Assembly (NCBI GenBank): GCA_021292105.1 | Contig: CM037869.1 | Coordinates: 10,560,471 to 10,624,470, forward strand | DNA length: 64,000 nt | Reading direction: 5' to 3' | DNA from: Anadara kagoshimensis | Lineage: Eukaryota > Mollusca > Bivalvia > Arcoida > Arcidae | Part shown: piece after piece, positions 1 through 64,000 of the stretch | Position numbering within the stretch: the first letter of the stretch is position 1 | Layout: each line of letters begins with the position of its first letter | The notes under the pieces: generated by a model | Database searches by the model: none | Told to the model about the DNA's origin: nothing | What the model saw: the letters and a program-made list of their open reading frames with translations, nothing else | Translations under genes and position numbers: made by a program

Positions 1-77
1 ATATCAACTTGACAAGACATATACACCCTGTATAATAGTTTTATCACATAAACACAAATATCTATAGTCACTCTGCA

Positions 78-155
78 TCAAAACGCCATCCCAAGTAGAA
101 ATCCACCAAAAAATCCTCCAGCCACAAAAACATTATTTCTCAAAAATATCTGAAA
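78..155 (-). CDS. FUNDC1: FUNDC1 coding exon 4 with stop codon
   Basis: Encodes FQIFLRNNVFVAGG and FFGGFLLGMAF, then TGA at 80-78, matching the human C-terminus QNIVISSGFVGGFLLGLAS. The acceptor is ttttttatcag|TTT; an alternative acceptor 6 bases further on (tttcag|ATA) keeps frame and removes two residues. Positions 1-77 would be 3' UTR; I see no AATAAA there. Confidence 0.87.
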   Translation of the reverse strand, partial: FQIFLRNNVFVAGGFFGGFLLGMAF

Positions 156-3100
156 CTGATAAAAAATAGCATTTTTTTTTAAATACAGAAAAAATAATGA
201 GTACAAAACATATCCTTTTTAAAGTTTAACTGTTTTGTGGGTTATTTCGGGGCTAAATTTCAACCTAATATGACATACCACTTACATGGGTAACAGGTTA
301 ATAAAGACTAAAGGTCAAGATTTTTTTAAATGATTTTAAAATAACTACATAAAATATGTTGATGAAATGATCAACAGTCAATGTCATTGCACACACACAT
401 TGGAATGTTGCATGCTGGTTATCAAGGAAGCAAAAATGATATTACACATAGGCAATATGATTTTTGCTGAGTTCTGGACCAAATATATTAGAACGAGGGT
501 TGAGATTTCCTTATCTGGCACCACAAGTAGTGATTGATTCTATTTCATGCATCAGAAAGTGCAATTTTTCAGTTTAAAACCAATTTCAGCTTTCGATACA
601 CCTCTGATTTTGTTGATAAAATTTTGCGGGAAAAACAGTGTGTCTTGCACAGGGGGGTACAAGATAGAGATATCTTGCACCTCTCTTTTTATGGATTTTT
701 CTATCTGAGGTGCAAGAAAATATAATGAATGTACCTACATTTTGTATCACACCACCATAATTTCTTCTTGCTCTCCTTTCTATTTCCCGTCTTGCTGTTT
801 CCATTTCAGAGTTTAATCTGTTCCAGTTAATTTTGATATATCCTTTATGTTGAGCTATCTGATAAATCAAAACATAAATTAACATACTGAAATCACTAAA
901 TAATAATGTAGTACCTTTCATCACAGCCATACTGCATATATGGAATATTGCAGCATGAAGTGAGCCAAACAGCCCAATGAAAACAACATATGAGTACCGG
1001 GTAAGTTTAAAACTGATTTTTTTTTTTTTTTTTTTTTTTTTTTACATTTATACATTTTTGTTCAATTTAAAATGTGGTGGTTTTATGATTCATCAATATA
1101 ATCATACATATCATGAAGAATAGACTTCAAAATACTGTAAACTTGATTATTTTGGAACAGGTGTAATTTTCAAGAATTTGGTGAAGGATACAATAACACA
1201 AAAATAACCCTAAGTAAAAATTAAAGCATTTTGTCTGCAGAAAGGAAGTAAACATAGAAAATCACGAAAATACCCCCATGCAAAATGATCAGAGCAACAA
1301 AATTGCAAAATGAACCACATTTACAGTATGGTCTATACACCCAAGAGACATACAAACAAACAGGGGTTAACTGTTGAACCATGTGAACAATACCTCTTAA
1401 CCAGGGCCCCACAAACGCCGACAAGGTCATTCGGTGGTAAAAATCACCGCTAAAAAAAAAAAAAAAAAAAAACCTCATTCATAAAAAACACCCCCCCCCC
1501 CTTATTTTTCATAATGGTTTATAGAGCTTTTTGGTGGAGCTTATATTCTGTCTGGAATGTTACACAGCAAAAATCTACTTTCAGATGCTTCCTTTCTTTC
1601 TTCATTTTATTTATGAAAAACTTTATTCATCCAAACAGTCACTACAAAGTCGGGAAAGAGTGGGTAACGACTATTTGTCGGGTTAAAGTAAAAAATATGG
1701 CTGTCACATGTTTACTGCTTGCATGGTATTAATCATTAAAATCTGGGTTTATTTAGAAGAATATTAAAGAGATCATGATTTTATTATCGTCACACAGCCT
1801 TCCTATGAATAAGGAATATATAATACGGTAATTTTGTTCATCTGCCTTGTGCAATCCACATCGCTTGCCTACAGTAGCTCTGTTCCAGAACAGATGGAGA
1901 TTTTCTTTTTGGTGCCGAATATTCAAATAGGATTCGAATAACAGCTAACTAATATTCAAATGCTTAATTTGGTATTCTTTTCAGCTCTCTTTTTTCAGCT
2001 CGCTGTTTGAATCGCCTCCATAAAACATGAAACAAGGCATAAATAAAACTGAGGCCTCATACGGTATTTTGTTTACACGGTTTGTTGAACCCACGTGGTC
2101 TCGGTAATTAAGTGATTAGAGGATTAACTCTTGTGTTGATAAGACACAGTCAATGATTACTTAATTATCACACCGATTGTACACCTGTGGGACATGTGGC
2201 TTCATCTTAAAGTCTTGTGTGATTTCTCGATCGTGAACTAATCTTAATTGACAAGACAAAATTTAGTAGGTTTATCGGGGGAAAAAACCGAATGACCGAA
2301 TTTCAATTTGGCGTTTTATTTGCCAATTCGGTGATTTTTAGCCGATTTTGGCAATTTGTGGGGCCCTGCTCTTAACGTTTGTGTGGGACGTTTTGGAAAC
2401 CAGTAACAGCGCACATTTCTGGAATAATGTCATTTTTATGGGAAAATGTCAACTGATGGGATAGATACAAACCTGAAGTATAAGAATTGTGGCCCCTAAT
2501 GATGCTGCTGCTGCTTTACCAACTTTAACAAATAAATACCCTGAAACCCTAAAAATAGAATGTAAGGGGACATAATTCAGTAAATTCACAAATATATACC
2601 AAGAAACCCTAAAAATAGAATTTAAGGGGACATAGTTCAGTATAATAACAAATAAATACCCGGAAACTCTAAAATTAGAATACAAGGGGACATAACTCAG
2701 TATATAAACAAATAAAAACACGGAAACTCTAAAAATAGAATATAAGGGGACATAACTCAGTATATGAACAAATAAATACCCGAAAATTCTAAAAATAGAA
2801 TATAAGGGCACATAACTCAGTATATAAACAAATAAATACCCCGTAAACACTAAAAATAGAACATAAGGGGACATTATTCAGTAAATTAACAAATAAATAC
2901 CCAGAAACCCTAAAAATAGAATATAAGAGAACAAAATTCAGTATAATTAACAAATAATTAACCTGAATCCTTAAAAGGGGCAAATAGATATTCTAAATAT
3001 AGAATACTTTATCTATAACCTGATGTGTATTTCTTTTGGGGTTAGTCAAATTGAGATAACCCACTATAGGTAATTATACCCTAAACAGGCTAATTTTTAC

Positions 3101-3412
3101 CTATCAGTTTACTATATACTTCAACTTCAACATTGGTACTTCATAACATCTGCAAGCATACATCACATCAAAAGAGTTGAAAGGCATTGTACTCTAATAG
3201 TAGACCAATTCAATTAGTATCATCATCCCTTTACTGTGCAATATAAATATGTTTGAACAAAACAGACTGACATACCAGCCAGACGCACCACCAATGACTA
3301 CTTGTTTAGCCACAGATTGTCGTGATAAATCTCCAAACACTCTCTTAATCCAGTTCCTGTCTATTGATGTCAGATCCAGAACCTCAAAGTCTTCATTGTC
3401 TTCTGAAGCCAT
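78..3412 (-). CDS. FUNDC1: FUNDC1 homologue, mitophagy receptor, complete, 4 coding exons
   Basis: FUN14-domain protein of the outer mitochondrial membrane; in animals it recruits LC3/GABARAP to mitochondria under hypoxia and acts at ER-mitochondria contacts (family knowledge). Coding exons on the minus strand are 3412-3276, 2548-2473, 858-739 and 155-78. They join in frame (137+76+120+78 nt) to 136 residues plus TGA; human FUNDC1 has 155. Visible: an acidic N-terminus with the LIR-like core FEVL at residues 9-12 followed by DL, the conserved GGASGW at about 41-46, a glycine/alanine-rich membrane segment (KVGKAAAASLGATILILQ), the IKINWNRLNSEMETARREIE stretch matching human VQIDWKRVEKDVNKAKRQIK, and a C-terminal hydrophobic GGFFGGFLLGMAF. 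All introns are GT-AG. The start is the first Met of exon 1, which lies one base after an acceptor-like tttcag, so an upstream exon is possible. It is divergent to KDM6A. Confidence 0.92.
156..738. other. FUNDC1 intron 3
   Basis: AT-rich intronic sequence between coding exons 3 and 4. I see no gene, tandem array or inverted-repeat element in it. Confidence 0.6.
739..858 (-). CDS. FUNDC1: FUNDC1 coding exon 3
   Basis: A 40-codon exon, phase 0 at both ends. The acceptor is gatttatcag|ATA and the donor AAT|GTAGGT. It encodes IAQHKGYIKINWNRLN and the basic helix SEMETARREIERRARRN, the charged region between the membrane segments of FUN14 proteins. Confidence 0.92.
859..1393. other. FUNDC1 intron 2, part beside exon 3
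   Basis: No gene seen. The notable feature is a T run at about 1018-1043. The rest is AT-rich sequence with no motif I can name. Confidence 0.6.
1402..2368. mobile_element. hAT-like non-autonomous DNA transposon, 967 bp
   Basis: Terminal inverted repeats start CAGGGCCCCACAAA at the left and end TTTGTGGGGCCCTG at the right, with an inner similarity around AAAATCACCG. It is flanked by an exact 8-bp target duplication, CTCTTAAC, at 1394-1401 and 2369-2376; 8-bp duplications are typical of hAT elements. There is no transposase ORF. The left end includes an A run (about 1453-1471) and a C run (about 1490-1500). It sits in FUNDC1 intron 2. Confidence 0.85.
2473..2548 (-). CDS. FUNDC1: FUNDC1 coding exon 2
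   Basis: Encodes VSGYLFVKVGK and then AAAASLGATILILQ, aligning with human CAGFLFQKVGK and LAATAVGGGFLLLQ. The acceptor ctatttttag|GG completes TGG (W46); the donor is CAG|GTTTGT, phase 0. The acceptor and the first 20 or so exon bases are part of a 60-bp tandem repeat that continues into intron 1. Confidence 0.9.
2519..2985 (-). repeat. FUNDC1: 60-bp minisatellite over the FUNDC1 intron 1/exon 2 junction
   Basis: Seven to eight units of 60 bp (one of 61). On the minus strand each holds a copy of the 3' splice site ttctatttttag, the first bases of exon 2 (coding for SGYLFV-like residues) and a spacer containing a tatgtcccctt-like core. The genuine exon start at 2548 is the last unit in transcription order. 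Because 60 is a multiple of 3, the exon 2 frame stays open leftwards through about five units, giving a periodic hydrophobic translation. Confidence 0.93.
2986..3275. other. FUNDC1 intron 1, part beside exon 1
   Basis: Unique-looking AT-rich intron sequence without recognised elements. Confidence 0.55.
3276..3412 (-). CDS. FUNDC1: FUNDC1 coding exon 1
   Basis: Encodes residues 1-45 plus two bases of W46. It holds the LIR-like FEVL motif and the WIKRVFGDL segment corresponding to human WWNRVFG. The donor is CTG|GTATGT, phase 2. Directly upstream of the ATG the minus strand reads ttgtttcag|A, a good acceptor, so a 5' non-coding exon, or an upstream coding exon, may precede it. Confidence 0.9.
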
Positions 3413-3697
3413 TCTGAAACAATAATAATACTGATATAATTATATCAATCAACCAACATTGTCTGGGCTGTCACGCCCCCTTTTTGGTACTAGGTTCTTG
3501 GCCCTTGAAATTGACAAAATGGGGTCTTCCCGATTCTCCCACTTTTAATTACTGATAAATATAAACATTGGTCTTAACTGTTGTTTTAGTTATTATAGTC
3601 TATTTCCTTATCCTTCATTTACCTAGATTAGTAAATAAATTGCATTTTCATTTGGCCTATGCGGAAATTAGAATAAAAACTTCTGTCATAGAACTGA

Positions 3698-3990
3698 AGC
3701 GGTCAGGTAGCTCAGTGGGGGAGGAAGGGAGGTCCTGGGTTCGATCCCCTGTCCGAACATGCATTTTATTTTTTCCCTTTCCTGTTACATTTGGGGACTC
3801 GTCCGACCCTGGGAAGTGGTCGACCAACAGGTAAAAACCTGATGGTTTCGATTCAAGGGAGTTGAATCAAAAAAAAAAAAGAAGGGAGGAATGTAGCAGT
3901 CTAGAGTAGCTCAGTGGTAGAACACTCGCCTATAGTTCCCCGGACCGACCCTGCATTTTTCTCTTTCCTGTTACAGAACTTTGTCTGTTG
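3698..3990 (+). mobile_element. tRNA-derived SINE (two related heads)
   Basis: Starts with an A-box-like GGTAGCTCAGTGGGGGAGG and a B-box-like GGTTCGATCCC, followed by sequence with a poly-A run at about 3869-3880. A second, shorter tRNA-like head (GTAGCTCAGTGGTAGAACAC) begins near 3905, and the two share the tail words 'tgcatttt' and 'ctttcctgttaca'. Best read as two related SINE copies or one partly duplicated copy. Confidence 0.6.
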
Positions 3991-4569
3991 CACTTTCTTA
4001 ACGTTTGCACTGTCAGTCATGTAAGAAATAATGGTAAGTATTTTACATGCCAGATACAGATGAATGGTAAATGACATTGCCTTTGGGATTTCCCAATCTG
4101 AATTATTGTTGTATTTTCTCTATTTCTAATATAATCATGAAATTCCATCTAGATCTACTTCAAGGCAGCTATGGTATTGAAGTGTGATTTTTCAACCATT
4201 TTTGAATCTGAATAAATACCCCTATATCACACTGTCTATGACATAATTAATTTACTGTACCTTTCACAACACTTAACTTTCTATTTGTGTAGTGTATTGC
4301 GTTATACCATCTCCTACTTATTTAAACGTAAGTGTGCACAAAGCACTGATGTTGGCGCAGTTGAAAATATTAGGCAATTATTAGATCAAATGGTTTTAAA
4401 ATAATTTTTAAACTATAAAATAGGCAGTTGAATTTATAGAATAATATTGTTTTTTTTCGACTCAATTAAGTCGTTTTAAAACTGAAAGTTGACATACATC
4501 CCTGCTGATGTACACAAATACGCGTAATTATCTAATATCGAAACGGGCACTTGTTGCAAACGCGATATT

Positions 4570-4577
4570 GATTGGCT
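4570..4577 (-). promoter_or_regulatory. Candidate CCAAT box (AGCCAATC on the minus strand)
   Basis: AGCCAATC matches the NF-Y consensus well and lies about 125 bp before the KDM6A start codon in a CG-richer stretch. NF-Y sites are common in bidirectional promoters. Only the motif is seen; occupancy is inferred. Confidence 0.35.
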
Positions 4578-4701
4578 AGTTTTTGGAACTCGACCTTGAC
4601 CCTTGTCAGCTTGTGAAAACGGAAGAGGCTGTGCTCTCTTATCCTGGAAATGAATAGCAGTCGCTTTATGTAGTTCTGCGTAAAATTCCAACGGATAAAT
4701 T

Positions 4702-4769
4702 ATGAATACAGAAAATCCAGATATAGTTTTATCAACTGAAGAAAGAGAACAACTCGGAAAATATGACAG
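4702..4769 (+). CDS. KDM6A: KDM6A coding exon 1
   Basis: Residues 1-22 plus two bases of S23. [13 protein letters not shown] aligns with human LTAEEREALGGLD. A TAA at 4696-4698 is in frame just upstream, which supports this ATG. The alanine-rich N-terminal tail of mammalian UTX is absent. The donor is CAG|GTTGTA. Confidence 0.9.
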
Positions 4770-7700
4770 GTTGTATAAAATCGCATGCTAGCAAACGTGG
4801 AGAAACGACTTAGCTAGCTGAAAGTTTGTTCACTTTTCCCCATGTTGCATGCATTTGGGATTTTTATTTAAATACACATCTACCCCAGTGCAACACTAGA
4901 AAAGCAATAAGTCATCGTCATCTAAATGATGTGTCTTTTCACCAGACCTACCCAAATAGGAGATAAAAACTGCATGTGGTTTTTCTTCTCTGTGACTGAT
5001 AACATTTGTAACAGGAAGGAGACAAAAATTCATGATCTGACCATGGATCATATCTGTAAATTTCTACACTGCAGACAATGGACAAAATTATTTCTGTCCT
5101 CAGCGACTCTTTTTTTTTTTGATGACAGAACATGCTCCCATACCATATATCCAAAACGCAGAAATTTGCCACCTCCAGTTGGAGGCTGCAACATCTACTT
5201 TCTCAACAAAAAATAATGGCATGGTGATCAAATCACCTGCTGTTCTGTAATTAAATGTTTTATTATGTTAAATTCAAGTTTTTGTCTATCCTTCCATCTG
5301 TCTTTGCAAATTCTCCAAATCTGTGAAGCATTATTTCATGAAACTTGGTGAAAAGCATCAACACTGATAGGAGATTTACAGCATCTATGCTATGTAGGTC
5401 AACATATATCTGTCACTGTCTCAGTATATCGGATATGTAGGTCATCATACATCTATCTCAGTGTCTGCTATGTAGGTCAACATACATCTGACCTAGTACC
5501 TCTGACATGTAGGTCAACATACATTTGACCCAGTACCTCTGATATGTAGGTCAACATACATTTGATCCAGTACCTCTGATATGTAGGTCATCATACATTT
5601 GTCTCAGTGTCTGATATGTAGGTCAATATACATCGATCACTGTCACAGTATATCTGGTATTTAGGTCGGCATACATCTGATCTAGTATCTGGTATGTAGG
5701 TCAACATACATCTGACCCAGTATATCTGGTATGTAGGTCAACATACATCTGTCACAGTACCTCTGATATGTAGTCAACATATATCTGTGGCTGTGTCACA
5801 TTATACATGGTATGTAGGTCATCTGTCACAATACCTCTGGTATTTAGGTCATCATACATCTGACCCAGTACCTCTGATATGTAAGTCAACAGAAACACTA
5901 ATTTCCTATTAAGTAATTCACTGTAGACGGGTTTCAGTTTCAGCATTCATCTTTCCTGACACCTCTGACATGAAGGTCAACATAATCTGTTCTGGTACCT
6001 CTACCATTGTCTGGAATACTAAGCCCCATTGTTTCCGGTTTCAATTTATTTTAAAGTTTCTCAGATGGGAGTTAATTATCAACATGTTTGTTGATTAAAT
6101 GAGAGCAGTGGCCTTGGTTAAAAGGAAAAAATATTTACTCAGTAGTCAATAACACTGTCAAACCTACAAGATATGAAATTAAGATCTCTTTCAGTGGACA
6201 GTGAAACTTAAATGTCACAATCTACTCTGTAATATGATTAATAAAATGAAATCTGATCGCATAACTTTCACATTTCAATGCCTTATAAGATACAACAGTA
6301 ACAGATATAATTTTCTAAGGGACAGGAGGGGAGATATTTCATGCTATTGTCTAGTGCCCTATCAGTTATACTGATGCCAATGCTTAAATGTCAAGTAAAA
6401 AAGGGGCTTCAGTGGCTGAGTGACTTAAAGTGCTGGCTCACAGATTGTAATTTCTCATTACATGACGTGAATCATGCTAATTTTTGTTTATGCACACCAA
6501 AAAAATTATTATAATGCATGCATTCACGCTACATGGAGAAATTAAATTTTAATTCTCAACAATGAAACTGTCTAGTAAAATCTTGGTCTGGGCGTGTGAA
6601 AATTTTGCTGACTAGCCTGACTGGTCTAGTTTTTAAAAACATTGTGTTGAGCCCTAGTCCCAGAGGTAAAACCAGTGTACCCCATTATTTCATGACTATA
6701 CCCCAGTTTTTAAAAATCATGGGGTACAAAACTTCATTTCTTGAAAGGTGGTGGGAACCCTGTTAGGTGCAGATCCTAGTGTAAGAGGGCACGGTGGCCT
6801 AGTGGATAAGACGTCAGTCTTCAAATCCAGGTCTCTCCACCGCTGTGAGTTCGAGTCCCGCTCGGACCACATGTGGGAAAGTGAATTTTCCTTACCGTTG
6901 GCCTTTACTGATTCACCTGGTATCAGTATAATGGACTGGGGGAGTGGTACGCTTGTCTGCGGCGTACTGACTCTGTGAGCTAGCACGGTAAAGTCGCCCT
7001 GAGTGCGCGCTAGTACAAGGCAGACCATACAACACACCCACACTTCACATGCATACACAAAATTGTTCATAGATTAATCCATAGAGATTAATTAAATAGT
7101 TCTTGTCGCGAATAGCTGAAAAATTGCTGATGCGACGTTAAGCAACATTCAACCAACCAACCAACCAACCTAGTGTAAGAAAATTTGTCTGCTTCCTTGC
7201 TGAAGGTCAGTGTTTTTCTCCATTACTGTTGTTTCTTCCATTATCCAATAACTGACTGTCTAAGTCACAAGTTACTAAGTGACAAAATCGGGAAGGGGAT
7301 GAAATACTATTCATTTATTCCACTCCGTCTAAACAAACTAGCCCCCTACATTGGAATTTATATGACCACAGATAAATCCAGGTAAATTTCATCAGAATTT
7401 TAATAGATAAAATACTTTTAATATTATTGATATTATTTTTTTTTTTTCCAGTTGTTTGTATGGATTTGTTAAGTTTAGTTCTGGTGAAGGCCAAGACATT
7501 GAGAAAAGAGCTCTTATTGAAAAGGTATCACAATAGATTATATTTTATTGTAGCATATGTCCCCAAACTTACGTACATGTAATAACATCTTAATATTATA
7601 CTGGTGTAATATAACTTAGTTCTCTTAAAGTGCACACTTACAGACCTCTACCTACCTAGGTTTAAATCACACTCTGTCAGATCCTAATGTGAGAAATTTT

Positions 7701-10700
7701 GCCGGTTCACTTGCAGAGGGTTTGTGCTTTTCTCTGGGTACTTCAGTTTCCTCCACAGATATAAGTGCAATAATCTTGACTTGGGCTTAAAACACTCTGG
7801 TTTCATCCACCATAACAGAACTGACCACCTTCATATAAGTAAGAGAATCTTGACTTGGGCTTTAAAACACCATTAACCCAATCCAATACAGTCCAATATA
7901 ATTCGATCCAAATTAATCTCATCCTGTTGTTGTGATATTGTGATAATGTGTGACCTGTGTGTATTCCTGACATAGACTTTCCTGCATTGATAGTGGTACA
8001 GAAACCTCATTGAAACTGGTAGAAGGATGTCTGAACAAAACATTTTGATATTAGGTTCAGCCAGGGCTTTGGGAACTAAGAAATTCCATATCTGATAATG
8101 AGGTCAAGGTACCAAAGTCAAATATGAATTGTGGTTAGAAAGAGATAAGGGCATTTGTCCCTTCAGGATAATTCTAATTTTTATTTTAATTTTACAATAG
8201 GGCATAAAGTACTATGAGCAAGTGCTTCGTGATCATGCTAAAAAAGGAAAAGTCGCACCTACAGATCACGGAGATGTGGAATTGGCTGTTGATCCAGCAA
8301 TCTATTGTCACCTTGGTCATCTTTTATTGCTACTGGAACAATATCCAAAAGGTAAGTAATTAATCAACAAGGGGATATATAGGAATCACCCTATCAGTCT
8401 GTCCCAATATCATATCTGCTTCATATATTCCATGCTTATGGATCGATTTTGATCAAACTTGGCAGAAACTTGATATTACAAATTTTACAAAATTACAACT
8501 GGTTTGTTGCAAAATAATTGGATAGCCATAAGTCTTCATTATATGCAGTGCCTGTCAAATTTGCCTTTGAGTTTGGTAAAGAATTTTGTGCTAATCAATG
8601 AGTATTGTGAGTTGTCTCCCTTGGCATAGAAATGTCCCTGTTCAGAAAACAAGCAGCAGAAAGTAGAAAACTACGCTGATATGCCTAAATTTCCTAAACT
8701 GCGAAAATAAATATATGCTTTTAATATTTTACAGTGTATGATTCTTGTGTCTTGATTTTGTATTCTCTTTATTTCTTTTATTTGTTTCTTTGATTTAGAA
8801 CTTTGAGTAAATGAACAGTTTATATGATATTAGAATAGATTTTACTATAATCAAAATATTTATGTCATATTTCAGCAATGTCTGCCTACCAGAAATATCA
8901 TCATTTAAATAAAGATAACTGGAAGGTATGTTATATGTAACCGATCTCTTAAAGTTAAAATCTGAAATCAGGGGTTCAAAATTATGTTTTGTTATGGAAG
9001 GTCCAGGACCTTATGACTTTATTTTTGGCAGGTCCCACATGGGGTTTAGTAAGTCCAATATCAACTTATGTTATCACATAGAAAACATGAATTTGTCCTG
9101 GAAAAAAATGACAGGTCCATTGGGCTTTTACAGTTTGAATATCAAAGGTACCAATGTGAAATCAAACCATTTTCTAGTCGGAAACAAGTTCATGAAGATT
9201 AACTTTCACAATTATTTTATCCTCGGGGAAACACACCAAAGTTAATCGTGCACAAATAAAAGTTGGTTTACAGTATTTGTCTCATTTCCTCATTATATCT
9301 ACCTGTGGTATATCATGTTATAATACATTGACCACAGTTCACATGCAGAAGAGTATATCACAAAATGTCAAAGCCATATTTGTCACCAGTAGATGTTGAT
9401 TATTTCCTAATCTACCACCTAGAGGCAGCAGTGGCCTAATGGATAAGATGTCAGTCTACAAATCCAGGGTCTCTCACCACTGTGAGTTTGAGCCCCTCTC
9501 AAACCACATGTGGGAAAGTAAATTTTCCCTGCCATTGGGCTGTAATTGTTTACCTGGTATCAGTATAATGTGACTGGGGGAGTGGTAAACTTGTCTGCGG
9601 CATACTGACTCTTGTGATTGTGAGCTAGCATGTTACAGGTGTCCCGAGTGCGCTCTAGAACAAGGCAGATCATAAAACACACTCACACTTCACATGCATG
9701 CACAAACTTGTTCATAGATTAATGCATAGAGATTAATAAAAATAGTTCTCATCGCGAATAGCTGAAAAATTGCTGATGCGATGTTAAGCAACAATCAACC
9801 AACCTACAATTGTAATCTACCATCATTCATATTGTAATATACTAACATAGCTTTGCAGAAAACATTGCAATAAATACGGAAAAGAACATACCGGGTACTA
9901 TTTATTTGTAAAAAGGTTCATTGATACAGTTCTACTGTTGCAAATATCTCTATTAAAAAATTATGAATGAAAATTATATTACTCCACTCTCGTGGCACAT
10001 AGCATTACATCACAAAGTGTAAGTCAGTAAAATAGAACTCTCATGGTTGTATCATTTGTTTTTCCACTGCTGGCTGTCTTCATGTTTCATATAAAGACAA
10101 AATAGTTCATGTTAGAATAGTTCTTTATCAATATACAGTCAAACCTTTCTTTAAAAGCCATCCAAGGAACCAATGAAAATGGACTTAATAGGCAGGTGGC
10201 CCTTGTAAACAGGTTTAAATAACATGAACAAAGAGCAATTTGGATACTATTTAATGGGCCTTTATAAGCAGGTGTTCCCTTATATAAAGATGCCCTTTAA
10301 GGCAGGTTCGACTGTAACATTGTATTGAGTTATTGTTTATTTTGTATCAAAGCAGGTCTAACACATAACAATAATGTATATTTGTTATATTTCAGGATGC
10401 CTCATTTTTATACGGACTTGGACTGGTGTATTTTCACTTCAACGCCCTCAAACTGTAAGTTATGTTTATAGTAATATTATTTTAATTAGGGATGATAACA
10501 ATTAATCAGTTAATCAATCAATTACACATTCCTCTGATTAATTGAGTAAGAAATGGATAATCAGTCATTATCATTCTTCTTTTTGCGTCCCACCAGCCAG
10601 GTATGCTTGTCGTCTAGTCAACTATGTCAACTGACCTATGTCAACTGACCTATGTCAGCTTTGTCAGACATGCTTCCATTGCAAGACTTCGATAATTTGA

Positions 10701-13700
10701 TTGGTCAGTCAGGTTTGAAATATTGTTATTGACACCAGTGATGATTGGTGGGGTATGAATATCAACCACATACCAAGCTGAATGGTGTATGTCACCAGTG
10801 AGTAAAAGTGATCATGTGAAGATTATCTATAATTAATCTTCAAAGTAAAAAACATTCTCACTTAAGCTTCTTAAGACTGTTTACTGTATTCATTACTGGT
10901 GAAATGATTATTGGCGACAATAAAAAGAAATAGTATTTATATTTCAATCATCACTTTACAGTTGGCTGATTCTATTAATAGGCATTATCAGCAAACACTG
11001 CATGCTCCCTAAAAAGTGTTCTGATTGTAGAAGGAATTACAGATCAACATTAATCAATGATCAATCCATCTTTGTCCACTGATTATTATTCCATGATCAA
11101 TTTTGAAAATGTTCTGATTGTTCAACACTAATTACAATACAGACATTTCACTAGATATGCAACAATTAGTCACATAAGGCATTCCTAATAACAAAAAAAA
11201 AAAAAAAGAAGAAAATTTATAGGAAATATAAATTAATATTTACAATAGGAATTGACCTTCTTTAGATGAACCTCTTTGTTTTTGCTGGCATTCAATTGCT
11301 CATAATTACGATGTGGGTCAAGACCTCTGATGACGTAACATTTAACTCTCTGATTACGAATATGATGAATGAGAGTCAGGAATAGCATATTTAACATGAA
11401 CTGCGAAGAATGTTATTTCTAAATATATAATAAATTTGGTTAATGGTTGGGGACTGTTGTGACACAGATAAAAGAAAAAACAACATAATTTGCTTGATCT
11501 GTTTTATAATATCTGCCAAATGGCAAATATTAATCTTTTAAATCTACTAAAGGATTCATGATTGAAATGATGACCATTTTCATATAATGTCATAATTGTC
11601 TCTGGTCACAAAATTATACAGCTGAATCTACTGTAAAAATTCATCTAATTTGTAATGGTATACTGATATCAGCTTTTAATGTTCTGTTTAATCGGAACAA
11701 AGTCTTTGATATGGAAAGTATTCTGTTTAGACAGGTTTCACGGTAAATTAAAATCTGCATATTTTGAGACTTTCATTTTGGTCTGGAATGTATCCTGTTT
11801 TCATTTTGGTCTGGAATGTATCCTGTTTAAAAAGGTTTTACAGAACATTTAGGGAGTTTTATTAATTTGATTAGAATATAATATTTAACTTTTCACATTG
11901 ATTCTGATAAAGAATTTTTTGTTGACCCAGGAATTGTTTTGAATGCTATGTTTCCTTTCCTGGTAGCCAAAATTCCCATTGCCTTCTACTTCTGGGAATT
12001 TCTTTCAGAAAGTAACCTATTTTAGCAAATCTGTGGAAAAGATACTTTGAAAGTGACTATAATTTCATAAATTTTGGTTCTAATCATTTTAAATGGGATG
12101 GGTATTGTGAGTTGTCTCCCTTAGTACATCGGAAACTCATAAACAGTAAGTGGCAGCTTTATTTCCATAAATCGACAATTTAATGTGATCACTGTTTCAT
12201 TTATTTTTATACTTAATTCAGATATATGTATTTTAAGAGTAAATTTTAATTACTAGTATTGTTATTAAAACAACTTTATTTAATTTATTTAAATTGAATA
12301 ATGATGATGTTTAAATCTATGCAGTTTTATGGAAGTATAACATATCAGATTGATTGATTTATATCCCATTCAAGAATATTCTCCAGCTATAGTTAAAGTG
12401 GCAGAAATTTTTACTTGCAGTGTGCTCATCCAAAGGACCCCATGACTTTCATTTCTAAATGCCCAGTGCTTGGCAAAAGAACAGTTACTTCCTATTTTCA
12501 AGTCTTTGTCAGACCTAGCTAGTGTTCGAACCCACAAACTCCCACGGAATGAGGACTATACCAACTAAGCTGCCATAGTGGTCTAACTTATCTGATGACA
12601 GATCACAAAATTGAACAAGGTCACAGATGTTTGATTGCAGAAGAGTTTGAAAATGGTCATCTATGATTTAATGGAGAAATAACTTAACAAAAATGATGCA
12701 GTAGCCCAGTTGGTAGAGTGCTGGCTTCGTAAGTGGGAGGTCCTGGGTTTAAACCCTGACCTTGTCTGAACCAAGACTTGAAAACGGGTGGTGACTATTC
12801 CTTTTCCAAGCACTCAGCATTAGAAAATGAAAGTCACGTTCTTTCAGATGGGAACTTGATATAAACGAGGCCCCCTGTCATTGTAGGCATTGCACAATAA
12901 AGAACCCTGCTATATAATGCCATCAGCGCAACACACAGGTAAAATTTCGGCAACTTCGCCTATGACTGGTGAAGTCTCGATATAAGTGAAATATATTTGA
13001 CTAGATCGTTGAACACCACTACTCAACTAAGGACTAGAGTGATATTTAGCACATGTTTATGGATCACAGCATCTTAATTCCACTCAGGACAGATTCTAGT
13101 GTGAAAAGGTTGGTAGTTTTCCAGGCACTGTGGTTTCCTCCACAATTCCTTAATTGATAGTCTTTATATGAGTGAAAAAAATTTTGACTGGGGCATAAAA
13201 CTCCAAATACCGATAAATAATACTGACAGAATAATATCAATAGTATCCATCTTTATATAAATATTTCTGACAGTGTAATTTGCAAGTAAGTCAACAGATA
13301 ATTGATCATTTGAATTAAATTTTGTATACAGTCAAACCTGCCTTAAAAGCCACCTCTATATAAGGGCCACCTGCTTATAAAGGCCAGTAGAATTGTATCC
13401 CAGTTCTTCTTTATTCATATTTTTTGTTCCTTTATATAAAGGCCACTTTTACTGGTTCCCTTGGATGACCTTTATAGACAGATTTGACTGTATTTACATG
13501 TACTTCAGCTAGCTATCAACTTATAATTACAAACTTCACGTTGTTACACAATTTAGAGCATTTTCATTGGTTGTTATCTTGCAAAAACACAGTATTATTT
13601 TCCAATAACAACGTTTTCTACCAGACCTACTTTCGGCCTGTTTCGGGGATTACCCATCTTTGAATTCTATTAATAACAGCCATTTTAAGATTGTAAACAA

Positions 13701-16377
13701 ACGGAAAAATCGGAAAAAATTTCACATAGAGACATTAAAATACTTTGATTGTTTATAAATGAAAATTTTGAAAAATTAATTCAAACATGTTTTGATTAAT
13801 TATCACCGATATTTTTTAATAATTCACATTTAAGATTGTATATTTACTTATTACATACTGTCTCTCAACACTTAACACCAGCATCCCACAGGATCCATTT
13901 GAAGACAACTACAACACCACCTAACAAAAGTGGAGCGTTGGGACCTTATACCTGGAACAACATGAAAATGATCACAAATTGTGTAAAACTGCTGCGCTAA
14001 GCTATGCTACGCGGTTTTACACAATTTGTGATAATTTCTCATTGTTACACCTTGATAACAACGTAAAAAGTGCAATTCAATTCTTAAAAATCACTCTTTA
14101 CATCTTAGATTACCAATTTACCCATACAATATCAATGATAGCAATATAAGGATTTTGTACATGAATACCATAGCTATGTTTACACCAGGAGTGATGGTGC
14201 TGTTGTAATTTTGTTTAAGTTTACATCAGCAATTTACAGATTTTTTTATAATAAGAGAGAGTTTATTACCGGTAATCTATGCAGATTAAGAGTTTAGTTG
14301 AGTAACGGTGTTTAACGCCCCAGTCAAGAATATTTCACGTATATTCAGACGTCAAAAGCTATAGGTGAATGTGCAGAAATTTTGCCTGTGCGTTGCGCTG
14401 ACGTCATTATACAGCTGGATTCTTTATTGTGCCAAGTACTTTGTGACATGGGACCTCATTCATTTTAATTTACCATCCAAAAGAACTGTGACTTTCAAAT
14501 GTTGAGTGCTTGGCAAAAGAACAGTCAATACCCACTTTCAAGTCTTTGGTCACATCAGGTTGGGGTTAGAACCCACAACCTCCCACTTACGGAGGGAGCA
14601 ATCTACCAATTGAGCTACCGCAGTGATGAGATTAATTTAAGAACAGGTTCATGTATGCAGGAGATGTGTGATTGTGTTTTAATGGTCTGCCTCTTACTAG
14701 TGAGCACTCATTACACTTTAAGGTGCTACCTCACATAGTCAATATGCCACAGACAAGTATACCACTCCCCAGTCACATTATACTGATATTAGGTGAACCA
14801 GTCGCTACACTGTCCTCATTGCTACCTCACATAGTCAGTATGCCACAATGACAAGAATACCTCTCCCCAAGTCACATTATACTGACACCGCATGAACCAG
14901 TCGCTAAACTGTCCTCATAATATCAAGATTCCAATGAAAAAGCAGTATCTAAAATTTTAAAGTCTTGAGTATTTTACAAATGGAGTGTATGATGATGGCT
15001 GTTATTAATGTATGTGTAAAACAATTCATTCATAATATTTGTCAACATGTAAATAAAACAAGCTTGTGTTATTTCTCAGCTATTTTTGTTTTAAAATTGA
15101 AAATTATATTTTTCAAATTATCCAATCTACTGTAAATAATCAAAGTGAATTGGATTCATTTAATAATTTGTATAACATTTTTCTCTTATGCTATGTTTCC
15201 ATTGCCATTGGCTTCGTATTTATGAAAATTCTTTCAAGTAGTAGCCTTTTTAGCAAATTTGTGAATAAATACTTAAAAAAGGGCTGTATTTTCACAATTT
15301 TTGGAAATTACTGTGTGGAAACGTAGTAATTATAATATTGATTGTACAAGTCAGTACAAGCATGTTTATGTATATGATGATAAAATGATAAGTTTTATTC
15401 ACATAAATCTCTTACATTAGTATTACTATAGCTTCCTGTAGTAACATATGGGAAGTTTGTGGTTTCCTTTGTCTCTCGATAGGTCACACGGGAGCATGCC
15501 TATTGACCTATCAACTTTGACCTTTACCATATATGGGTATGTGAACTCTGTTTACCTTTTGCCTTTTAAAATATAACAACCAGCTGAAATATAGGCAGAG
15601 TTTGATCCTTGTCGTATGTAATGTGTGCTATTTTTTGTGTGTCACAGACATAGACTGTGAATAATTACAATTATATTTGTGTTGTATAGTTATAATTTCA
15701 TTCTATTATTTGGATTATTTATGTGTTGATTTTTCTTTATTAACAAAAAAAGAAAAACAAAAGAAATTTTTACAAAATAAACTTTTTATCAGGATTTTTA
15801 TATTAAAAATTGACAAGGTAAGAAATTTTATGTTATTTTGAAGGTTTTTCAGCATGTTTATCTGTATAATAATTTGACAGATATATTTGACCTCATTAGA
15901 ACAGGCATTGCTACTGACCTGGAAATCATTGAGCTGACAAAGAAGTTTCTAATTATATCTGACTTGACCTTTGACCTATATTTGGTATACATATTTAGTA
16001 GGCATCGGAGATAAGCACACATAACTAATCTGTAACTCTTCCTTTGTGCTTGCTCTCTTCTCTCTATCTCTGTTATGTGTAATTCAGCACGTACACACTA
16101 CAGTCATACAGAGAGAAAAAGAGAGTGAAAGAAAGAGAGAGAGAGATTCCATGTGGTAGACATTTATTATGTGTACCGGGCACATATAGTACACTGTGAA
16201 ACTCGGGTGTATGAAAAATACATAATATTAATGATAATATAATAATATAATAATAATAATAATAATATAATCTAATATTCATTTATTGCTCATCTTACAA
16301 TGTTTTTTTTTTTGGCAATTTAGCCATTATCTCAAGTACTTATGAAAAGGGCTTATAATTGCTGAAAATTATTTGTA

Positions 16378-16408
<31 letters not shown>

Positions 16409-16764
16409 TTTCACAAACACATATGGTTATGGCCAAGCAAAGTATTGCACATGTATTTTGTAAAAACAGATATATACCGGTAAGAGATATTATTACATGA
16501 GATTTGACATGAGGCATTCACAAAAACACCAAAAAAAAAAATAAATAAATAAATAAAAACCCATTAAAAAAAAAAAAACAACATTATTTGTTAAGGATAT
16601 ACTAATGATTTGAGTTATACTTAGTTCTACTGTATATAATTTGAATGATAAAGAAACTTTCACATGCATACATAAACACCCCTTCACACACACACACACA
16701 TGTCACACACACACACACACAACACCACAAGAACCATCCTCCTCCTTCTCACACACATGTCACA

Positions 16765-16797
<33 letters not shown>

Positions 16798-19700
16798 ACA
16801 CACTGTATTACGAGATAGGTATACATGTTACAGTGCTATTGTACTTATTGTACAAGAATTACCGTAGTCAGATTATGTAGTAGCGTTGGCGTTTTATGGA
16901 TTTCAAATTACGACTTGGCTGGTTTTAATTCATTCTTAAGAAGATGATAATCCTGTGGTTATGACCATATATGGTTAATAAAGACGAGACGTAATATTAA
17001 CAAAATCAATAATAAGATTTATAAGATTTCATGATGCACACAAAGTGACTCTACAAACACAGGAAGGTGAAGGCTTTAAATAAAAATATTTTCTTTGAAA
17101 TATCAGAAATAATGATAAATAACAACAATCAGGGAGGAATTATCTTTTTCAATTACATTAGGGGGAGGAAATCCTTTTGAAATAACATTAGGGGTAGAAA
17201 TTCCTGTTGTAGCCCTTCCCACCATTACGCATTCAAATCGAAAAAATTATTTTCAACAGAAAAGTGCAAAATGGCTTGATTCTGTTACATAAAGGCTTTT
17301 TCATTCAAAATTAAAATATTAGTGGAGGTTAAAAATGGAATTCTTTACACAACTAGGTGGTAGGTTAGTGGATGTCACTGTCTGTTCAAGTAGCTATAGT
17401 CAAATTTATTTCCCTTTTATAGAGGGAGTCAACTCTGAAATGTTTAGGAAACCAGAATGCCAGAAAATCTGGGACAGACAAGTTCTCAAACTGGTTTAAC
17501 CTTGGTAAGAATTGAACCTATACCAGTTGACAATATAAACTCAGTAAAATGTTTTGGTAAACAGTTGGTAAATCTTTTAACCCTAATTTCTTAATTAAAT
17601 GTCCTTTGCTGAAGTTACAAAAAACTGTCCCATTACAAAACTGAGTGCAAACATTTGTTTATATCATTACAGTGGCAGATTGGAACCAAGTCACATGTCA
17701 TAAATTGTGTTTTAATTATAAAATCGGTAAAAATGTGTAATTGGAGAGGTAGTTAAGTCATTGGAATTTTGTTGATTTTCTTTGACAGGAGAGTTCTCAT
17801 GGGTTAATATTGAATTCTGGGATACGTCATGCTGTGTCACCTTACCCCAGCAGACTCTGGGACTCTAACTTTGTAAACATTCTGTTACATCTCTGAAGAG
17901 AAAAATTTCTATCTCACATTAAGAAGAATTCATGCTTAGCTGTTTTCATCATAAAAATACTTTATGTGTTCTAAGTTAGTGGTGAGCCAAATGGTGATTT
18001 TTGGGTTGGTTGTTGCATGGTTGTTACATGTTGTTTAACATCACATCAGCAAAGTGTCAGCTATCTCTGACGAGAACAAGTGTATTAAACTCTAAGGATT
18101 GATCTAAGAACGTGTATGTGTGAGATGTACCAGTGTGTTTTATGGTTTGCCTTGTACTAGCACAAACTTAGGTGCAAACTCACAGGGTCTGTACTCTGTA
18201 AACAAGCATACCACATTTTATGTGGGAGTTTGTGGGTTTAAACCCTGGCAGAGTCTGACTTAAACTTGAAAATAGGTACCGGTAGTGACTTTGACAAGCA
18301 TTCAGCATTTAGAAATGAAAGTCACATGTGTTTTATGGTTTGCCCTTTGGGATGACCTTTATATAGAGGTGGCCTATAAGACATTTTTGACAGTGTTTAC
18401 CGTACAAGGTAGTCTTTTACCTGATGTGAAATCTGCTTTAAATCTGATAGGTCGTTTGATGTCGTCTGATGCAATATAATTATGATGAGATTACAGGTGA
18501 TATACAGGTGTTGTATTAACTTACAGGTATCGGTTATCCAGTCATATCAATTTAATTGTCAAATGTTACAGGTACGTCAGATGTTACTGTTACCGGTGGT
18601 TAACTGTATAACCAGTAATACTCTACCAATCAGCTGATGTAATGAAACAGATGTCCCATTGATATATACGTGTTGTCTGTTGTGTGCGCGCCATGCATGT
18701 GCCACGGTTTCTAACCTTTTGTGACGTCTGCAGCATCCTACAGAAACATGACACTGCTTTGTGGAATTGAAGATGGTTCCCGGAAATTTAATAAATAAAT
18801 CTTTTATCATTGAGGTTACATAACCGTAAATAATTACACAGCTGATGATGACAAAGGGGAAACCATGGTTTCATTTGTTATTACATTGTTTAGCCATAAG
18901 ACTGGGCAACCTGGGAGGGGATGGGGGGGGTCTAAGTGGATTTTACTTATTATACATCTGATAATGATGTTGCAATTGTTTACATTTATACCTACTATGA
19001 TAGTTGTGAGAAGAGAGAGAGAGAGAGAGAGAGAGAACACACAGAGAGAGAAAGATTTTCACTTCTAGGATCTGTTACAATGTCATACTAAAGTCACTAA
19101 TTGCTGACTAGTATATTGATGATTTAGTATTTTATTTTTAGTATATAGGGTCACCATCGGTAACCATCGGTAACATAACTGGGTCCCAGTTCGTCTGGTA
19201 CTATACAATGTAGCTGTAGACATTATTGTGTACTACCATTGTGTATGTTTAATCGTGCTGTATGTACGAGTGCATTATACCTTATACTGTTGTGTAAGAA
19301 TTTATTGACGGCACACAGACAAACATTTGTTTGATAATAAATAACTCTGGATGATTGGTTTATACTTTGGTCTGGTGGGTACTCAATTAAATCAATTAGA
19401 TATCATTGACATTTTCTTGTTAAAGAAATTATGTCAAAAAAATTATTTTAAGGTATTTTCCCCCACACAAGACTATGTTTTTGACTGATTCTTGATTTTG
19501 AGAAGGAAGCAGTGAGTTGTTTTTTAGGCATTTTGAAAAAATTTCTTGAAAGTCAAAGTTCAGAATTAAAATCTTTGAAGTCACATTTTGTCATATGTTT
19601 TAAACAGTTCGAATGATGGTTGATGGATGATCTGATTGAAAATCAGCATTTGAGATTGAGCCCTTCCAGTTAATTTTCAATACAGTAGACAACTAGTATG

Positions 19701-22700
19701 GAGTAATATGTATTGTAAAACACATTCTGAAAATGTAAACTTAGTGGAAGTAGGCGACAAACTAAATCCAAATGCTAGAAAGTAGCAGATAACTCAGTAA
19801 CCTCGCTGGCTTCGTTGACCTCGCTGGCTTTATTGACCTCGCTGGCTTTATTGACCTAGCTGGCTTTGTTGAAACCACTGAGTGATTGATTGACTGATTG
19901 ATTGAGCAGGGTTGAACAAACACTACCAGTGTGTATTTCAGTCCAGCATCAGTGTGTAAAGGTTGATCACCCCTACCAGTGGCTGTTTTATTGATCTTTG
20001 TATCAGTTCAATGATCTGATTTGTTATTTATTAGTGGACTTCAATGTTTTATCTCAGGACAATCACTTAGATGAACTTTATATGATAGTGTGAAAGTTAT
20101 GACCTGCCATTTTAACCCTGATAGTGTGACCTGTTATTAATAAGGTCACATTTATTAGGTCATAAGTGTAAGGTTGTGTGACAGTTATAACCTGCCCCTT
20201 TAACCCTGATAGTGTGACCTGATATTAATTAGGTCACCAGTGTATGATTTACAGGTATGGCAGGTCTTTTACTCTGATGGTGTGACCTGCTATTAATTAA
20301 GTTAGCGTATGATTGTGTGACAGTTCTGACCTGATACTTTGACCTTATTATTGTGACCTCTTATTAATTAGGTCACCAGTATATGGTTGTGTGAGAATTG
20401 AAACCTGTCGCTTTTACCCAGATTTTGTGACCTGATATTAATTAGGTCACCAATGTATAGTTGTGTGACAGTTATGACCCGATACCTTGATATTGACAGA
20501 TGTAACCTGTCACTATTACCCTGATGTTGTGACCTGCTATTGATTAGGTCACCAACATATAGTTGTGTGACAGTTGTGACCTGATACTGTGACATGTGAC
20601 CTGTTATATCAACCCTGATTTTGTGACCTGCTATTAATTAGGTCACCAGCATATAGTTGTGTGACAGTTGTGACCTGAGACTTTAACTTTGATAGTGTGA
20701 CTTACTATTAAAGTCCGATCACTTATTCAGTGATGAATACCGATGTGGTTTAAAAAAGATCGTGGATTACTTACCTCAAATTTCATTAATGCTATATGTA
20801 GATCTGTTATTTTTATAACATGTGTTTAAATAATTTGATTAAATTTCTTATATTAAGTCTAAAAATCATATAAAACCAGTTTTCATCAGACACGCATCTG
20901 AATTCAGACGATGCGTATCACGTAGTAAAATACATTATCGCCAAAAACTACATCTTTTGAGACAAAAATCGCGGTTTTGTTAGATGAGCTTGAAGGTTTT
21001 GTAGTTTTGAAACATTAAATTAAAACATCGTGTCTTTCTAGGCCAAACATGGGTAATAAACAAATATTATTCATTATTTTTATGCTTGTGCTGTTTTACC
21101 TGTTGTCCATTCATAATCAAGTGCAATGGGTTAGTCCGTGACGTATACTAGTTAGGATTAGAAACACCTGTATAAACCCGTATCGCGTGAATACGTATTA
21201 GCCAATCAGAACCCAATTATGAATGACTTACATGAATGAAACTGTCGAATATGCCATATCTAAATATTAGAGGGACAACAGCTACCTTTCAATTAATTGC
21301 TAAATTTTGACTCCCAAAAACTCAAAAACTACAGTGAATATTAAAAATTTAACCATGCAGATAGAAAAATAGTATTTTTAAATACTTATCTTTAAAACAA
21401 GACTGCAAACGAACAAGTATTAATTTCTCAACAAACTTTTATCGAAAAAGTTTATTAAAATTTATTCATATAATTTAAAATATAAAAAAATAAAAAGCTA
21501 AGAATATTTGAAAAAAATATTCAAAATATGAAAAAATATGTTCTAATGACACATGTGAAATTTCAAGTCTGTTAAAGTTACATCAAATGAGATATCTAAG
21601 TTTGAATCACACCAACAATTCAAAACATGTTTTTTCATCACTGAAAATGTGGTCGGACTATAATTATGTCACCTGTATATGTTTTACAGGTACTCTGATC
21701 ATGCGCTATTAATTAAGTTAATGTATGGTTGTGTGACAGTTATAACCTGATACTTTAAACTTGATATTCTCTTATTAATTAGGTCACCAGTGTATGTTTG
21801 TGTGAGAGTTGTACCCTGTAATAATTTGGGACAGGAAAGATATTCATTCTTTTGTACAATTCGAGTGGACTATGCTCCCTATCATTATCGTGTGTTTGAG
21901 TGTTTACCTCTATTTTATGAATATCATTCTGTTACTTATTTAGACAGACAATCAGCTGGAAGATCATTGAACTACGGCATAAATAAGAAACTTGAGATTG
22001 TAGACCCCCTCTCCCACACCTGGGATGCTATAATAAGTGGCTGTTCAAATGTGTTTGATTTCAGGATGGTTTCAGTAAAATCTATTAATAGAACCATGTT
22101 GAAAATCAAGATTTCATACACAAAAATTGATATGGCTTTTTATCTATATAAAAGGTATATAATGCATCATTATCTTAATCTCTATTTTGGGACCACTGCA
22201 TTAGCTCAGTTGGTAGAGTGCTCGCTCCATATATTGGGAGGTTGTGGGTTCGATCCCTGGCCGGGTCTGATTCAAGACTTGAAAGCGGGTAGTGACTGTT
22301 CTTTTGCCAAGCACTCTGCATTACAAAATGAAAGTCACGGTTGGGAACTTAAAATAAACGAGGTTCCGTGTCAGGGTGGGCTTGGAAGGATAAAAATCCT
22401 GCTGTATAACGTAATCAGTGAAATGCACAGGCAAAATCTTTGCACCTTCACCTATAGCTGGTGATGTCTTGATATAAGTGAAATATTCTTGACTATGATG
22501 TTAAACACCATTACTCAACTCAACTCTATTTTAGGAATATCATTCTGTTACTGATTTAGACAAACAATCAGCTGGAAGATCATTGAACTATAAATAAGAA
22601 ACTTGAGGTCGTAGACCCCCTCTCACACCTGGGATGCTATAATAAGTGACTGTTCAATTGTGTTTGATTTTAGGATAGTATCGGTAAAATTCATTAACAG

Positions 22701-25700
22701 AACTCTGTTTAAAATCCAGATTTCCATACACCAATATTAATGTGGCTTTGGTCCCTATATAGACATTTTTCATTTACATGTTATTGGATAGTTGTAAAAA
22801 AAATGATAATAATAAAAAAAAAATTCAAAATATGAGAGTCAGACAGATCACATTAAAAGTACATGTACATGTTGTATACAGCCTGAGATTTATGTATGGA
22901 ATTTGAGACCATTGGCCTTAATTAGATATTGATTTTTAAGACAAAATGTCTGTAGTTGTTCTGATTTTAGAGATTTATTGAGGCATTAAGGTGAATGCTC
23001 TGGCCCATTTTTAGGACAAATTATCTGGAATTGTTCCAGTAGCAGTAGGTTAATGATCAGACCTGGAGTAGGTAGCAGACATCCTATCAGTAGGGAAGCA
23101 GACGACCCATGTCAGTAGGGAAGCAGACGACCCATGTCAGCTTGTTTTACTTGTACTTTCTGCTGATTTAAATCTGTACTGATTAAACTTTTAACTTAAC
23201 TTCACTTAATTTACAATGGTTTGATCTGTTTTCTTTTGTTTTGGAACATGCTACTGGTTTCTAGGGTGGAAAGATTGAGTGTGTGGTTTATGCCCAAGTC
23301 AAGATTCTTTCACTTATATCGAGGTGATCAATTCTTGGATGGCAGAGGAAACCAGAGTGCCCAGAGAAAACCATCGACCTGCAGCAAGGGAACTGACTTT
23401 CTCACATTAGGATTTGCCCAAGTGGGAATTCTAGAGCTGTGGTCTGTAAATGCGGGTTTCAGACCACTTAGCCTAGGCAGTAAGAGGTGCTGTGATCCAT
23501 AATCTTGTGCCTTACACCACTTAGCCAGCCAAGGTCCATTTTAAATTTAGAGTTTTCATCTCTTTTTTCCATGCATCTTGGTAAAAACCAAACTAATATG
23601 ATAGGCATACAAGTATATAAGTTGTTGAAACTTGTGGAACTTTGGTGATTGCACGTTTATAAAGGTGGCATATAACTGTAGCAACTGTCCTTAAAATGTG
23701 ATGATGGAAAGAAAAAACTGTGTTTTGTTACCATAGTGACAGAAAAGATCACATTAAAGATTTGATTAAATCTTCCATCTTGTCTGAAGTTGATAATACT
23801 TGTACAGAAAAATTAACATTAAAATAACTTGAACTGAAGTGTTCTGTTGGCAGATGAAGTGCTCAGTTGGCAGATTTGAAAGACAGGAGTACAAAGCATA
23901 CTTCTGGATTACAGTTAGCCCCAACCATGACATGAATTATTCAGACCTTATATAGTCTTAGTCTATTTATATCACTTATATTGTAAATGTCTTCTGTAGC
24001 AGCCACATGGGTTATTTTGTTTTCAAATTCTATAGAATTGTTTTAATGTTTACTGAGAGAGGAAATCAGTTTTGAGTCATTGTACTAGAAATCTTAGCTA
24101 TTGTTAGCTTTACTGTTCGTTTTGTTTTGGAATTGAATGCCTTACTGAATTATTATTCCCTTGCAAACGAAGTTTGGGGGGATATCAGATTTGTCCTGTA
24201 TGTACATACGAAGTTTGGGGGGATATCAGATTTGTCCTGTATGTACATACGTATTCTATACGTATTGTTGCATGAATGTTCCTATGTTACACTTTCCTTG
24301 TCGGTGCTCTATCAACTTTATTGTTTAACAGAATTTTATCAAACCTGATACAAGAGTTTATCATGGTGATATCTCTGAACAAGTTTGTGTTTTGTAACTG
24401 CTGAACCTGATTTGGCATAATAATTGCCCTTTATTACACAAAACTTCATTGCGAGGGGGTAAGTTGTTGTTTTTAGATTGTTGCCTGGCAGTGTTATTGT
24501 TCTTGAATCATTACTTATTTGATGTCTGGCTGAATAACTGTTCCAGCAGAGTTCTTGTTCTTGAATTGCTGCCTAGTGGAGTTCTTAGATTGTTGCTTAG
24601 TGAAGTTAAAGTCCTTAGATTGAAAGCTTAACAGAGTTATTGTTGTCTATCAGAGTACTTGTTCTAGTTGAGTAATTGTTCTTAGATTGCTGCCTAGCAG
24701 AGTTATTGGTCTTGGATTGCTGCCTAGTGGAGTTATTGTTCCTAGATTATTGCTTGGCATAGTTGTTGTTCATTGATTCCTGATTGTTTGAGTTATTGTT
24801 CATCAATTGTTGTCTAGCTGAGTTGTAATTCTGTGATTGTTGTCTTCCAGCTCTTGTTTTTAGATCGACAATATACATTAATAAAGAGTTGTTGACTTCT
24901 CATTTCAGGATTTATGCATTTGGTTGCCATTGTCATGGTTACTTAATGTTATTACATCATCACAGAATATAGTGAAATAGATTTGATTTAGTTTATATTT
25001 ATTGATTTAATTCCTGGTTGCATGTACCACATGTCTGAGTTTATTGCACATATACAACCTGTCATGACCTAGTTTTAAGTAATGTCATGGATATATAGAC
25101 AGAACAACAGATGGTTGACTCTCAATCATGTAAAATCTATAATATCTCTCATTGTTTGATTTCCTAGTAGTAGATATTGATCTTCAGAATACAACAGCTT
25201 CTGTATCACAGATTTTGTTGTGATTACACAGGTAGTCTGTTTATACAGGTTATATCCCTAAAGTAGTTCAGTTCAGTTTAGACAGGTTTTCTGTATTACA
25301 GTTTATACAGGTGGTTTTCATTAGTTCATTTTAGACAGGTTTTCATTAGTTCAGTTCAGTTTAGGCAAGTTTTCTGTGGCTCATTTCAGTTTAGACAGGA
25401 TTCCTGTAGTTCAGTTCAGTTTAGACAGGTTTTCTGTAGTTCAGTTCAGTTTAGACAAAATTTCTGTAGTTCAGTTTAGTTTAGACAAGTTTTCTGTAGC
25501 TCAGTTCAGTTTAGACAGGTTTTCTGTAGTTCAGTTCAGTTTAGACAGGTTTTCTGTAGTTCAGTTCAGTTTAGACAGGTTTTTTGTAGTTAAGTTCAGT
25601 TTAGACAGGTTTTCTGTAGTTCAGTTCAGTTTAGACAGGTTTTCAAAGATTCAAAACAAAAACTAATAATTAGTAGGAAAAAGTACTTAATTTTACTGGT

Positions 25701-28700
25701 AACAGAAATACATAACCTGTCTAACTGTTAAAACTTGTGATCTTGAACAACCAGAGGTGAATGGAAAATTAGACCCAGGGTTTAAAACTGGTGACCTTGA
25801 ACCTGGTGTGAGTGAAAATTTAGACCAAGGGTTAAAACTGTTAACCTTGAACCAGAAGTCAGTAGGATTATGAGCCCTTTATTCAAATATTTAGTCAAAC
25901 CGCTTCTCATTATTAAAGCCTGTAGACTCAACTGGCTTTGGCTACTTCCAGTGTCATTGGGATGGAATGATTGAGATGATCCCTTGCTAGTCCATTACAA
26001 GTTTCACTCAAGCATCTGTGACATAACCTACCGTATTATCTTAATTTAGTTGTACTGGAGCAGTGTGGAGTTTTATGTTTTGAGTTCAACCCAACAAACC
26101 ATCAGTCATGAGTTTCTGACCTTTACCACTCTACCAACCATTCCCAAACACTGTTAGTGGAGGAAACCAGAGGGCCAAAACTTCTCACAGTAGTTTTTTG
26201 TCTTGAGTGGAATTTAATGGCAATTACAATCAATATTGACCTGTAAGAAACTAACAGTTTGGATATAAGTGCGAAACTAACAGTTTCAATATTTGCAGGT
26301 GTGGAAAAAAGGTTATTTTTTATAGAATTTATAAAGTGTTAAATGTGGAAAATAACAATAAACATATGGGATAAAAAACGATTGACTACCAACATGTAGT
26401 AGTGACCTTAGCCTGACCCATGTCCAGTCAGATATAGCTACGGTGAGGGGATTGACCGCTAGGTTGATGTATACAGTAGTCAGTAGCTGGTAATTGAAAC
26501 ATGTTGATGTGATCTGATAAGAACAAATGTGGAATACAAATCACATGTTATAGTTATGGGGTACTTACAGTCCAACCTGCCTTAAAGGCCACCTCTATAT
26601 AAGGGCCACCTGTTTATAAAGGCACAGGGTACTTACAGTCCAACCTGCCTTAAAGGCCACCTCTATATAAGGGCCACCTGCTTGTAATGGCCAGTAGAAT
26701 TATAACCCAATTGTTCTTTATTCATATTATTTGAACCTGTACATAAAGGTCACCTGCCAAAAAAGGCAACTTTCACTGGTTCCCTTGGGTGGTCATTATA
26801 GACAGGTTTGACTATTTGTAATATTAATGTAGATCTGATATTGATGATAACACACATTATCATCATAACTGGTAGCAAATTATCTAAAATTTGTGAAACA
26901 ATAGTCCTTTTTAAGGATTTTTTTTTTTACAAATTTTCTTAAATAGGTTAATTTTATAAAGAATTTCTCAGGAATTAGTAGCCAATAGCCATTTTGGTTA
27001 CCTTGAATGGAAACATAGTAGTACTTTGTAACAGTGACACTTTAAAGTCTGATGGACATCTTCTTGATTTGTAAAGGCCCAAGAGATCTACTGATCACTT
27101 TATCAAACAAACAACCCAGACTGCTACACTGTAATTGACAGTTAGATTTACTGTAGGATATTGTGCATCAAGTATCTATAGAAACAGTAGTTGCTAACAG
27201 GGAAGCAAGGATAACAATTTAACAAGCCATTGTATTGTTTTATTCCTTCAATTTTCTTTTTGTTTGTTTACTTTTCATGTTCCTATCTTTCCCTGAATGT
27301 CTCTGTATATGTTAACAATATTGACATGTCCGTTTGACCTTTTATTAGGAATATTCATATATGATGATCCACACGATGCATGTATCCATGATGTAGACAA
27401 TATAAACACCTGTGTCATCTATGCCTAAATGCACTGGTCTGTGATAAATATTTGAATTAAAGGTCAAGCAGACAGGTTAATGTTGTATGCCTATACCTGG
27501 CTGCTGAGTCCAGGATGCATTACAAAAAAGATATCCTGTAAATTCAGATGTTGTGCTCATAATGATGAATTGTATGCTAATTCAAAAAATAAAAAAATAA
27601 TAAAATAAAAAATCCATAGTCATTATGATATAAAAGTAATTTACATAACATTGATAACAAATCATCATCACAGCTTTTATCATCAGGCACCCAATAACGG
27701 ACTTATCATCTGTCATTTAATAACATTAGACTATAGTCTGTTTCACAAAAGTAATCAGTAGCCCAGCCTGTACTTGTATTTATAGATTTTCTGGAATTCA
27801 GGAATGAGGTATAAGAAATGTTTGTATTGATCAGTACATAGGAGATTTGGTTTATACTACAACCAGCTGTAGTCAGGCATCTGATCTGACTGACTGGCTG
27901 TGTCGTTGTTGTGCTCGTTGAATGAACGAACGACACAGGGCTGGAGGAGTTGTAAGCTGTGTGGGTTGACAGGATTTGAGGGGGATTTGCTTTATGTTGA
28001 ATACTGTGTGTTGGTGGGGCATTGGAGTAGGTGGCAGTAAGGAGGAGTATCCCCATTAAGGGGAAAATATAGGTATGCATATTTATTTTATTTGCACTCT
28101 TTGAGTTTGACAGTAATAATGCAAGTTGAATATGCATATTTAGCAGGTTTAGCTGTGTAATATGCCGTTTTAGACAGATATCCATGGTAACAGTTTTACT
28201 CATTAATTAATCATTTAGATTACTTACATAAATCATTATAGGTATAGTCAAAGGTGTGTTTATATCTCTGTAAAATTTCTTAATTTTTGTTTTTATTTTC
28301 ATAATTCATGTGGTAGACTCAAGGGAGATAATTTTGTGTATTTTTGTCTATTTTCACTGGTAAGAATTTTTAATATTGTTAATTGTTCAGTTTATTTACT
28401 AGTATTTATTTATTTATTGTATTTTTATTCATAAACTATATATGTATTTGCAAACTGAAAATTTAAGATTTATGTTTTATGGTTTTACTTTAAGTTTACC
28501 TCCCATTTTCACCTCCGCCCACGACAATTTTTATGGTTAGAACATTCCGTAGTTTATATTTGCTTCAGATATCACATATATCTTACAGGTATGATATATG
28601 ATATGGATGGTTTTGTGTTTTTCTATTTTAATGAGAAATAATTCAAATTTTAATATAAAAAGATGTTGATATATTAAAATTTTGAACTTGACACAAAAAC

Positions 28701-31700
28701 ATTGTTAAGATTATTTACCTTCGGTTAGTCTTAATATTCACTGTATAAATAAAAATGAATTTAGTGGTAAGACACCTGGTGTATTTTGATACAATTACAC
28801 ATTGGAAGGAAATTTTTAAAAAAATGAAAATGACAGAATCAAGCCATTATAAACATTTCTGTAAATAATTTTTTTCAAAAATTATATGGAATATAATCTA
28901 GGGGTGGATAGGTGATGGGTTTCAATTCACATCAAATTTTATGGGTGGAGGGTATGAAATTAAAGTATAATGTCCCCATTTCCTGGGTTTGGATTTCATG
29001 GGTGGAGGATATAAAATAGGAGTCTTATGCCCTCTATTTCCTTGGTTTTAACTTTATGGGTGGAGAGTACATATTTGGAGTCTTGTGTGCCTTTTCCTGG
29101 GTTTGTGAGTTGTATACAATATAATATAAGCAGGATTTATATTTAGTCAGTACCTGGTTTTGTATACAATATAATATAGGCAGGATTTATATTTAATCTG
29201 TACCTGGTTTTGTATACAATATAATATAGGCAGGATTTATATTTAATCTGTACCTGGTTTTGTATACAATATAATATAGGCAGGATTTATATTTAGTCAG
29301 TACCTGGTTTTGTATACAATATAATATAGGCAGGATTTATATTTAGTCAGTACCTGGTTTTGTATACAATTTAATATAGGCAGGATTTATATTCAATGTG
29401 TGCCTGGTTTTGTATACAATATAATACAAGCAGGATTTATATTTAGTCAGTACCTGGTTTTGTATACAATTTAATATAAGCAAGATTTATATTCAATGTG
29501 TGCCTGGTTTTGCATGTTTATAAGAGACCACTTTCCTGTTAATATCAGATCGTCTATAATGTAAATTTGTCTTATTATATAACTATATGATGGTATATGT
29601 ACAGTAAACAAACTCACTGTGTGAATCTACACTAGCCAGGAAATTTGATGTCTAATAGTATTATTCTCTCTCTCTCTCTCTTTCTCTCTCTGGGAGTTTG
29701 ATATCTCTCTCTCTCTCTCTTTCTCTCTCTCCTAGGGGGAATCTAATGTGTTCTGGTATTGATCTCTTAATTAGTCTCTGTCTTTTTCTCTCTCATTTGA
29801 TTTCCAACCATTTGATTGAATGTATCTATAATTGGATATGGAACTATATCACCTCAGAGTTCCCTGTTAATTCAGTGTTATTCCTTGAATTTGGGCCATA
29901 AATGTCTCTACACAAATGTTAAGGGATATTTATCATGGTGTACAGCAGCAAACCCTATTTAGTAACATTTATTTATAAGGGTTTATGATACTGATTTACC
30001 TGTATGTATGGTGAACATAAAATAATAAAAAACTGTAAAACAGTAGGAAGATTGGAAGTATCAACTTTCATTTATACTTTCCACGTAAATTTTGAATTTG
30101 ACTAAAAACAACAAAATCAAGTCAGTTTGAACATTTCTGTGAAAAATGATATTTTAAATTTTTACATAAAAAATAATTAGTAAGTGGGTTTGATGGGAGG
30201 GTTTTCAACAAGAAGTCTTACTAAACAGTATTCCTCTGTAAAGTACATACGCGCGGTATATACAGTCAAACCTATTGACAGGCCACCCAAGAGAATCAGT
30301 GAAAGTGACCTTTATGGGCAGGTGGTCCTTATATACAAGTTTAATCAACATGAATAAATACTATTCGGGATACATTTTTACAGAATCTCAAAAGCAGGTG
30401 TCCCTTATATAAAGGTGAGCCTTAAGGCTGTTTTGACTGAATATACTAAAATAAAAGTTATAAGAACATGATATGTCAAAGATGAACAATACAGATGTAT
30501 TATCTTTATAGTGTGCCTTAATAAACAGAGATTTTAATAAATTGTCTATTTTAATATTCAAAGTAGGAAGTACAAGTACATGCATATGTAGATGTGTGAG
30601 GATATATATATAAATACGAGGTAAACATGTTCAGGGTTGTCGTCCATCTGTTGACATGTACGGTGTTCATCGTGACTGGTGTAACACAGTGTTTTGAATT
30701 TGTGACATTATACGGATGTTATGTCACATAAACCTCGTAGGTGTTACATAAGTATATAAAATAGGTACACGCTTACATGTTACATCTTATACAGGATATA
30801 TATATACAGAGTAAGTATGGATATACATATATATATATATATATGGATTGTTATACATGTATAATATCCATTAACAGCTTGAAGGTGTTTGATGGATTAA
30901 CGATTGATTGATTGATTGGTGGGTTTGTTGGTTTATCAGGTTTTGTCGGTGGGTCAGTCGGTTGATTGATGATTGATTGATTGGTGGGTTTGCTGGTTGG
31001 CCGGTTTTGTCGATGGGAAAGTCGATTGATTGATGATTGATTGATTGATCGGTGGGTTTGCTGGTTGGCCAGTTTTGTTGGTGGTCGGTCAGTTGAGTGA
31101 TGATTGATTGATTGGTGGGTTTGTTGGTTTATACAGTTTTGTTGGAGGGTCAGTCGGTTGATTGATTGATTTTTTAAGTATGGTTGATTGATTGATTGCC
31201 CAATACATAAATTGTTGGATACAATGGGTGGGTAGATAAAAGGTGATTGATTGATTGATTGGTGGCAGGTTGTCTGACATTGTTATGGGATTGATATTTG
31301 ATTGATTGATTGATTGATTGATTTATTGATTTATTGATTTATTGATTGATTGATTGATCTATCTGTGGCAGATTGTCTGATTTTTTGATTGGATTGATGT
31401 ATGGATAAAAATCTATAGGATTGATGAGTGGATGGGGTAAAATGGGTTGGTGAATAGCTGGAGATTGATGAATGGATGGATAGGCTGGTGGGTTGATGGA
31501 TAACTAAATACATGTACTTGCATGAAAGGATTGGTGGTTGAGTGTTTGGATGGATTAAAACATAGGTTGAATGATAATTTGGTGAATAGATGGATGGATG
31601 GATACAGTCGGATAGTCGGATCAATTGAAACCATAGTTGGAATGAAGGGATAGGATAGTTGTGTTTTGGCTGCTACAGATGATGCTAGAAGTAACTTTAT

Positions 31701-34700
31701 AGAGAAGGTAAATGTACAGTGGTGTAGTCATCTACCTGATCTACATCTGATAGGTTTCCTACTAACTCAATCAGGACTGTAAAATATCTGAATAATGATT
31801 ATAATATTTTGGTTACTGTATTCATTGTATATATAGTTTATGATTTCAGGTAGTGTGACCTTGTTGTACCTATAATAAGGTTACCTAGAAATGGTTACTT
31901 AAATAGGCAGTAATAGAAATAACAAGCCAATACACACAGAGAGATAATAAGCTTTAAATTTTACAGTCTAATACACATAAATATAATACATATATATTAC
32001 AAAATAGCATCATTGTTTATATGATTTATCTGTCTGTGTATCGTGATACCCGCTCAAATGTTACCTGTATGTAGGTACAGGTAAACAACACTGACCTGTC
32101 TGCTTGACCTTTCATTAAGGGTATCCATATTATAGTGAATTGGAATGGTGTTTAACGTCCTAGTCAAGAATATTTATCTTATATTGAGACGTTGCCAGCT
32201 ACAGGCAAAGGTGCAGAAATTCTTCCTGTGTGTTGAGCTGATGGCATTATACAGCAGGGTTTTTTATTGTGCCATGCCTATGGTGACATGGGACCTTGTT
32301 TATTTTAAGTTCCCATTCGAAAGAACCATGACTTTTATTTTGTAATGCTGAGTGCTTGCGAAAGAACAGTCACTACCCACTTTCAAGTCTTGGGTCAGCC
32401 CCAGTCTGTGTTTGAATCCCAGACCTCCGACTTATGGAGCGAGCACTCTACCAACTGAGCTACCACAGTGGTCATAGTGGATGGGCTTTTATTGGCAACT
32501 CTGACTAGTGTCAAGTACATTCAGCTGCAAAATTCTTTATTTTCATTCAGTTGTTAAATGTGTAATAAAATAAAATCAAACAACAAAGCAGGAACGAAAG
32601 AACAAAGAAATACTCATTTATTATGATTAAAATATAACCAATTAGAGATTTCCTGTATGCTGAAAATAGAGGCTGGCATAGTGAACTACATTTCTGGCTA
32701 CTGATAACTAACATGGTGACCTACATTTCTGGCTACTCATTATTAACATGGTGACCTACATTTCTGGCCACTAATACTAACATGGTGACCTACATTTTTG
32801 GCCACTATTACTAACATGGTGACCTACATTTCTGGCCACTATTACTAACATGGTGACCTACATTTCTGGCCACTATTACTAACATAGTGACCTACATTTC
32901 TGGCTACTCATTACTAACATGGTGACCTACATTTCTGGCCACTAATACTAACATGGTGACCTACATTTCTGGCCACTAATACTAACATGGTGACCTACAT
33001 TTCTGGCTACTCATTACTAACATGGTGACCTACATTTCTGGCTACTGAATACTAACATGGTGACCTACATTTTTGGCTTCTAATTACTAACATGGTGACC
33101 TACATTTCTGGCTACTAATTACAAGTACAGTGAAGTTGAATGAAGAAATGGTGTTTTATGCTTCAGTCAAGACTTTACCACTTATATCAAGGTGGTCAGT
33201 TCTAGAATGGATGTGGAAACCAGAGCACCCCAAGAAAACTATGACCTACAATTAAACTGATGAACTTTCTGATGCTAGGAACTGCTCAAACAGGATTCAT
33301 ACCTAGGTGGTGAGAGGCCCTATGATCTGTTTGTATAAATTTGTTTAAGATCACTTGGACACCAAAGCCCCTTACGGATCAGTAAAGCATGTATTTCTAA
33401 CTGCTAATTACCAAAACAGTGACCTACATTTCCTACAACTAGTTATCAGTACGGTGACCTACATCTTACACTAGTTACCAGTACGGTGACCTACATCTTA
33501 CACTAGTTACCAGTATGGTGACCTACATTTCTTACAACTAGGTACTAGTACGGTGACCTACATTTCTTACAACTAGGTACTAGTACGGTGACCTACATTT
33601 CTTACAACTAGTTACCAGTATAGTGACCTACATTTCTTACAACTAGGTACTAGTACGGTGACTTACATTTATTACAACTAGTTACCAGTATGGTGACCTA
33701 CATTTCTTACAACTAGGTACTAGTACGGTGACTTACATTTATTACAACTAGTTACCAGTATGGTGACCTACATTTCTTACAACTAGTTACTAGTACGGTG
33801 ACTTACATTTCTTACAACTAGGTACTAGTACGGTGACTTACATTTCTTACAACTAGGTACTAGTACGGTGACTTACATTTCTTACAACTAGTTACTAGTA
33901 CGGTGACTTACATTTATTACAACTAGTTACCAGTATGGTGACCTACATTTCTTACAACTAGGTACTAGTACGGTGACTTACATTTATTACAACTAGTTAC
34001 CAGTATGGTGACCTACATCTTAGACTAGTTACTAGTACGGTGACCTACATTTCCTACAACTAGTTACCAGTATGGTGACCTACATTTCTTACAACTAGTT
34101 ACCAGTACGGTGACCTACATTTCCTACAACTAGTTACCAGTATGGTGACCTACATTTCTTACAACTAGGTACTAGTACGGTGACTTACATTTCTTACAAC
34201 TAGTTACCAGTACGGTGACCTACATTTCCTACAACTAGTTACCAGTACGGTGACCTACATTTCTTACAACTAGGTACTAGTACGGTGACTTACATTTCTT
34301 ACAACTAGTTACTAGTACGGTGACTTACATTTATTACAACTAGTTACCAGTATGGTGACCTACATCTTACACTAGTTACTAGTACGGTGACTTACATTTC
34401 TTACAACTAGGTACTAGTACGGTGACTTACATTTATTACAACTAGTTACCAGTACGGTGACCTACATTTATTACAACTAGGTACTAGTACGGTGACCTAC
34501 ATTTCTTACAACTAGTTACCAGTATGGTGACCTACATTTCTTACAACTAGTTACCAGTATGGTGACCTACATCTTACACTAGTTACCAGTATGATGACCT
34601 ACATTTCTTACAACTAGTTACCAGTATGGTGACCTACATTTCTTACAACTAGTTAACAGTATGGTGACCTACATTTATTGAAACAAGTTACCAGTATGGT

Positions 34701-37150
34701 GACCTACATTTCTTACAACTAGTTACCAGTATGGTGACCTACATTTCTTACAAGTTTCCAGTATGGTGACCTACATTTATTACAACTAGTTACCAGTACG
34801 GTGACCTACATTTATTGTAACTAACAACCAGCTGATATATTGACTTTCACATCTTGCTTCTGAAACACTGACATACTGACAGTCTTTTTTGTTCATCCTA
34901 GGATTTTTTCAGAAGGGACATTTTCAAGAAACTTTCCTGTAAAACACTAAAACATCAATATTTTTGCATTCTCATAATGCTAAAAATATGGCTTCTGAAG
35001 ACCTTAACAAAGGGGTCATTTGGCAAAATAAGGGACCAATGGTCCCCTGGTCGCATTATAGAATGAACACTGTTGCAACTTACCAGGTGACCTAATTCTG
35101 ACTAAGTACAGACATACAGAATAATTAACTACTTCTGACTACTAATTATGAGATGACCTAGTGCTCTACATTACTGATTATTAATTAATTTCCTGCAGAT
35201 ATTAACACTGACATACATTTTTACCTGTATTATTAGTGCACGTGTTGGGTTCTGGGTTGGGTATATACGGTGTTAAGTACTTGTAATTATTAAGACAACT
35301 TTTGGTTATCCAACCCTGGTATTTGAAGCTTACAGATCACAGTGCCTGTGTTCAAATCCCACTTGGGACAGATCCTACTGTAAAAAAAGCTTGCCAAAAG
35401 TTGGTGGTTTTCTCCAAGCACTCTGATTTCTCTCACCATCCTTCCCTGACTGTATCAATAAAATTAAAAGAACCTCGACTGGGGCATAAAGCTCCAGTAC
35501 TCTACTATTTGAAGGGTGCCTGATAAGGTTTAGAACAGAAATTTTGGTACATACAGTATTAGGGTTTAAAACAGAAATTATGGTATTTTTAGGCTCTTGG
35601 GACTCGTAATGAGTTTTGACAATAAGCCTGGCATTTTAGGGCACCTGTTAGAGTTAGAAATATTCTTTACCAGACCTGTATCTTTCATCTGCTCATAAAA
35701 CTATTTGCAGTTAATATACTGTAATATGTTTATCAGTGTACAGTAAGTGGAACCAGAATTAAGTCACTGTAGAGATTGACAGGACTTGAAAATATTCATT
35801 ATGTACCTCTTCTGTTATGATCACCTTTTTATACAAACCACCTGTCCATTATAAAAACTACAGTGGATTTTTGCAAATGTTATAAAGGAATCCTAGGTTA
35901 CTCTGAATTATATACTGGTACCATTTGTTATATCCCCTGCTTAAAAAGGGGGGGTATATAGTGATAGGGGTGTCTGTCCATGTGTCTGTCCTTCCGTTAC
36001 ACCTTAGGGTGCCTATCTCTTATCCGCAACTCCTCCTAAACCCTTCAATGGATTTTCATGAAACTTTCACACAATCTTTGTGATATAATGTAGATGTGCA
36101 CCTCCTATTTAAAAATTTGATCCGATGGATTTTTTTTATATGGGGGAAGTGGGGGTATTTTTTATGAGCTTGTGGCTCACAGTTTTTCTAGTTTCCATGG
36201 TGTTCTTTGTATGTTACTCTGAATTATATACCATTTGTATATTCCGACCACCATCCAATGTTTAGATCTTTGTGGTAAGGCTGGGATTGTCTCTGTAATT
36301 AAGACGAATGTAAAGTCTCATATGAATACAAAAAATGTATATGATACCAGCCTTGGTTAGAGAAAAGATTGACATATTTATATATTTGAGGTAAACCAAT
36401 ATTGATGAATTAATCATATTATGTACTACATAGTATTTAGGGCACCTGTTTGGATAAGTATTGAGATGTATGGTATATATTACTCTATATCATCCTATGG
36501 GATAGGTCTTGTTTGAATTGTAAGACTAGGATAGTAAGAGGATTTACTTGATACAGGATTTACATTGCAGGTAAGTCTGTATTGGAAAAACTTCCATTTT
36601 TACCTGCCACTAAATTTTAATTTCAATAGAAAAGGCCTAAAAATGCAGAATCAATCCTTTTTGAACTTTTCTTTGGGGCTTAATCTTTGGGGTACAAAAG
36701 GCAGTCTTACCTCTGTATCTAGATTATCATACAAATTGATGTGACTTTTGAAATTTGACGTCTACATGTGGGACATTGGCCAATTTGTAGACTGGATTGT
36801 ATGAATACAGTCCAACCTGTATATAAGACCAACTAAAGATTCCAGTAAAAGTGGCCTTTATGGGCAGGTGACCCTTATATAAAAGTTCAAATAACAGGAA
36901 TAAAAAGCATTTGAGATAAGTTTACTTTATCGTTAGAAGCAGGTGGCTCTTCTATAGAGGTGGCCTTTAAGGCAGGTTAATGTGTCACTTTCAGTATCAT
37001 TGAGGACTGATATAGGTCAATAAGGATGATAAGGATGCAATACAAAAACACTTATAAACTTTTAATCATGTTTGGATATTATGAATACAGAATACAGTGT
37101 TGAAATATGAAGCAAAGAGACCTTAACACTCGTCTTATTGAACAGGTGAT

Positions 37151-37200
<50 letters not shown>

Positions 37201-40200
37201 GAGAGGTGGTTGCTTATACACATGCATGTATAACATTTGTAATATTATATGTATGTTATATTAGTTATTTACTTGTGTTATATAACAATATGATATGAGT
37301 TATATAATTATACAATTCATTCACAATGATAGATATAGTATTACAAGTAACAATTATAAATTGAATGTACGTAATATCCCTCCATTAAAACATCATTACA
37401 AAATTCTCTTAACCTCTTCACCCCACCCACACTATACATATCATGTTTAAATACAAACAGTTTGTAGTAATTTCCATGAATCTATAAGTGGTATAATATT
37501 TCCTAGTTCAAAAAGTATTCATTTAAATGATCAGATTTTACGTAATTACCCCACCCACCTTGTAAGTCTTACTTTACCCAATTGTCCTACCCACCCACCC
37601 ACCATTTTATACTTTTTTTTCATAATAGTGTGTAAAATAAAGTTCCCCACATTTAGTATAGAGTGCAGTGAAGTGATCACTAATGGTACTTTACAGGCAC
37701 CTGTCAAGATTCTTTCACTTGTATCAAGGTCAGTTCTTTATTGGTGGAGGAAACTGGAGTACCCAGTGTAAACCACCAAACTCCAGCAAGCAAACTGATA
37801 ATAATGCCCCTCAACAAAGTGCCCAGTGTAAACCACCAAACTCCAGCAAGTAAACTGATAATAATGCCCCTCAACAAAGTGCCCAGTATAAACCACCAAA
37901 CTCCAACAAGTAAACTGATAATAATGCCCCTCAACAAAGTGCCCAGTATAAACCACCAAACTCCAACAAGTAAACTGATAATAATGCCCCTCAACAAAGT
38001 GCCCAGTATAAACCACCAAACTCCAGCAAGTAAACTGATAATAATGCCCCTCAACAAAGTGCCCAGTGTAAACCACCAAACTCCAGCAAGTAAACTGATA
38101 ATAATGCCCCTCAACAAAGTGCCCAGTGTAAACCACCAAACTCCAGCAAGTAAACTGATAATAATGCCCCTCAACAAAGTGCCCAGTATAAACCACCAAA
38201 CTCCAGCAAGCAAACTGATTATAATGCCCCTCAACAAAGTGCCCAGTGTAAACCACCAAACTCCAGCAAGTAAACTGATAATAATGCCCCTCAACAAAGT
38301 GCCCAGTATAAACCACCAAACTCCAGCAAGTAAACTGATAATAATGCCCCTCAACAAAGTGCCCAGTGTAAACCACCAAACTCCAGCAAGTAAACTGATA
38401 ATAATGCCCCTCAACAAAGTGCCCAGTATAAACCACCAAACTCCAGCAAGCAAACTGATTATAATGCCCCTCAACAAAGTGCCCAGTGTAAACCACCAAA
38501 CTCCAGCAAGTAAACTGATAATAATGCCCCTCAACAAAGTGCCCAGTATAAACCACCAAACTCCAGCAAGCAAACTGATTATAATGCCCCTCAACAAAGT
38601 GCCCAGTATAAACCACCAAACTCCAGCAAGTAAACTGATTATAATGCCCCTCAACAAAGTGCCCAGTATAAACCACCAAACTCCAGCAAGTAAACTGATT
38701 ATAATGCCCCTCAACAAAGTGCCCAGTATAAACCACCAAACTCCAGCAAGCAAACTGATTATAATGCCCCTCAACAAAGTGCCCAGTGTAAACCACCAAA
38801 CCCCAGCAAGTAAACTGATTATAATGCCCCTCAACAAAGTGCCCAGTATAAACCACCAAACTCCAGCAAGCAAACTGATAATAATGCCCCTCAACAAAGT
38901 TCCCAGTATAAACCACCAAACTCCAGCAAGCAAACTGATTATAATGCCCCTCAACAAAGTGCCCAGCGTAAACCACCAAACTCCAGCAAGCAAACTGATT
39001 ATAATGTCCCTCAACAAAGTGCCCAGTATAAACCACCAAACTCCAGCAAGCAAACTGATATAATGTCCCTCAACAAAGTGCCCAGTATAAACCACCAAAC
39101 TCCAGCAAGCAAACTGATATAATGTCCCTCAACAAAGTGCCCAGTATAAACCACCAAACTCCAACAAGCAAACTGATATAATGCCCTCAACAAAGTGCCC
39201 AGTATAAACCACCAAACTCCAACAAGTAAACTGATAATAATGCCCCTCAACAAAGTGCCCAGTATAAACCACCAAACTCCAGCAAGTAAACTGATAATAA
39301 TGCCCCTCAACAAAGTGCCCAGTATAAACCACCAAACTCCAGCAAGTAAACTGATTAATAATGCCCCTCAACAAAGTGCCCAGTATAAACCACCAAACTC
39401 CAACAAGTAAACTGATAATAATGCCCTCAACAAAGTGCCCAGTGTAAACCACCAAACTCAACAAGTAAACTGATAATAATGCCCCTCAACAAAGTGCCCA
39501 GTATAAACCACCAAACTCATGCAAGTAAACTGATAATAATGCCCCTCAACAAAGTGCCCAGTATAAACCACCAAACTCCAGCAAGCAAACTGATAATAAT
39601 GCCCCTCAACAAAGTGCCCAGTATAAACCACCAAACTCCAGCAAGCAAACTGATTATATAAATGCCCTGCCCCTCAACAAAGTGCCCAGTATAAACCACC
39701 AAACTCCAGCAAGTAAACTGATTATAATGCCCCTCAACAATTTTGCCACCTAGCTTATTGCTTAAGTATTTTGAGATCTCAAAATCAGTTTCTTCTATGT
39801 TTTTCTTTATACCTCTCCCTGGATATGTTGCCAAAATCCTTTTCAACACCAAATTTTGACTAAATCATTTATCTAAATAACATAAATATGTTACATAGAC
39901 AAGCCCTGGGCTTACTATAAGGTATCTACTTATAGTAAATAAAGAATTACTGTCTTAAAGCTATACATTAAGTAAGGCTGAAATTTGATAAAAAATATCA
40001 ATTTCTTATTGGTCTACGTGCAGTTACGCAAATATCTCTCACCATTTTCCTTGCTTTGTAAAGTGATTGGTTTTGAGTGGTCTTAGCACTATAATTTTTA
40101 ATTTTATTTCCTTTTCCTTTAAATTTCCTTATTTAACTGAACAAAATATATAAAAAGAATTTTGTTGATAACATGATAATATTTTAACAATGGAAAAGGG

Positions 40201-43200
40201 AATTTTTGTTTTGTAAAAACCACATTTTGATGTTGTTATTGTTGTTATCGTAATACACCATAAAAACCATGGTTTTCTAAAAATAGAAATAATTTTATAG
40301 TAGGGGAATTTAGTTTCGGAAAACCCACATTTTGACCATGTAGTAATACATCATAACAACACATGTGTGTAGTTGATCAGAACATGCGTTACACAGACAA
40401 AGAAAATTGAATATTTACAGATAAGTACTGGTAGGTATTTCATGTTATTTATTATTCTTCAAAACGTACTTGCTCTTTTTCATTGTTTTTAATGATAGTA
40501 CCTTTGAAATCTTAACTAGTTAATGTCAATTTTGTGTTCCTGTTATAAAAAAATGACAGGTGTCTGTCTCACAGTTATATAGGAGATGATAGTTTCTGTT
40601 ACTGGGTATATAGAGAATAGAGGTATAGGTGCCTGTTATATGGGCAGGTGTCTGTTATATAGAGGTGACAGGTGTGTGTTTATATATATAGAGATGACAG
40701 GTGTCTGTCTCACAGTTATATAGGAGATGATAGTTTCTGTTACTGGGTATATAGAGAATAGAGGTATAGGTGCCTGTTATATGGAGAGGTGTCTGGTATA
40801 TAGAGGTGACAGGTGTGTGTTATGTATGACAGGTGTCTTAAATTGAAGTTACAGGTGTTTGTTATATAGATAGGTCTCTGGTATATAGAGGTGACAGGTG
40901 TGTGTTATATGGAGGTGACAGGTGTCTGTTCTATAGAGATATAGAGATATAGAGGTGACAGGTGTGTTATATGGAAGTGACAGGTGTCTTTTATATAGAT
41001 ATGACATGTGTGTTATATTGAGGTGACAGGTGTCTGTTATAGAGACAGGTGTCTTGTTATTTAGAGGTGACAGGTGTCTGATAAATAGAGTATTATAGAA
41101 GTGATGGTTTCTGTTAATGGGTATATAGAGATGAAAAGTGTTTGTTATATAGAGATGACAGGTGGCTTTTATATAGAGATGACAGGTGGGTGCCACTGTA
41201 TGTTCTTTATATATATAGATAACTATTTGAAATGCATGGAGAGATATTGTCATGCCCTGGGGTGTGCATCAACATCAAAGTCCAATGTTTAGTTTTTAGG
41301 GCAACCAAGACATGGGTCATCAGTTTTCTGTTTTCGTGCTTTACGTGCTTCAAATCAAGTTTCATAGCAGTACATGCAAAATGGTAGACTTAGCGACTCA
41401 TCATGGCCATGGGATTTTAAACATTTTAAAATCACTTTATTATGATATATTTATTTGAATATCATTCAAGTTTCTTATATATATTTACTTTTTCAATAAT
41501 GAGTCATGTTTAAAGCTTTGTGTATTAACTGGTAGTCACTTTGGCTACAAAACCATGGCTCACCTGCCGATAATGTAACATGATGGAGCCTGTCATAAAT
41601 ATTTGTGGTTTTTATCATGATTACCTCCCTTTGAAGCTTACACATACTTGTGTGGGTGTTATTTTAAACACATTTCTGAATTCTAAAAATTCTGTAATCT
41701 TCACAAGTAAAATTAATTTACATATTTTTTTCTTTTGATTTACGATAATTGGGTTTTAAATTAAACATCTTTGATTTTACAGTGTGTCATGACATGGCTC
41801 ATTCATTGAATTTGAAATATTTAAGATACATGTATTACACTGCTATTTGCAATAGTAGTACAATTTAGGCATCAATAAGATGGGACCACCCATTAAGAAC
41901 TTTGGGATGAATAGGTTGAAGAACCTGTATTTGATATGTTACCTGAAGATTACCTTCAAAAACAAAGAAATAAAAGAAACATCACATCCAAAGCTGTAAA
42001 GTCTTAAAAACTACTAGTCCCATAAAAAAATATAGTAAATAACAGCCACAGATTAGTAAAACCAACAGCTAAAAAACAACAACTTCAAAATTCTCTATTT
42101 GTCAAAACTGTAGAAGACTGGAATCAATTACCAGACAAGATTGTCACATTAGACAGGTTCAAAGCGGTACTACAGGACTATTTGCACCAGAACTAAATGC
42201 TCTCCCTACCCATCTCAAATATACTAGTATTAATCTCTAGAGTTGTGATATTGTCATTGTTAAGGCTTCATTGTATTTCTTTCTTGTTAGTAAATGATTA
42301 CAAAATCTGTAAACATGTAAATGTCCACATGCTGTTACATGTATTATATAGTAATTATGACACATAATTACTGGTTACCTGTTTATTGCCTTATATAAAT
42401 CAAAATAGAAAAGATGGAATCTTCAAGACCAGGCCCTGGTTTCACAATCATTCCTTAGCTAAGATTTTCCTTAACTTAAATTTAGCAAATTTTTGTAATC
42501 TCTTTTTAAAATTACTGGTAAATATTTTTGTCAAAACTAAATACAAATATTTTAATCTGGAAGTGATCTTAAAAATGACACCTTTAATTCCTCAATATCT
42601 TGAAAATTAACAAAATTATATCAATTTGAAATTTTGCAAGATTTAAGTTAAGGAAAATCTTAGCTAAGGAATGATTGTGAAACCGTTATTTTGAACACTG
42701 ATGTATATACTTGTGATAGAATCCACTGGTATAGTATTTTGTGTTGCAGAATGTATATTAGATGTTAAGGGAAAATGTCATTTTACAAGAAAAACAGCAA
42801 TTAAATTGTGCAGTCATGTTATTATACAGTATGCTCATGAAGCCTGTCACTCTAAAGTAATGTATGTAAAAAAAAATGAAATAATAAATGATATGCCAAA
42901 AAGTAAGCTAAACCTTAAAAGACAATTATGTCATTCATTGGTGGTTTAAATAATATGATTAACCATTGACAGATTTTGAATCATCATAAACTCTGGTCTG
43001 ATAGGGGTTGGTCAGTTTATTGGCATTATTCCTTTACCCTGTTTGCTACTACAACCTTTATTTCCACTGTTAGTGATACTGACAGTAAAGATTCAACCAG
43101 AGGGTCAGTGCTCAATCCTGCCGAAATCAGCCCTAGTGATTGTCTAAGAAATGTCAGCATAATGTTTTTCTTAAATATATGTTTAATGTTATAGTGACAT

Positions 43201-46200
43201 TGATACTAATCCATGTCCAAATCACAATCCCAAAGCAAAGTAAAAACTTTGAAAATGACAAATTTAGTTAAACATGTGAACTTCCACCAGGGGAGTGAGG
43301 CTGGGTGCTCTGGAAGGGTAAGCACCTTCATTTGGTTAAACATGTGAACTTCAACCAGGGTAGTGAGGCTGGGTGCCCGGAAGAGTAAGCACTTTTGTTT
43401 AGTTAGCTACACCAGTAATCAACATTTAGAATGAAACGAACATTGAACTATGAAACGTCATAGGGAAATCATTGACACAACATCAAACAAACTATAACTT
43501 TTTTTGCTATAAAAGATATATTACAAATTGATGTTAATATAAACACAACATAAATAACTTTTTTGGCAATAAAAAGAAAAAAAATCTCTCACAAAAATCA
43601 TGTTGATATAAATACATATATTTTGGTCTTACTTTAAGTATGACTAATGTTATAATAATTCCTTATGTAAGAGTGCATGTTGATACAGATTCATATTTAT
43701 ATATGTATATAATAAAGATTGTGGTGTATTTTACGTAATCATAAACAAATCTTTATTTTATACATTTTTTTGCAAAGGGGTTTTTATCATTACCTTTTCT
43801 GAAACAGACTATAGTATATTTATATGCGTTATTACTAAGGTATGCCATTACTATAATATATACTACTGTTTACTTATTTAAAGTCTATCATTGACATTTT
43901 TGTAACACCTTTGATCTTGCTCAGGTAAGATGTTTAGTCTATAGTTACCTGAAGTACAGGTGCAACAAGACAGGACAGGTACATACCCCAGAATACCTGG
44001 CTAGCTAAAGTCAGTAAGACCTTGTGGAAGATATAAATAGCTGAAATAGTTTATAGCTAATGTCAGCAGAAAATGTAGTACTGTACAACATACTCCATAC
44101 CACATCTGTCTGCTGAGGTCACTCGGGTTAAAACTAAACACAGCCAGGACACAAAGCAAAATGGACAGTTAAATAATGGCCAGAGACAGCCAGTGGACAG
44201 TCTGAATTTTTGTGGTTTTTGTATAGTTTGTAGTGTTTACATGGATATATTTGTGCATAGTGCTAAGATAAAGTTTTTGTAGGATCTATATATATATATA
44301 TATATAGGCAGTGTTTATATTACCTTTACCTATATTATATATACATACTGAAGTTTTGGTGGTTACCAGATTGGATTTATTCATTCATTCTGCATTCTTT
44401 TAGTGGAGGTTTTAATTCTTGGAATTGTTTATTGGATTGTGTTGTATTGTTACCTTGACTTAAATACAAAAAAGTGATATTTACTGAGTTATTTATAGTC
44501 CTAACTCAATCATTAGTGTTACTATTTATATTATTCTAGGTAGGTATACATATACTAATGAAATGTTTGTTAAAAGAAAGACCTCCATTTGTACTATCCA
44601 CAAAATTTTTAATTTCAATTGGAAAAGCTTAAAAATTACCAAACAAAACAGTTTTAAATGTTTTTTAAAATTAATGGGTAGGTATACAAAATAAAATTTA
44701 TACCTCTGGGGAAGTGTTTGGAAATAGTGTCATGAAAAACAACAAGAATAATGAAAGTTTTATAAATTTACAAGAACATGCTGAATTAAAAAAGCCAATA
44801 ACTGCCTATATTTAGGCTATAATCTTGCAAATAATTTATATATAAATCAGTTTGTATTTAGTACGGTGATTTGCAGTTCATGGAAACCTGCAAGCATGTC
44901 ACCTTATAGGAATCTGAGAAAATTCCTCTCATTGAAGCCTTGATCTTTGACCTGCAGATTTTGGATGTTTGAGATGCTTTGTGTTGAAGATAAAGAAATG
45001 GGTTATGTAAAACATCCGGTGATGGGGCATCCCCCTCTGCCCTGTAGGCCCAAGTGTAATCTGACCATTATGTGACCATAGACACTTTAATTGACTGTTT
45101 AACTTGACCAGCCTTGTAGAAGATAACGCTGGAATTTTCATTCATGTTGAGATAGGCAGGGTCATTGATAAAGAGAGTTTTGTTGTTAAGGATATCATAC
45201 AAAGCCTTTATATCACCCAGATTTATGACCTAGTCACAAAAGCTCTTTGATTTAGGGGACTCTCTCAGTAATTAATTTTGATGATGAACACTAATCCCAT
45301 TGATAAACACAAGGTCACCTAATTGAATGACCTCTCTGTGGATAGATAGCGTCATCATAGATCAGATTTTGAAATCAGTTTGAGAAAATGTTCTCCAATG
45401 AGGACTTGAATTTTGGAGTGCATTCTGCATATGTTATGTATTAATCTACAGGTAATCATTGTTTATCAAACTCTTTATTCATCAGTGGTTTTTCCAACTC
45501 AGGTTAGAAATAATTTGGTATTCAATTTGGCTGCAAGCGAGAAAGGGGTTTTTCCCTACTGGTTGGTACGATACCAGTATAATTGTAGATGATCTGTGAT
45601 GTAAATGATAACATATTTATGTAGCATGCTAAAGGTCCAAATAAGTGACCACAAGTAGATCAGGTGCACTTGTGGAAAACTTAATGTCCAACATATAAAC
45701 TTATATTTAGATTAATCCTTGAGTTCGAAAGGAAAACATTGTCTCATTGTGGATAGCTGAAAAATTCCTGATGTGACAATGTCACATATAACACCATTGA
45801 TTTGACCAGCCTTATAATTATGTTGGTAAATAAGGGAAGGAATTGTCCAGTTAATTTCATTTTGAAAAGTCCATTTTGCATCTTCCAATAAAATTTTTTT
45901 ATTTATATAATTCATTCATTGAATAAAGGTATTTTGAACATTTCTACAAAAAGTGATTTTCCAAAATGTCTTGTCGTAACCCTAACCCTATCCTTAATTT
46001 ACCAGTCCTGTCTAAAGAACTTGATTTTGGAACTTGAAAAAAAATTGAGATGACAGGATTTATATGGTATTATGGGCGTAAGGATTAAGCCATTGTTTTC
46101 CTTAGCTGTCATTAGGAATGACATGTTAATTCTATAAAATGTCACAATTTTCTGGGTCAAGAATTTCTAAAAATGAGGTCATGTATTAGTGTTACAGCAT

Positions 46201-49200
46201 GCTAATTTAAAGAAGGAAACCTATACCACCCACCAGGGTTGATAAAAAAATGTTGATATATGATATAATTTTGTGGTAGTGCCTGCTGACTGACATCTGG
46301 GGGAGAGAGGCATGCACTCCTTGTAAAAAAAATCTTACTCACTACATGTCCAACCAAGACTGGGTTGGGGTTTCTACACCGAGAGAAATCTCTATATTTT
46401 GACCTATAAAGTGAGGGTCCTACATAGTTCACATCTTGAAGATGTTGAGATATGCACTCCTTGTAAAAAAATCTTACTCAGGGTTTGATTTTTGTTTTCA
46501 TTCACATTGACACATAGAGAACTCTATTTTTGATCTACAAAGTAAAAGGGTTACATATTTGACCTACAGTATAATGGTTTACATCTGGGGAGAGATGCAC
46601 TCCTTGTATTTAAAAAAAAATCAAAAATAAAAATCATACTACTATGTTAGAGGCTGCAGTTTGATCTTAGACACATAATGTGCCACTTTGATGTAACTGA
46701 TTGCGAAAAGGAAAAGTCAAATCAGAAAAAGGGCAGGGCATAATGATCATTTTAAGAATGGCAACAGGGCACTGGAATAAAAAGGATTGGCACTTCATCC
46801 TGTGAAAACGGTCTAGCTGGAACACTGGCATTTCAAACTAAGAATTATATCTTCCTAAAAGTTGGATGTTTTTAGAACTCATGCACATGCTCATCGGCAT
46901 GCAGATTCTAGTGTGAGAAAGTTTGTCAGTTTACTTGCCTTTGGTCAGTGTGCATTCCAGTTTGCGCCACCACCTTTAAACTAATGCCTCAATATTAGTG
47001 AAAGAATCTTGTCTGGGACATCCACTCCACAAACTTTAACATGCCATGAGTCAGGACATCACTTATCATCAGAGGGGGGTAATGTTATGATGCTTCTCCT
47101 TGCTGAGAGTGTAATACCTTATTGAAGTCAAGCATTTTATATCTGCTACATAAATTAAAGTAAAATATTTGAAACAAATCTTTAACCTCATTGTAAATCA
47201 AATTAAATCTTTTTTATGTTTGTCTTTTTTATATACTTTAAGCCAGGTGTAAAAAGATGTTTTTTACCTGGATCATCATGAGTCATAATTGACCCACCTG
47301 TACAGGTGACAAACCTAGTTTATTTGTTTGAAGTGGTGACAGCAAGACGACAACAGAGAGAGAGTGTGTGTGTTATGGTGAATTTAAAAATTCCAGTTAC
47401 TGATAAAAAAAATATCAGCAACGGATATCAGCAGTTCCGTTGTGACCTTTGAACTTTATCTGATGGTATTATGATGGGGGGTATATATGTCAAAGACCAT
47501 GACAGGAAGCTGGGACAATATGATATGTGGATTACCTAATGTTACCAGATTATTTCAGGTTATTTCAAGCTGCACTTTACCTTCCCTTGAGAGGATATTG
47601 ACCTACATACCAAATTAAACTCTTATTCAGGTGAATTTTTTAAACTCTCTGACCCTATATCCATACAATGGGATAACTCATTCTGTATTAAAGTCGAAAA
47701 TAGAAAGTTTTCCAGTCAAATAAGTTTCTCCAAAATGACTAATGTTGTCTCCAATTTAAAATTAGGGGAGGGGGAGGGTCTATGTGTGTGTGTATGTTTG
47801 CATTTGTGTGTACATACATGTAATTTTATGCATGTTTATATGTGTACGGCGTGTAAAGACTGTACACATGTCTAGCTCGACACAAACTGCTTCCTACAGG
47901 GTTTATAATAACCCAAGTTTGAACCTTTGATTATTCATTATTTATTCCACAAATCAGCTGTATGATTGCATAATTAGTATCATAAAAACTATTGGTATAG
48001 GCAAACAACATTGACCTGTCTGCTTAACCTTTAATTTGAATATTTATCATGGCATAGTACATATATGTATAGAGAACACAGGTGTTTATTTAGTCTGCAC
48101 CATGGGGAAACAATTCACTGTGAATCCTAACACTACCCATGTATTAGGGTGGATTATCATATAAAATATTTGTAATACAAGTCAATATTGTTTGCCTATA
48201 AGGCATATTTATATGTATCCCAACCTGCTTCCTGTACTGTCAGCCTGCCAGCCAGCAGTGATTTACTCTATAAATAAGTTTTGATGATAGACTATTTCCC
48301 AGTAACCCAGATTACATGACTTGGTACTGGTATTTAATGGAGCATACTGTATCAGGAATGTTCACCAGCAGAGTCTATACAACTGCCAATTATTGATCAA
48401 AATAAATCACTACTTACCATATATACATGTCTGTATATATGTACTTTTAAGTTTATATACATGATTACATGGTCATTCTGGATTGTTTATTTTCAAATAT
48501 TTACAATTGCAATATCTTTGCTTTTATAAAGTATTTGACATTAACTATACTTTGCAACTTCATAAAGACATTGCTCCACGCGCTGACAGATGACAAATAC
48601 TCTCGTTGACTAACAGGAGACGACCCATTTTATGAAAAGGTGCTTCACCTTTTATGCAATTTGTGACAGCCCATTATACTTTGCAAGTTCATAAAGACAT
48701 TAGAAAATTACCTTATTTCTTATATAGTTAATGTGTTCGTGAAGGGCTACTTGTTGTAAAATAGATTCCCCAGTGGTACTAAAACCACACCACCTGAAAC
48801 ACAGGATACATCAAGTGCCTGTCCCAACCATGCTGACCTTGACACATGGCATGTTTTGAAGGTCTCTTCCAAAGGCCTTACAGCTTTCATTTTTAAATCC
48901 TGAGTACATGGCAAAAGAAGTCGCAACCTATTTCAAGTCTTAGTCAGACCCGGCCAGGGTTCTACATCCCCTAACCCCCGACGGAGCATATATTCTATCA
49001 ACTGAGATACCATAGACTTTCATTATTAGTGGTCCCCTATGAGACTTACAGACCCTTTTATTTAGGATTTCATACTTTCTATATGGAACCTTTACTTTCC
49101 AGAAAAAAATTACCCTGACATTATGTACTGGTAGATTTTAATGGAGTTTGTATCATATGACATAATAAAGACAATAATGTAAGCCGTGTTATCATTTATT

Positions 49201-52200
49201 TAATTGGTAAGACTTCCCCACCCCCTTGTTAAATTCTATGAAAAAATAGTTGAAAAATTATCATTCACAGAAATGTTTAAAATGGCTTATATCATGATTT
49301 TCGATCCAAATTAAACCTTTAATGGAGGGTGCAAATTTAAATCTCGAACATTTATTTATTGTTTAGACTGAAGCATTGTAAATATACATCAACATTTCTG
49401 TACTATTTTTACACAAGTTGTTAATTGCGGACGTGGAATTTAAAAAAAGTGCTAAGTTAGATAATTACAAGTTTATTTTTGTCTTATATTATGATGGTAC
49501 GTGTACTTTTAATTATTGATGTGATATGATGTCTTCTAAGTTCTAACTAGTGCATATACATGTAATATGTAATATCAGATATCTGTAAGATGTAATTCTA
49601 AATAAGTGCATCAATCCATAGATGATCATCCTGACCCAGAAATTGGAAAGAAACAGGGGCCCATGTGTCCAAAGTTTGACTGACTTTGATGCACATTATT
49701 TGAAAAGATCAATATTTAGTTAAGGCAAAGTATATAAATGATACTGAGGTAGAACTGAACTAATTTAAAACTTAATTAAGACTAAAAAGATGGACCAGGC
49801 TGAGCCAGGCTTGGCCCAGACAGTATTTTTTGTTGGACAAAATTGTTATTTTCGTCAATGGCACCAGGGTTCCTTTCTAGATTGACTGAGCATGGCATAT
49901 GGCTCAATCAGTCAAATGACATTTCTGAAAGTCAGTCAATTACCCACTGACAGTTGGATTAATAATACTGCCAGGTATATCAAATATATCAATGAAGTAC
50001 TATAGAAATGTTTTAAGTTGATACAGGATTCAGTGTTCACAGGTTGCACTGTAACATTTTAACTAACAAGATTTAACTGTATATGTCTGTACAAGGGTAT
50101 TACATTTCATCTTCAAGCTTTGTATTTATTTACAGGATACCTGTCTATCAGCTGTTTTAATGTTTTTAAAACAGGTGCCCCATTAATTACATTAACCTTT
50201 GACCTTTTAAGTGTCAAAATTGCTGTCAATTGAGGATTTTGTTTGAGTGTTATATAGGATTTGTCAATGATTAAAGAATAGACAAGTTGGCTTTTTGATA
50301 TTGAATATTTAAATAGACAGGTGTTATATGAATCCAGTTAGCTGGGTGGTCAGATTTTATTTTCCTGTCAAGATTAGGAGTGGTACAACTAAGAAATAAC
50401 TATATTTACGCACATTTTCCTTTGAAACCTTAATAAAACTAACCACTACCTTCGTAGCTCAGTTGGTAGAGTGCTCAGTCTTGTATGTGGGCGGTTAGGG
50501 TCTCACCAAGACTTTAAAAGAGGTAGTGTCTGTTCTTTTGTCAAGCACTTCACATGAACCTTCAGAAGAGACTTTGAAAAGTAATGTCACATGTCACTGT
50601 AGGTGTGACATGCTAAGTAACACCCAAGCACATTGTTCTGCGAGTTCAAAGCTAAGGTCAAAATATCTGCCATTTCATCTATAGCTGGTGATGTCTCAAT
50701 ATAAGTAAAATATTTATGACTGGGATGCAAAACTGCATTTCCATTTATGAAACTAAAACTTATCCCAGTTATTTTTATGAATTTTAAACATCATTTGTAA
50801 CTCTAAAATCAAACAAAGCATGTAAAATAACACATGTAATTTTTTCCTGTCGTGCAGATTTGAAAGAAAAATTCTAGTTTCATAGTGATATTGCAGTTAG
50901 ATATTAACAAACACTATAATAGCTGTTTCTATAAAGACCTTTAAAACAGTTGCTATGTAGGCAGTTACCACAGTAGGCAGTTACCATGAGAACGAACCTT
51001 TGCTAAACATTCCCATTAGTACATTGAAAAAGTGTGGGGTTTTTCTACTGGGCCTATAGCATGTGACATCTCAGTATTACCATTAGGACTCATTTCACTC
51101 ACAGACCACAGTTACCAAGTGGTCAAGATGTTGGCCTTCTAGTGGTTGATCCAAAATTTCTGGATGGTGGTGGACTTGTCTGTGAACAGAAAATAACTTT
51201 TCATTGTCTACATTTGACTTTGATTTCCAGAATATAAAGAGATATTTTGTCTTTTGTCTACTTGCAGAGCCACGACAGCGTTTAAACAGGTATTATACAT
51301 AGACCCAGGATTTAGCCGTGCCAGTGAAGTACATGTCCGTCTTGGTTTGATGTCTAAAGCCACAACAGATTATGACTCAAGTTTAAAGGTAACGTTTATA
51401 GTTTATCACTTTTATACCAGTTGGGGCTGTAATATTTTGTGGTCCAGCAGCTGAATGGTCTAAAACCCACTCTTACAGATCACAGAGCCTCTCAACTTCT
51501 AGGTTCAAATTCTACTTTTGACAGATCCTAATGTGAGAAAAAGATTGTCAGTTCCCTTGCCACTCTCTTAAGATTAGTGGTTTACTCCAGGCACTCTGGT
51601 TTCCTCCTTAACAACTAAACTGACCGCCTTTATATAATTGACAGAATCTTGACTGTTGCATAACTCTGTTATGTTACACCACTCCTTAGTTATCAACCTT
51701 TTAAATTACTGACTATCGTGGGTTCAAACCCGTCAAGTCTGACCCAAGACTTGTAAGTGGGTAGTGATTGTTCTTTCGCCAAGCACTCTGCATTACGAAA
51801 TGAAAGTCACAGTTTTTTCGGATGGGAACTTAAAATAAATGAGGTCCCATGTCCCGGTTTGGATGGCACGATTAAGAACCCTGCTGTATAATGCCATCAG
51901 CACAATACATATGCAAAATTTCTGCACCTTCGCCTATAGCTGGTGATGTCTCAATATATAAGTGAAATATTCTTGACTGGGACGTTAAACACCATTTATG
52001 CTACTATAACCCATGTTTAATGATAGACCAAAAATAAAATAAAAACATATTGAATATGTACCATCTATATTGATTGATGTTGCCTGATTTTAACTTTGCG
52101 AGTCTGTAAACATTTATTAAGAGCCAAGTATACATTCCTCCATACTACTTCCACCAGATTAATTTCACATTGTAATGTTTGAGATAAATTTTAAACAGTT

Positions 52201-52506
52201 TTATGTTTACATATAAAGTAGAGTTATGTTTTCTGGTGCCAGGTATGATAAGATATAGGTAAATTTACCTGGCCTAATTAATGGGCAGGTAAATATGCTT
52301 TGGCTCCTAGTAGGAATTTATGTCATTCTGTCTAGACATATTAATTAGATTAACACACACACACTCACACATGCACATACATACACACACATGCACACAC
52401 ATGCACACGCAAACACACACACACTCTCTCTCTCTTATACAAATATGGGCATGGACATGATATACATATCAGCTGTCTTTTGGCTTATTTACCTGACGTT
52501 GGTATA

Positions 52507-52546
<40 letters not shown>

Positions 52547-55500
52547 GTGTACTAACACATGGACATGATGTACTCATCAGCTGTTTTTTGGTCTTATTTT
52601 ACTGACTGTTAGTAGTTTTACTTTGATAATGAAGTCATTTTTTACCTGAAGGGAACATTAATTAACAACAACTATCCACAGGTAGATAAATTAGATTTTA
52701 ATTAAGACATCCACACCTGGACATGAGGTCAACTACCTGTACTTGTTATTTATCACACAAGGCCAGGTGATTGTTAGTGGTTAGTGGTTAATTGAATTTT
52801 CAAATAGAAGTCACTTGATACCCAAAAGGCAATTTTTAATTAGGTACCATCCAAAAGCCTAACAGTGTGGATAACCTTATTAAAAACATAAATCCATTTA
52901 AGTTCACTTTTCCCCTTAGGTTTGTGCAATTTATTTTGAAACTTCTTTAATATGAAAGTACTTTTTCCTTGGGTATATAAAACTGTGACTCTTTCTATAG
53001 CTTGTAGAAAGGACAATTCCACAAACACATTTACAAGAATTGCATGCTACACATTGTGTTAAATGGTTAACTCCATTTAAAACAAATTTAGAATGATTTG
53101 CTTACATTTTTATAAACAATTATGGAAATTGTTATATCACATAGAAGTGTTTACATGTAATTCTAATTTTTTTACAGCATTTCCGTCAAGCCCTGGCAGA
53201 CTCCAGCCATTGTACTTTGTCTAAATCTCAAAGTAAGTAGGGTGGAATTTGGAGTTTTTGTATAATACATGTACATAACTTTGTAAAAGTATTGCTGATA
53301 TTGGGTTTTTTGTTAAGTTGAATGGATTCTTCACTGGCAAAACTGAAGGTATAAATGGACCTTGAAATCTTCCTCATTTGTACTACTATCACATCTAGAA
53401 GCTGTCTTAAAATTTTCCTCATTTGTACTGCTATCACATCTAGAAGTTTTGGTCGGTACCTTGGTAGCCAAGTTGTCTAAAGTGAGTGCTTACATATCAC
53501 AGTGCCTCTCACTGCCTGCTAAGCAAATCTCGCTCATGTCAGAACCCAGCAGGAGAAAGTTTGTTAGTTTGTAAGTTCGCTAGTCCATAGTCAATGATTT
53601 TCTTGGGGCACTCTGGTTTCCTCCACCATCCATGAACTGACCACCTCAATATAAGTAAAAGAGTCTTATCTGGGACATAAAACTTCATACATGTAGTTCC
53701 ATTCTTCTTTTCTGGGTTCTTGCTTTCCCAGTATCCTAAATCTTTAATTTACTGTTCACAGCTCCTCTCACTGCTAAGTTTGAATCAAATCCCACTTGGA
53801 CAGATTCTACAAGTTGCTGGTTATCTCTGAACACTCAGATTTCCTCCACCATCCCAGAACTAACCACCTCAGTCTTGATTGGAACATTGCCCCTGTTTTT
53901 TCCTAGAAATGCTGTTAAGCTGTTTATTTATATCACACTCAGACAATGAACAGGTGTGTCTGTACTGTGGTATGTCATCAGTTGATGTTCACACATTTAC
54001 CGATACTGTAGTGTAAAGAAAAACAGTAGGACCGAAATGACATCTCAAAATATTTAAGTCGTGTGAGCAAACTCGTGACAGCATTGAAACGACCCATTTT
54101 TGTAGATTTTGGAATCTAGAATTTTGTGGTGTATATGTTAAAATGTATAAAATGATGATCAGGTTATTGGGTTTCTTTTGAAATTAATTTAAATATTCAA
54201 TTTTATTTTGAGATTGTATTCATTAAATATTAAAATATGAATGACACTTGGAATATTGGCGTTATAACAATAATAGATCATTATCGATATTTAGAATTAT
54301 GATACAATTATATGTACCAGTATTGGTACAGTCGCGGAAAAATTAATATATGTTTGATTTGACTTTTATAAACACCGGAAGTGATGATATATCGTATATG
54401 TCATATTGCAAGCAGTGTATCACAATGTATATTGTATTGTGACATGTTTGTATTGCCCCAGCCCTACAGATATAATATACATATGTAGATACATTGATAA
54501 ATTACAGGTCAAGTTTGAATTTAATTATATTTAGTTAAGGAATTCTGTGGTCATTACCATTATCTGTATGTCAAATCTGGTACATGTATTGGTATTTTGT
54601 ATGTTTACTTAGTGCTACTCTTGTTTCAGTTTGTTTTACCTGTATTTTCATTTTTCTATTTCAGTTCATCTACAGATTGCTCATTTGTTAGAAATACAGG
54701 TATGTATATATAAACAAAAAGTCTGCAGACTGCTTATCTCACCTTAAATTATAAGTTTGAAATTGAAAAGTTGTGCAAAATGTTTGATGGATCCACTTGC
54801 CAAAATAGCCATGTCAACAGTATCTGTAAAAAAAAAAATTCAACTGTCTTGAATTTGAAGTTGCTGACATGTGATTGTTTTTTAAGAGAATTTGAAATCA
54901 AATCTTTTTATTTTTCAGGGAAAACACAAACTAGCCAAGGAATCTTATGAACAATTTGCTAAGTTAGAAGATATTGACAATACAGTCAAAGCCTCTGCTC
55001 TTAAACAACTGGGTAAGTATTGTTTGTAAGAATGACATAATCGGGTACAAAGTTTTAATTCTTTACCCAGATATTAAAATTTTGTCCAGACATTAGAGGT
55101 TTGAAATAGACTTTGTCATCAGTTAATTGGACTCAACAGTGTACAATGTGATAACCCATAAGATTTCTGTGGAACAACTTTTTTCATTGAAGATGGAATT
55201 GCTTCAGTTCATGTTTTCTCATAAAAATAATATTACTCTGGGAAATTTTAACATACCGGTAAACAATTTCCAAATTAGTCTGCACAAATGTTAAGAGTAT
55301 TGATCATCTTGTACGCTGGCAAACTCCATTAAAAGATTGTTTAATGGTGTCATTTTGCAGTTCAAAATTATGCTATGATGTAGCAAAACTTATACAACTT
55401 ATTCCCATACCATGGTAGAAATAACAAGAAGAAATTCTGAAGACTCAGAATCATATCATACAATAGGTGTTTAGAACCACCATCAGTTGTTGGATTGATT

Positions 55501-58500
55501 AGTTAGATGTGCTGACAAGCTAAACTGTTCTTTTAATAGCTCTTGTTTTACACTTTTACTCCTGTGATAATGACATTTTAGCTCAGCTTCACAAAGTAAA
55601 AACTGCTATTGTTGTCATTAACCCTGCACCCACCCTTAAGAAGAAACCTCTTCAAAATGATGCATCTATACAGTTGAGCTGTCAGATGGCTTTCACTATC
55701 CTTTGGCTCAAGAAGTATATTTATACCCAGCTTTGAAGAGGAAAGGAGTATAATAGTTTACCTTTCCTTCTGTCCAAAACAAAATGTTTGTTGAACAGTT
55801 TTCTCAGCAACTAATAAAAACACAGCCACTTTAAATTGTGCATGTGAGTTCAGTGTGAGGTTCCATGCCACAGTTACCAATTTCAAGTCTGCCAGACGTC
55901 TATTTCCTGTTTACAGACTTAGTTTATTTTTTGACATTTACGGTAAATGGTTGAAGTTAAAAGCAGGGGTATACTAAGTAAGCAGTGACTTAAAGATTTC
56001 TTGTTTAATTTTGCTTTCTACATTTCCTTAAAAAAGTAAACATGAAATAAAAACTGTTTACCATGAATATCATTGGTTTGTTTGATTTTATATAATAAGA
56101 TAATGTTTTCCTTGAAATTGTGAAATGATGTAACAAAAAGTTTTATTCATTATTTTTTCACTGAAATATTTGTTTTAAAGTAATAAATAATGTTTCCTTA
56201 GAAAAATACAACTCTACATTTCTGTAATGTTTTCACTGAAATTTGTAGTTTATGAATAACTGTATATAATGATATTTTCCTTTAAATTGGGATGAAAACG
56301 TCAAGTCATTTGTTGATAAAATCGTGTTAAAAATTAAAGATTTTTAATATCGAGTTGTGACATCATAAGGAAATGTTAAAATTACCGGTACTACTGACTC
56401 ACATGACGCACATACTTAATTGTTCTGAGTAACTTTGATAGTTAAGGACTTTAATACCTGACTTCATTATCTCGTTAAGGTTACACGTTAGGGACACACA
56501 CTACCCAGATTTTCTGCCGAGATCGTTAAGGATACACACATGTTTTTTATCAGATATAGATAAGAAATAGGACCCATTTTGATACAAAGGAAATACTTAT
56601 ATGACACTTAACAAGGAAATGTGTATTATATCAGATATACTAAAGAATATATAATAAACATTTTAATTGATCATATTTGTCAACACAAGTTTTTCCAGAA
56701 GTTTTCAACTTTTTACCCCGACTTAAGGTAAGGGAAAGATTATGGGTCAAGATTTTGACATTATCTTCATGATTTTTGTCCTGACTGTAGATAGGAGGGA
56801 GGCCATGGGCCAGAACCTGGGCATGATCTAAGACTTTAAAATGAGTTTGCCAGCACCTCAAGTACAATATTTGCCATTTTTACGTGCGTGCGTGTGTGCG
56901 TGCGTGTGTGCGTCGTTAACACCTATTTTCGACTTCTCCTCTGAAACTACTGGACAGTTTTTAATGAAACTTTGTCAGAAGTATATATGGGCCGGTGCAA
57001 TTCAGATTTGTTCGTGGCGTTGCTATGGCTACCATAACTAGGTCAAGGTGACCTAGGGGTACAAAAATCTTAAAAAATCTTCTTCTCCGAAAGTACTGAT
57101 TGGAGAAAAAATCTGATGTGATATTTGGCTTCTCTAGGGTCTTAAGCCTATAGTTTGTTCATTTTGTGAAATTCGGATAAAAAATAGGTTACGCGTTTTT
57201 GCGTTTAATTTTGAAAAAATCGTAAAATAGCTTCAAATTGTTATAACTTGACTATTTGACCAGATAATGACATGGGGTTTTCAGTTTTGACATCTTCTTG
57301 TTAGTATCTTCAAAATGAGGTCAAGGTCGATTGTGAAGGTCGTGACCTAATTTTTTTTACCTCTGATTATAATTATTATCTCAAAAACTATAAACTTTTT
57401 GTATAGGCATGTATATTAGAATGTTGTAGGTATCGATACAACAATCATTTTGATGTATAGAAAAAGGTCATGGGTTCAAAGGTCAAGGTCACAGATGCGT
57501 AACAATACCGAAATGGTTAATGAAAACTATAAACTTTTTGTATAGGCATATATATTAGAATGTTGTAGGTATATTGATACAACGATCATTTGATGTATAG
57601 AAAAAGGTCATGGGTTCAAAGGTCAAGGTCACAGATGCGAAAACAATACCGAAATGGTTAATTATCTCGAAAACTATAAACTTTTTGTATAGGCATATAT
57701 ATTAGAATGTTGTAGGTATCCATACAACGATCATTTTGATGTATAGAAAAACGTCATGGGTTCAAAGGTCAAGGTCACAGATGCCAAACAATACCGAAAT
57801 GGTTAATTATCTCGAAAACTATAAACTTTTTGTATAGGCTTGTATATTAGAATGTTGTAGGTATTGATACAATGATCATTTTGATGTAAAGAAAAAGGTC
57901 ATGGGTTCAAAGGTCAAGGTCACAGATGCAAAACAATACCAAAAGGGTTAATTATCTCGAAAACTATGAACTTTTTGTATAGGCATGTATATTAGAATGT
58001 TGTAGGTATTGATACAATTGTTATCATGATGTAAAGAAAAAAGTCATTGGGGTTTATGTGTTCTTTAAATCTATCAGCTAGCCATTAGTTATCAGGTGAG
58101 CGTATCAGGCCCATGGGCCTCTTGTTCTTAAGAGAAATTGTAATGTCACATCATATGTTCATTATGTATTTTGCTTTACAGAAAATTCATTGCATGTCAC
58201 AGTAGTTTCTATGATTTATTTGTTACAGTAGGTATGTCATGAAAAAAAAAACAAAAAAAACCAAAAAAAACCACACTGATGGTCTTTTTGTAATATTGAC
58301 TTTTTTAGAAGCTCTTTATTTCAATATTGTTTATTTTGTATTTTAGGTTGGTTATTTCACACTTCAGAACATTTAGGGGACAAAAACACTCGACAGGGAA
58401 CAGCTATCCATTATTTAAACAAATCTTTAGAAGCAGATCCAACTAACGGACAAACCTGGTATCTACTTGGAAGGTATGTGTAATAATGATGGTAACGATT

Positions 58501-61500
58501 ATCCATTGAACAGCTTGACAAGTGAAAAACTACTTCTGGAACTGTTGGTCATCAATTAGAGAGTGGAGTAATGCTGCTTTATGCCCCAGTCAAGATTCAT
58601 TCACTTATATGAAGGTAGTCTTTTCTGGGATGGTGGTGGAAACAGGAGTACCTGGAGAAATCCACCAAGCTTTGGCAAGCAGATTGATAAACTTTCTCAC
58701 AATAGAATCTGTCCTGAATGGGATTAAAACGTAGATGGTGAGAGGCACTGTGATCCGTAAGCTTGTGTTTTCAGCCACTCGACCACTGAGGCCCTCATCA
58801 AGTAAAGATTTTACCCCTAGTGATGTTTTAAGTAGAACACTAGGCGAGTTGTAGATGAACTCTTTTTTTTATTTAAAAACATTTTGTTGATGTAATTGTG
58901 GAATTTTCAAATGGTCTATGCATCTGGTAAGAAAAAATCTTAAACCATTGTATTGCCTCTTCACAATGTTGTACACTTGAATATACAGGTATACAATATT
59001 CATTACAGGTGTTTCTCTGGATTAGGTAAAGTTCATGATGCCTTTGTGTCTTACCGTAACTCCATTGATAAGTCAGAAGCCAGTGCTGACACCTGGTGCT
59101 CAATAGGGTAAGTAAAAAGTCCATGATGCCTTTGTGTCTTACACTAACTCCATTGATAAGTCAGAAGTCAGTGCTGACGCCTGGTGCTCAATAGGGTAAG
59201 TAAAAAGTCCATGATGCCTTTGTGTCTTACCGTAACTCCATTGATAAGTCAGAAGTCAGTGCTGACACCTGGTGCTCAATAGGGTAAGTAAAAAGTCCAT
59301 GATGCCTTTGTGTCTTACCGTAACTCCATTGATAAGTCAGAAGTCAGTGCTGACACCTGGTGCTCAATAGGGTAAGTAAAAAGTCCATGATTCCTTTGTG
59401 TCTTACCGTAACTCCATTGATAAGTCAGAAGTCAGTGCTGACACCTGGTGCTCAATAGGGTAAGTAAAAAGTCCATGATGCCTTTGTGTCTTACCGTAAC
59501 TCCATTGATAAGTCAGAAGTCAGTGCTGACACCTGGTGCTCAATAGGGTAAGTAAGAAGTCCATGATTCCTTTGTGTCTTACCGTAACTCCATTGATAAC
59601 TCAGAAGCCAGTGCTGGCATCTGGTGCTCAATAGGTTTGGTATAATGTGTTATTGTTAATTGACATAGTTAAGAGAACTTGTTTGCTTATGATAGACATA
59701 GATAAGAGAACTTGTTTGCTTATGGTATAAAACTACTGATTTAATTTGCATGAACTTTATCTACAAACATGTTGTAAGTCATTTGGATTCATGTTGGTCC
59801 AGTATTGTCAGAGTAGCTAAAAGTATTTCATTGACCTAGGAACAATAAATCACTTCTGAAATTACATGCATGTTGATTAGAGAAAAATTAACAAATTCAA
59901 AGGAATAAAATAGTTCCTTCTTCTGTTGACATAGCACCAATAGTTTGGTGACAAATTAAAGGAGATATATAAAAATGGCGACATGGAGGTAGCACTTTAT
60001 TTAGAGATGACAACTACAGATAGGTTTAACTGTATTGATGTTGTTATTGTTTATTTTACAGAGTTTTATATCAACAACAGAATCAGCCTATGGATGCTTT
60101 GCAGGCCTACATATGTGCGGTTCAGTTGGACAAGTCACACACTGCAGCATGGACTGACCTGGGAATTCTGTATGAAAACTGTAACCAGCCAAAAGACGCT
60201 CTTACATGCTATTTGAATGCTACACGGAATAAAGGTTTGAATCTTACTTAGTTTTGATTAGCTATTATCATGTGGGAGGCGAGATATCTCACTCTGAGAA
60301 CCACTGCGGTAGCTCAGTTGGTAGAGTGCTCGCTCCGTAAGTGGTAGGTTGTGGGTTCGAACCCCGACCGAAAGTCACAGTTCTTTCGGATATGAACTTG
60401 AAATAAACGAGGTTCCGTGTCCGTAGGGCTTGGCATGATAAAGAAACCTGTATTATATAAGTAGAATATTCTTGACTGGGACTTTAAACACCATTACTCA
60501 ATTTAACTCTCACTCTGAGGGCATTGTTCAGATTAGGATTTCAGAAACTCATAACTTCACCTATTGCGTTACCCCACTATGCACATATGCCTGATTTGGT
60601 GATTCGGCTAAACCAGAATGCTGCTGGTGGTATGATCTACCTCATATGTCAGCCTCTGTAGGACATAGAAGGTGCAAAAATTCAGGGAACCATTTTTATA
60701 TCCTCAGTGTGATAAGGGTTAGTAATGTCATTTTATGTCAGCTTTTAAGTTGTTCTATTGTATGGTAATTCATATGATAGTCAATAGGTGACCTTACCTT
60801 GTCATTGTGGTCCATATGGGAATCGTTCCTCAATGGACAAGTACAGTAAAGTGTGGATTCATTGCCATCCTTTGTTCAGTCAGCTTTTGCATTATAAAAG
60901 GGTTTTGCAATAAATAGACAATAAATAGAGATAGGCGTATATAGAAGTACATAGGAGAAAGAAATGGATTTTGGGACTTCAAATAGTGTCGGGGATTTAA
61001 GGTGGCAAAGTTATGGAGGGGCATTGTAAATGAGGTTTTACTGTACTTATAACATGGAGGACTTTTGCTTAGTGGTGCCTTTTTTTAGCTCGCCTGCAGG
61101 AAAAAATGCAATAGTTACAGCAGGAACTGCCAGTTTTTGCTTTATCAGTATCTAAATGTTCAATTTTTTGGACAACCTTTATAAAATAATGCATTCATAC
61201 AGGCGAGCTATCAAGTTGTTCCCCTCTGATTTATACCACTCCTCACATGGTAAAATCTGCAATATGAATTTGTTAAGTGGTTATCTAGGCTTCATCAGTG
61301 TCCAAATGTTATATTTATACATTCATTAGAGACAAGCTATCAAGTTGTATTTGCTCCCTCCTGGTTAAAACTATGCCTCAAACTATTGAGTCTGGAAGTT
61401 GAATTGATTATATGGTTTTCAAGCCATGGTACATTGAGCCACATGTATGATTTTGATTGATGGAACATCTTAAGGCACTGGATGCCAGAAAACAAGTGTA

Positions 61501-61657
61501 TTACCCTGTTCTTATTGAATATATTTCTGTATTAATTCATTGTTTCTATATATTTCAGGTGGAGTTAACTCAAGTTTAGCAGCTAAAATTAAATTTCTAC
61601 AACAAAACTTAGATAGTATTCCCATACAGCATCTAGCCAGCAAGTATGTATAACAAT

Positions 61658-61695
<38 letters not shown>

Positions 61696-61886
61696 TCCCA
61701 TACAGCATCTAGCCAGCAAGTATGTATAACAATGGAGAGAGAGAAAGAGAGTGGAGAGAGAGAGAGAGAGAGTGAATGAGATTCCTATACAACATCTAGC
61801 CAGCAAGTATGTATAACAATGAAGAGAAGAGAAAGAGAGAGAGAGAGAGTCCCATACAGCATCTAGCCAGCAAGTATGTATAACAA

Positions 61887-61925
<39 letters not shown>

Positions 61926-61961
61926 CCATACAGCATCTAGCCAGCAAGTATGTATAACAAT

Positions 61962-62008
<47 letters not shown>

Positions 62009-62184
62009 CCTATACAGCATCTAGCCAGCAAGTATGTATAACAATGAAGAGAGAGAGAGAGAGAGAGTGAATGAGATTCCTATACAACATCTAGCCAGCA
62101 AGTATGTATAACAATGAAGAGAGAGAGAAGAGAGAGAGAGAGAGTCCCATACAGCATCTAGCCAGCAAGTATGTATAACAAAGA

Positions 62185-62239
<55 letters not shown>

Positions 62240-62275
62240 CCATACAGCATCTAGCCAGCAAGTATGTATAACAAT

Positions 62276-62325
<50 letters not shown>

Positions 62326-64000
62326 CCATACAGCATCTAGCCAGCAAGTATGTACAACAATGAAGAGGGAGCAAGAGAGATGCACACAGAACTTTGATAG
62401 TGTCCCTATGTACTTTTAAGCCAGAAAGACTATATAACTAATATGCAGAGACAGAGAGAGAAGAGAGAGAGAGAGAGCACTTTGAATATAAAATTGTCAT
62501 CTAATTGGTTGTGTCATTTATTGTTTTTCAGACCTAAAACTTTACCAAGCATAGAAGAAGCTTGGGCATTACCTATACCTGCTGAACTTACCTCACGTCA
62601 AGGTGCTAGCCTAACAGCTCAGGTAAGACTTACCTGTAATTACTCAACATCTCATCAAGTTCATTAGTTTGTGTATACATGTATATTCTTTTGCACTATG
62701 TACACTATGTCGATACAGGTCACAGTGCCTCTCACAACTTAGCTTCAGTTTGGACAGATGAGATGTTACTAGCTATAGGTGAAGTGGCACAAAGTTGTAC
62801 CTCTGTATTGTACTGAGGGTTTTGCCTACTGTGACACGATACTTAAGTTATTTACAGGCTGGTCCGAAGGACCCTGTGAATTTCAATCTAAATGAAGAAT
62901 ACTTGACAAAAGAACAGGTCAATGACTATTTTTAAGCCTAGGATAGACCCAATCAGGTTTGAACCCTAACATCTAACGTATGAAGAGAGTACTCTACCAA
63001 CTGAGCTACCATAGTAGTTAGAGTGTATAATTTTGTACACATGGACACTTTCATCAGCTATGTAACGGGTTGTATGTTTAGATTTACAAACATGTATTTA
63101 ACTATTTGTATGTAATTTTACTTGTAGCACCTGTTGGCTAAACAGGCTATGATGGATGAAGAAAATGAAAAGAAAAAGCTTGCTACAAAGAGGGTAAGTC
63201 TGTTACACTCCAGTATCACAGTATCAATTGTTAATTTAATTTTATAATTTCTAGTTTTCTAGGTCTCTTTGATATGAAACATTACATGATATTTTTAGAA
63301 TAAAATAATAGGCCTATATATCTTTGTCACAGTTGAGTCAAAATTTATCTAAAGTTTTGTTTGATGTTCTTAATAACTCTGTAATTGTGAAAAAATAGCA
63401 TTCAAATAGCCAAAATTGTGAAAATGATAAGTTCCAATTTGTTACAAAACTCTAAAATGGAAAAGTGAAAACTTGTTTTATGAACAAAGGGCTCATGACC
63501 GATGAATTACAGTAGAACTTTGACCGCTTGAACATTGATGCCTCGAATACCCCAGAGTCATCTGCTGGTCCCCACCAAATTCCTGTTAAATCCTATGTAA
63601 GTGAACCTCGGTCGCCAATAACTACTATAACTAGAATTCCCCTGCTCGCTCGAACATTAAATATTTCTCGGTGGCTTGAACATTTGGCTGAAGTACATGG
63701 GGACTTCGAGCCATCGAAGTTCGAAGTTCTACTGTATAAATCTGAGTCATAAGCTAGTCTTATGTAACTCTTGGTTTACAGAGTTGCGTATAAGTACATA
63801 ATGGAAGGAAATTTAAATGACTTGATATATCTTTGTAGACATCGTCTGAAGCTCTTGATTCTGCCATGCCTCCTCCTATACAACTGACACAACAGGAAAT
63901 GACGATCCTTCACCATTTACAACAATCACAAGCCAACCTTAATCCACAACAACAGGAGTTGTTACAGACACTACAACATAAATATATACAACAACAACAA
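4702..64000 (+). CDS. KDM6A: KDM6A/UTX histone H3K27 demethylase, 5' part, 16 coding exons, runs off the right edge
   Basis: KDM6A removes methyl groups from H3K27 as part of the COMPASS-like MLL3/4 complex in the nucleus. The 5' half encodes a TPR scaffold; the catalytic JmjC domain is outside the window. Exons: 4702-4769, 7452-7524, 8201-8351, 8876-8925, 10396-10454, 51268-51388, 53178-53232, 54665-54699, 54919-55012, 58347-58473, 59009-59107, 60062-60234, 61559-61643, 62532-62622, 63128-63193, 63839-64000. They total 1,509 nt and join without a frame break to 503 residues. TPRs span roughly residues 85-370. Diagnostic matches to vertebrate UTX are [39 protein letters not shown] and [12 protein letters not shown]. 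The start ATG has an in-frame TAA two codons upstream. The N-terminus is about 30 residues shorter than human. Intron 5 is 40.8 kb. Confidence 0.96.
5380..5890. repeat. Minisatellite, unit about 36-50 bp (gtaggtcaacatacatctg)
   Basis: About thirteen imperfect units around the core tatgtaggtcaacatacat with a spacer such as 'acccagtacctctga'. Unit length varies, so the array is old or heterogeneous. It lies in KDM6A intron 1. Confidence 0.85.
6787..7170 (+). mobile_element. tRNA-derived SINE, family B, full length, with exact target duplication
   Basis: The head has an A box TGGCCTAGTGG and a B box GTTCGAGTCCC. The body follows, and the element ends in a (CCAA)n tail after 'gatgcgacgttaagcaac'. 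It is flanked by the exact 10-bp direct repeat TAGTGTAAGA (6777-6786 and 7171-7180). The target is itself a family C SINE (agatcc before, aaatttgtctg after), so the insertion is nested. A sister copy is at 9420. Confidence 0.88.
7452..7524 (+). CDS. KDM6A: KDM6A coding exon 2
   Basis: The acceptor ttttttccag lies behind a T run. Encodes CLYGFVKF and continues to ALIEK (residues 23-47); LYGFVKF corresponds to human LFGFVRF. Donor AAG|GTATCA, phase 0. Confidence 0.92.
7620..7900 (+). mobile_element. SINE family C copy
   Basis: Contains 'cagatcctaatgtgag', the lines 'tttcctccac' and 'gaactgaccacctt', and the end 'gaatcttgacttgggc' characteristic of the other family C copies here. The 'gacttgggcttaaaaca' end occurs twice, so part of it is duplicated. 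It lies in KDM6A intron 2. Confidence 0.65.
8201..8351 (+). CDS. KDM6A: KDM6A coding exon 3, first TPR
   Basis: Residues 48 to first base of 98. [19 protein letters not shown] is a TPR helix pair matching human FFCQLGHFNLLLEDYPKA. An insert rich in K, D and G (about residues 62-76) precedes it. Donor AAG|GTAAGT. Confidence 0.95.
8352..8875. other. KDM6A intron 3
   Basis: 524 bp. The only recurring word is 'tattgtgagttgtctccctt' at about 8603, found again near 12106, which hints at a dispersed repeat. Otherwise nothing recognised. Confidence 0.5.
8876..8925 (+). CDS. KDM6A: KDM6A coding exon 4
   Basis: Encodes [16 protein letters not shown] (residues 99-114), matching human LSAYQRYYSLQSDYWK. 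Acceptor atttcag|CA, donor AAG|GTATGT. Confidence 0.95.
9420..9812 (+). mobile_element. tRNA-derived SINE, family B, second copy
   Basis: Same structure as the copy at 6787 (TGGCCTAATGGATAAG head, 'ctgatgcgatgttaagcaac' tail). Near-exact direct repeats TAATCTACCACC (9408-9419) and TAATCTACCATC (9813-9824) are a probable target duplication. The B box is worn (GTTTGAGCCCC), so it is older than the copy in intron 1. It lies in KDM6A intron 4. Confidence 0.82.
10136..10314. mobile_element. Small inverted-repeat element, TA target (CAGTCAAACCT family)
   Basis: Begins CAGTCAAACC and ends GGTTCGACTG with TA on each side. The interior carries words such as 'cccttatataaag' and 'gcctttataagcaggt'. The TA duplication and CAGT ends suggest a pogo/Tigger-type non-autonomous element. 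Relatives lie at 13329, 26568, 30263 and 36808. Confidence 0.75.
10396..10454 (+). CDS. KDM6A: KDM6A coding exon 5
   Basis: Encodes [19 protein letters not shown] (residues 115-133) plus two bases of L134; human reads [18 protein letters not shown]. The donor CT|GTAAGT opens the 40.8-kb intron. Confidence 0.95.
10497..11130. mobile_element. Possible hAT-like element
   Basis: Left end TAGGGATGATAACAATTAAT and right end (read inwards) TAGTGTTGAACAATCAGAAC are similar. The flanks ATTTTAAT (10489-10496) and ATTACAAT (11131-11138) agree at 6 of 8 positions, as for a decayed 8-bp target duplication. No transposase is visible. Confidence 0.4.
11940..12080 (+). mobile_element. Decayed copy of the short 'ctatgtttcca' element
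   Basis: Shares 'gctatgtttcc', 'attgcc', 'tttctttcagaaagtaacc' and 'tttagcaaatctgtg' with the better preserved copy at 15189. Confidence 0.45.
12361..12583 (-). mobile_element. SINE family A copy, minus strand
   Basis: The head at the right end reads (minus) 'ggcagcttagttggtatag' with 'gttcgaacac' as B box. The body words 'gaccctgacaaagacttgaa' and 'tgccaagcactgggcatt' are diagnostic of the family. Confidence 0.65.
12697..13028 (+). mobile_element. SINE family A copy
   Basis: tRNA-like head GTAGCCCAGTTGGTAGAGTG and GGTTTAAACCC, then body ('aagacttgaaaacgggt', 'aagcactcagcattagaaaa', 'gaaagtcacgttctttc') and 3' end 'gatataagtgaaatat...gaacaccactactcaact'. Near full length at about 330 bp. 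Confidence 0.75.
13050..13225 (+). mobile_element. SINE family C, 3' part
   Basis: Reads 'gacagattctagtgtgaaaa', 'ggcactgtggtttcctccac' and 'ttttgactggggcataaaac', as in other family C copies; the head is missing. Confidence 0.6.
13329..13490. mobile_element. Small inverted-repeat element, CAGTCAAACCT family
   Basis: CAGTCAAACCTGCCTT at the left, AGACAGATTTGACTG at the right, TA flanks, 162 bp. The interior repeats 'ataaaggccac' in both orientations. Confidence 0.8.
13971..14032. repeat. Perfect 19-bp inverted repeat (hairpin)
   Basis: Arms ATCACAAATTGTGTAAAAC (13971-13989) and its exact complement at 14014-14032, with a 24-base loop. It could form a stable stem in DNA or RNA, or be the core of an eroded fold-back element. 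Confidence 0.75.
14296..14626 (-). mobile_element. SINE family A copy, minus strand
   Basis: Near full length: (minus) GCGGTAGCTCAATTGGTAGA head at 14626, 'gttctaacccc' as degenerate B box, and tail 'gactggggcgttaaacaccg' at 14296. Confidence 0.75.
14635..14910 (-). mobile_element. SINE family B fragment with internal tandem duplication
   Basis: Minus-strand copy of the family B body. The piece containing 'cagtataatgtgactgggg' and 'tgtggcatactgact' occurs twice about 105 bp apart (words 'cccagtcacattatactgat' and 'cccaagtcacattatactga'). Confidence 0.6.
15189..15327. mobile_element. Short inverted-repeat element, ctatgtttcca ends
   Basis: About 140 bp with ends TGCTATGTTTCCA and TGGAAACGTAGTA, which are inverted repeats with a few mismatches. 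Relatives occur at 11940 and, inverted, at 26872. Confidence 0.6.
16080..16800. repeat. Cluster of simple repeats (GA, ATA, A-rich, CA)
   Basis: (GA)n near 16110-16145, (AAT)n near 16225-16270 and 16375-16410, A runs near 16530-16580 and two (CA)n blocks at 16686-16725 and 16745-16800. No gene. Confidence 0.8.
18018..18335. mobile_element. Two adjoining SINE fragments: family B (minus) then family A (plus)
   Basis: 18018-18212 reads as family B in reverse ('tgttgtttaacatcacatca', 'ccttgtactagcac', 'gtctgtactctg'). 18213-18335 is the head-to-body part of family A ('gtgggtttaaaccctgg', 'gaaagtcacatg'). Confidence 0.55.
19013..19060. repeat. (GA)n microsatellite
   Basis: About 12 GA units followed by an interrupted stretch. 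Confidence 0.85.
19793..19880. repeat. 18-bp tandem repeat (cctcgctggctttattga)
   Basis: About four units with small changes. Confidence 0.8.
20085..21800. repeat. Minisatellite, unit about 95-105 bp, interrupted by a DNA element
   Basis: Imperfect units around 'gtgacctgctattaattagg' and 'tcaccagtgtatagttgtgt' run from about 20085 to 20710 and resume at 21661-21800. The gap is a 950-bp inverted-repeat element; removing it with one TA restores the unit sequence across the junction. Confidence 0.85.
20711..21660. mobile_element. 950-bp inverted-repeat DNA element inserted in the minisatellite, TA duplication
   Basis: Left end AAGTCCGATCACTTATTCAG followed by TGATGAA; right end, read inwards, TAGTCCGACCACATTTTCAG followed by TGATGAA. 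This gives about 26 bp of terminal inverted repeat with four mismatches. TA flanks at 20709-20710 and 21661-21662. No ORF, so non-autonomous. The family is not assigned. Confidence 0.82.
21905..22150 (+). repeat. Duplicated segment, copy 1
   Basis: About 240 bp ('tctattttatgaatatcatt' to 'tttttatctatata') with a close second copy at 22526-22765. A family A SINE lies between the copies. Confidence 0.85.
22189..22525 (+). mobile_element. SINE family A, best preserved head
   Basis: A box TTAGCTCAGTTGGTAGAGTG and B box GGTTCGATCCC are intact. The body and the tail 'gatataagtgaaatattctt' and 'gttaaacaccattactcaac' are complete. It is placed between the two halves of a 240-bp duplication. Confidence 0.8.
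22526..22765 (+). repeat. Duplicated segment, copy 2
   Basis: Matches 21905-22150 with scattered substitutions and small deletions (for example 'atttagacaaacaatcagct'). Confidence 0.85.
23262..23537 (-). mobile_element. SINE family C, minus strand
   Basis: Contains 'tatgcccaagtcaagattct', 'ggaaaccagagtgcccagag', 'gctgtgatccataatcttgt' and a tRNA-like head end 'ccacttagccagcc'. The middle part is the parent sequence of the 60-bp satellite at 37760. Confidence 0.7.
24160..24252. repeat. Two-copy 41-bp direct repeat
   Basis: 'cgaagtttggggggatatca' and its continuation occur twice in tandem. Confidence 0.85.
24455..24860. repeat. Degenerate minisatellite, unit about 30 bp (gttcttagattgctgcctag)
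   Basis: About twelve diverged units containing 'cagagttattgttctt' and 'gattgttgcctag' variants. Confidence 0.75.
25240..25648. repeat. 30-bp minisatellite (tagttcagttcagtttagac)
   Basis: About 13 units, the right half nearly identical. Because 30 is a multiple of 3 it gives an open frame with a ten-residue period on the plus strand; this is a by-product of the repeat, not a gene. Confidence 0.92.
26568..26813. mobile_element. CAGTCAAACCT-family element with a duplicated left end
   Basis: The first 65 or so bases (CAGTCCAACCTGCCTTAAAG and on) occur twice in tandem, then the normal interior and the end AGACAGGTTTGACTA. Confidence 0.75.
26872..27018 (-). mobile_element. Inverted relative of the ctatgtttcca element
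   Basis: Read on the minus strand it begins TACTATGTTTCCATTC and continues with 'ctaattcctgagaaattctt', parallel to 15189-15327. Confidence 0.55.
27706..28203 (-). other. Unassigned 165-codon ORF in KDM6A intron 5
   Basis: The longest intronic ORF not produced by a tandem repeat or a SINE. It is serine/threonine/asparagine-rich with one hydrophobic stretch (about residues 44-57, [14 protein letters not shown]). I recognise no family. It may be chance; a nested gene antisense to KDM6A is the alternative. Confidence 0.2.
28890..29095. repeat. Three-copy repeat, unit about 65 bp (tatgggtggaggrtat)
   Basis: 'ttatgggtggagggtatgaa', 'catgggtggaggatataaaa' and 'tatgggtggagagtac' are separated by 'cctgggttt'-type spacers. 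Confidence 0.65.
29108..29512. repeat. 50-bp minisatellite (tgtatacaatataatatagg)
   Basis: Eight units at an exact 50-bp spacing from 29111 to 29461. Two unit types (ending 'tagtcagtacctgg' or 'caatgtgtgcctgg') are interspersed at the right end. Confidence 0.93.
29663..29735. repeat. (CT)n microsatellite
   Basis: Two CT blocks with short interruptions. Confidence 0.85.
30263..30439. mobile_element. Small inverted-repeat element, CAGTCAAACCT family
   Basis: Left end CAGTCAAACCT after TA; right end 'ctgttttgactg'. The interior words 'gcaggtggtccttatata' and 'cccttatataaagg' place it in the family. Confidence 0.7.
30890..31600. repeat. gattgattgattg-rich simple and complex repeat
   Basis: GATT runs mixed with a longer unit of about 65-70 bp containing 'ggtgggtttgctggttggcc'. 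It gives proline/serine/asparagine-rich open frames on the minus strand that are not genes. Confidence 0.85.
32136..32473 (-). mobile_element. SINE family A, minus strand
   Basis: Minus head GTGGTAGCTCAGTTGGTAGA at 32470 and 'ggtctgggattcaaac' B-box region; tail 'gactaggacgttaaacacca' at 32143. Near full length. Confidence 0.8.
32690..33125. repeat. Minisatellite, unit 33-36 bp (ggtgacctacatttctggc)
   Basis: About 13 units of 'aacatggtgacctacatttc' with a 'tggctactaattac' or 'tggccactaatac' spacer. It shares the core ggtgacctacatttc with the larger array on the other side of a SINE. Confidence 0.92.
33137..33375 (-). mobile_element. SINE family C, minus strand, between two halves of a satellite
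   Basis: 'ttatgcttcagtcaagactt', 'ggaaaccagagcacccca' and 'aggccctatgatctg' are family C in reverse. The satellite units left and right of it differ. Confidence 0.7.
33410..34820. repeat. Minisatellite, unit 35-36 bp, about 40 copies (ggtgacctacatttcttac)
   Basis: Unit 'agtacggtgacctacatttc' plus 'ttacaactagttacc'. Variants (accagtatgg or actagtacgg, gacc or gact, a shorter 'catcttacactag' form) recur in blocks, a sign of higher-order duplications. Confidence 0.94.
35300..35512 (+). mobile_element. SINE family C copy
   Basis: 'cttacagatcacagtgcctg', 'ttcaaatcccacttgggaca', 'ctctgatttctctcaccatc', 'cctcgactggggcataaagc': head to tail of family C. Confidence 0.7.
35930..36200 (+). repeat. Probable dispersed repeat (tatcccctgctt start)
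   Basis: Contains 'gtctgtccatgtgtctgtcc', 'ggattttcatgaaactttca' and 'gatccgatggattt', wording I associate with dispersed repeats of marine invertebrate genomes. There is only one copy here, so this is recognition by style only. Confidence 0.35.
36808..36984. mobile_element. Small inverted-repeat element, CAGTCAAACCT family
   Basis: Left end CAGTCCAACCTGTATATAAG after TA; right end 'cctttaaggcaggttaatg' is worn. Confidence 0.65.
37154..37205. repeat. (GA)n microsatellite
   Basis: About 20 GA units at 37154-37195 followed by ggggtagaga. Confidence 0.9.
37680..37760 (-). mobile_element. Truncated SINE family C leading into the 60-bp satellite
   Basis: 'cctgtcaagattctttcact', 'ttggtggaggaaactggagt', then 'acccagtgtaaaccaccaaa'. 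The SINE sequence passes without a break into the first satellite unit. Confidence 0.75.
37752..39745. repeat. 60-bp satellite derived from a SINE, about 33 copies
   Basis: Unit 'gtgcccagtataaaccacca', 'aactccagcaagtaaactga', 'ttataatgcccctcaacaaa'. Copies are very similar; length variants (58-62 bp) cluster at 39055-39480 and 39655-39680. The period is divisible by 3 and the unit lacks stops in several frames, so 400-residue open frames appear on both strands; none is a gene. The unit matches the internal part of family C SINEs (compare 23340-23400). Confidence 0.96.
40550..41200. repeat. Minisatellite, short unit (gacaggtgtctgttatatag)
   Basis: Roughly 20-25-bp units of 'aggtgacaggtgt' and 'gttatatagag'. 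Two longer near-identical blocks of about 120 bp start at 40555 and 40695 ('gtctcacagttatataggag'). Confidence 0.88.
41880..42196 (+). pseudogene. LINE reverse-transcriptase tail, degenerate
   Basis: The frame ending in TAA at 42194-42196 encodes [20 protein letters not shown] and then [15 protein letters not shown]. This is the typical C-terminus of non-LTR element ORF2 proteins (pattern N-S-F-F-x-R-x-x-x-x-W-N-x-L-P followed by FK..L). Upstream, stops interrupt the frame. A 5'-truncated, inactive copy. Confidence 0.7.
42438..42684. mobile_element. 247-bp inverted-repeat element with perfect 44-bp arms
   Basis: Left arm GGTTTCACAATCATTCCTTA through CTTAAAT (42438-42481). The right arm, ending TAAGGAATGATTGTGAAACC at 42684, is its exact complement over 44 bases. 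The interior has no coding sequence. Identical arms suggest a young insertion or gene conversion. Confidence 0.88.
43260..43400. repeat. Two-copy 68-bp direct repeat
   Basis: 'aaacatgtgaacttccacca' / 'aaacatgtgaacttcaacca' followed by 'gagtgaggctgggtgc' in both. Confidence 0.85.
46235..46620. repeat. Loose repeats around 'gcactccttgta'
   Basis: 'atgcactccttgtaaaaaaa' occurs twice and a related 'atgcactccttgtatttaa' once, each near 'ttgacctayaaagt'. Probably three diverged units of about 150 bp. Confidence 0.55.
46885..47045 (+). mobile_element. SINE family C, 3' part
   Basis: 'gcagattctagtgtgagaaa', 'tcagtttacttgcctttggt' and 'gaatcttgtctgggac' match the family. Confidence 0.55.
48547..48702. 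repeat. Direct repeat of 27 bp flanking a 100-bp spacer
   Basis: 'atactttgcaacttcataaa' / 'atactttgcaagttcataaa', each followed by 'gacatt'. Between them is a small hairpin, AAAAGGTG-CTT-CACCTTTT. Confidence 0.65.
48850..49017 (-). mobile_element. SINE family A, 5' part, minus strand
   Basis: Minus head 'atggtatctcagttgataga', then 'gtctgactaagacttgaaa' and 'tgccatgtactcagga'. Confidence 0.55.
50449..50745 (+). mobile_element. SINE family A copy
   Basis: Head CGTAGCTCAGTTGGTAGAGT is intact but the B box is deleted ('ggttagggtctcaccaagac'). The tail 'agctggtgatgtctcaatat' is present. Confidence 0.7.
51268..51388 (+). CDS. KDM6A: KDM6A coding exon 6
   Basis: Acceptor cttgcag|A restores the L134 codon, confirming the join across 40.8 kb. 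Encodes [20 protein letters not shown] and continues [17 protein letters not shown], matching human [20 protein letters not shown] and RLGLMFKVNTDYESSLK (residues 134-174). Donor AAG|GTAACG, phase 0. Confidence 0.96.
51450..51690 (+). mobile_element. SINE family C copy
   Basis: 'cttacagatcacagagcctc', 'gacagatcctaatgtgagaa', 'aggcactctggtttcctcct' and 'gaatcttgactgttgcataa': head to tail of the family. Confidence 0.7.
51713..52000 (+). mobile_element. SINE family A, 5'-truncated
   Basis: Starts at the B box (GTGGGTTCAAACCC) and runs to 'gactgggacgttaaacacca', the cleanest family A tail in the window. Confidence 0.75.
53178..53232 (+). CDS. KDM6A: KDM6A coding exon 7
   Basis: Encodes [18 protein letters not shown] (residues 175-192), aligning with human HFQLALVDCNPCTLSNAE. 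Acceptor ttttttacag, donor A|GTAAGT. Confidence 0.95.
53233..54664. other. KDM6A intron 7: SINE family C remnants
   Basis: A two-copy 38-bp repeat ('cctcatttgtactactatca') at about 53374-53443. Family C SINE at 53455-53695 and a second partial copy at 53760-53890. About 53900-54664 has no recognised element. Confidence 0.65.
54665..54699 (+). CDS. KDM6A: KDM6A coding exon 8 (35 nt)
   Basis: A very short exon giving [12 protein letters not shown] (residues 193-204); human IQFHIAHLYETQ. Both flanking splice sites are strong (tatttcag and CAG|GTATGT). Confidence 0.93.
54919..55012 (+). CDS. KDM6A: KDM6A coding exon 9
   Basis: Encodes [13 protein letters not shown] and continues to [10 protein letters not shown] (residues 205-236); human RKYHSAKEAYEQL and VKATVLQQLG. 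Donor CTGG|GTAAGT, phase 1. Confidence 0.95.
55013..58346. other. KDM6A intron 9
   Basis: 3.3 kb. 55013-56870 looks like unique AT-rich sequence with no gene seen. 56875-58130 is a dispersed repeat containing tandem units. 58131-58346 is unique apart from A runs near 58241-58273. Confidence 0.6.
56875..58130 (+). repeat. Composite dispersed repeat with five internal 145-bp units
   Basis: Begins with a GTGCG-rich stretch and 'cgtcgttaacacctattttc', and ends 'caggcccatgggcctcttgt', an ending I have seen in mollusc dispersed repeats. Inside, from about 57365 to 58030, a unit of about 145 bp ('ctcgaaaactataaactttt', 'aggtcatgggttcaaaggtc') occurs five times. The word 'caaaggtcaaggtcacagatg' contains AAGGTCA half sites. 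Confidence 0.7.
58347..58473 (+). CDS. KDM6A: KDM6A coding exon 10
   Basis: Encodes [12 protein letters not shown] and [20 protein letters not shown] then LLG (residues 236-277); human WMHHTVDLLGDK and [20 protein letters not shown]. Acceptor tattttag|G, donor AG|GTATGT. Confidence 0.96.
58556..58797 (-). mobile_element. SINE family C, minus strand, in KDM6A intron 10
   Basis: 'tatgccccagtcaagattca', 'ggaaacaggagtacctggag', 'gaggcactgtgatccgtaag' and the head 'gggcctcagtggtcgagtgg' (minus). Well preserved. Confidence 0.75.
59009..59107 (+). CDS. KDM6A: KDM6A coding exon 11
   Basis: Encodes [20 protein letters not shown] and [14 protein letters not shown] (residues 278-311); human [34 protein letters not shown]. 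Its last 74 bases plus 14 intron bases form the unit of an 88-bp tandem array that continues downstream. Confidence 0.96.
59034..59639 (+). repeat. KDM6A: 88-bp array built from the 3' end of KDM6A exon 11 with its donor site
   Basis: Seven copies at a spacing of exactly 88 bp (catgatg at 59034, 59122, 59210, 59298, 59386, 59474, 59562). The first is the real exon. Each copy holds 74 exon bases and the intron start GTAAGTAAAAAGTC or a one-base variant; six copies keep GTAAGT (59108, 59196, 59284, 59372, 59460, 59548) and the seventh reads GGTTTGG instead. No copy has a preceding acceptor. The internal copies share GTC (Val) where the exon and the last copy have GCC (Ala), suggesting amplification of an inner unit. 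Confidence 0.95.
59640..60061. other. Rest of KDM6A intron 11
   Basis: A short direct repeat ('gagaacttgtttgcttatg' twice, 59670-59725) and otherwise unique sequence up to the acceptor ttttacag. Confidence 0.55.
60062..60234 (+). CDS. KDM6A: KDM6A coding exon 12
   Basis: Encodes two TPR units: [20 protein letters not shown] then [20 protein letters not shown] and [17 protein letters not shown] (residues 312-368). The first 20 residues equal human UTX, and the rest is nearly identical. Donor AAAG|GTTTGA, phase 1. Confidence 0.97.
60298..60508 (+). mobile_element. SINE family A with internal deletion
   Basis: Intact head GGTAGCTCAGTTGGTAGAGT and GGTTCGAACCC. The body jumps from 'ccccgaccg' to 'aaagtcacagttctttcgga' and lacks part of the 3' region, but ends 'gactgggactttaaacacca'. 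Confidence 0.75.
60844..61043. mobile_element. 200-bp inverted-repeat element, TA target (CAGTAAA ends)
   Basis: CAGTAAAGTGTGGATTCATT at the left; right end, read inwards, CAGTAAAACCTCATTTACAA; TA on both sides (60842-60843, 61044-61045). Pogo/mariner-like non-autonomous element in KDM6A intron 12. Confidence 0.65.
61046..61558. other. 3' part of KDM6A intron 12
   Basis: Contains a loosely repeated segment ('gctcgcctgcagg', 'aggcgagctatcaagttgt', 'gacaagctatcaagttgt'), perhaps two or three diverged units. No gene. Confidence 0.45.
61559..61643 (+). CDS. KDM6A: KDM6A coding exon 13
   Basis: Encodes [19 protein letters not shown] then SIPIQHLAS (residues 369-396); human has SALAARIKYLQAQLCNLP. 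Donor AA|GTATGT, phase 2. Its last 23 bases and the donor are repeated ten times downstream. Confidence 0.94.
61621..62365 (+). repeat. KDM6A: Array of KDM6A exon 13 ends and donor sites separated by GA tracts
   Basis: Ten copies, the genuine one included, of the exon end (CATCTAGCCAGCAA) with the donor GTATGTATAACAA and a (GA)n tract of variable length. Copies start near 61621, 61697, 61783, 61850, 61922, 62008, 62076, 62144, 62236 and 62323. All ten keep GTATGT. Variants (ccatacag, ctatacag, ctatacaac) recur in the same order along the array, which suggests duplication of blocks of several units. Confidence 0.93.
62532..62622 (+). CDS. KDM6A: KDM6A coding exon 14
   Basis: Encodes [19 protein letters not shown] then [11 protein letters not shown] (residues 398-427), the most conserved post-TPR linker of UTX/UTY. 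Acceptor gtttttcag|A, donor CAG|GTAAGA, phase 0. Confidence 0.97.
62757..63019 (-). mobile_element. SINE family A, minus strand, in KDM6A intron 14
   Basis: Minus head 'tggtagctcagttggtagag' at 63015-62996, 'ggttcaaacctgattggg' and worn body. Confidence 0.6.
63128..63193 (+). CDS. KDM6A: KDM6A coding exon 15
   Basis: 22 codons, [20 protein letters not shown] then KR (residues 428-449), phase 0 at both ends. It could be skipped without a frameshift. Acceptor cttgtag, donor AGG|GTAAGT. Sequence similarity to vertebrates is weak here. Confidence 0.85.
63510..63734. mobile_element. 225-bp inverted-repeat element, TA target (CAGTAGAACTT ends)
   Basis: Left CAGTAGAACTTTGACCGCTT, right 'cgaagttcgaagttctactg', TA at 63508-63509 and 63735-63736. 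The CAGTAGAAC-type end and TA target are those of Tigger/pogo-derived elements. KDM6A intron 15. Confidence 0.78.
63839..64000 (+). CDS. KDM6A: KDM6A coding exon 16, cut by the window edge
   Basis: Residues 450-503, open to the last base. [20 protein letters not shown] then [14 protein letters not shown] resembles human [20 protein letters not shown] and PAQKLMLEQLESQF. It begins a glutamine-rich, CAA-rich low-complexity region. Confidence 0.92.

Follow-up and report, generated by a model that had tools for sequence, protein, structure and literature searches.

The window, meaning the whole 64-kb stretch of clam DNA analysed here, carries two genes: FUNDC1 (134 aa), read from the minus strand, and KDM6A/UTX, whose N-terminal part is encoded on the plus strand. 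In hand-built gene models, FUNDC1 has four exons and KDM6A has 17, one of which (62858-62917) is doubtful; every modelled junction is GT-AG and the reading frames are continuous. KDM6A exon 11 was assigned from the gene model and by tblastn with a human KDM6A sequence. The top match to FUNDC1, out of 20 found, was a protein of the blood clam Tegillarca granosa with 96% identity over 93% of the query, so that an ark clam or a close relative is the most likely source of the window. T. granosa has two annotated FUNDC1-like proteins (P0001 and P0008) that agree over the first 71 residues or so, and the shorter one (91 aa) runs off beyond the exon 2 sequence, so that it may stem from a gene duplication or from the splitting of one gene model. 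FUNDC1 and KDM6A lie head to head (3412-4702), their start codons separated by 1.3 kb. The human genes share this neighbourhood and orientation, and the linkage may be an ancient one.

The doubtful KDM6A 'exon 15' (62858-62917, 60 nt, in frame) was first accepted on its GT-AG boundaries and its frame but is now treated with doubt, since interspersed relatives of it occur at 12429, 14486, 22338, and 50545; either the exon is spurious, or it is a cassette exon derived from a repeat. It was excluded from the junction counts, leaving 16 + 4 exons and 36 junctions, and is still contained in the query of the search for KDM6A relatives and in the table of donors.

Repeats were located with Tandem Repeats Finder (TRF), array copies were read one by one, and the 21 modelled exons with their flanks were compared with the window by self-BLAST. 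The window holds 30 arrays with a period of at least 20 bp, which cover 10,135 bp, and 22 of these lie in KDM6A intron 5 (10455-51267, about 41 kb). An array of 33 copies of a 60-bp unit (37758-39740, 95% matched) has long open frames of up to 464 codons on both strands, and its region is strongly asymmetric between the strands, with a GC skew of -0.42 across 38001-40000. Two stretches, 60303-60370 and 3703-3760, appear tRNA-like by eye (GGTAGCTCAG...GGTTCGA) and resemble the heads of SINEs; run with bacterial settings, ARAGORN called no tRNA in the window, and no Rfam match reached the gathering score there.

Three tandem arrays have a unit that contains a genuine splice junction: those at FUNDC1 exon 2, KDM6A exon 11, and KDM6A exon 13. 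The first repeats an acceptor and the other two repeat donors, with units of 60, 88, and 67-93 bp, respectively, and in all three the copy at one edge is coding while the remaining copies are intronic. Gene model, TRF, and copy reading thus agree with an earlier note on this DNA, according to which arrays start inside coding exons and carry copies of the splice site into the introns at three exons; the gene names, exon numbers, and unit lengths given there all hold. Self-BLAST of the 21 modelled exons and their flanks found no exon-end copies in the window outside the three arrays, and the remaining matches were to (AG)n, one intron flank (exon 2), and the interspersed repeat at the doubtful exon 15.

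FUNDC1 exon 2 (2473..2548, minus strand, coding) is delimited by GT-AG junctions and a continuous frame, and its acceptor lies in a 60-bp array at 2525..2976 on the same strand that was traced by TRF, copy reading, copy alignment, and self-BLAST. The unit consists of 36 nt of intron end and the first 24 nt of exon 2 (2548-2525). Seven acceptors are present, the genuine one included, with their last intron base at 2549 (genuine), 2609, 2669, 2729, 2789, 2850, and 2910; they are spaced by 60 or 61 bp, one copy being 61 bp long, and a decayed eighth copy follows at the far end. The intron part carries a branch-like TACTGA motif, a T-rich tract, and TAG, with the motif A positioned 28 nt upstream of the final G of the acceptor AG, and this TACTGA is a putative branch site. 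The array is 85% matched by TRF. The outermost full copy differs from the coding copy at just one of 24 exon-derived positions, which argues against a simple decay with distance at FUNDC1. On the minus strand, the array is open for 141 codons in the frame of exon 2 (2449-2874), because the 60-bp unit amounts to 20 codons without a stop. If the six upstream acceptors were used, one would give a full-length product with 20 more residues, three would create a TGA at the junction codon, and two would shift the frame: the sequence would allow one in-frame isoform out of six.

KDM6A exon 11 (59009..59107, plus strand) is coding, belongs to the TPR region, and runs into an 88-bp array at 59028..59643 on the same strand (59028-59635 by TRF, the full span by copy reading). 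Each unit comprises 80 exonic and eight intronic nucleotides. Donors follow 59107 (genuine), 59195, 59283, 59371, 59459, and 59547, and all six are identical, reading GG/GTAAGTAA with the slash at the splice site, while a seventh position after 59635 reads GG/TTTGG and has lost its GT in a decayed copy. Copies 3, 4, and 6 are identical to each other, whereas the copy at the far end shares 85-90% with the rest. Predicted pairing of this donor with U1 is strong, at -11.6 kcal/mol. Splicing from any of the downstream donors would lead into a stop codon once 311 residues of the modelled protein have been read. Directly after this array, a separate 33-bp duplication (96% matched) occupies 59662-59724.

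KDM6A exon 13 (61559..61643, plus strand, coding, from the gene model) contributes its last ~25 nt as the exonic part of a unit of 67-93 bp that also contains (AG)n of varying length, and the array extends over 61618..62380 on the plus strand (61618-62304 by TRF, with copy reading, and to 62380 by self-BLAST). Ten donors, after 61643 (genuine), 61719, 61806, 61873, 61947, 62031, 62101, 62168, 62261, and 62347, all read CAA/GTATGT. Within the array, a 152-nt block at 61754 is repeated at 62049, at an offset of 295 bp and with 97% identity. Self-BLAST also recovered an older, diverged copy of the exon end and intron start at 62386..62477 on the plus strand (75% identical over 93 columns, E 2e-11, with (AG)n making up part of the match); it aligns to 61602-61691 and therefore extends deeper into the exon than the other copies do. 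The predicted U1 pairing of the exon 13 donor, -4.0 kcal/mol, is the weakest among 16 donors scored, that of the doubtful exon included. Any downstream donor would lead to a stop after 399 residues of the model.

Taken over both KDM6A arrays, a stop follows each of the five extra donors at exon 11 and the nine at exon 13, as well as the lost seventh site at exon 11, and these predicted frames speak against a productive use of the extra donors. The donors are identical within each array, the one lost site apart, and therefore the coding-edge site is not set apart by its donor sequence alone; as splicing generally works, this site would be expected to win through exon definition. For KDM6A, the 239 listed best relatives were examined at junctions within about five residues: all 239 cover the exon 11/12 junction and none has an insertion there, nor is the exon 11 peptide duplicated in any of them when judged at 60% identity. 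The exon 13/14 junction is covered by 210 of the listed relatives, of which 195 have no insertion and 15 have some; insertions of 10 or more residues occur in two of the 210, from Echinostoma caproni (P0090) and Heterobilharzia americana (P0094). For FUNDC1, none of the 12 aligned relatives (20 found), two of them from Tegillarca, contains the 20-residue insert. Relatives are weak evidence on splicing, because most of them are gene predictions.

Repeats with this anatomy have a name. In amphioxus, tandem repeats across exon-intron boundaries are called 'mirages' after the Adh3 case, and in globin genes they occur on the acceptor side in BflGb6 and on the donor side in BflGb9 (PMC3087553). Their repeat lengths range from 10 to 160 bp, many copies retain splice signals, the interior is homogenised with the borders excluded, and two haplotypes were found to have six and three units (PMC3087553). 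Further amphioxus mirages are described in troponin C and PGBD5 (PMC3902484). The three clam arrays resemble them in that the unit spans a genuine boundary, on the donor or the acceptor side, with a length inside the 10-160 bp range in every case, and in that the signals are kept: seven acceptors at FUNDC1, six of seven donors at exon 11, and ten of ten at exon 13. A homogenised interior with diverged outer copies is clear at exon 11 and suggested at exon 13, while at FUNDC1 the outermost copy has decayed but its neighbour still closely resembles the coding copy. The differences are that the host is a bivalve and not a cephalochordate, and that the exon 13 unit additionally carries an (AG)n microsatellite.

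I consider it probable that the three arrays are mirages in a minisatellite-dense stretch of the genome, in which the coding-edge site most likely is still the one used and the extra copies are removed with the intron. Such an array would arise when a tandem unit happened to include a working exon/intron boundary, and local duplication placed a second exon end, complete with its splice site, next to the original one. The coding-edge copy would have kept working. The additional copies would have come to lie in the intron and increased in number there, with unequal exchange or slippage as the probable cause, while those farthest from the exon degenerated. Most likely, splicing would then take place at the coding-edge site, with the extra copies leaving along with the intron and presumably having no effect. 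Signs of turnover are seen in the identical copies at exon 11, the repeated multi-unit block at exon 13, and the diverged outer copies, and turnover of this sort is usual minisatellite behaviour. Amphioxus lends support by analogy: the anatomy is the same, and Adh3 together with RT-PCR data suggests that regular splicing is undisturbed (PMC3087553). The unbroken KDM6A relatives at exon 11/12 and, for the most part, at exon 13/14 also favour this reading. Counting against it are the identical donors within each array, the little-changed outermost full copy at FUNDC1, the 15 relatives with some insertion near exon 13/14, and the seed-unit null described below, which leaves room for an excess at junctions. 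The earlier note had offered, as one of two readings, that local duplication is frequent in this genome and that only the intron side tolerates copies, and this fits the 30 arrays in 64 kb, the position of the coding copy at one edge, and the lack of exon-end copies elsewhere in the window.

The same note called three cases in 20 exons striking, and whether this is so depends on the null model. Three were applied to the 36 junctions and the 30 arrays of period at least 20 bp in this single window, which was chosen for showing the pattern: rotation of the array set, random placement of whole arrays, and random placement of one seed unit per array, the last of which comes closer to the way in which an array starts. 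On average, rotation put 3.23 arrays onto junctions (P = 0.64 for three or more) and whole-array placement 3.14 (P = 0.63), and thus under whole-array nulls the three junction arrays need no special cause, because there are 30 arrays in 64 kb. Seed-unit placement gave a mean of 0.90 against the three observed (P = 0.06), and it is this null alone that makes the number appear weakly striking. Two subsets were picked post hoc: for the 11 arrays with four or more copies, P was 0.39 by rotation, 0.36 by whole-array placement, and 0.006 by seed unit, and for the eight arrays outside intron 5 it was 0.54 by whole-array placement and 0.023 by seed unit. Keeping the doubtful exon (38 junctions) left the picture unchanged (P of 0.65, 0.64, and 0.077). 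Enrichment was rejected as a firm claim, with no excess by the rotation and whole-array nulls and a weak one by the seed-unit null.

These numbers bear on the idea that exon/intron junctions are preferred start points for tandem duplication in this genome and that the cluster is a true excess. The seed-unit results would favour it, and so would the recurrence of mirages in several amphioxus genes; the other two nulls (P between 0.36 and 0.64 across all arrays and subsets) do not, and an excess at junctions is unproven because the subsets were picked post hoc and the window was chosen for its pattern. A preference for junctions is an unlikely explanation, though the best placed of the alternatives.

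A second alternative holds that the extra sites are used as a splicing control that depends on copy number, with KDM6A donors diverting transcripts to unproductive mRNA and the next upstream FUNDC1 acceptor adding 20 residues before the first membrane helix. It could draw on the sameness of the donors in six of seven exon 11 copies and all ten exon 13 copies, on the weak U1 pairing at exon 13, and on the one extra FUNDC1 acceptor of six that would be in frame. However, the KDM6A arrays are young, and therefore the identity of their copies needs no selection, the other five FUNDC1 acceptors would lead to a stop or a frameshift, and the insert is missing from the aligned FUNDC1 relatives, Tegillarca included. 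It could also draw on the six extra FUNDC1 copies, in which 17 of 18 columns of the branch, T-tract, and AG motifs are invariant, compared with eight of 18 other intron columns and 13 of 24 exon-derived columns, and the true position of this splice-motif mask was the best of 60. The mask was picked post hoc, after viewing the copies, and the contrast had P = 0.015 among A/T columns and vanished among T columns alone (P = 0.63). Selection on the extra FUNDC1 acceptors was not accepted on this basis and is a lead only. Overall, a functional role of the extra copies is unlikely, and splicing control by copy number in particular seems highly improbable. If it were true, the unstable copy number of a minisatellite would tune the dose of KDM6A, a chromatin regulator, and FUNDC1, a mitophagy receptor, and donor copy number would set the share of productive KDM6A mRNA.

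That the arrays are assembly artefacts is barely credible: exact matches occur among the exon 11 copies, misassembly of tandem arrays is common, and an aberrantly assembled mirage is reported from an amphioxus draft (PMC3087553), but the copies differ by substitutions, at exon 13 also by (AG)n length, and the FUNDC1 array is only 85% matched, and misassembly would not create diverged copies.

The remark in the earlier note that no named system like this was known does not hold, as the amphioxus repeats (PMC3087553) are such a system. Related cases exist elsewhere. Human internal tandem repeats include minisatellite expansions over exon-intron boundaries, with 27 intron modifications (PMC2812944). 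They differ from the clam arrays in that their host genes are segmentally duplicated and that RNA evidence links them to new introns or to alternative splicing. Intron gain by tandem genomic duplication, in which the duplication brings in the splice signals, has likewise been described (for example PMC4974935). The clam arrays are unlike this in that the extra copies lie inside existing introns, which grew, and no new intron is required. In abalone, a 27-bp minisatellite in intron 3 is not described as reaching a junction in the passages considered. Among the matches listed, no bivalve mirage was found in the open-licence PMC literature. A 1995 paper reportedly dealt with a minisatellite that provides multiple splice donors in an interferon-induced transcript, probably of IFI6/G1P3. 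Judging by its title, the array copies there carry splice donors as they do here, but those donors are provided to the transcript, whereas the clam KDM6A copies are predicted to be unproductive.

As far as the literature searched shows, what is new is the bivalve host and the occurrence of three cases side by side, while the kind is already known. The amphioxus work discusses mirages as a possibly general feature of cephalochordates and as a way in which new introns could arise (PMC3087553). Three probable mirages in a pair of adjacent bivalve genes suggest that such repeats originate wherever minisatellites are dense, and the clam arrays offer naturally occurring material for testing how splicing settles on one site when as many as ten are identical.
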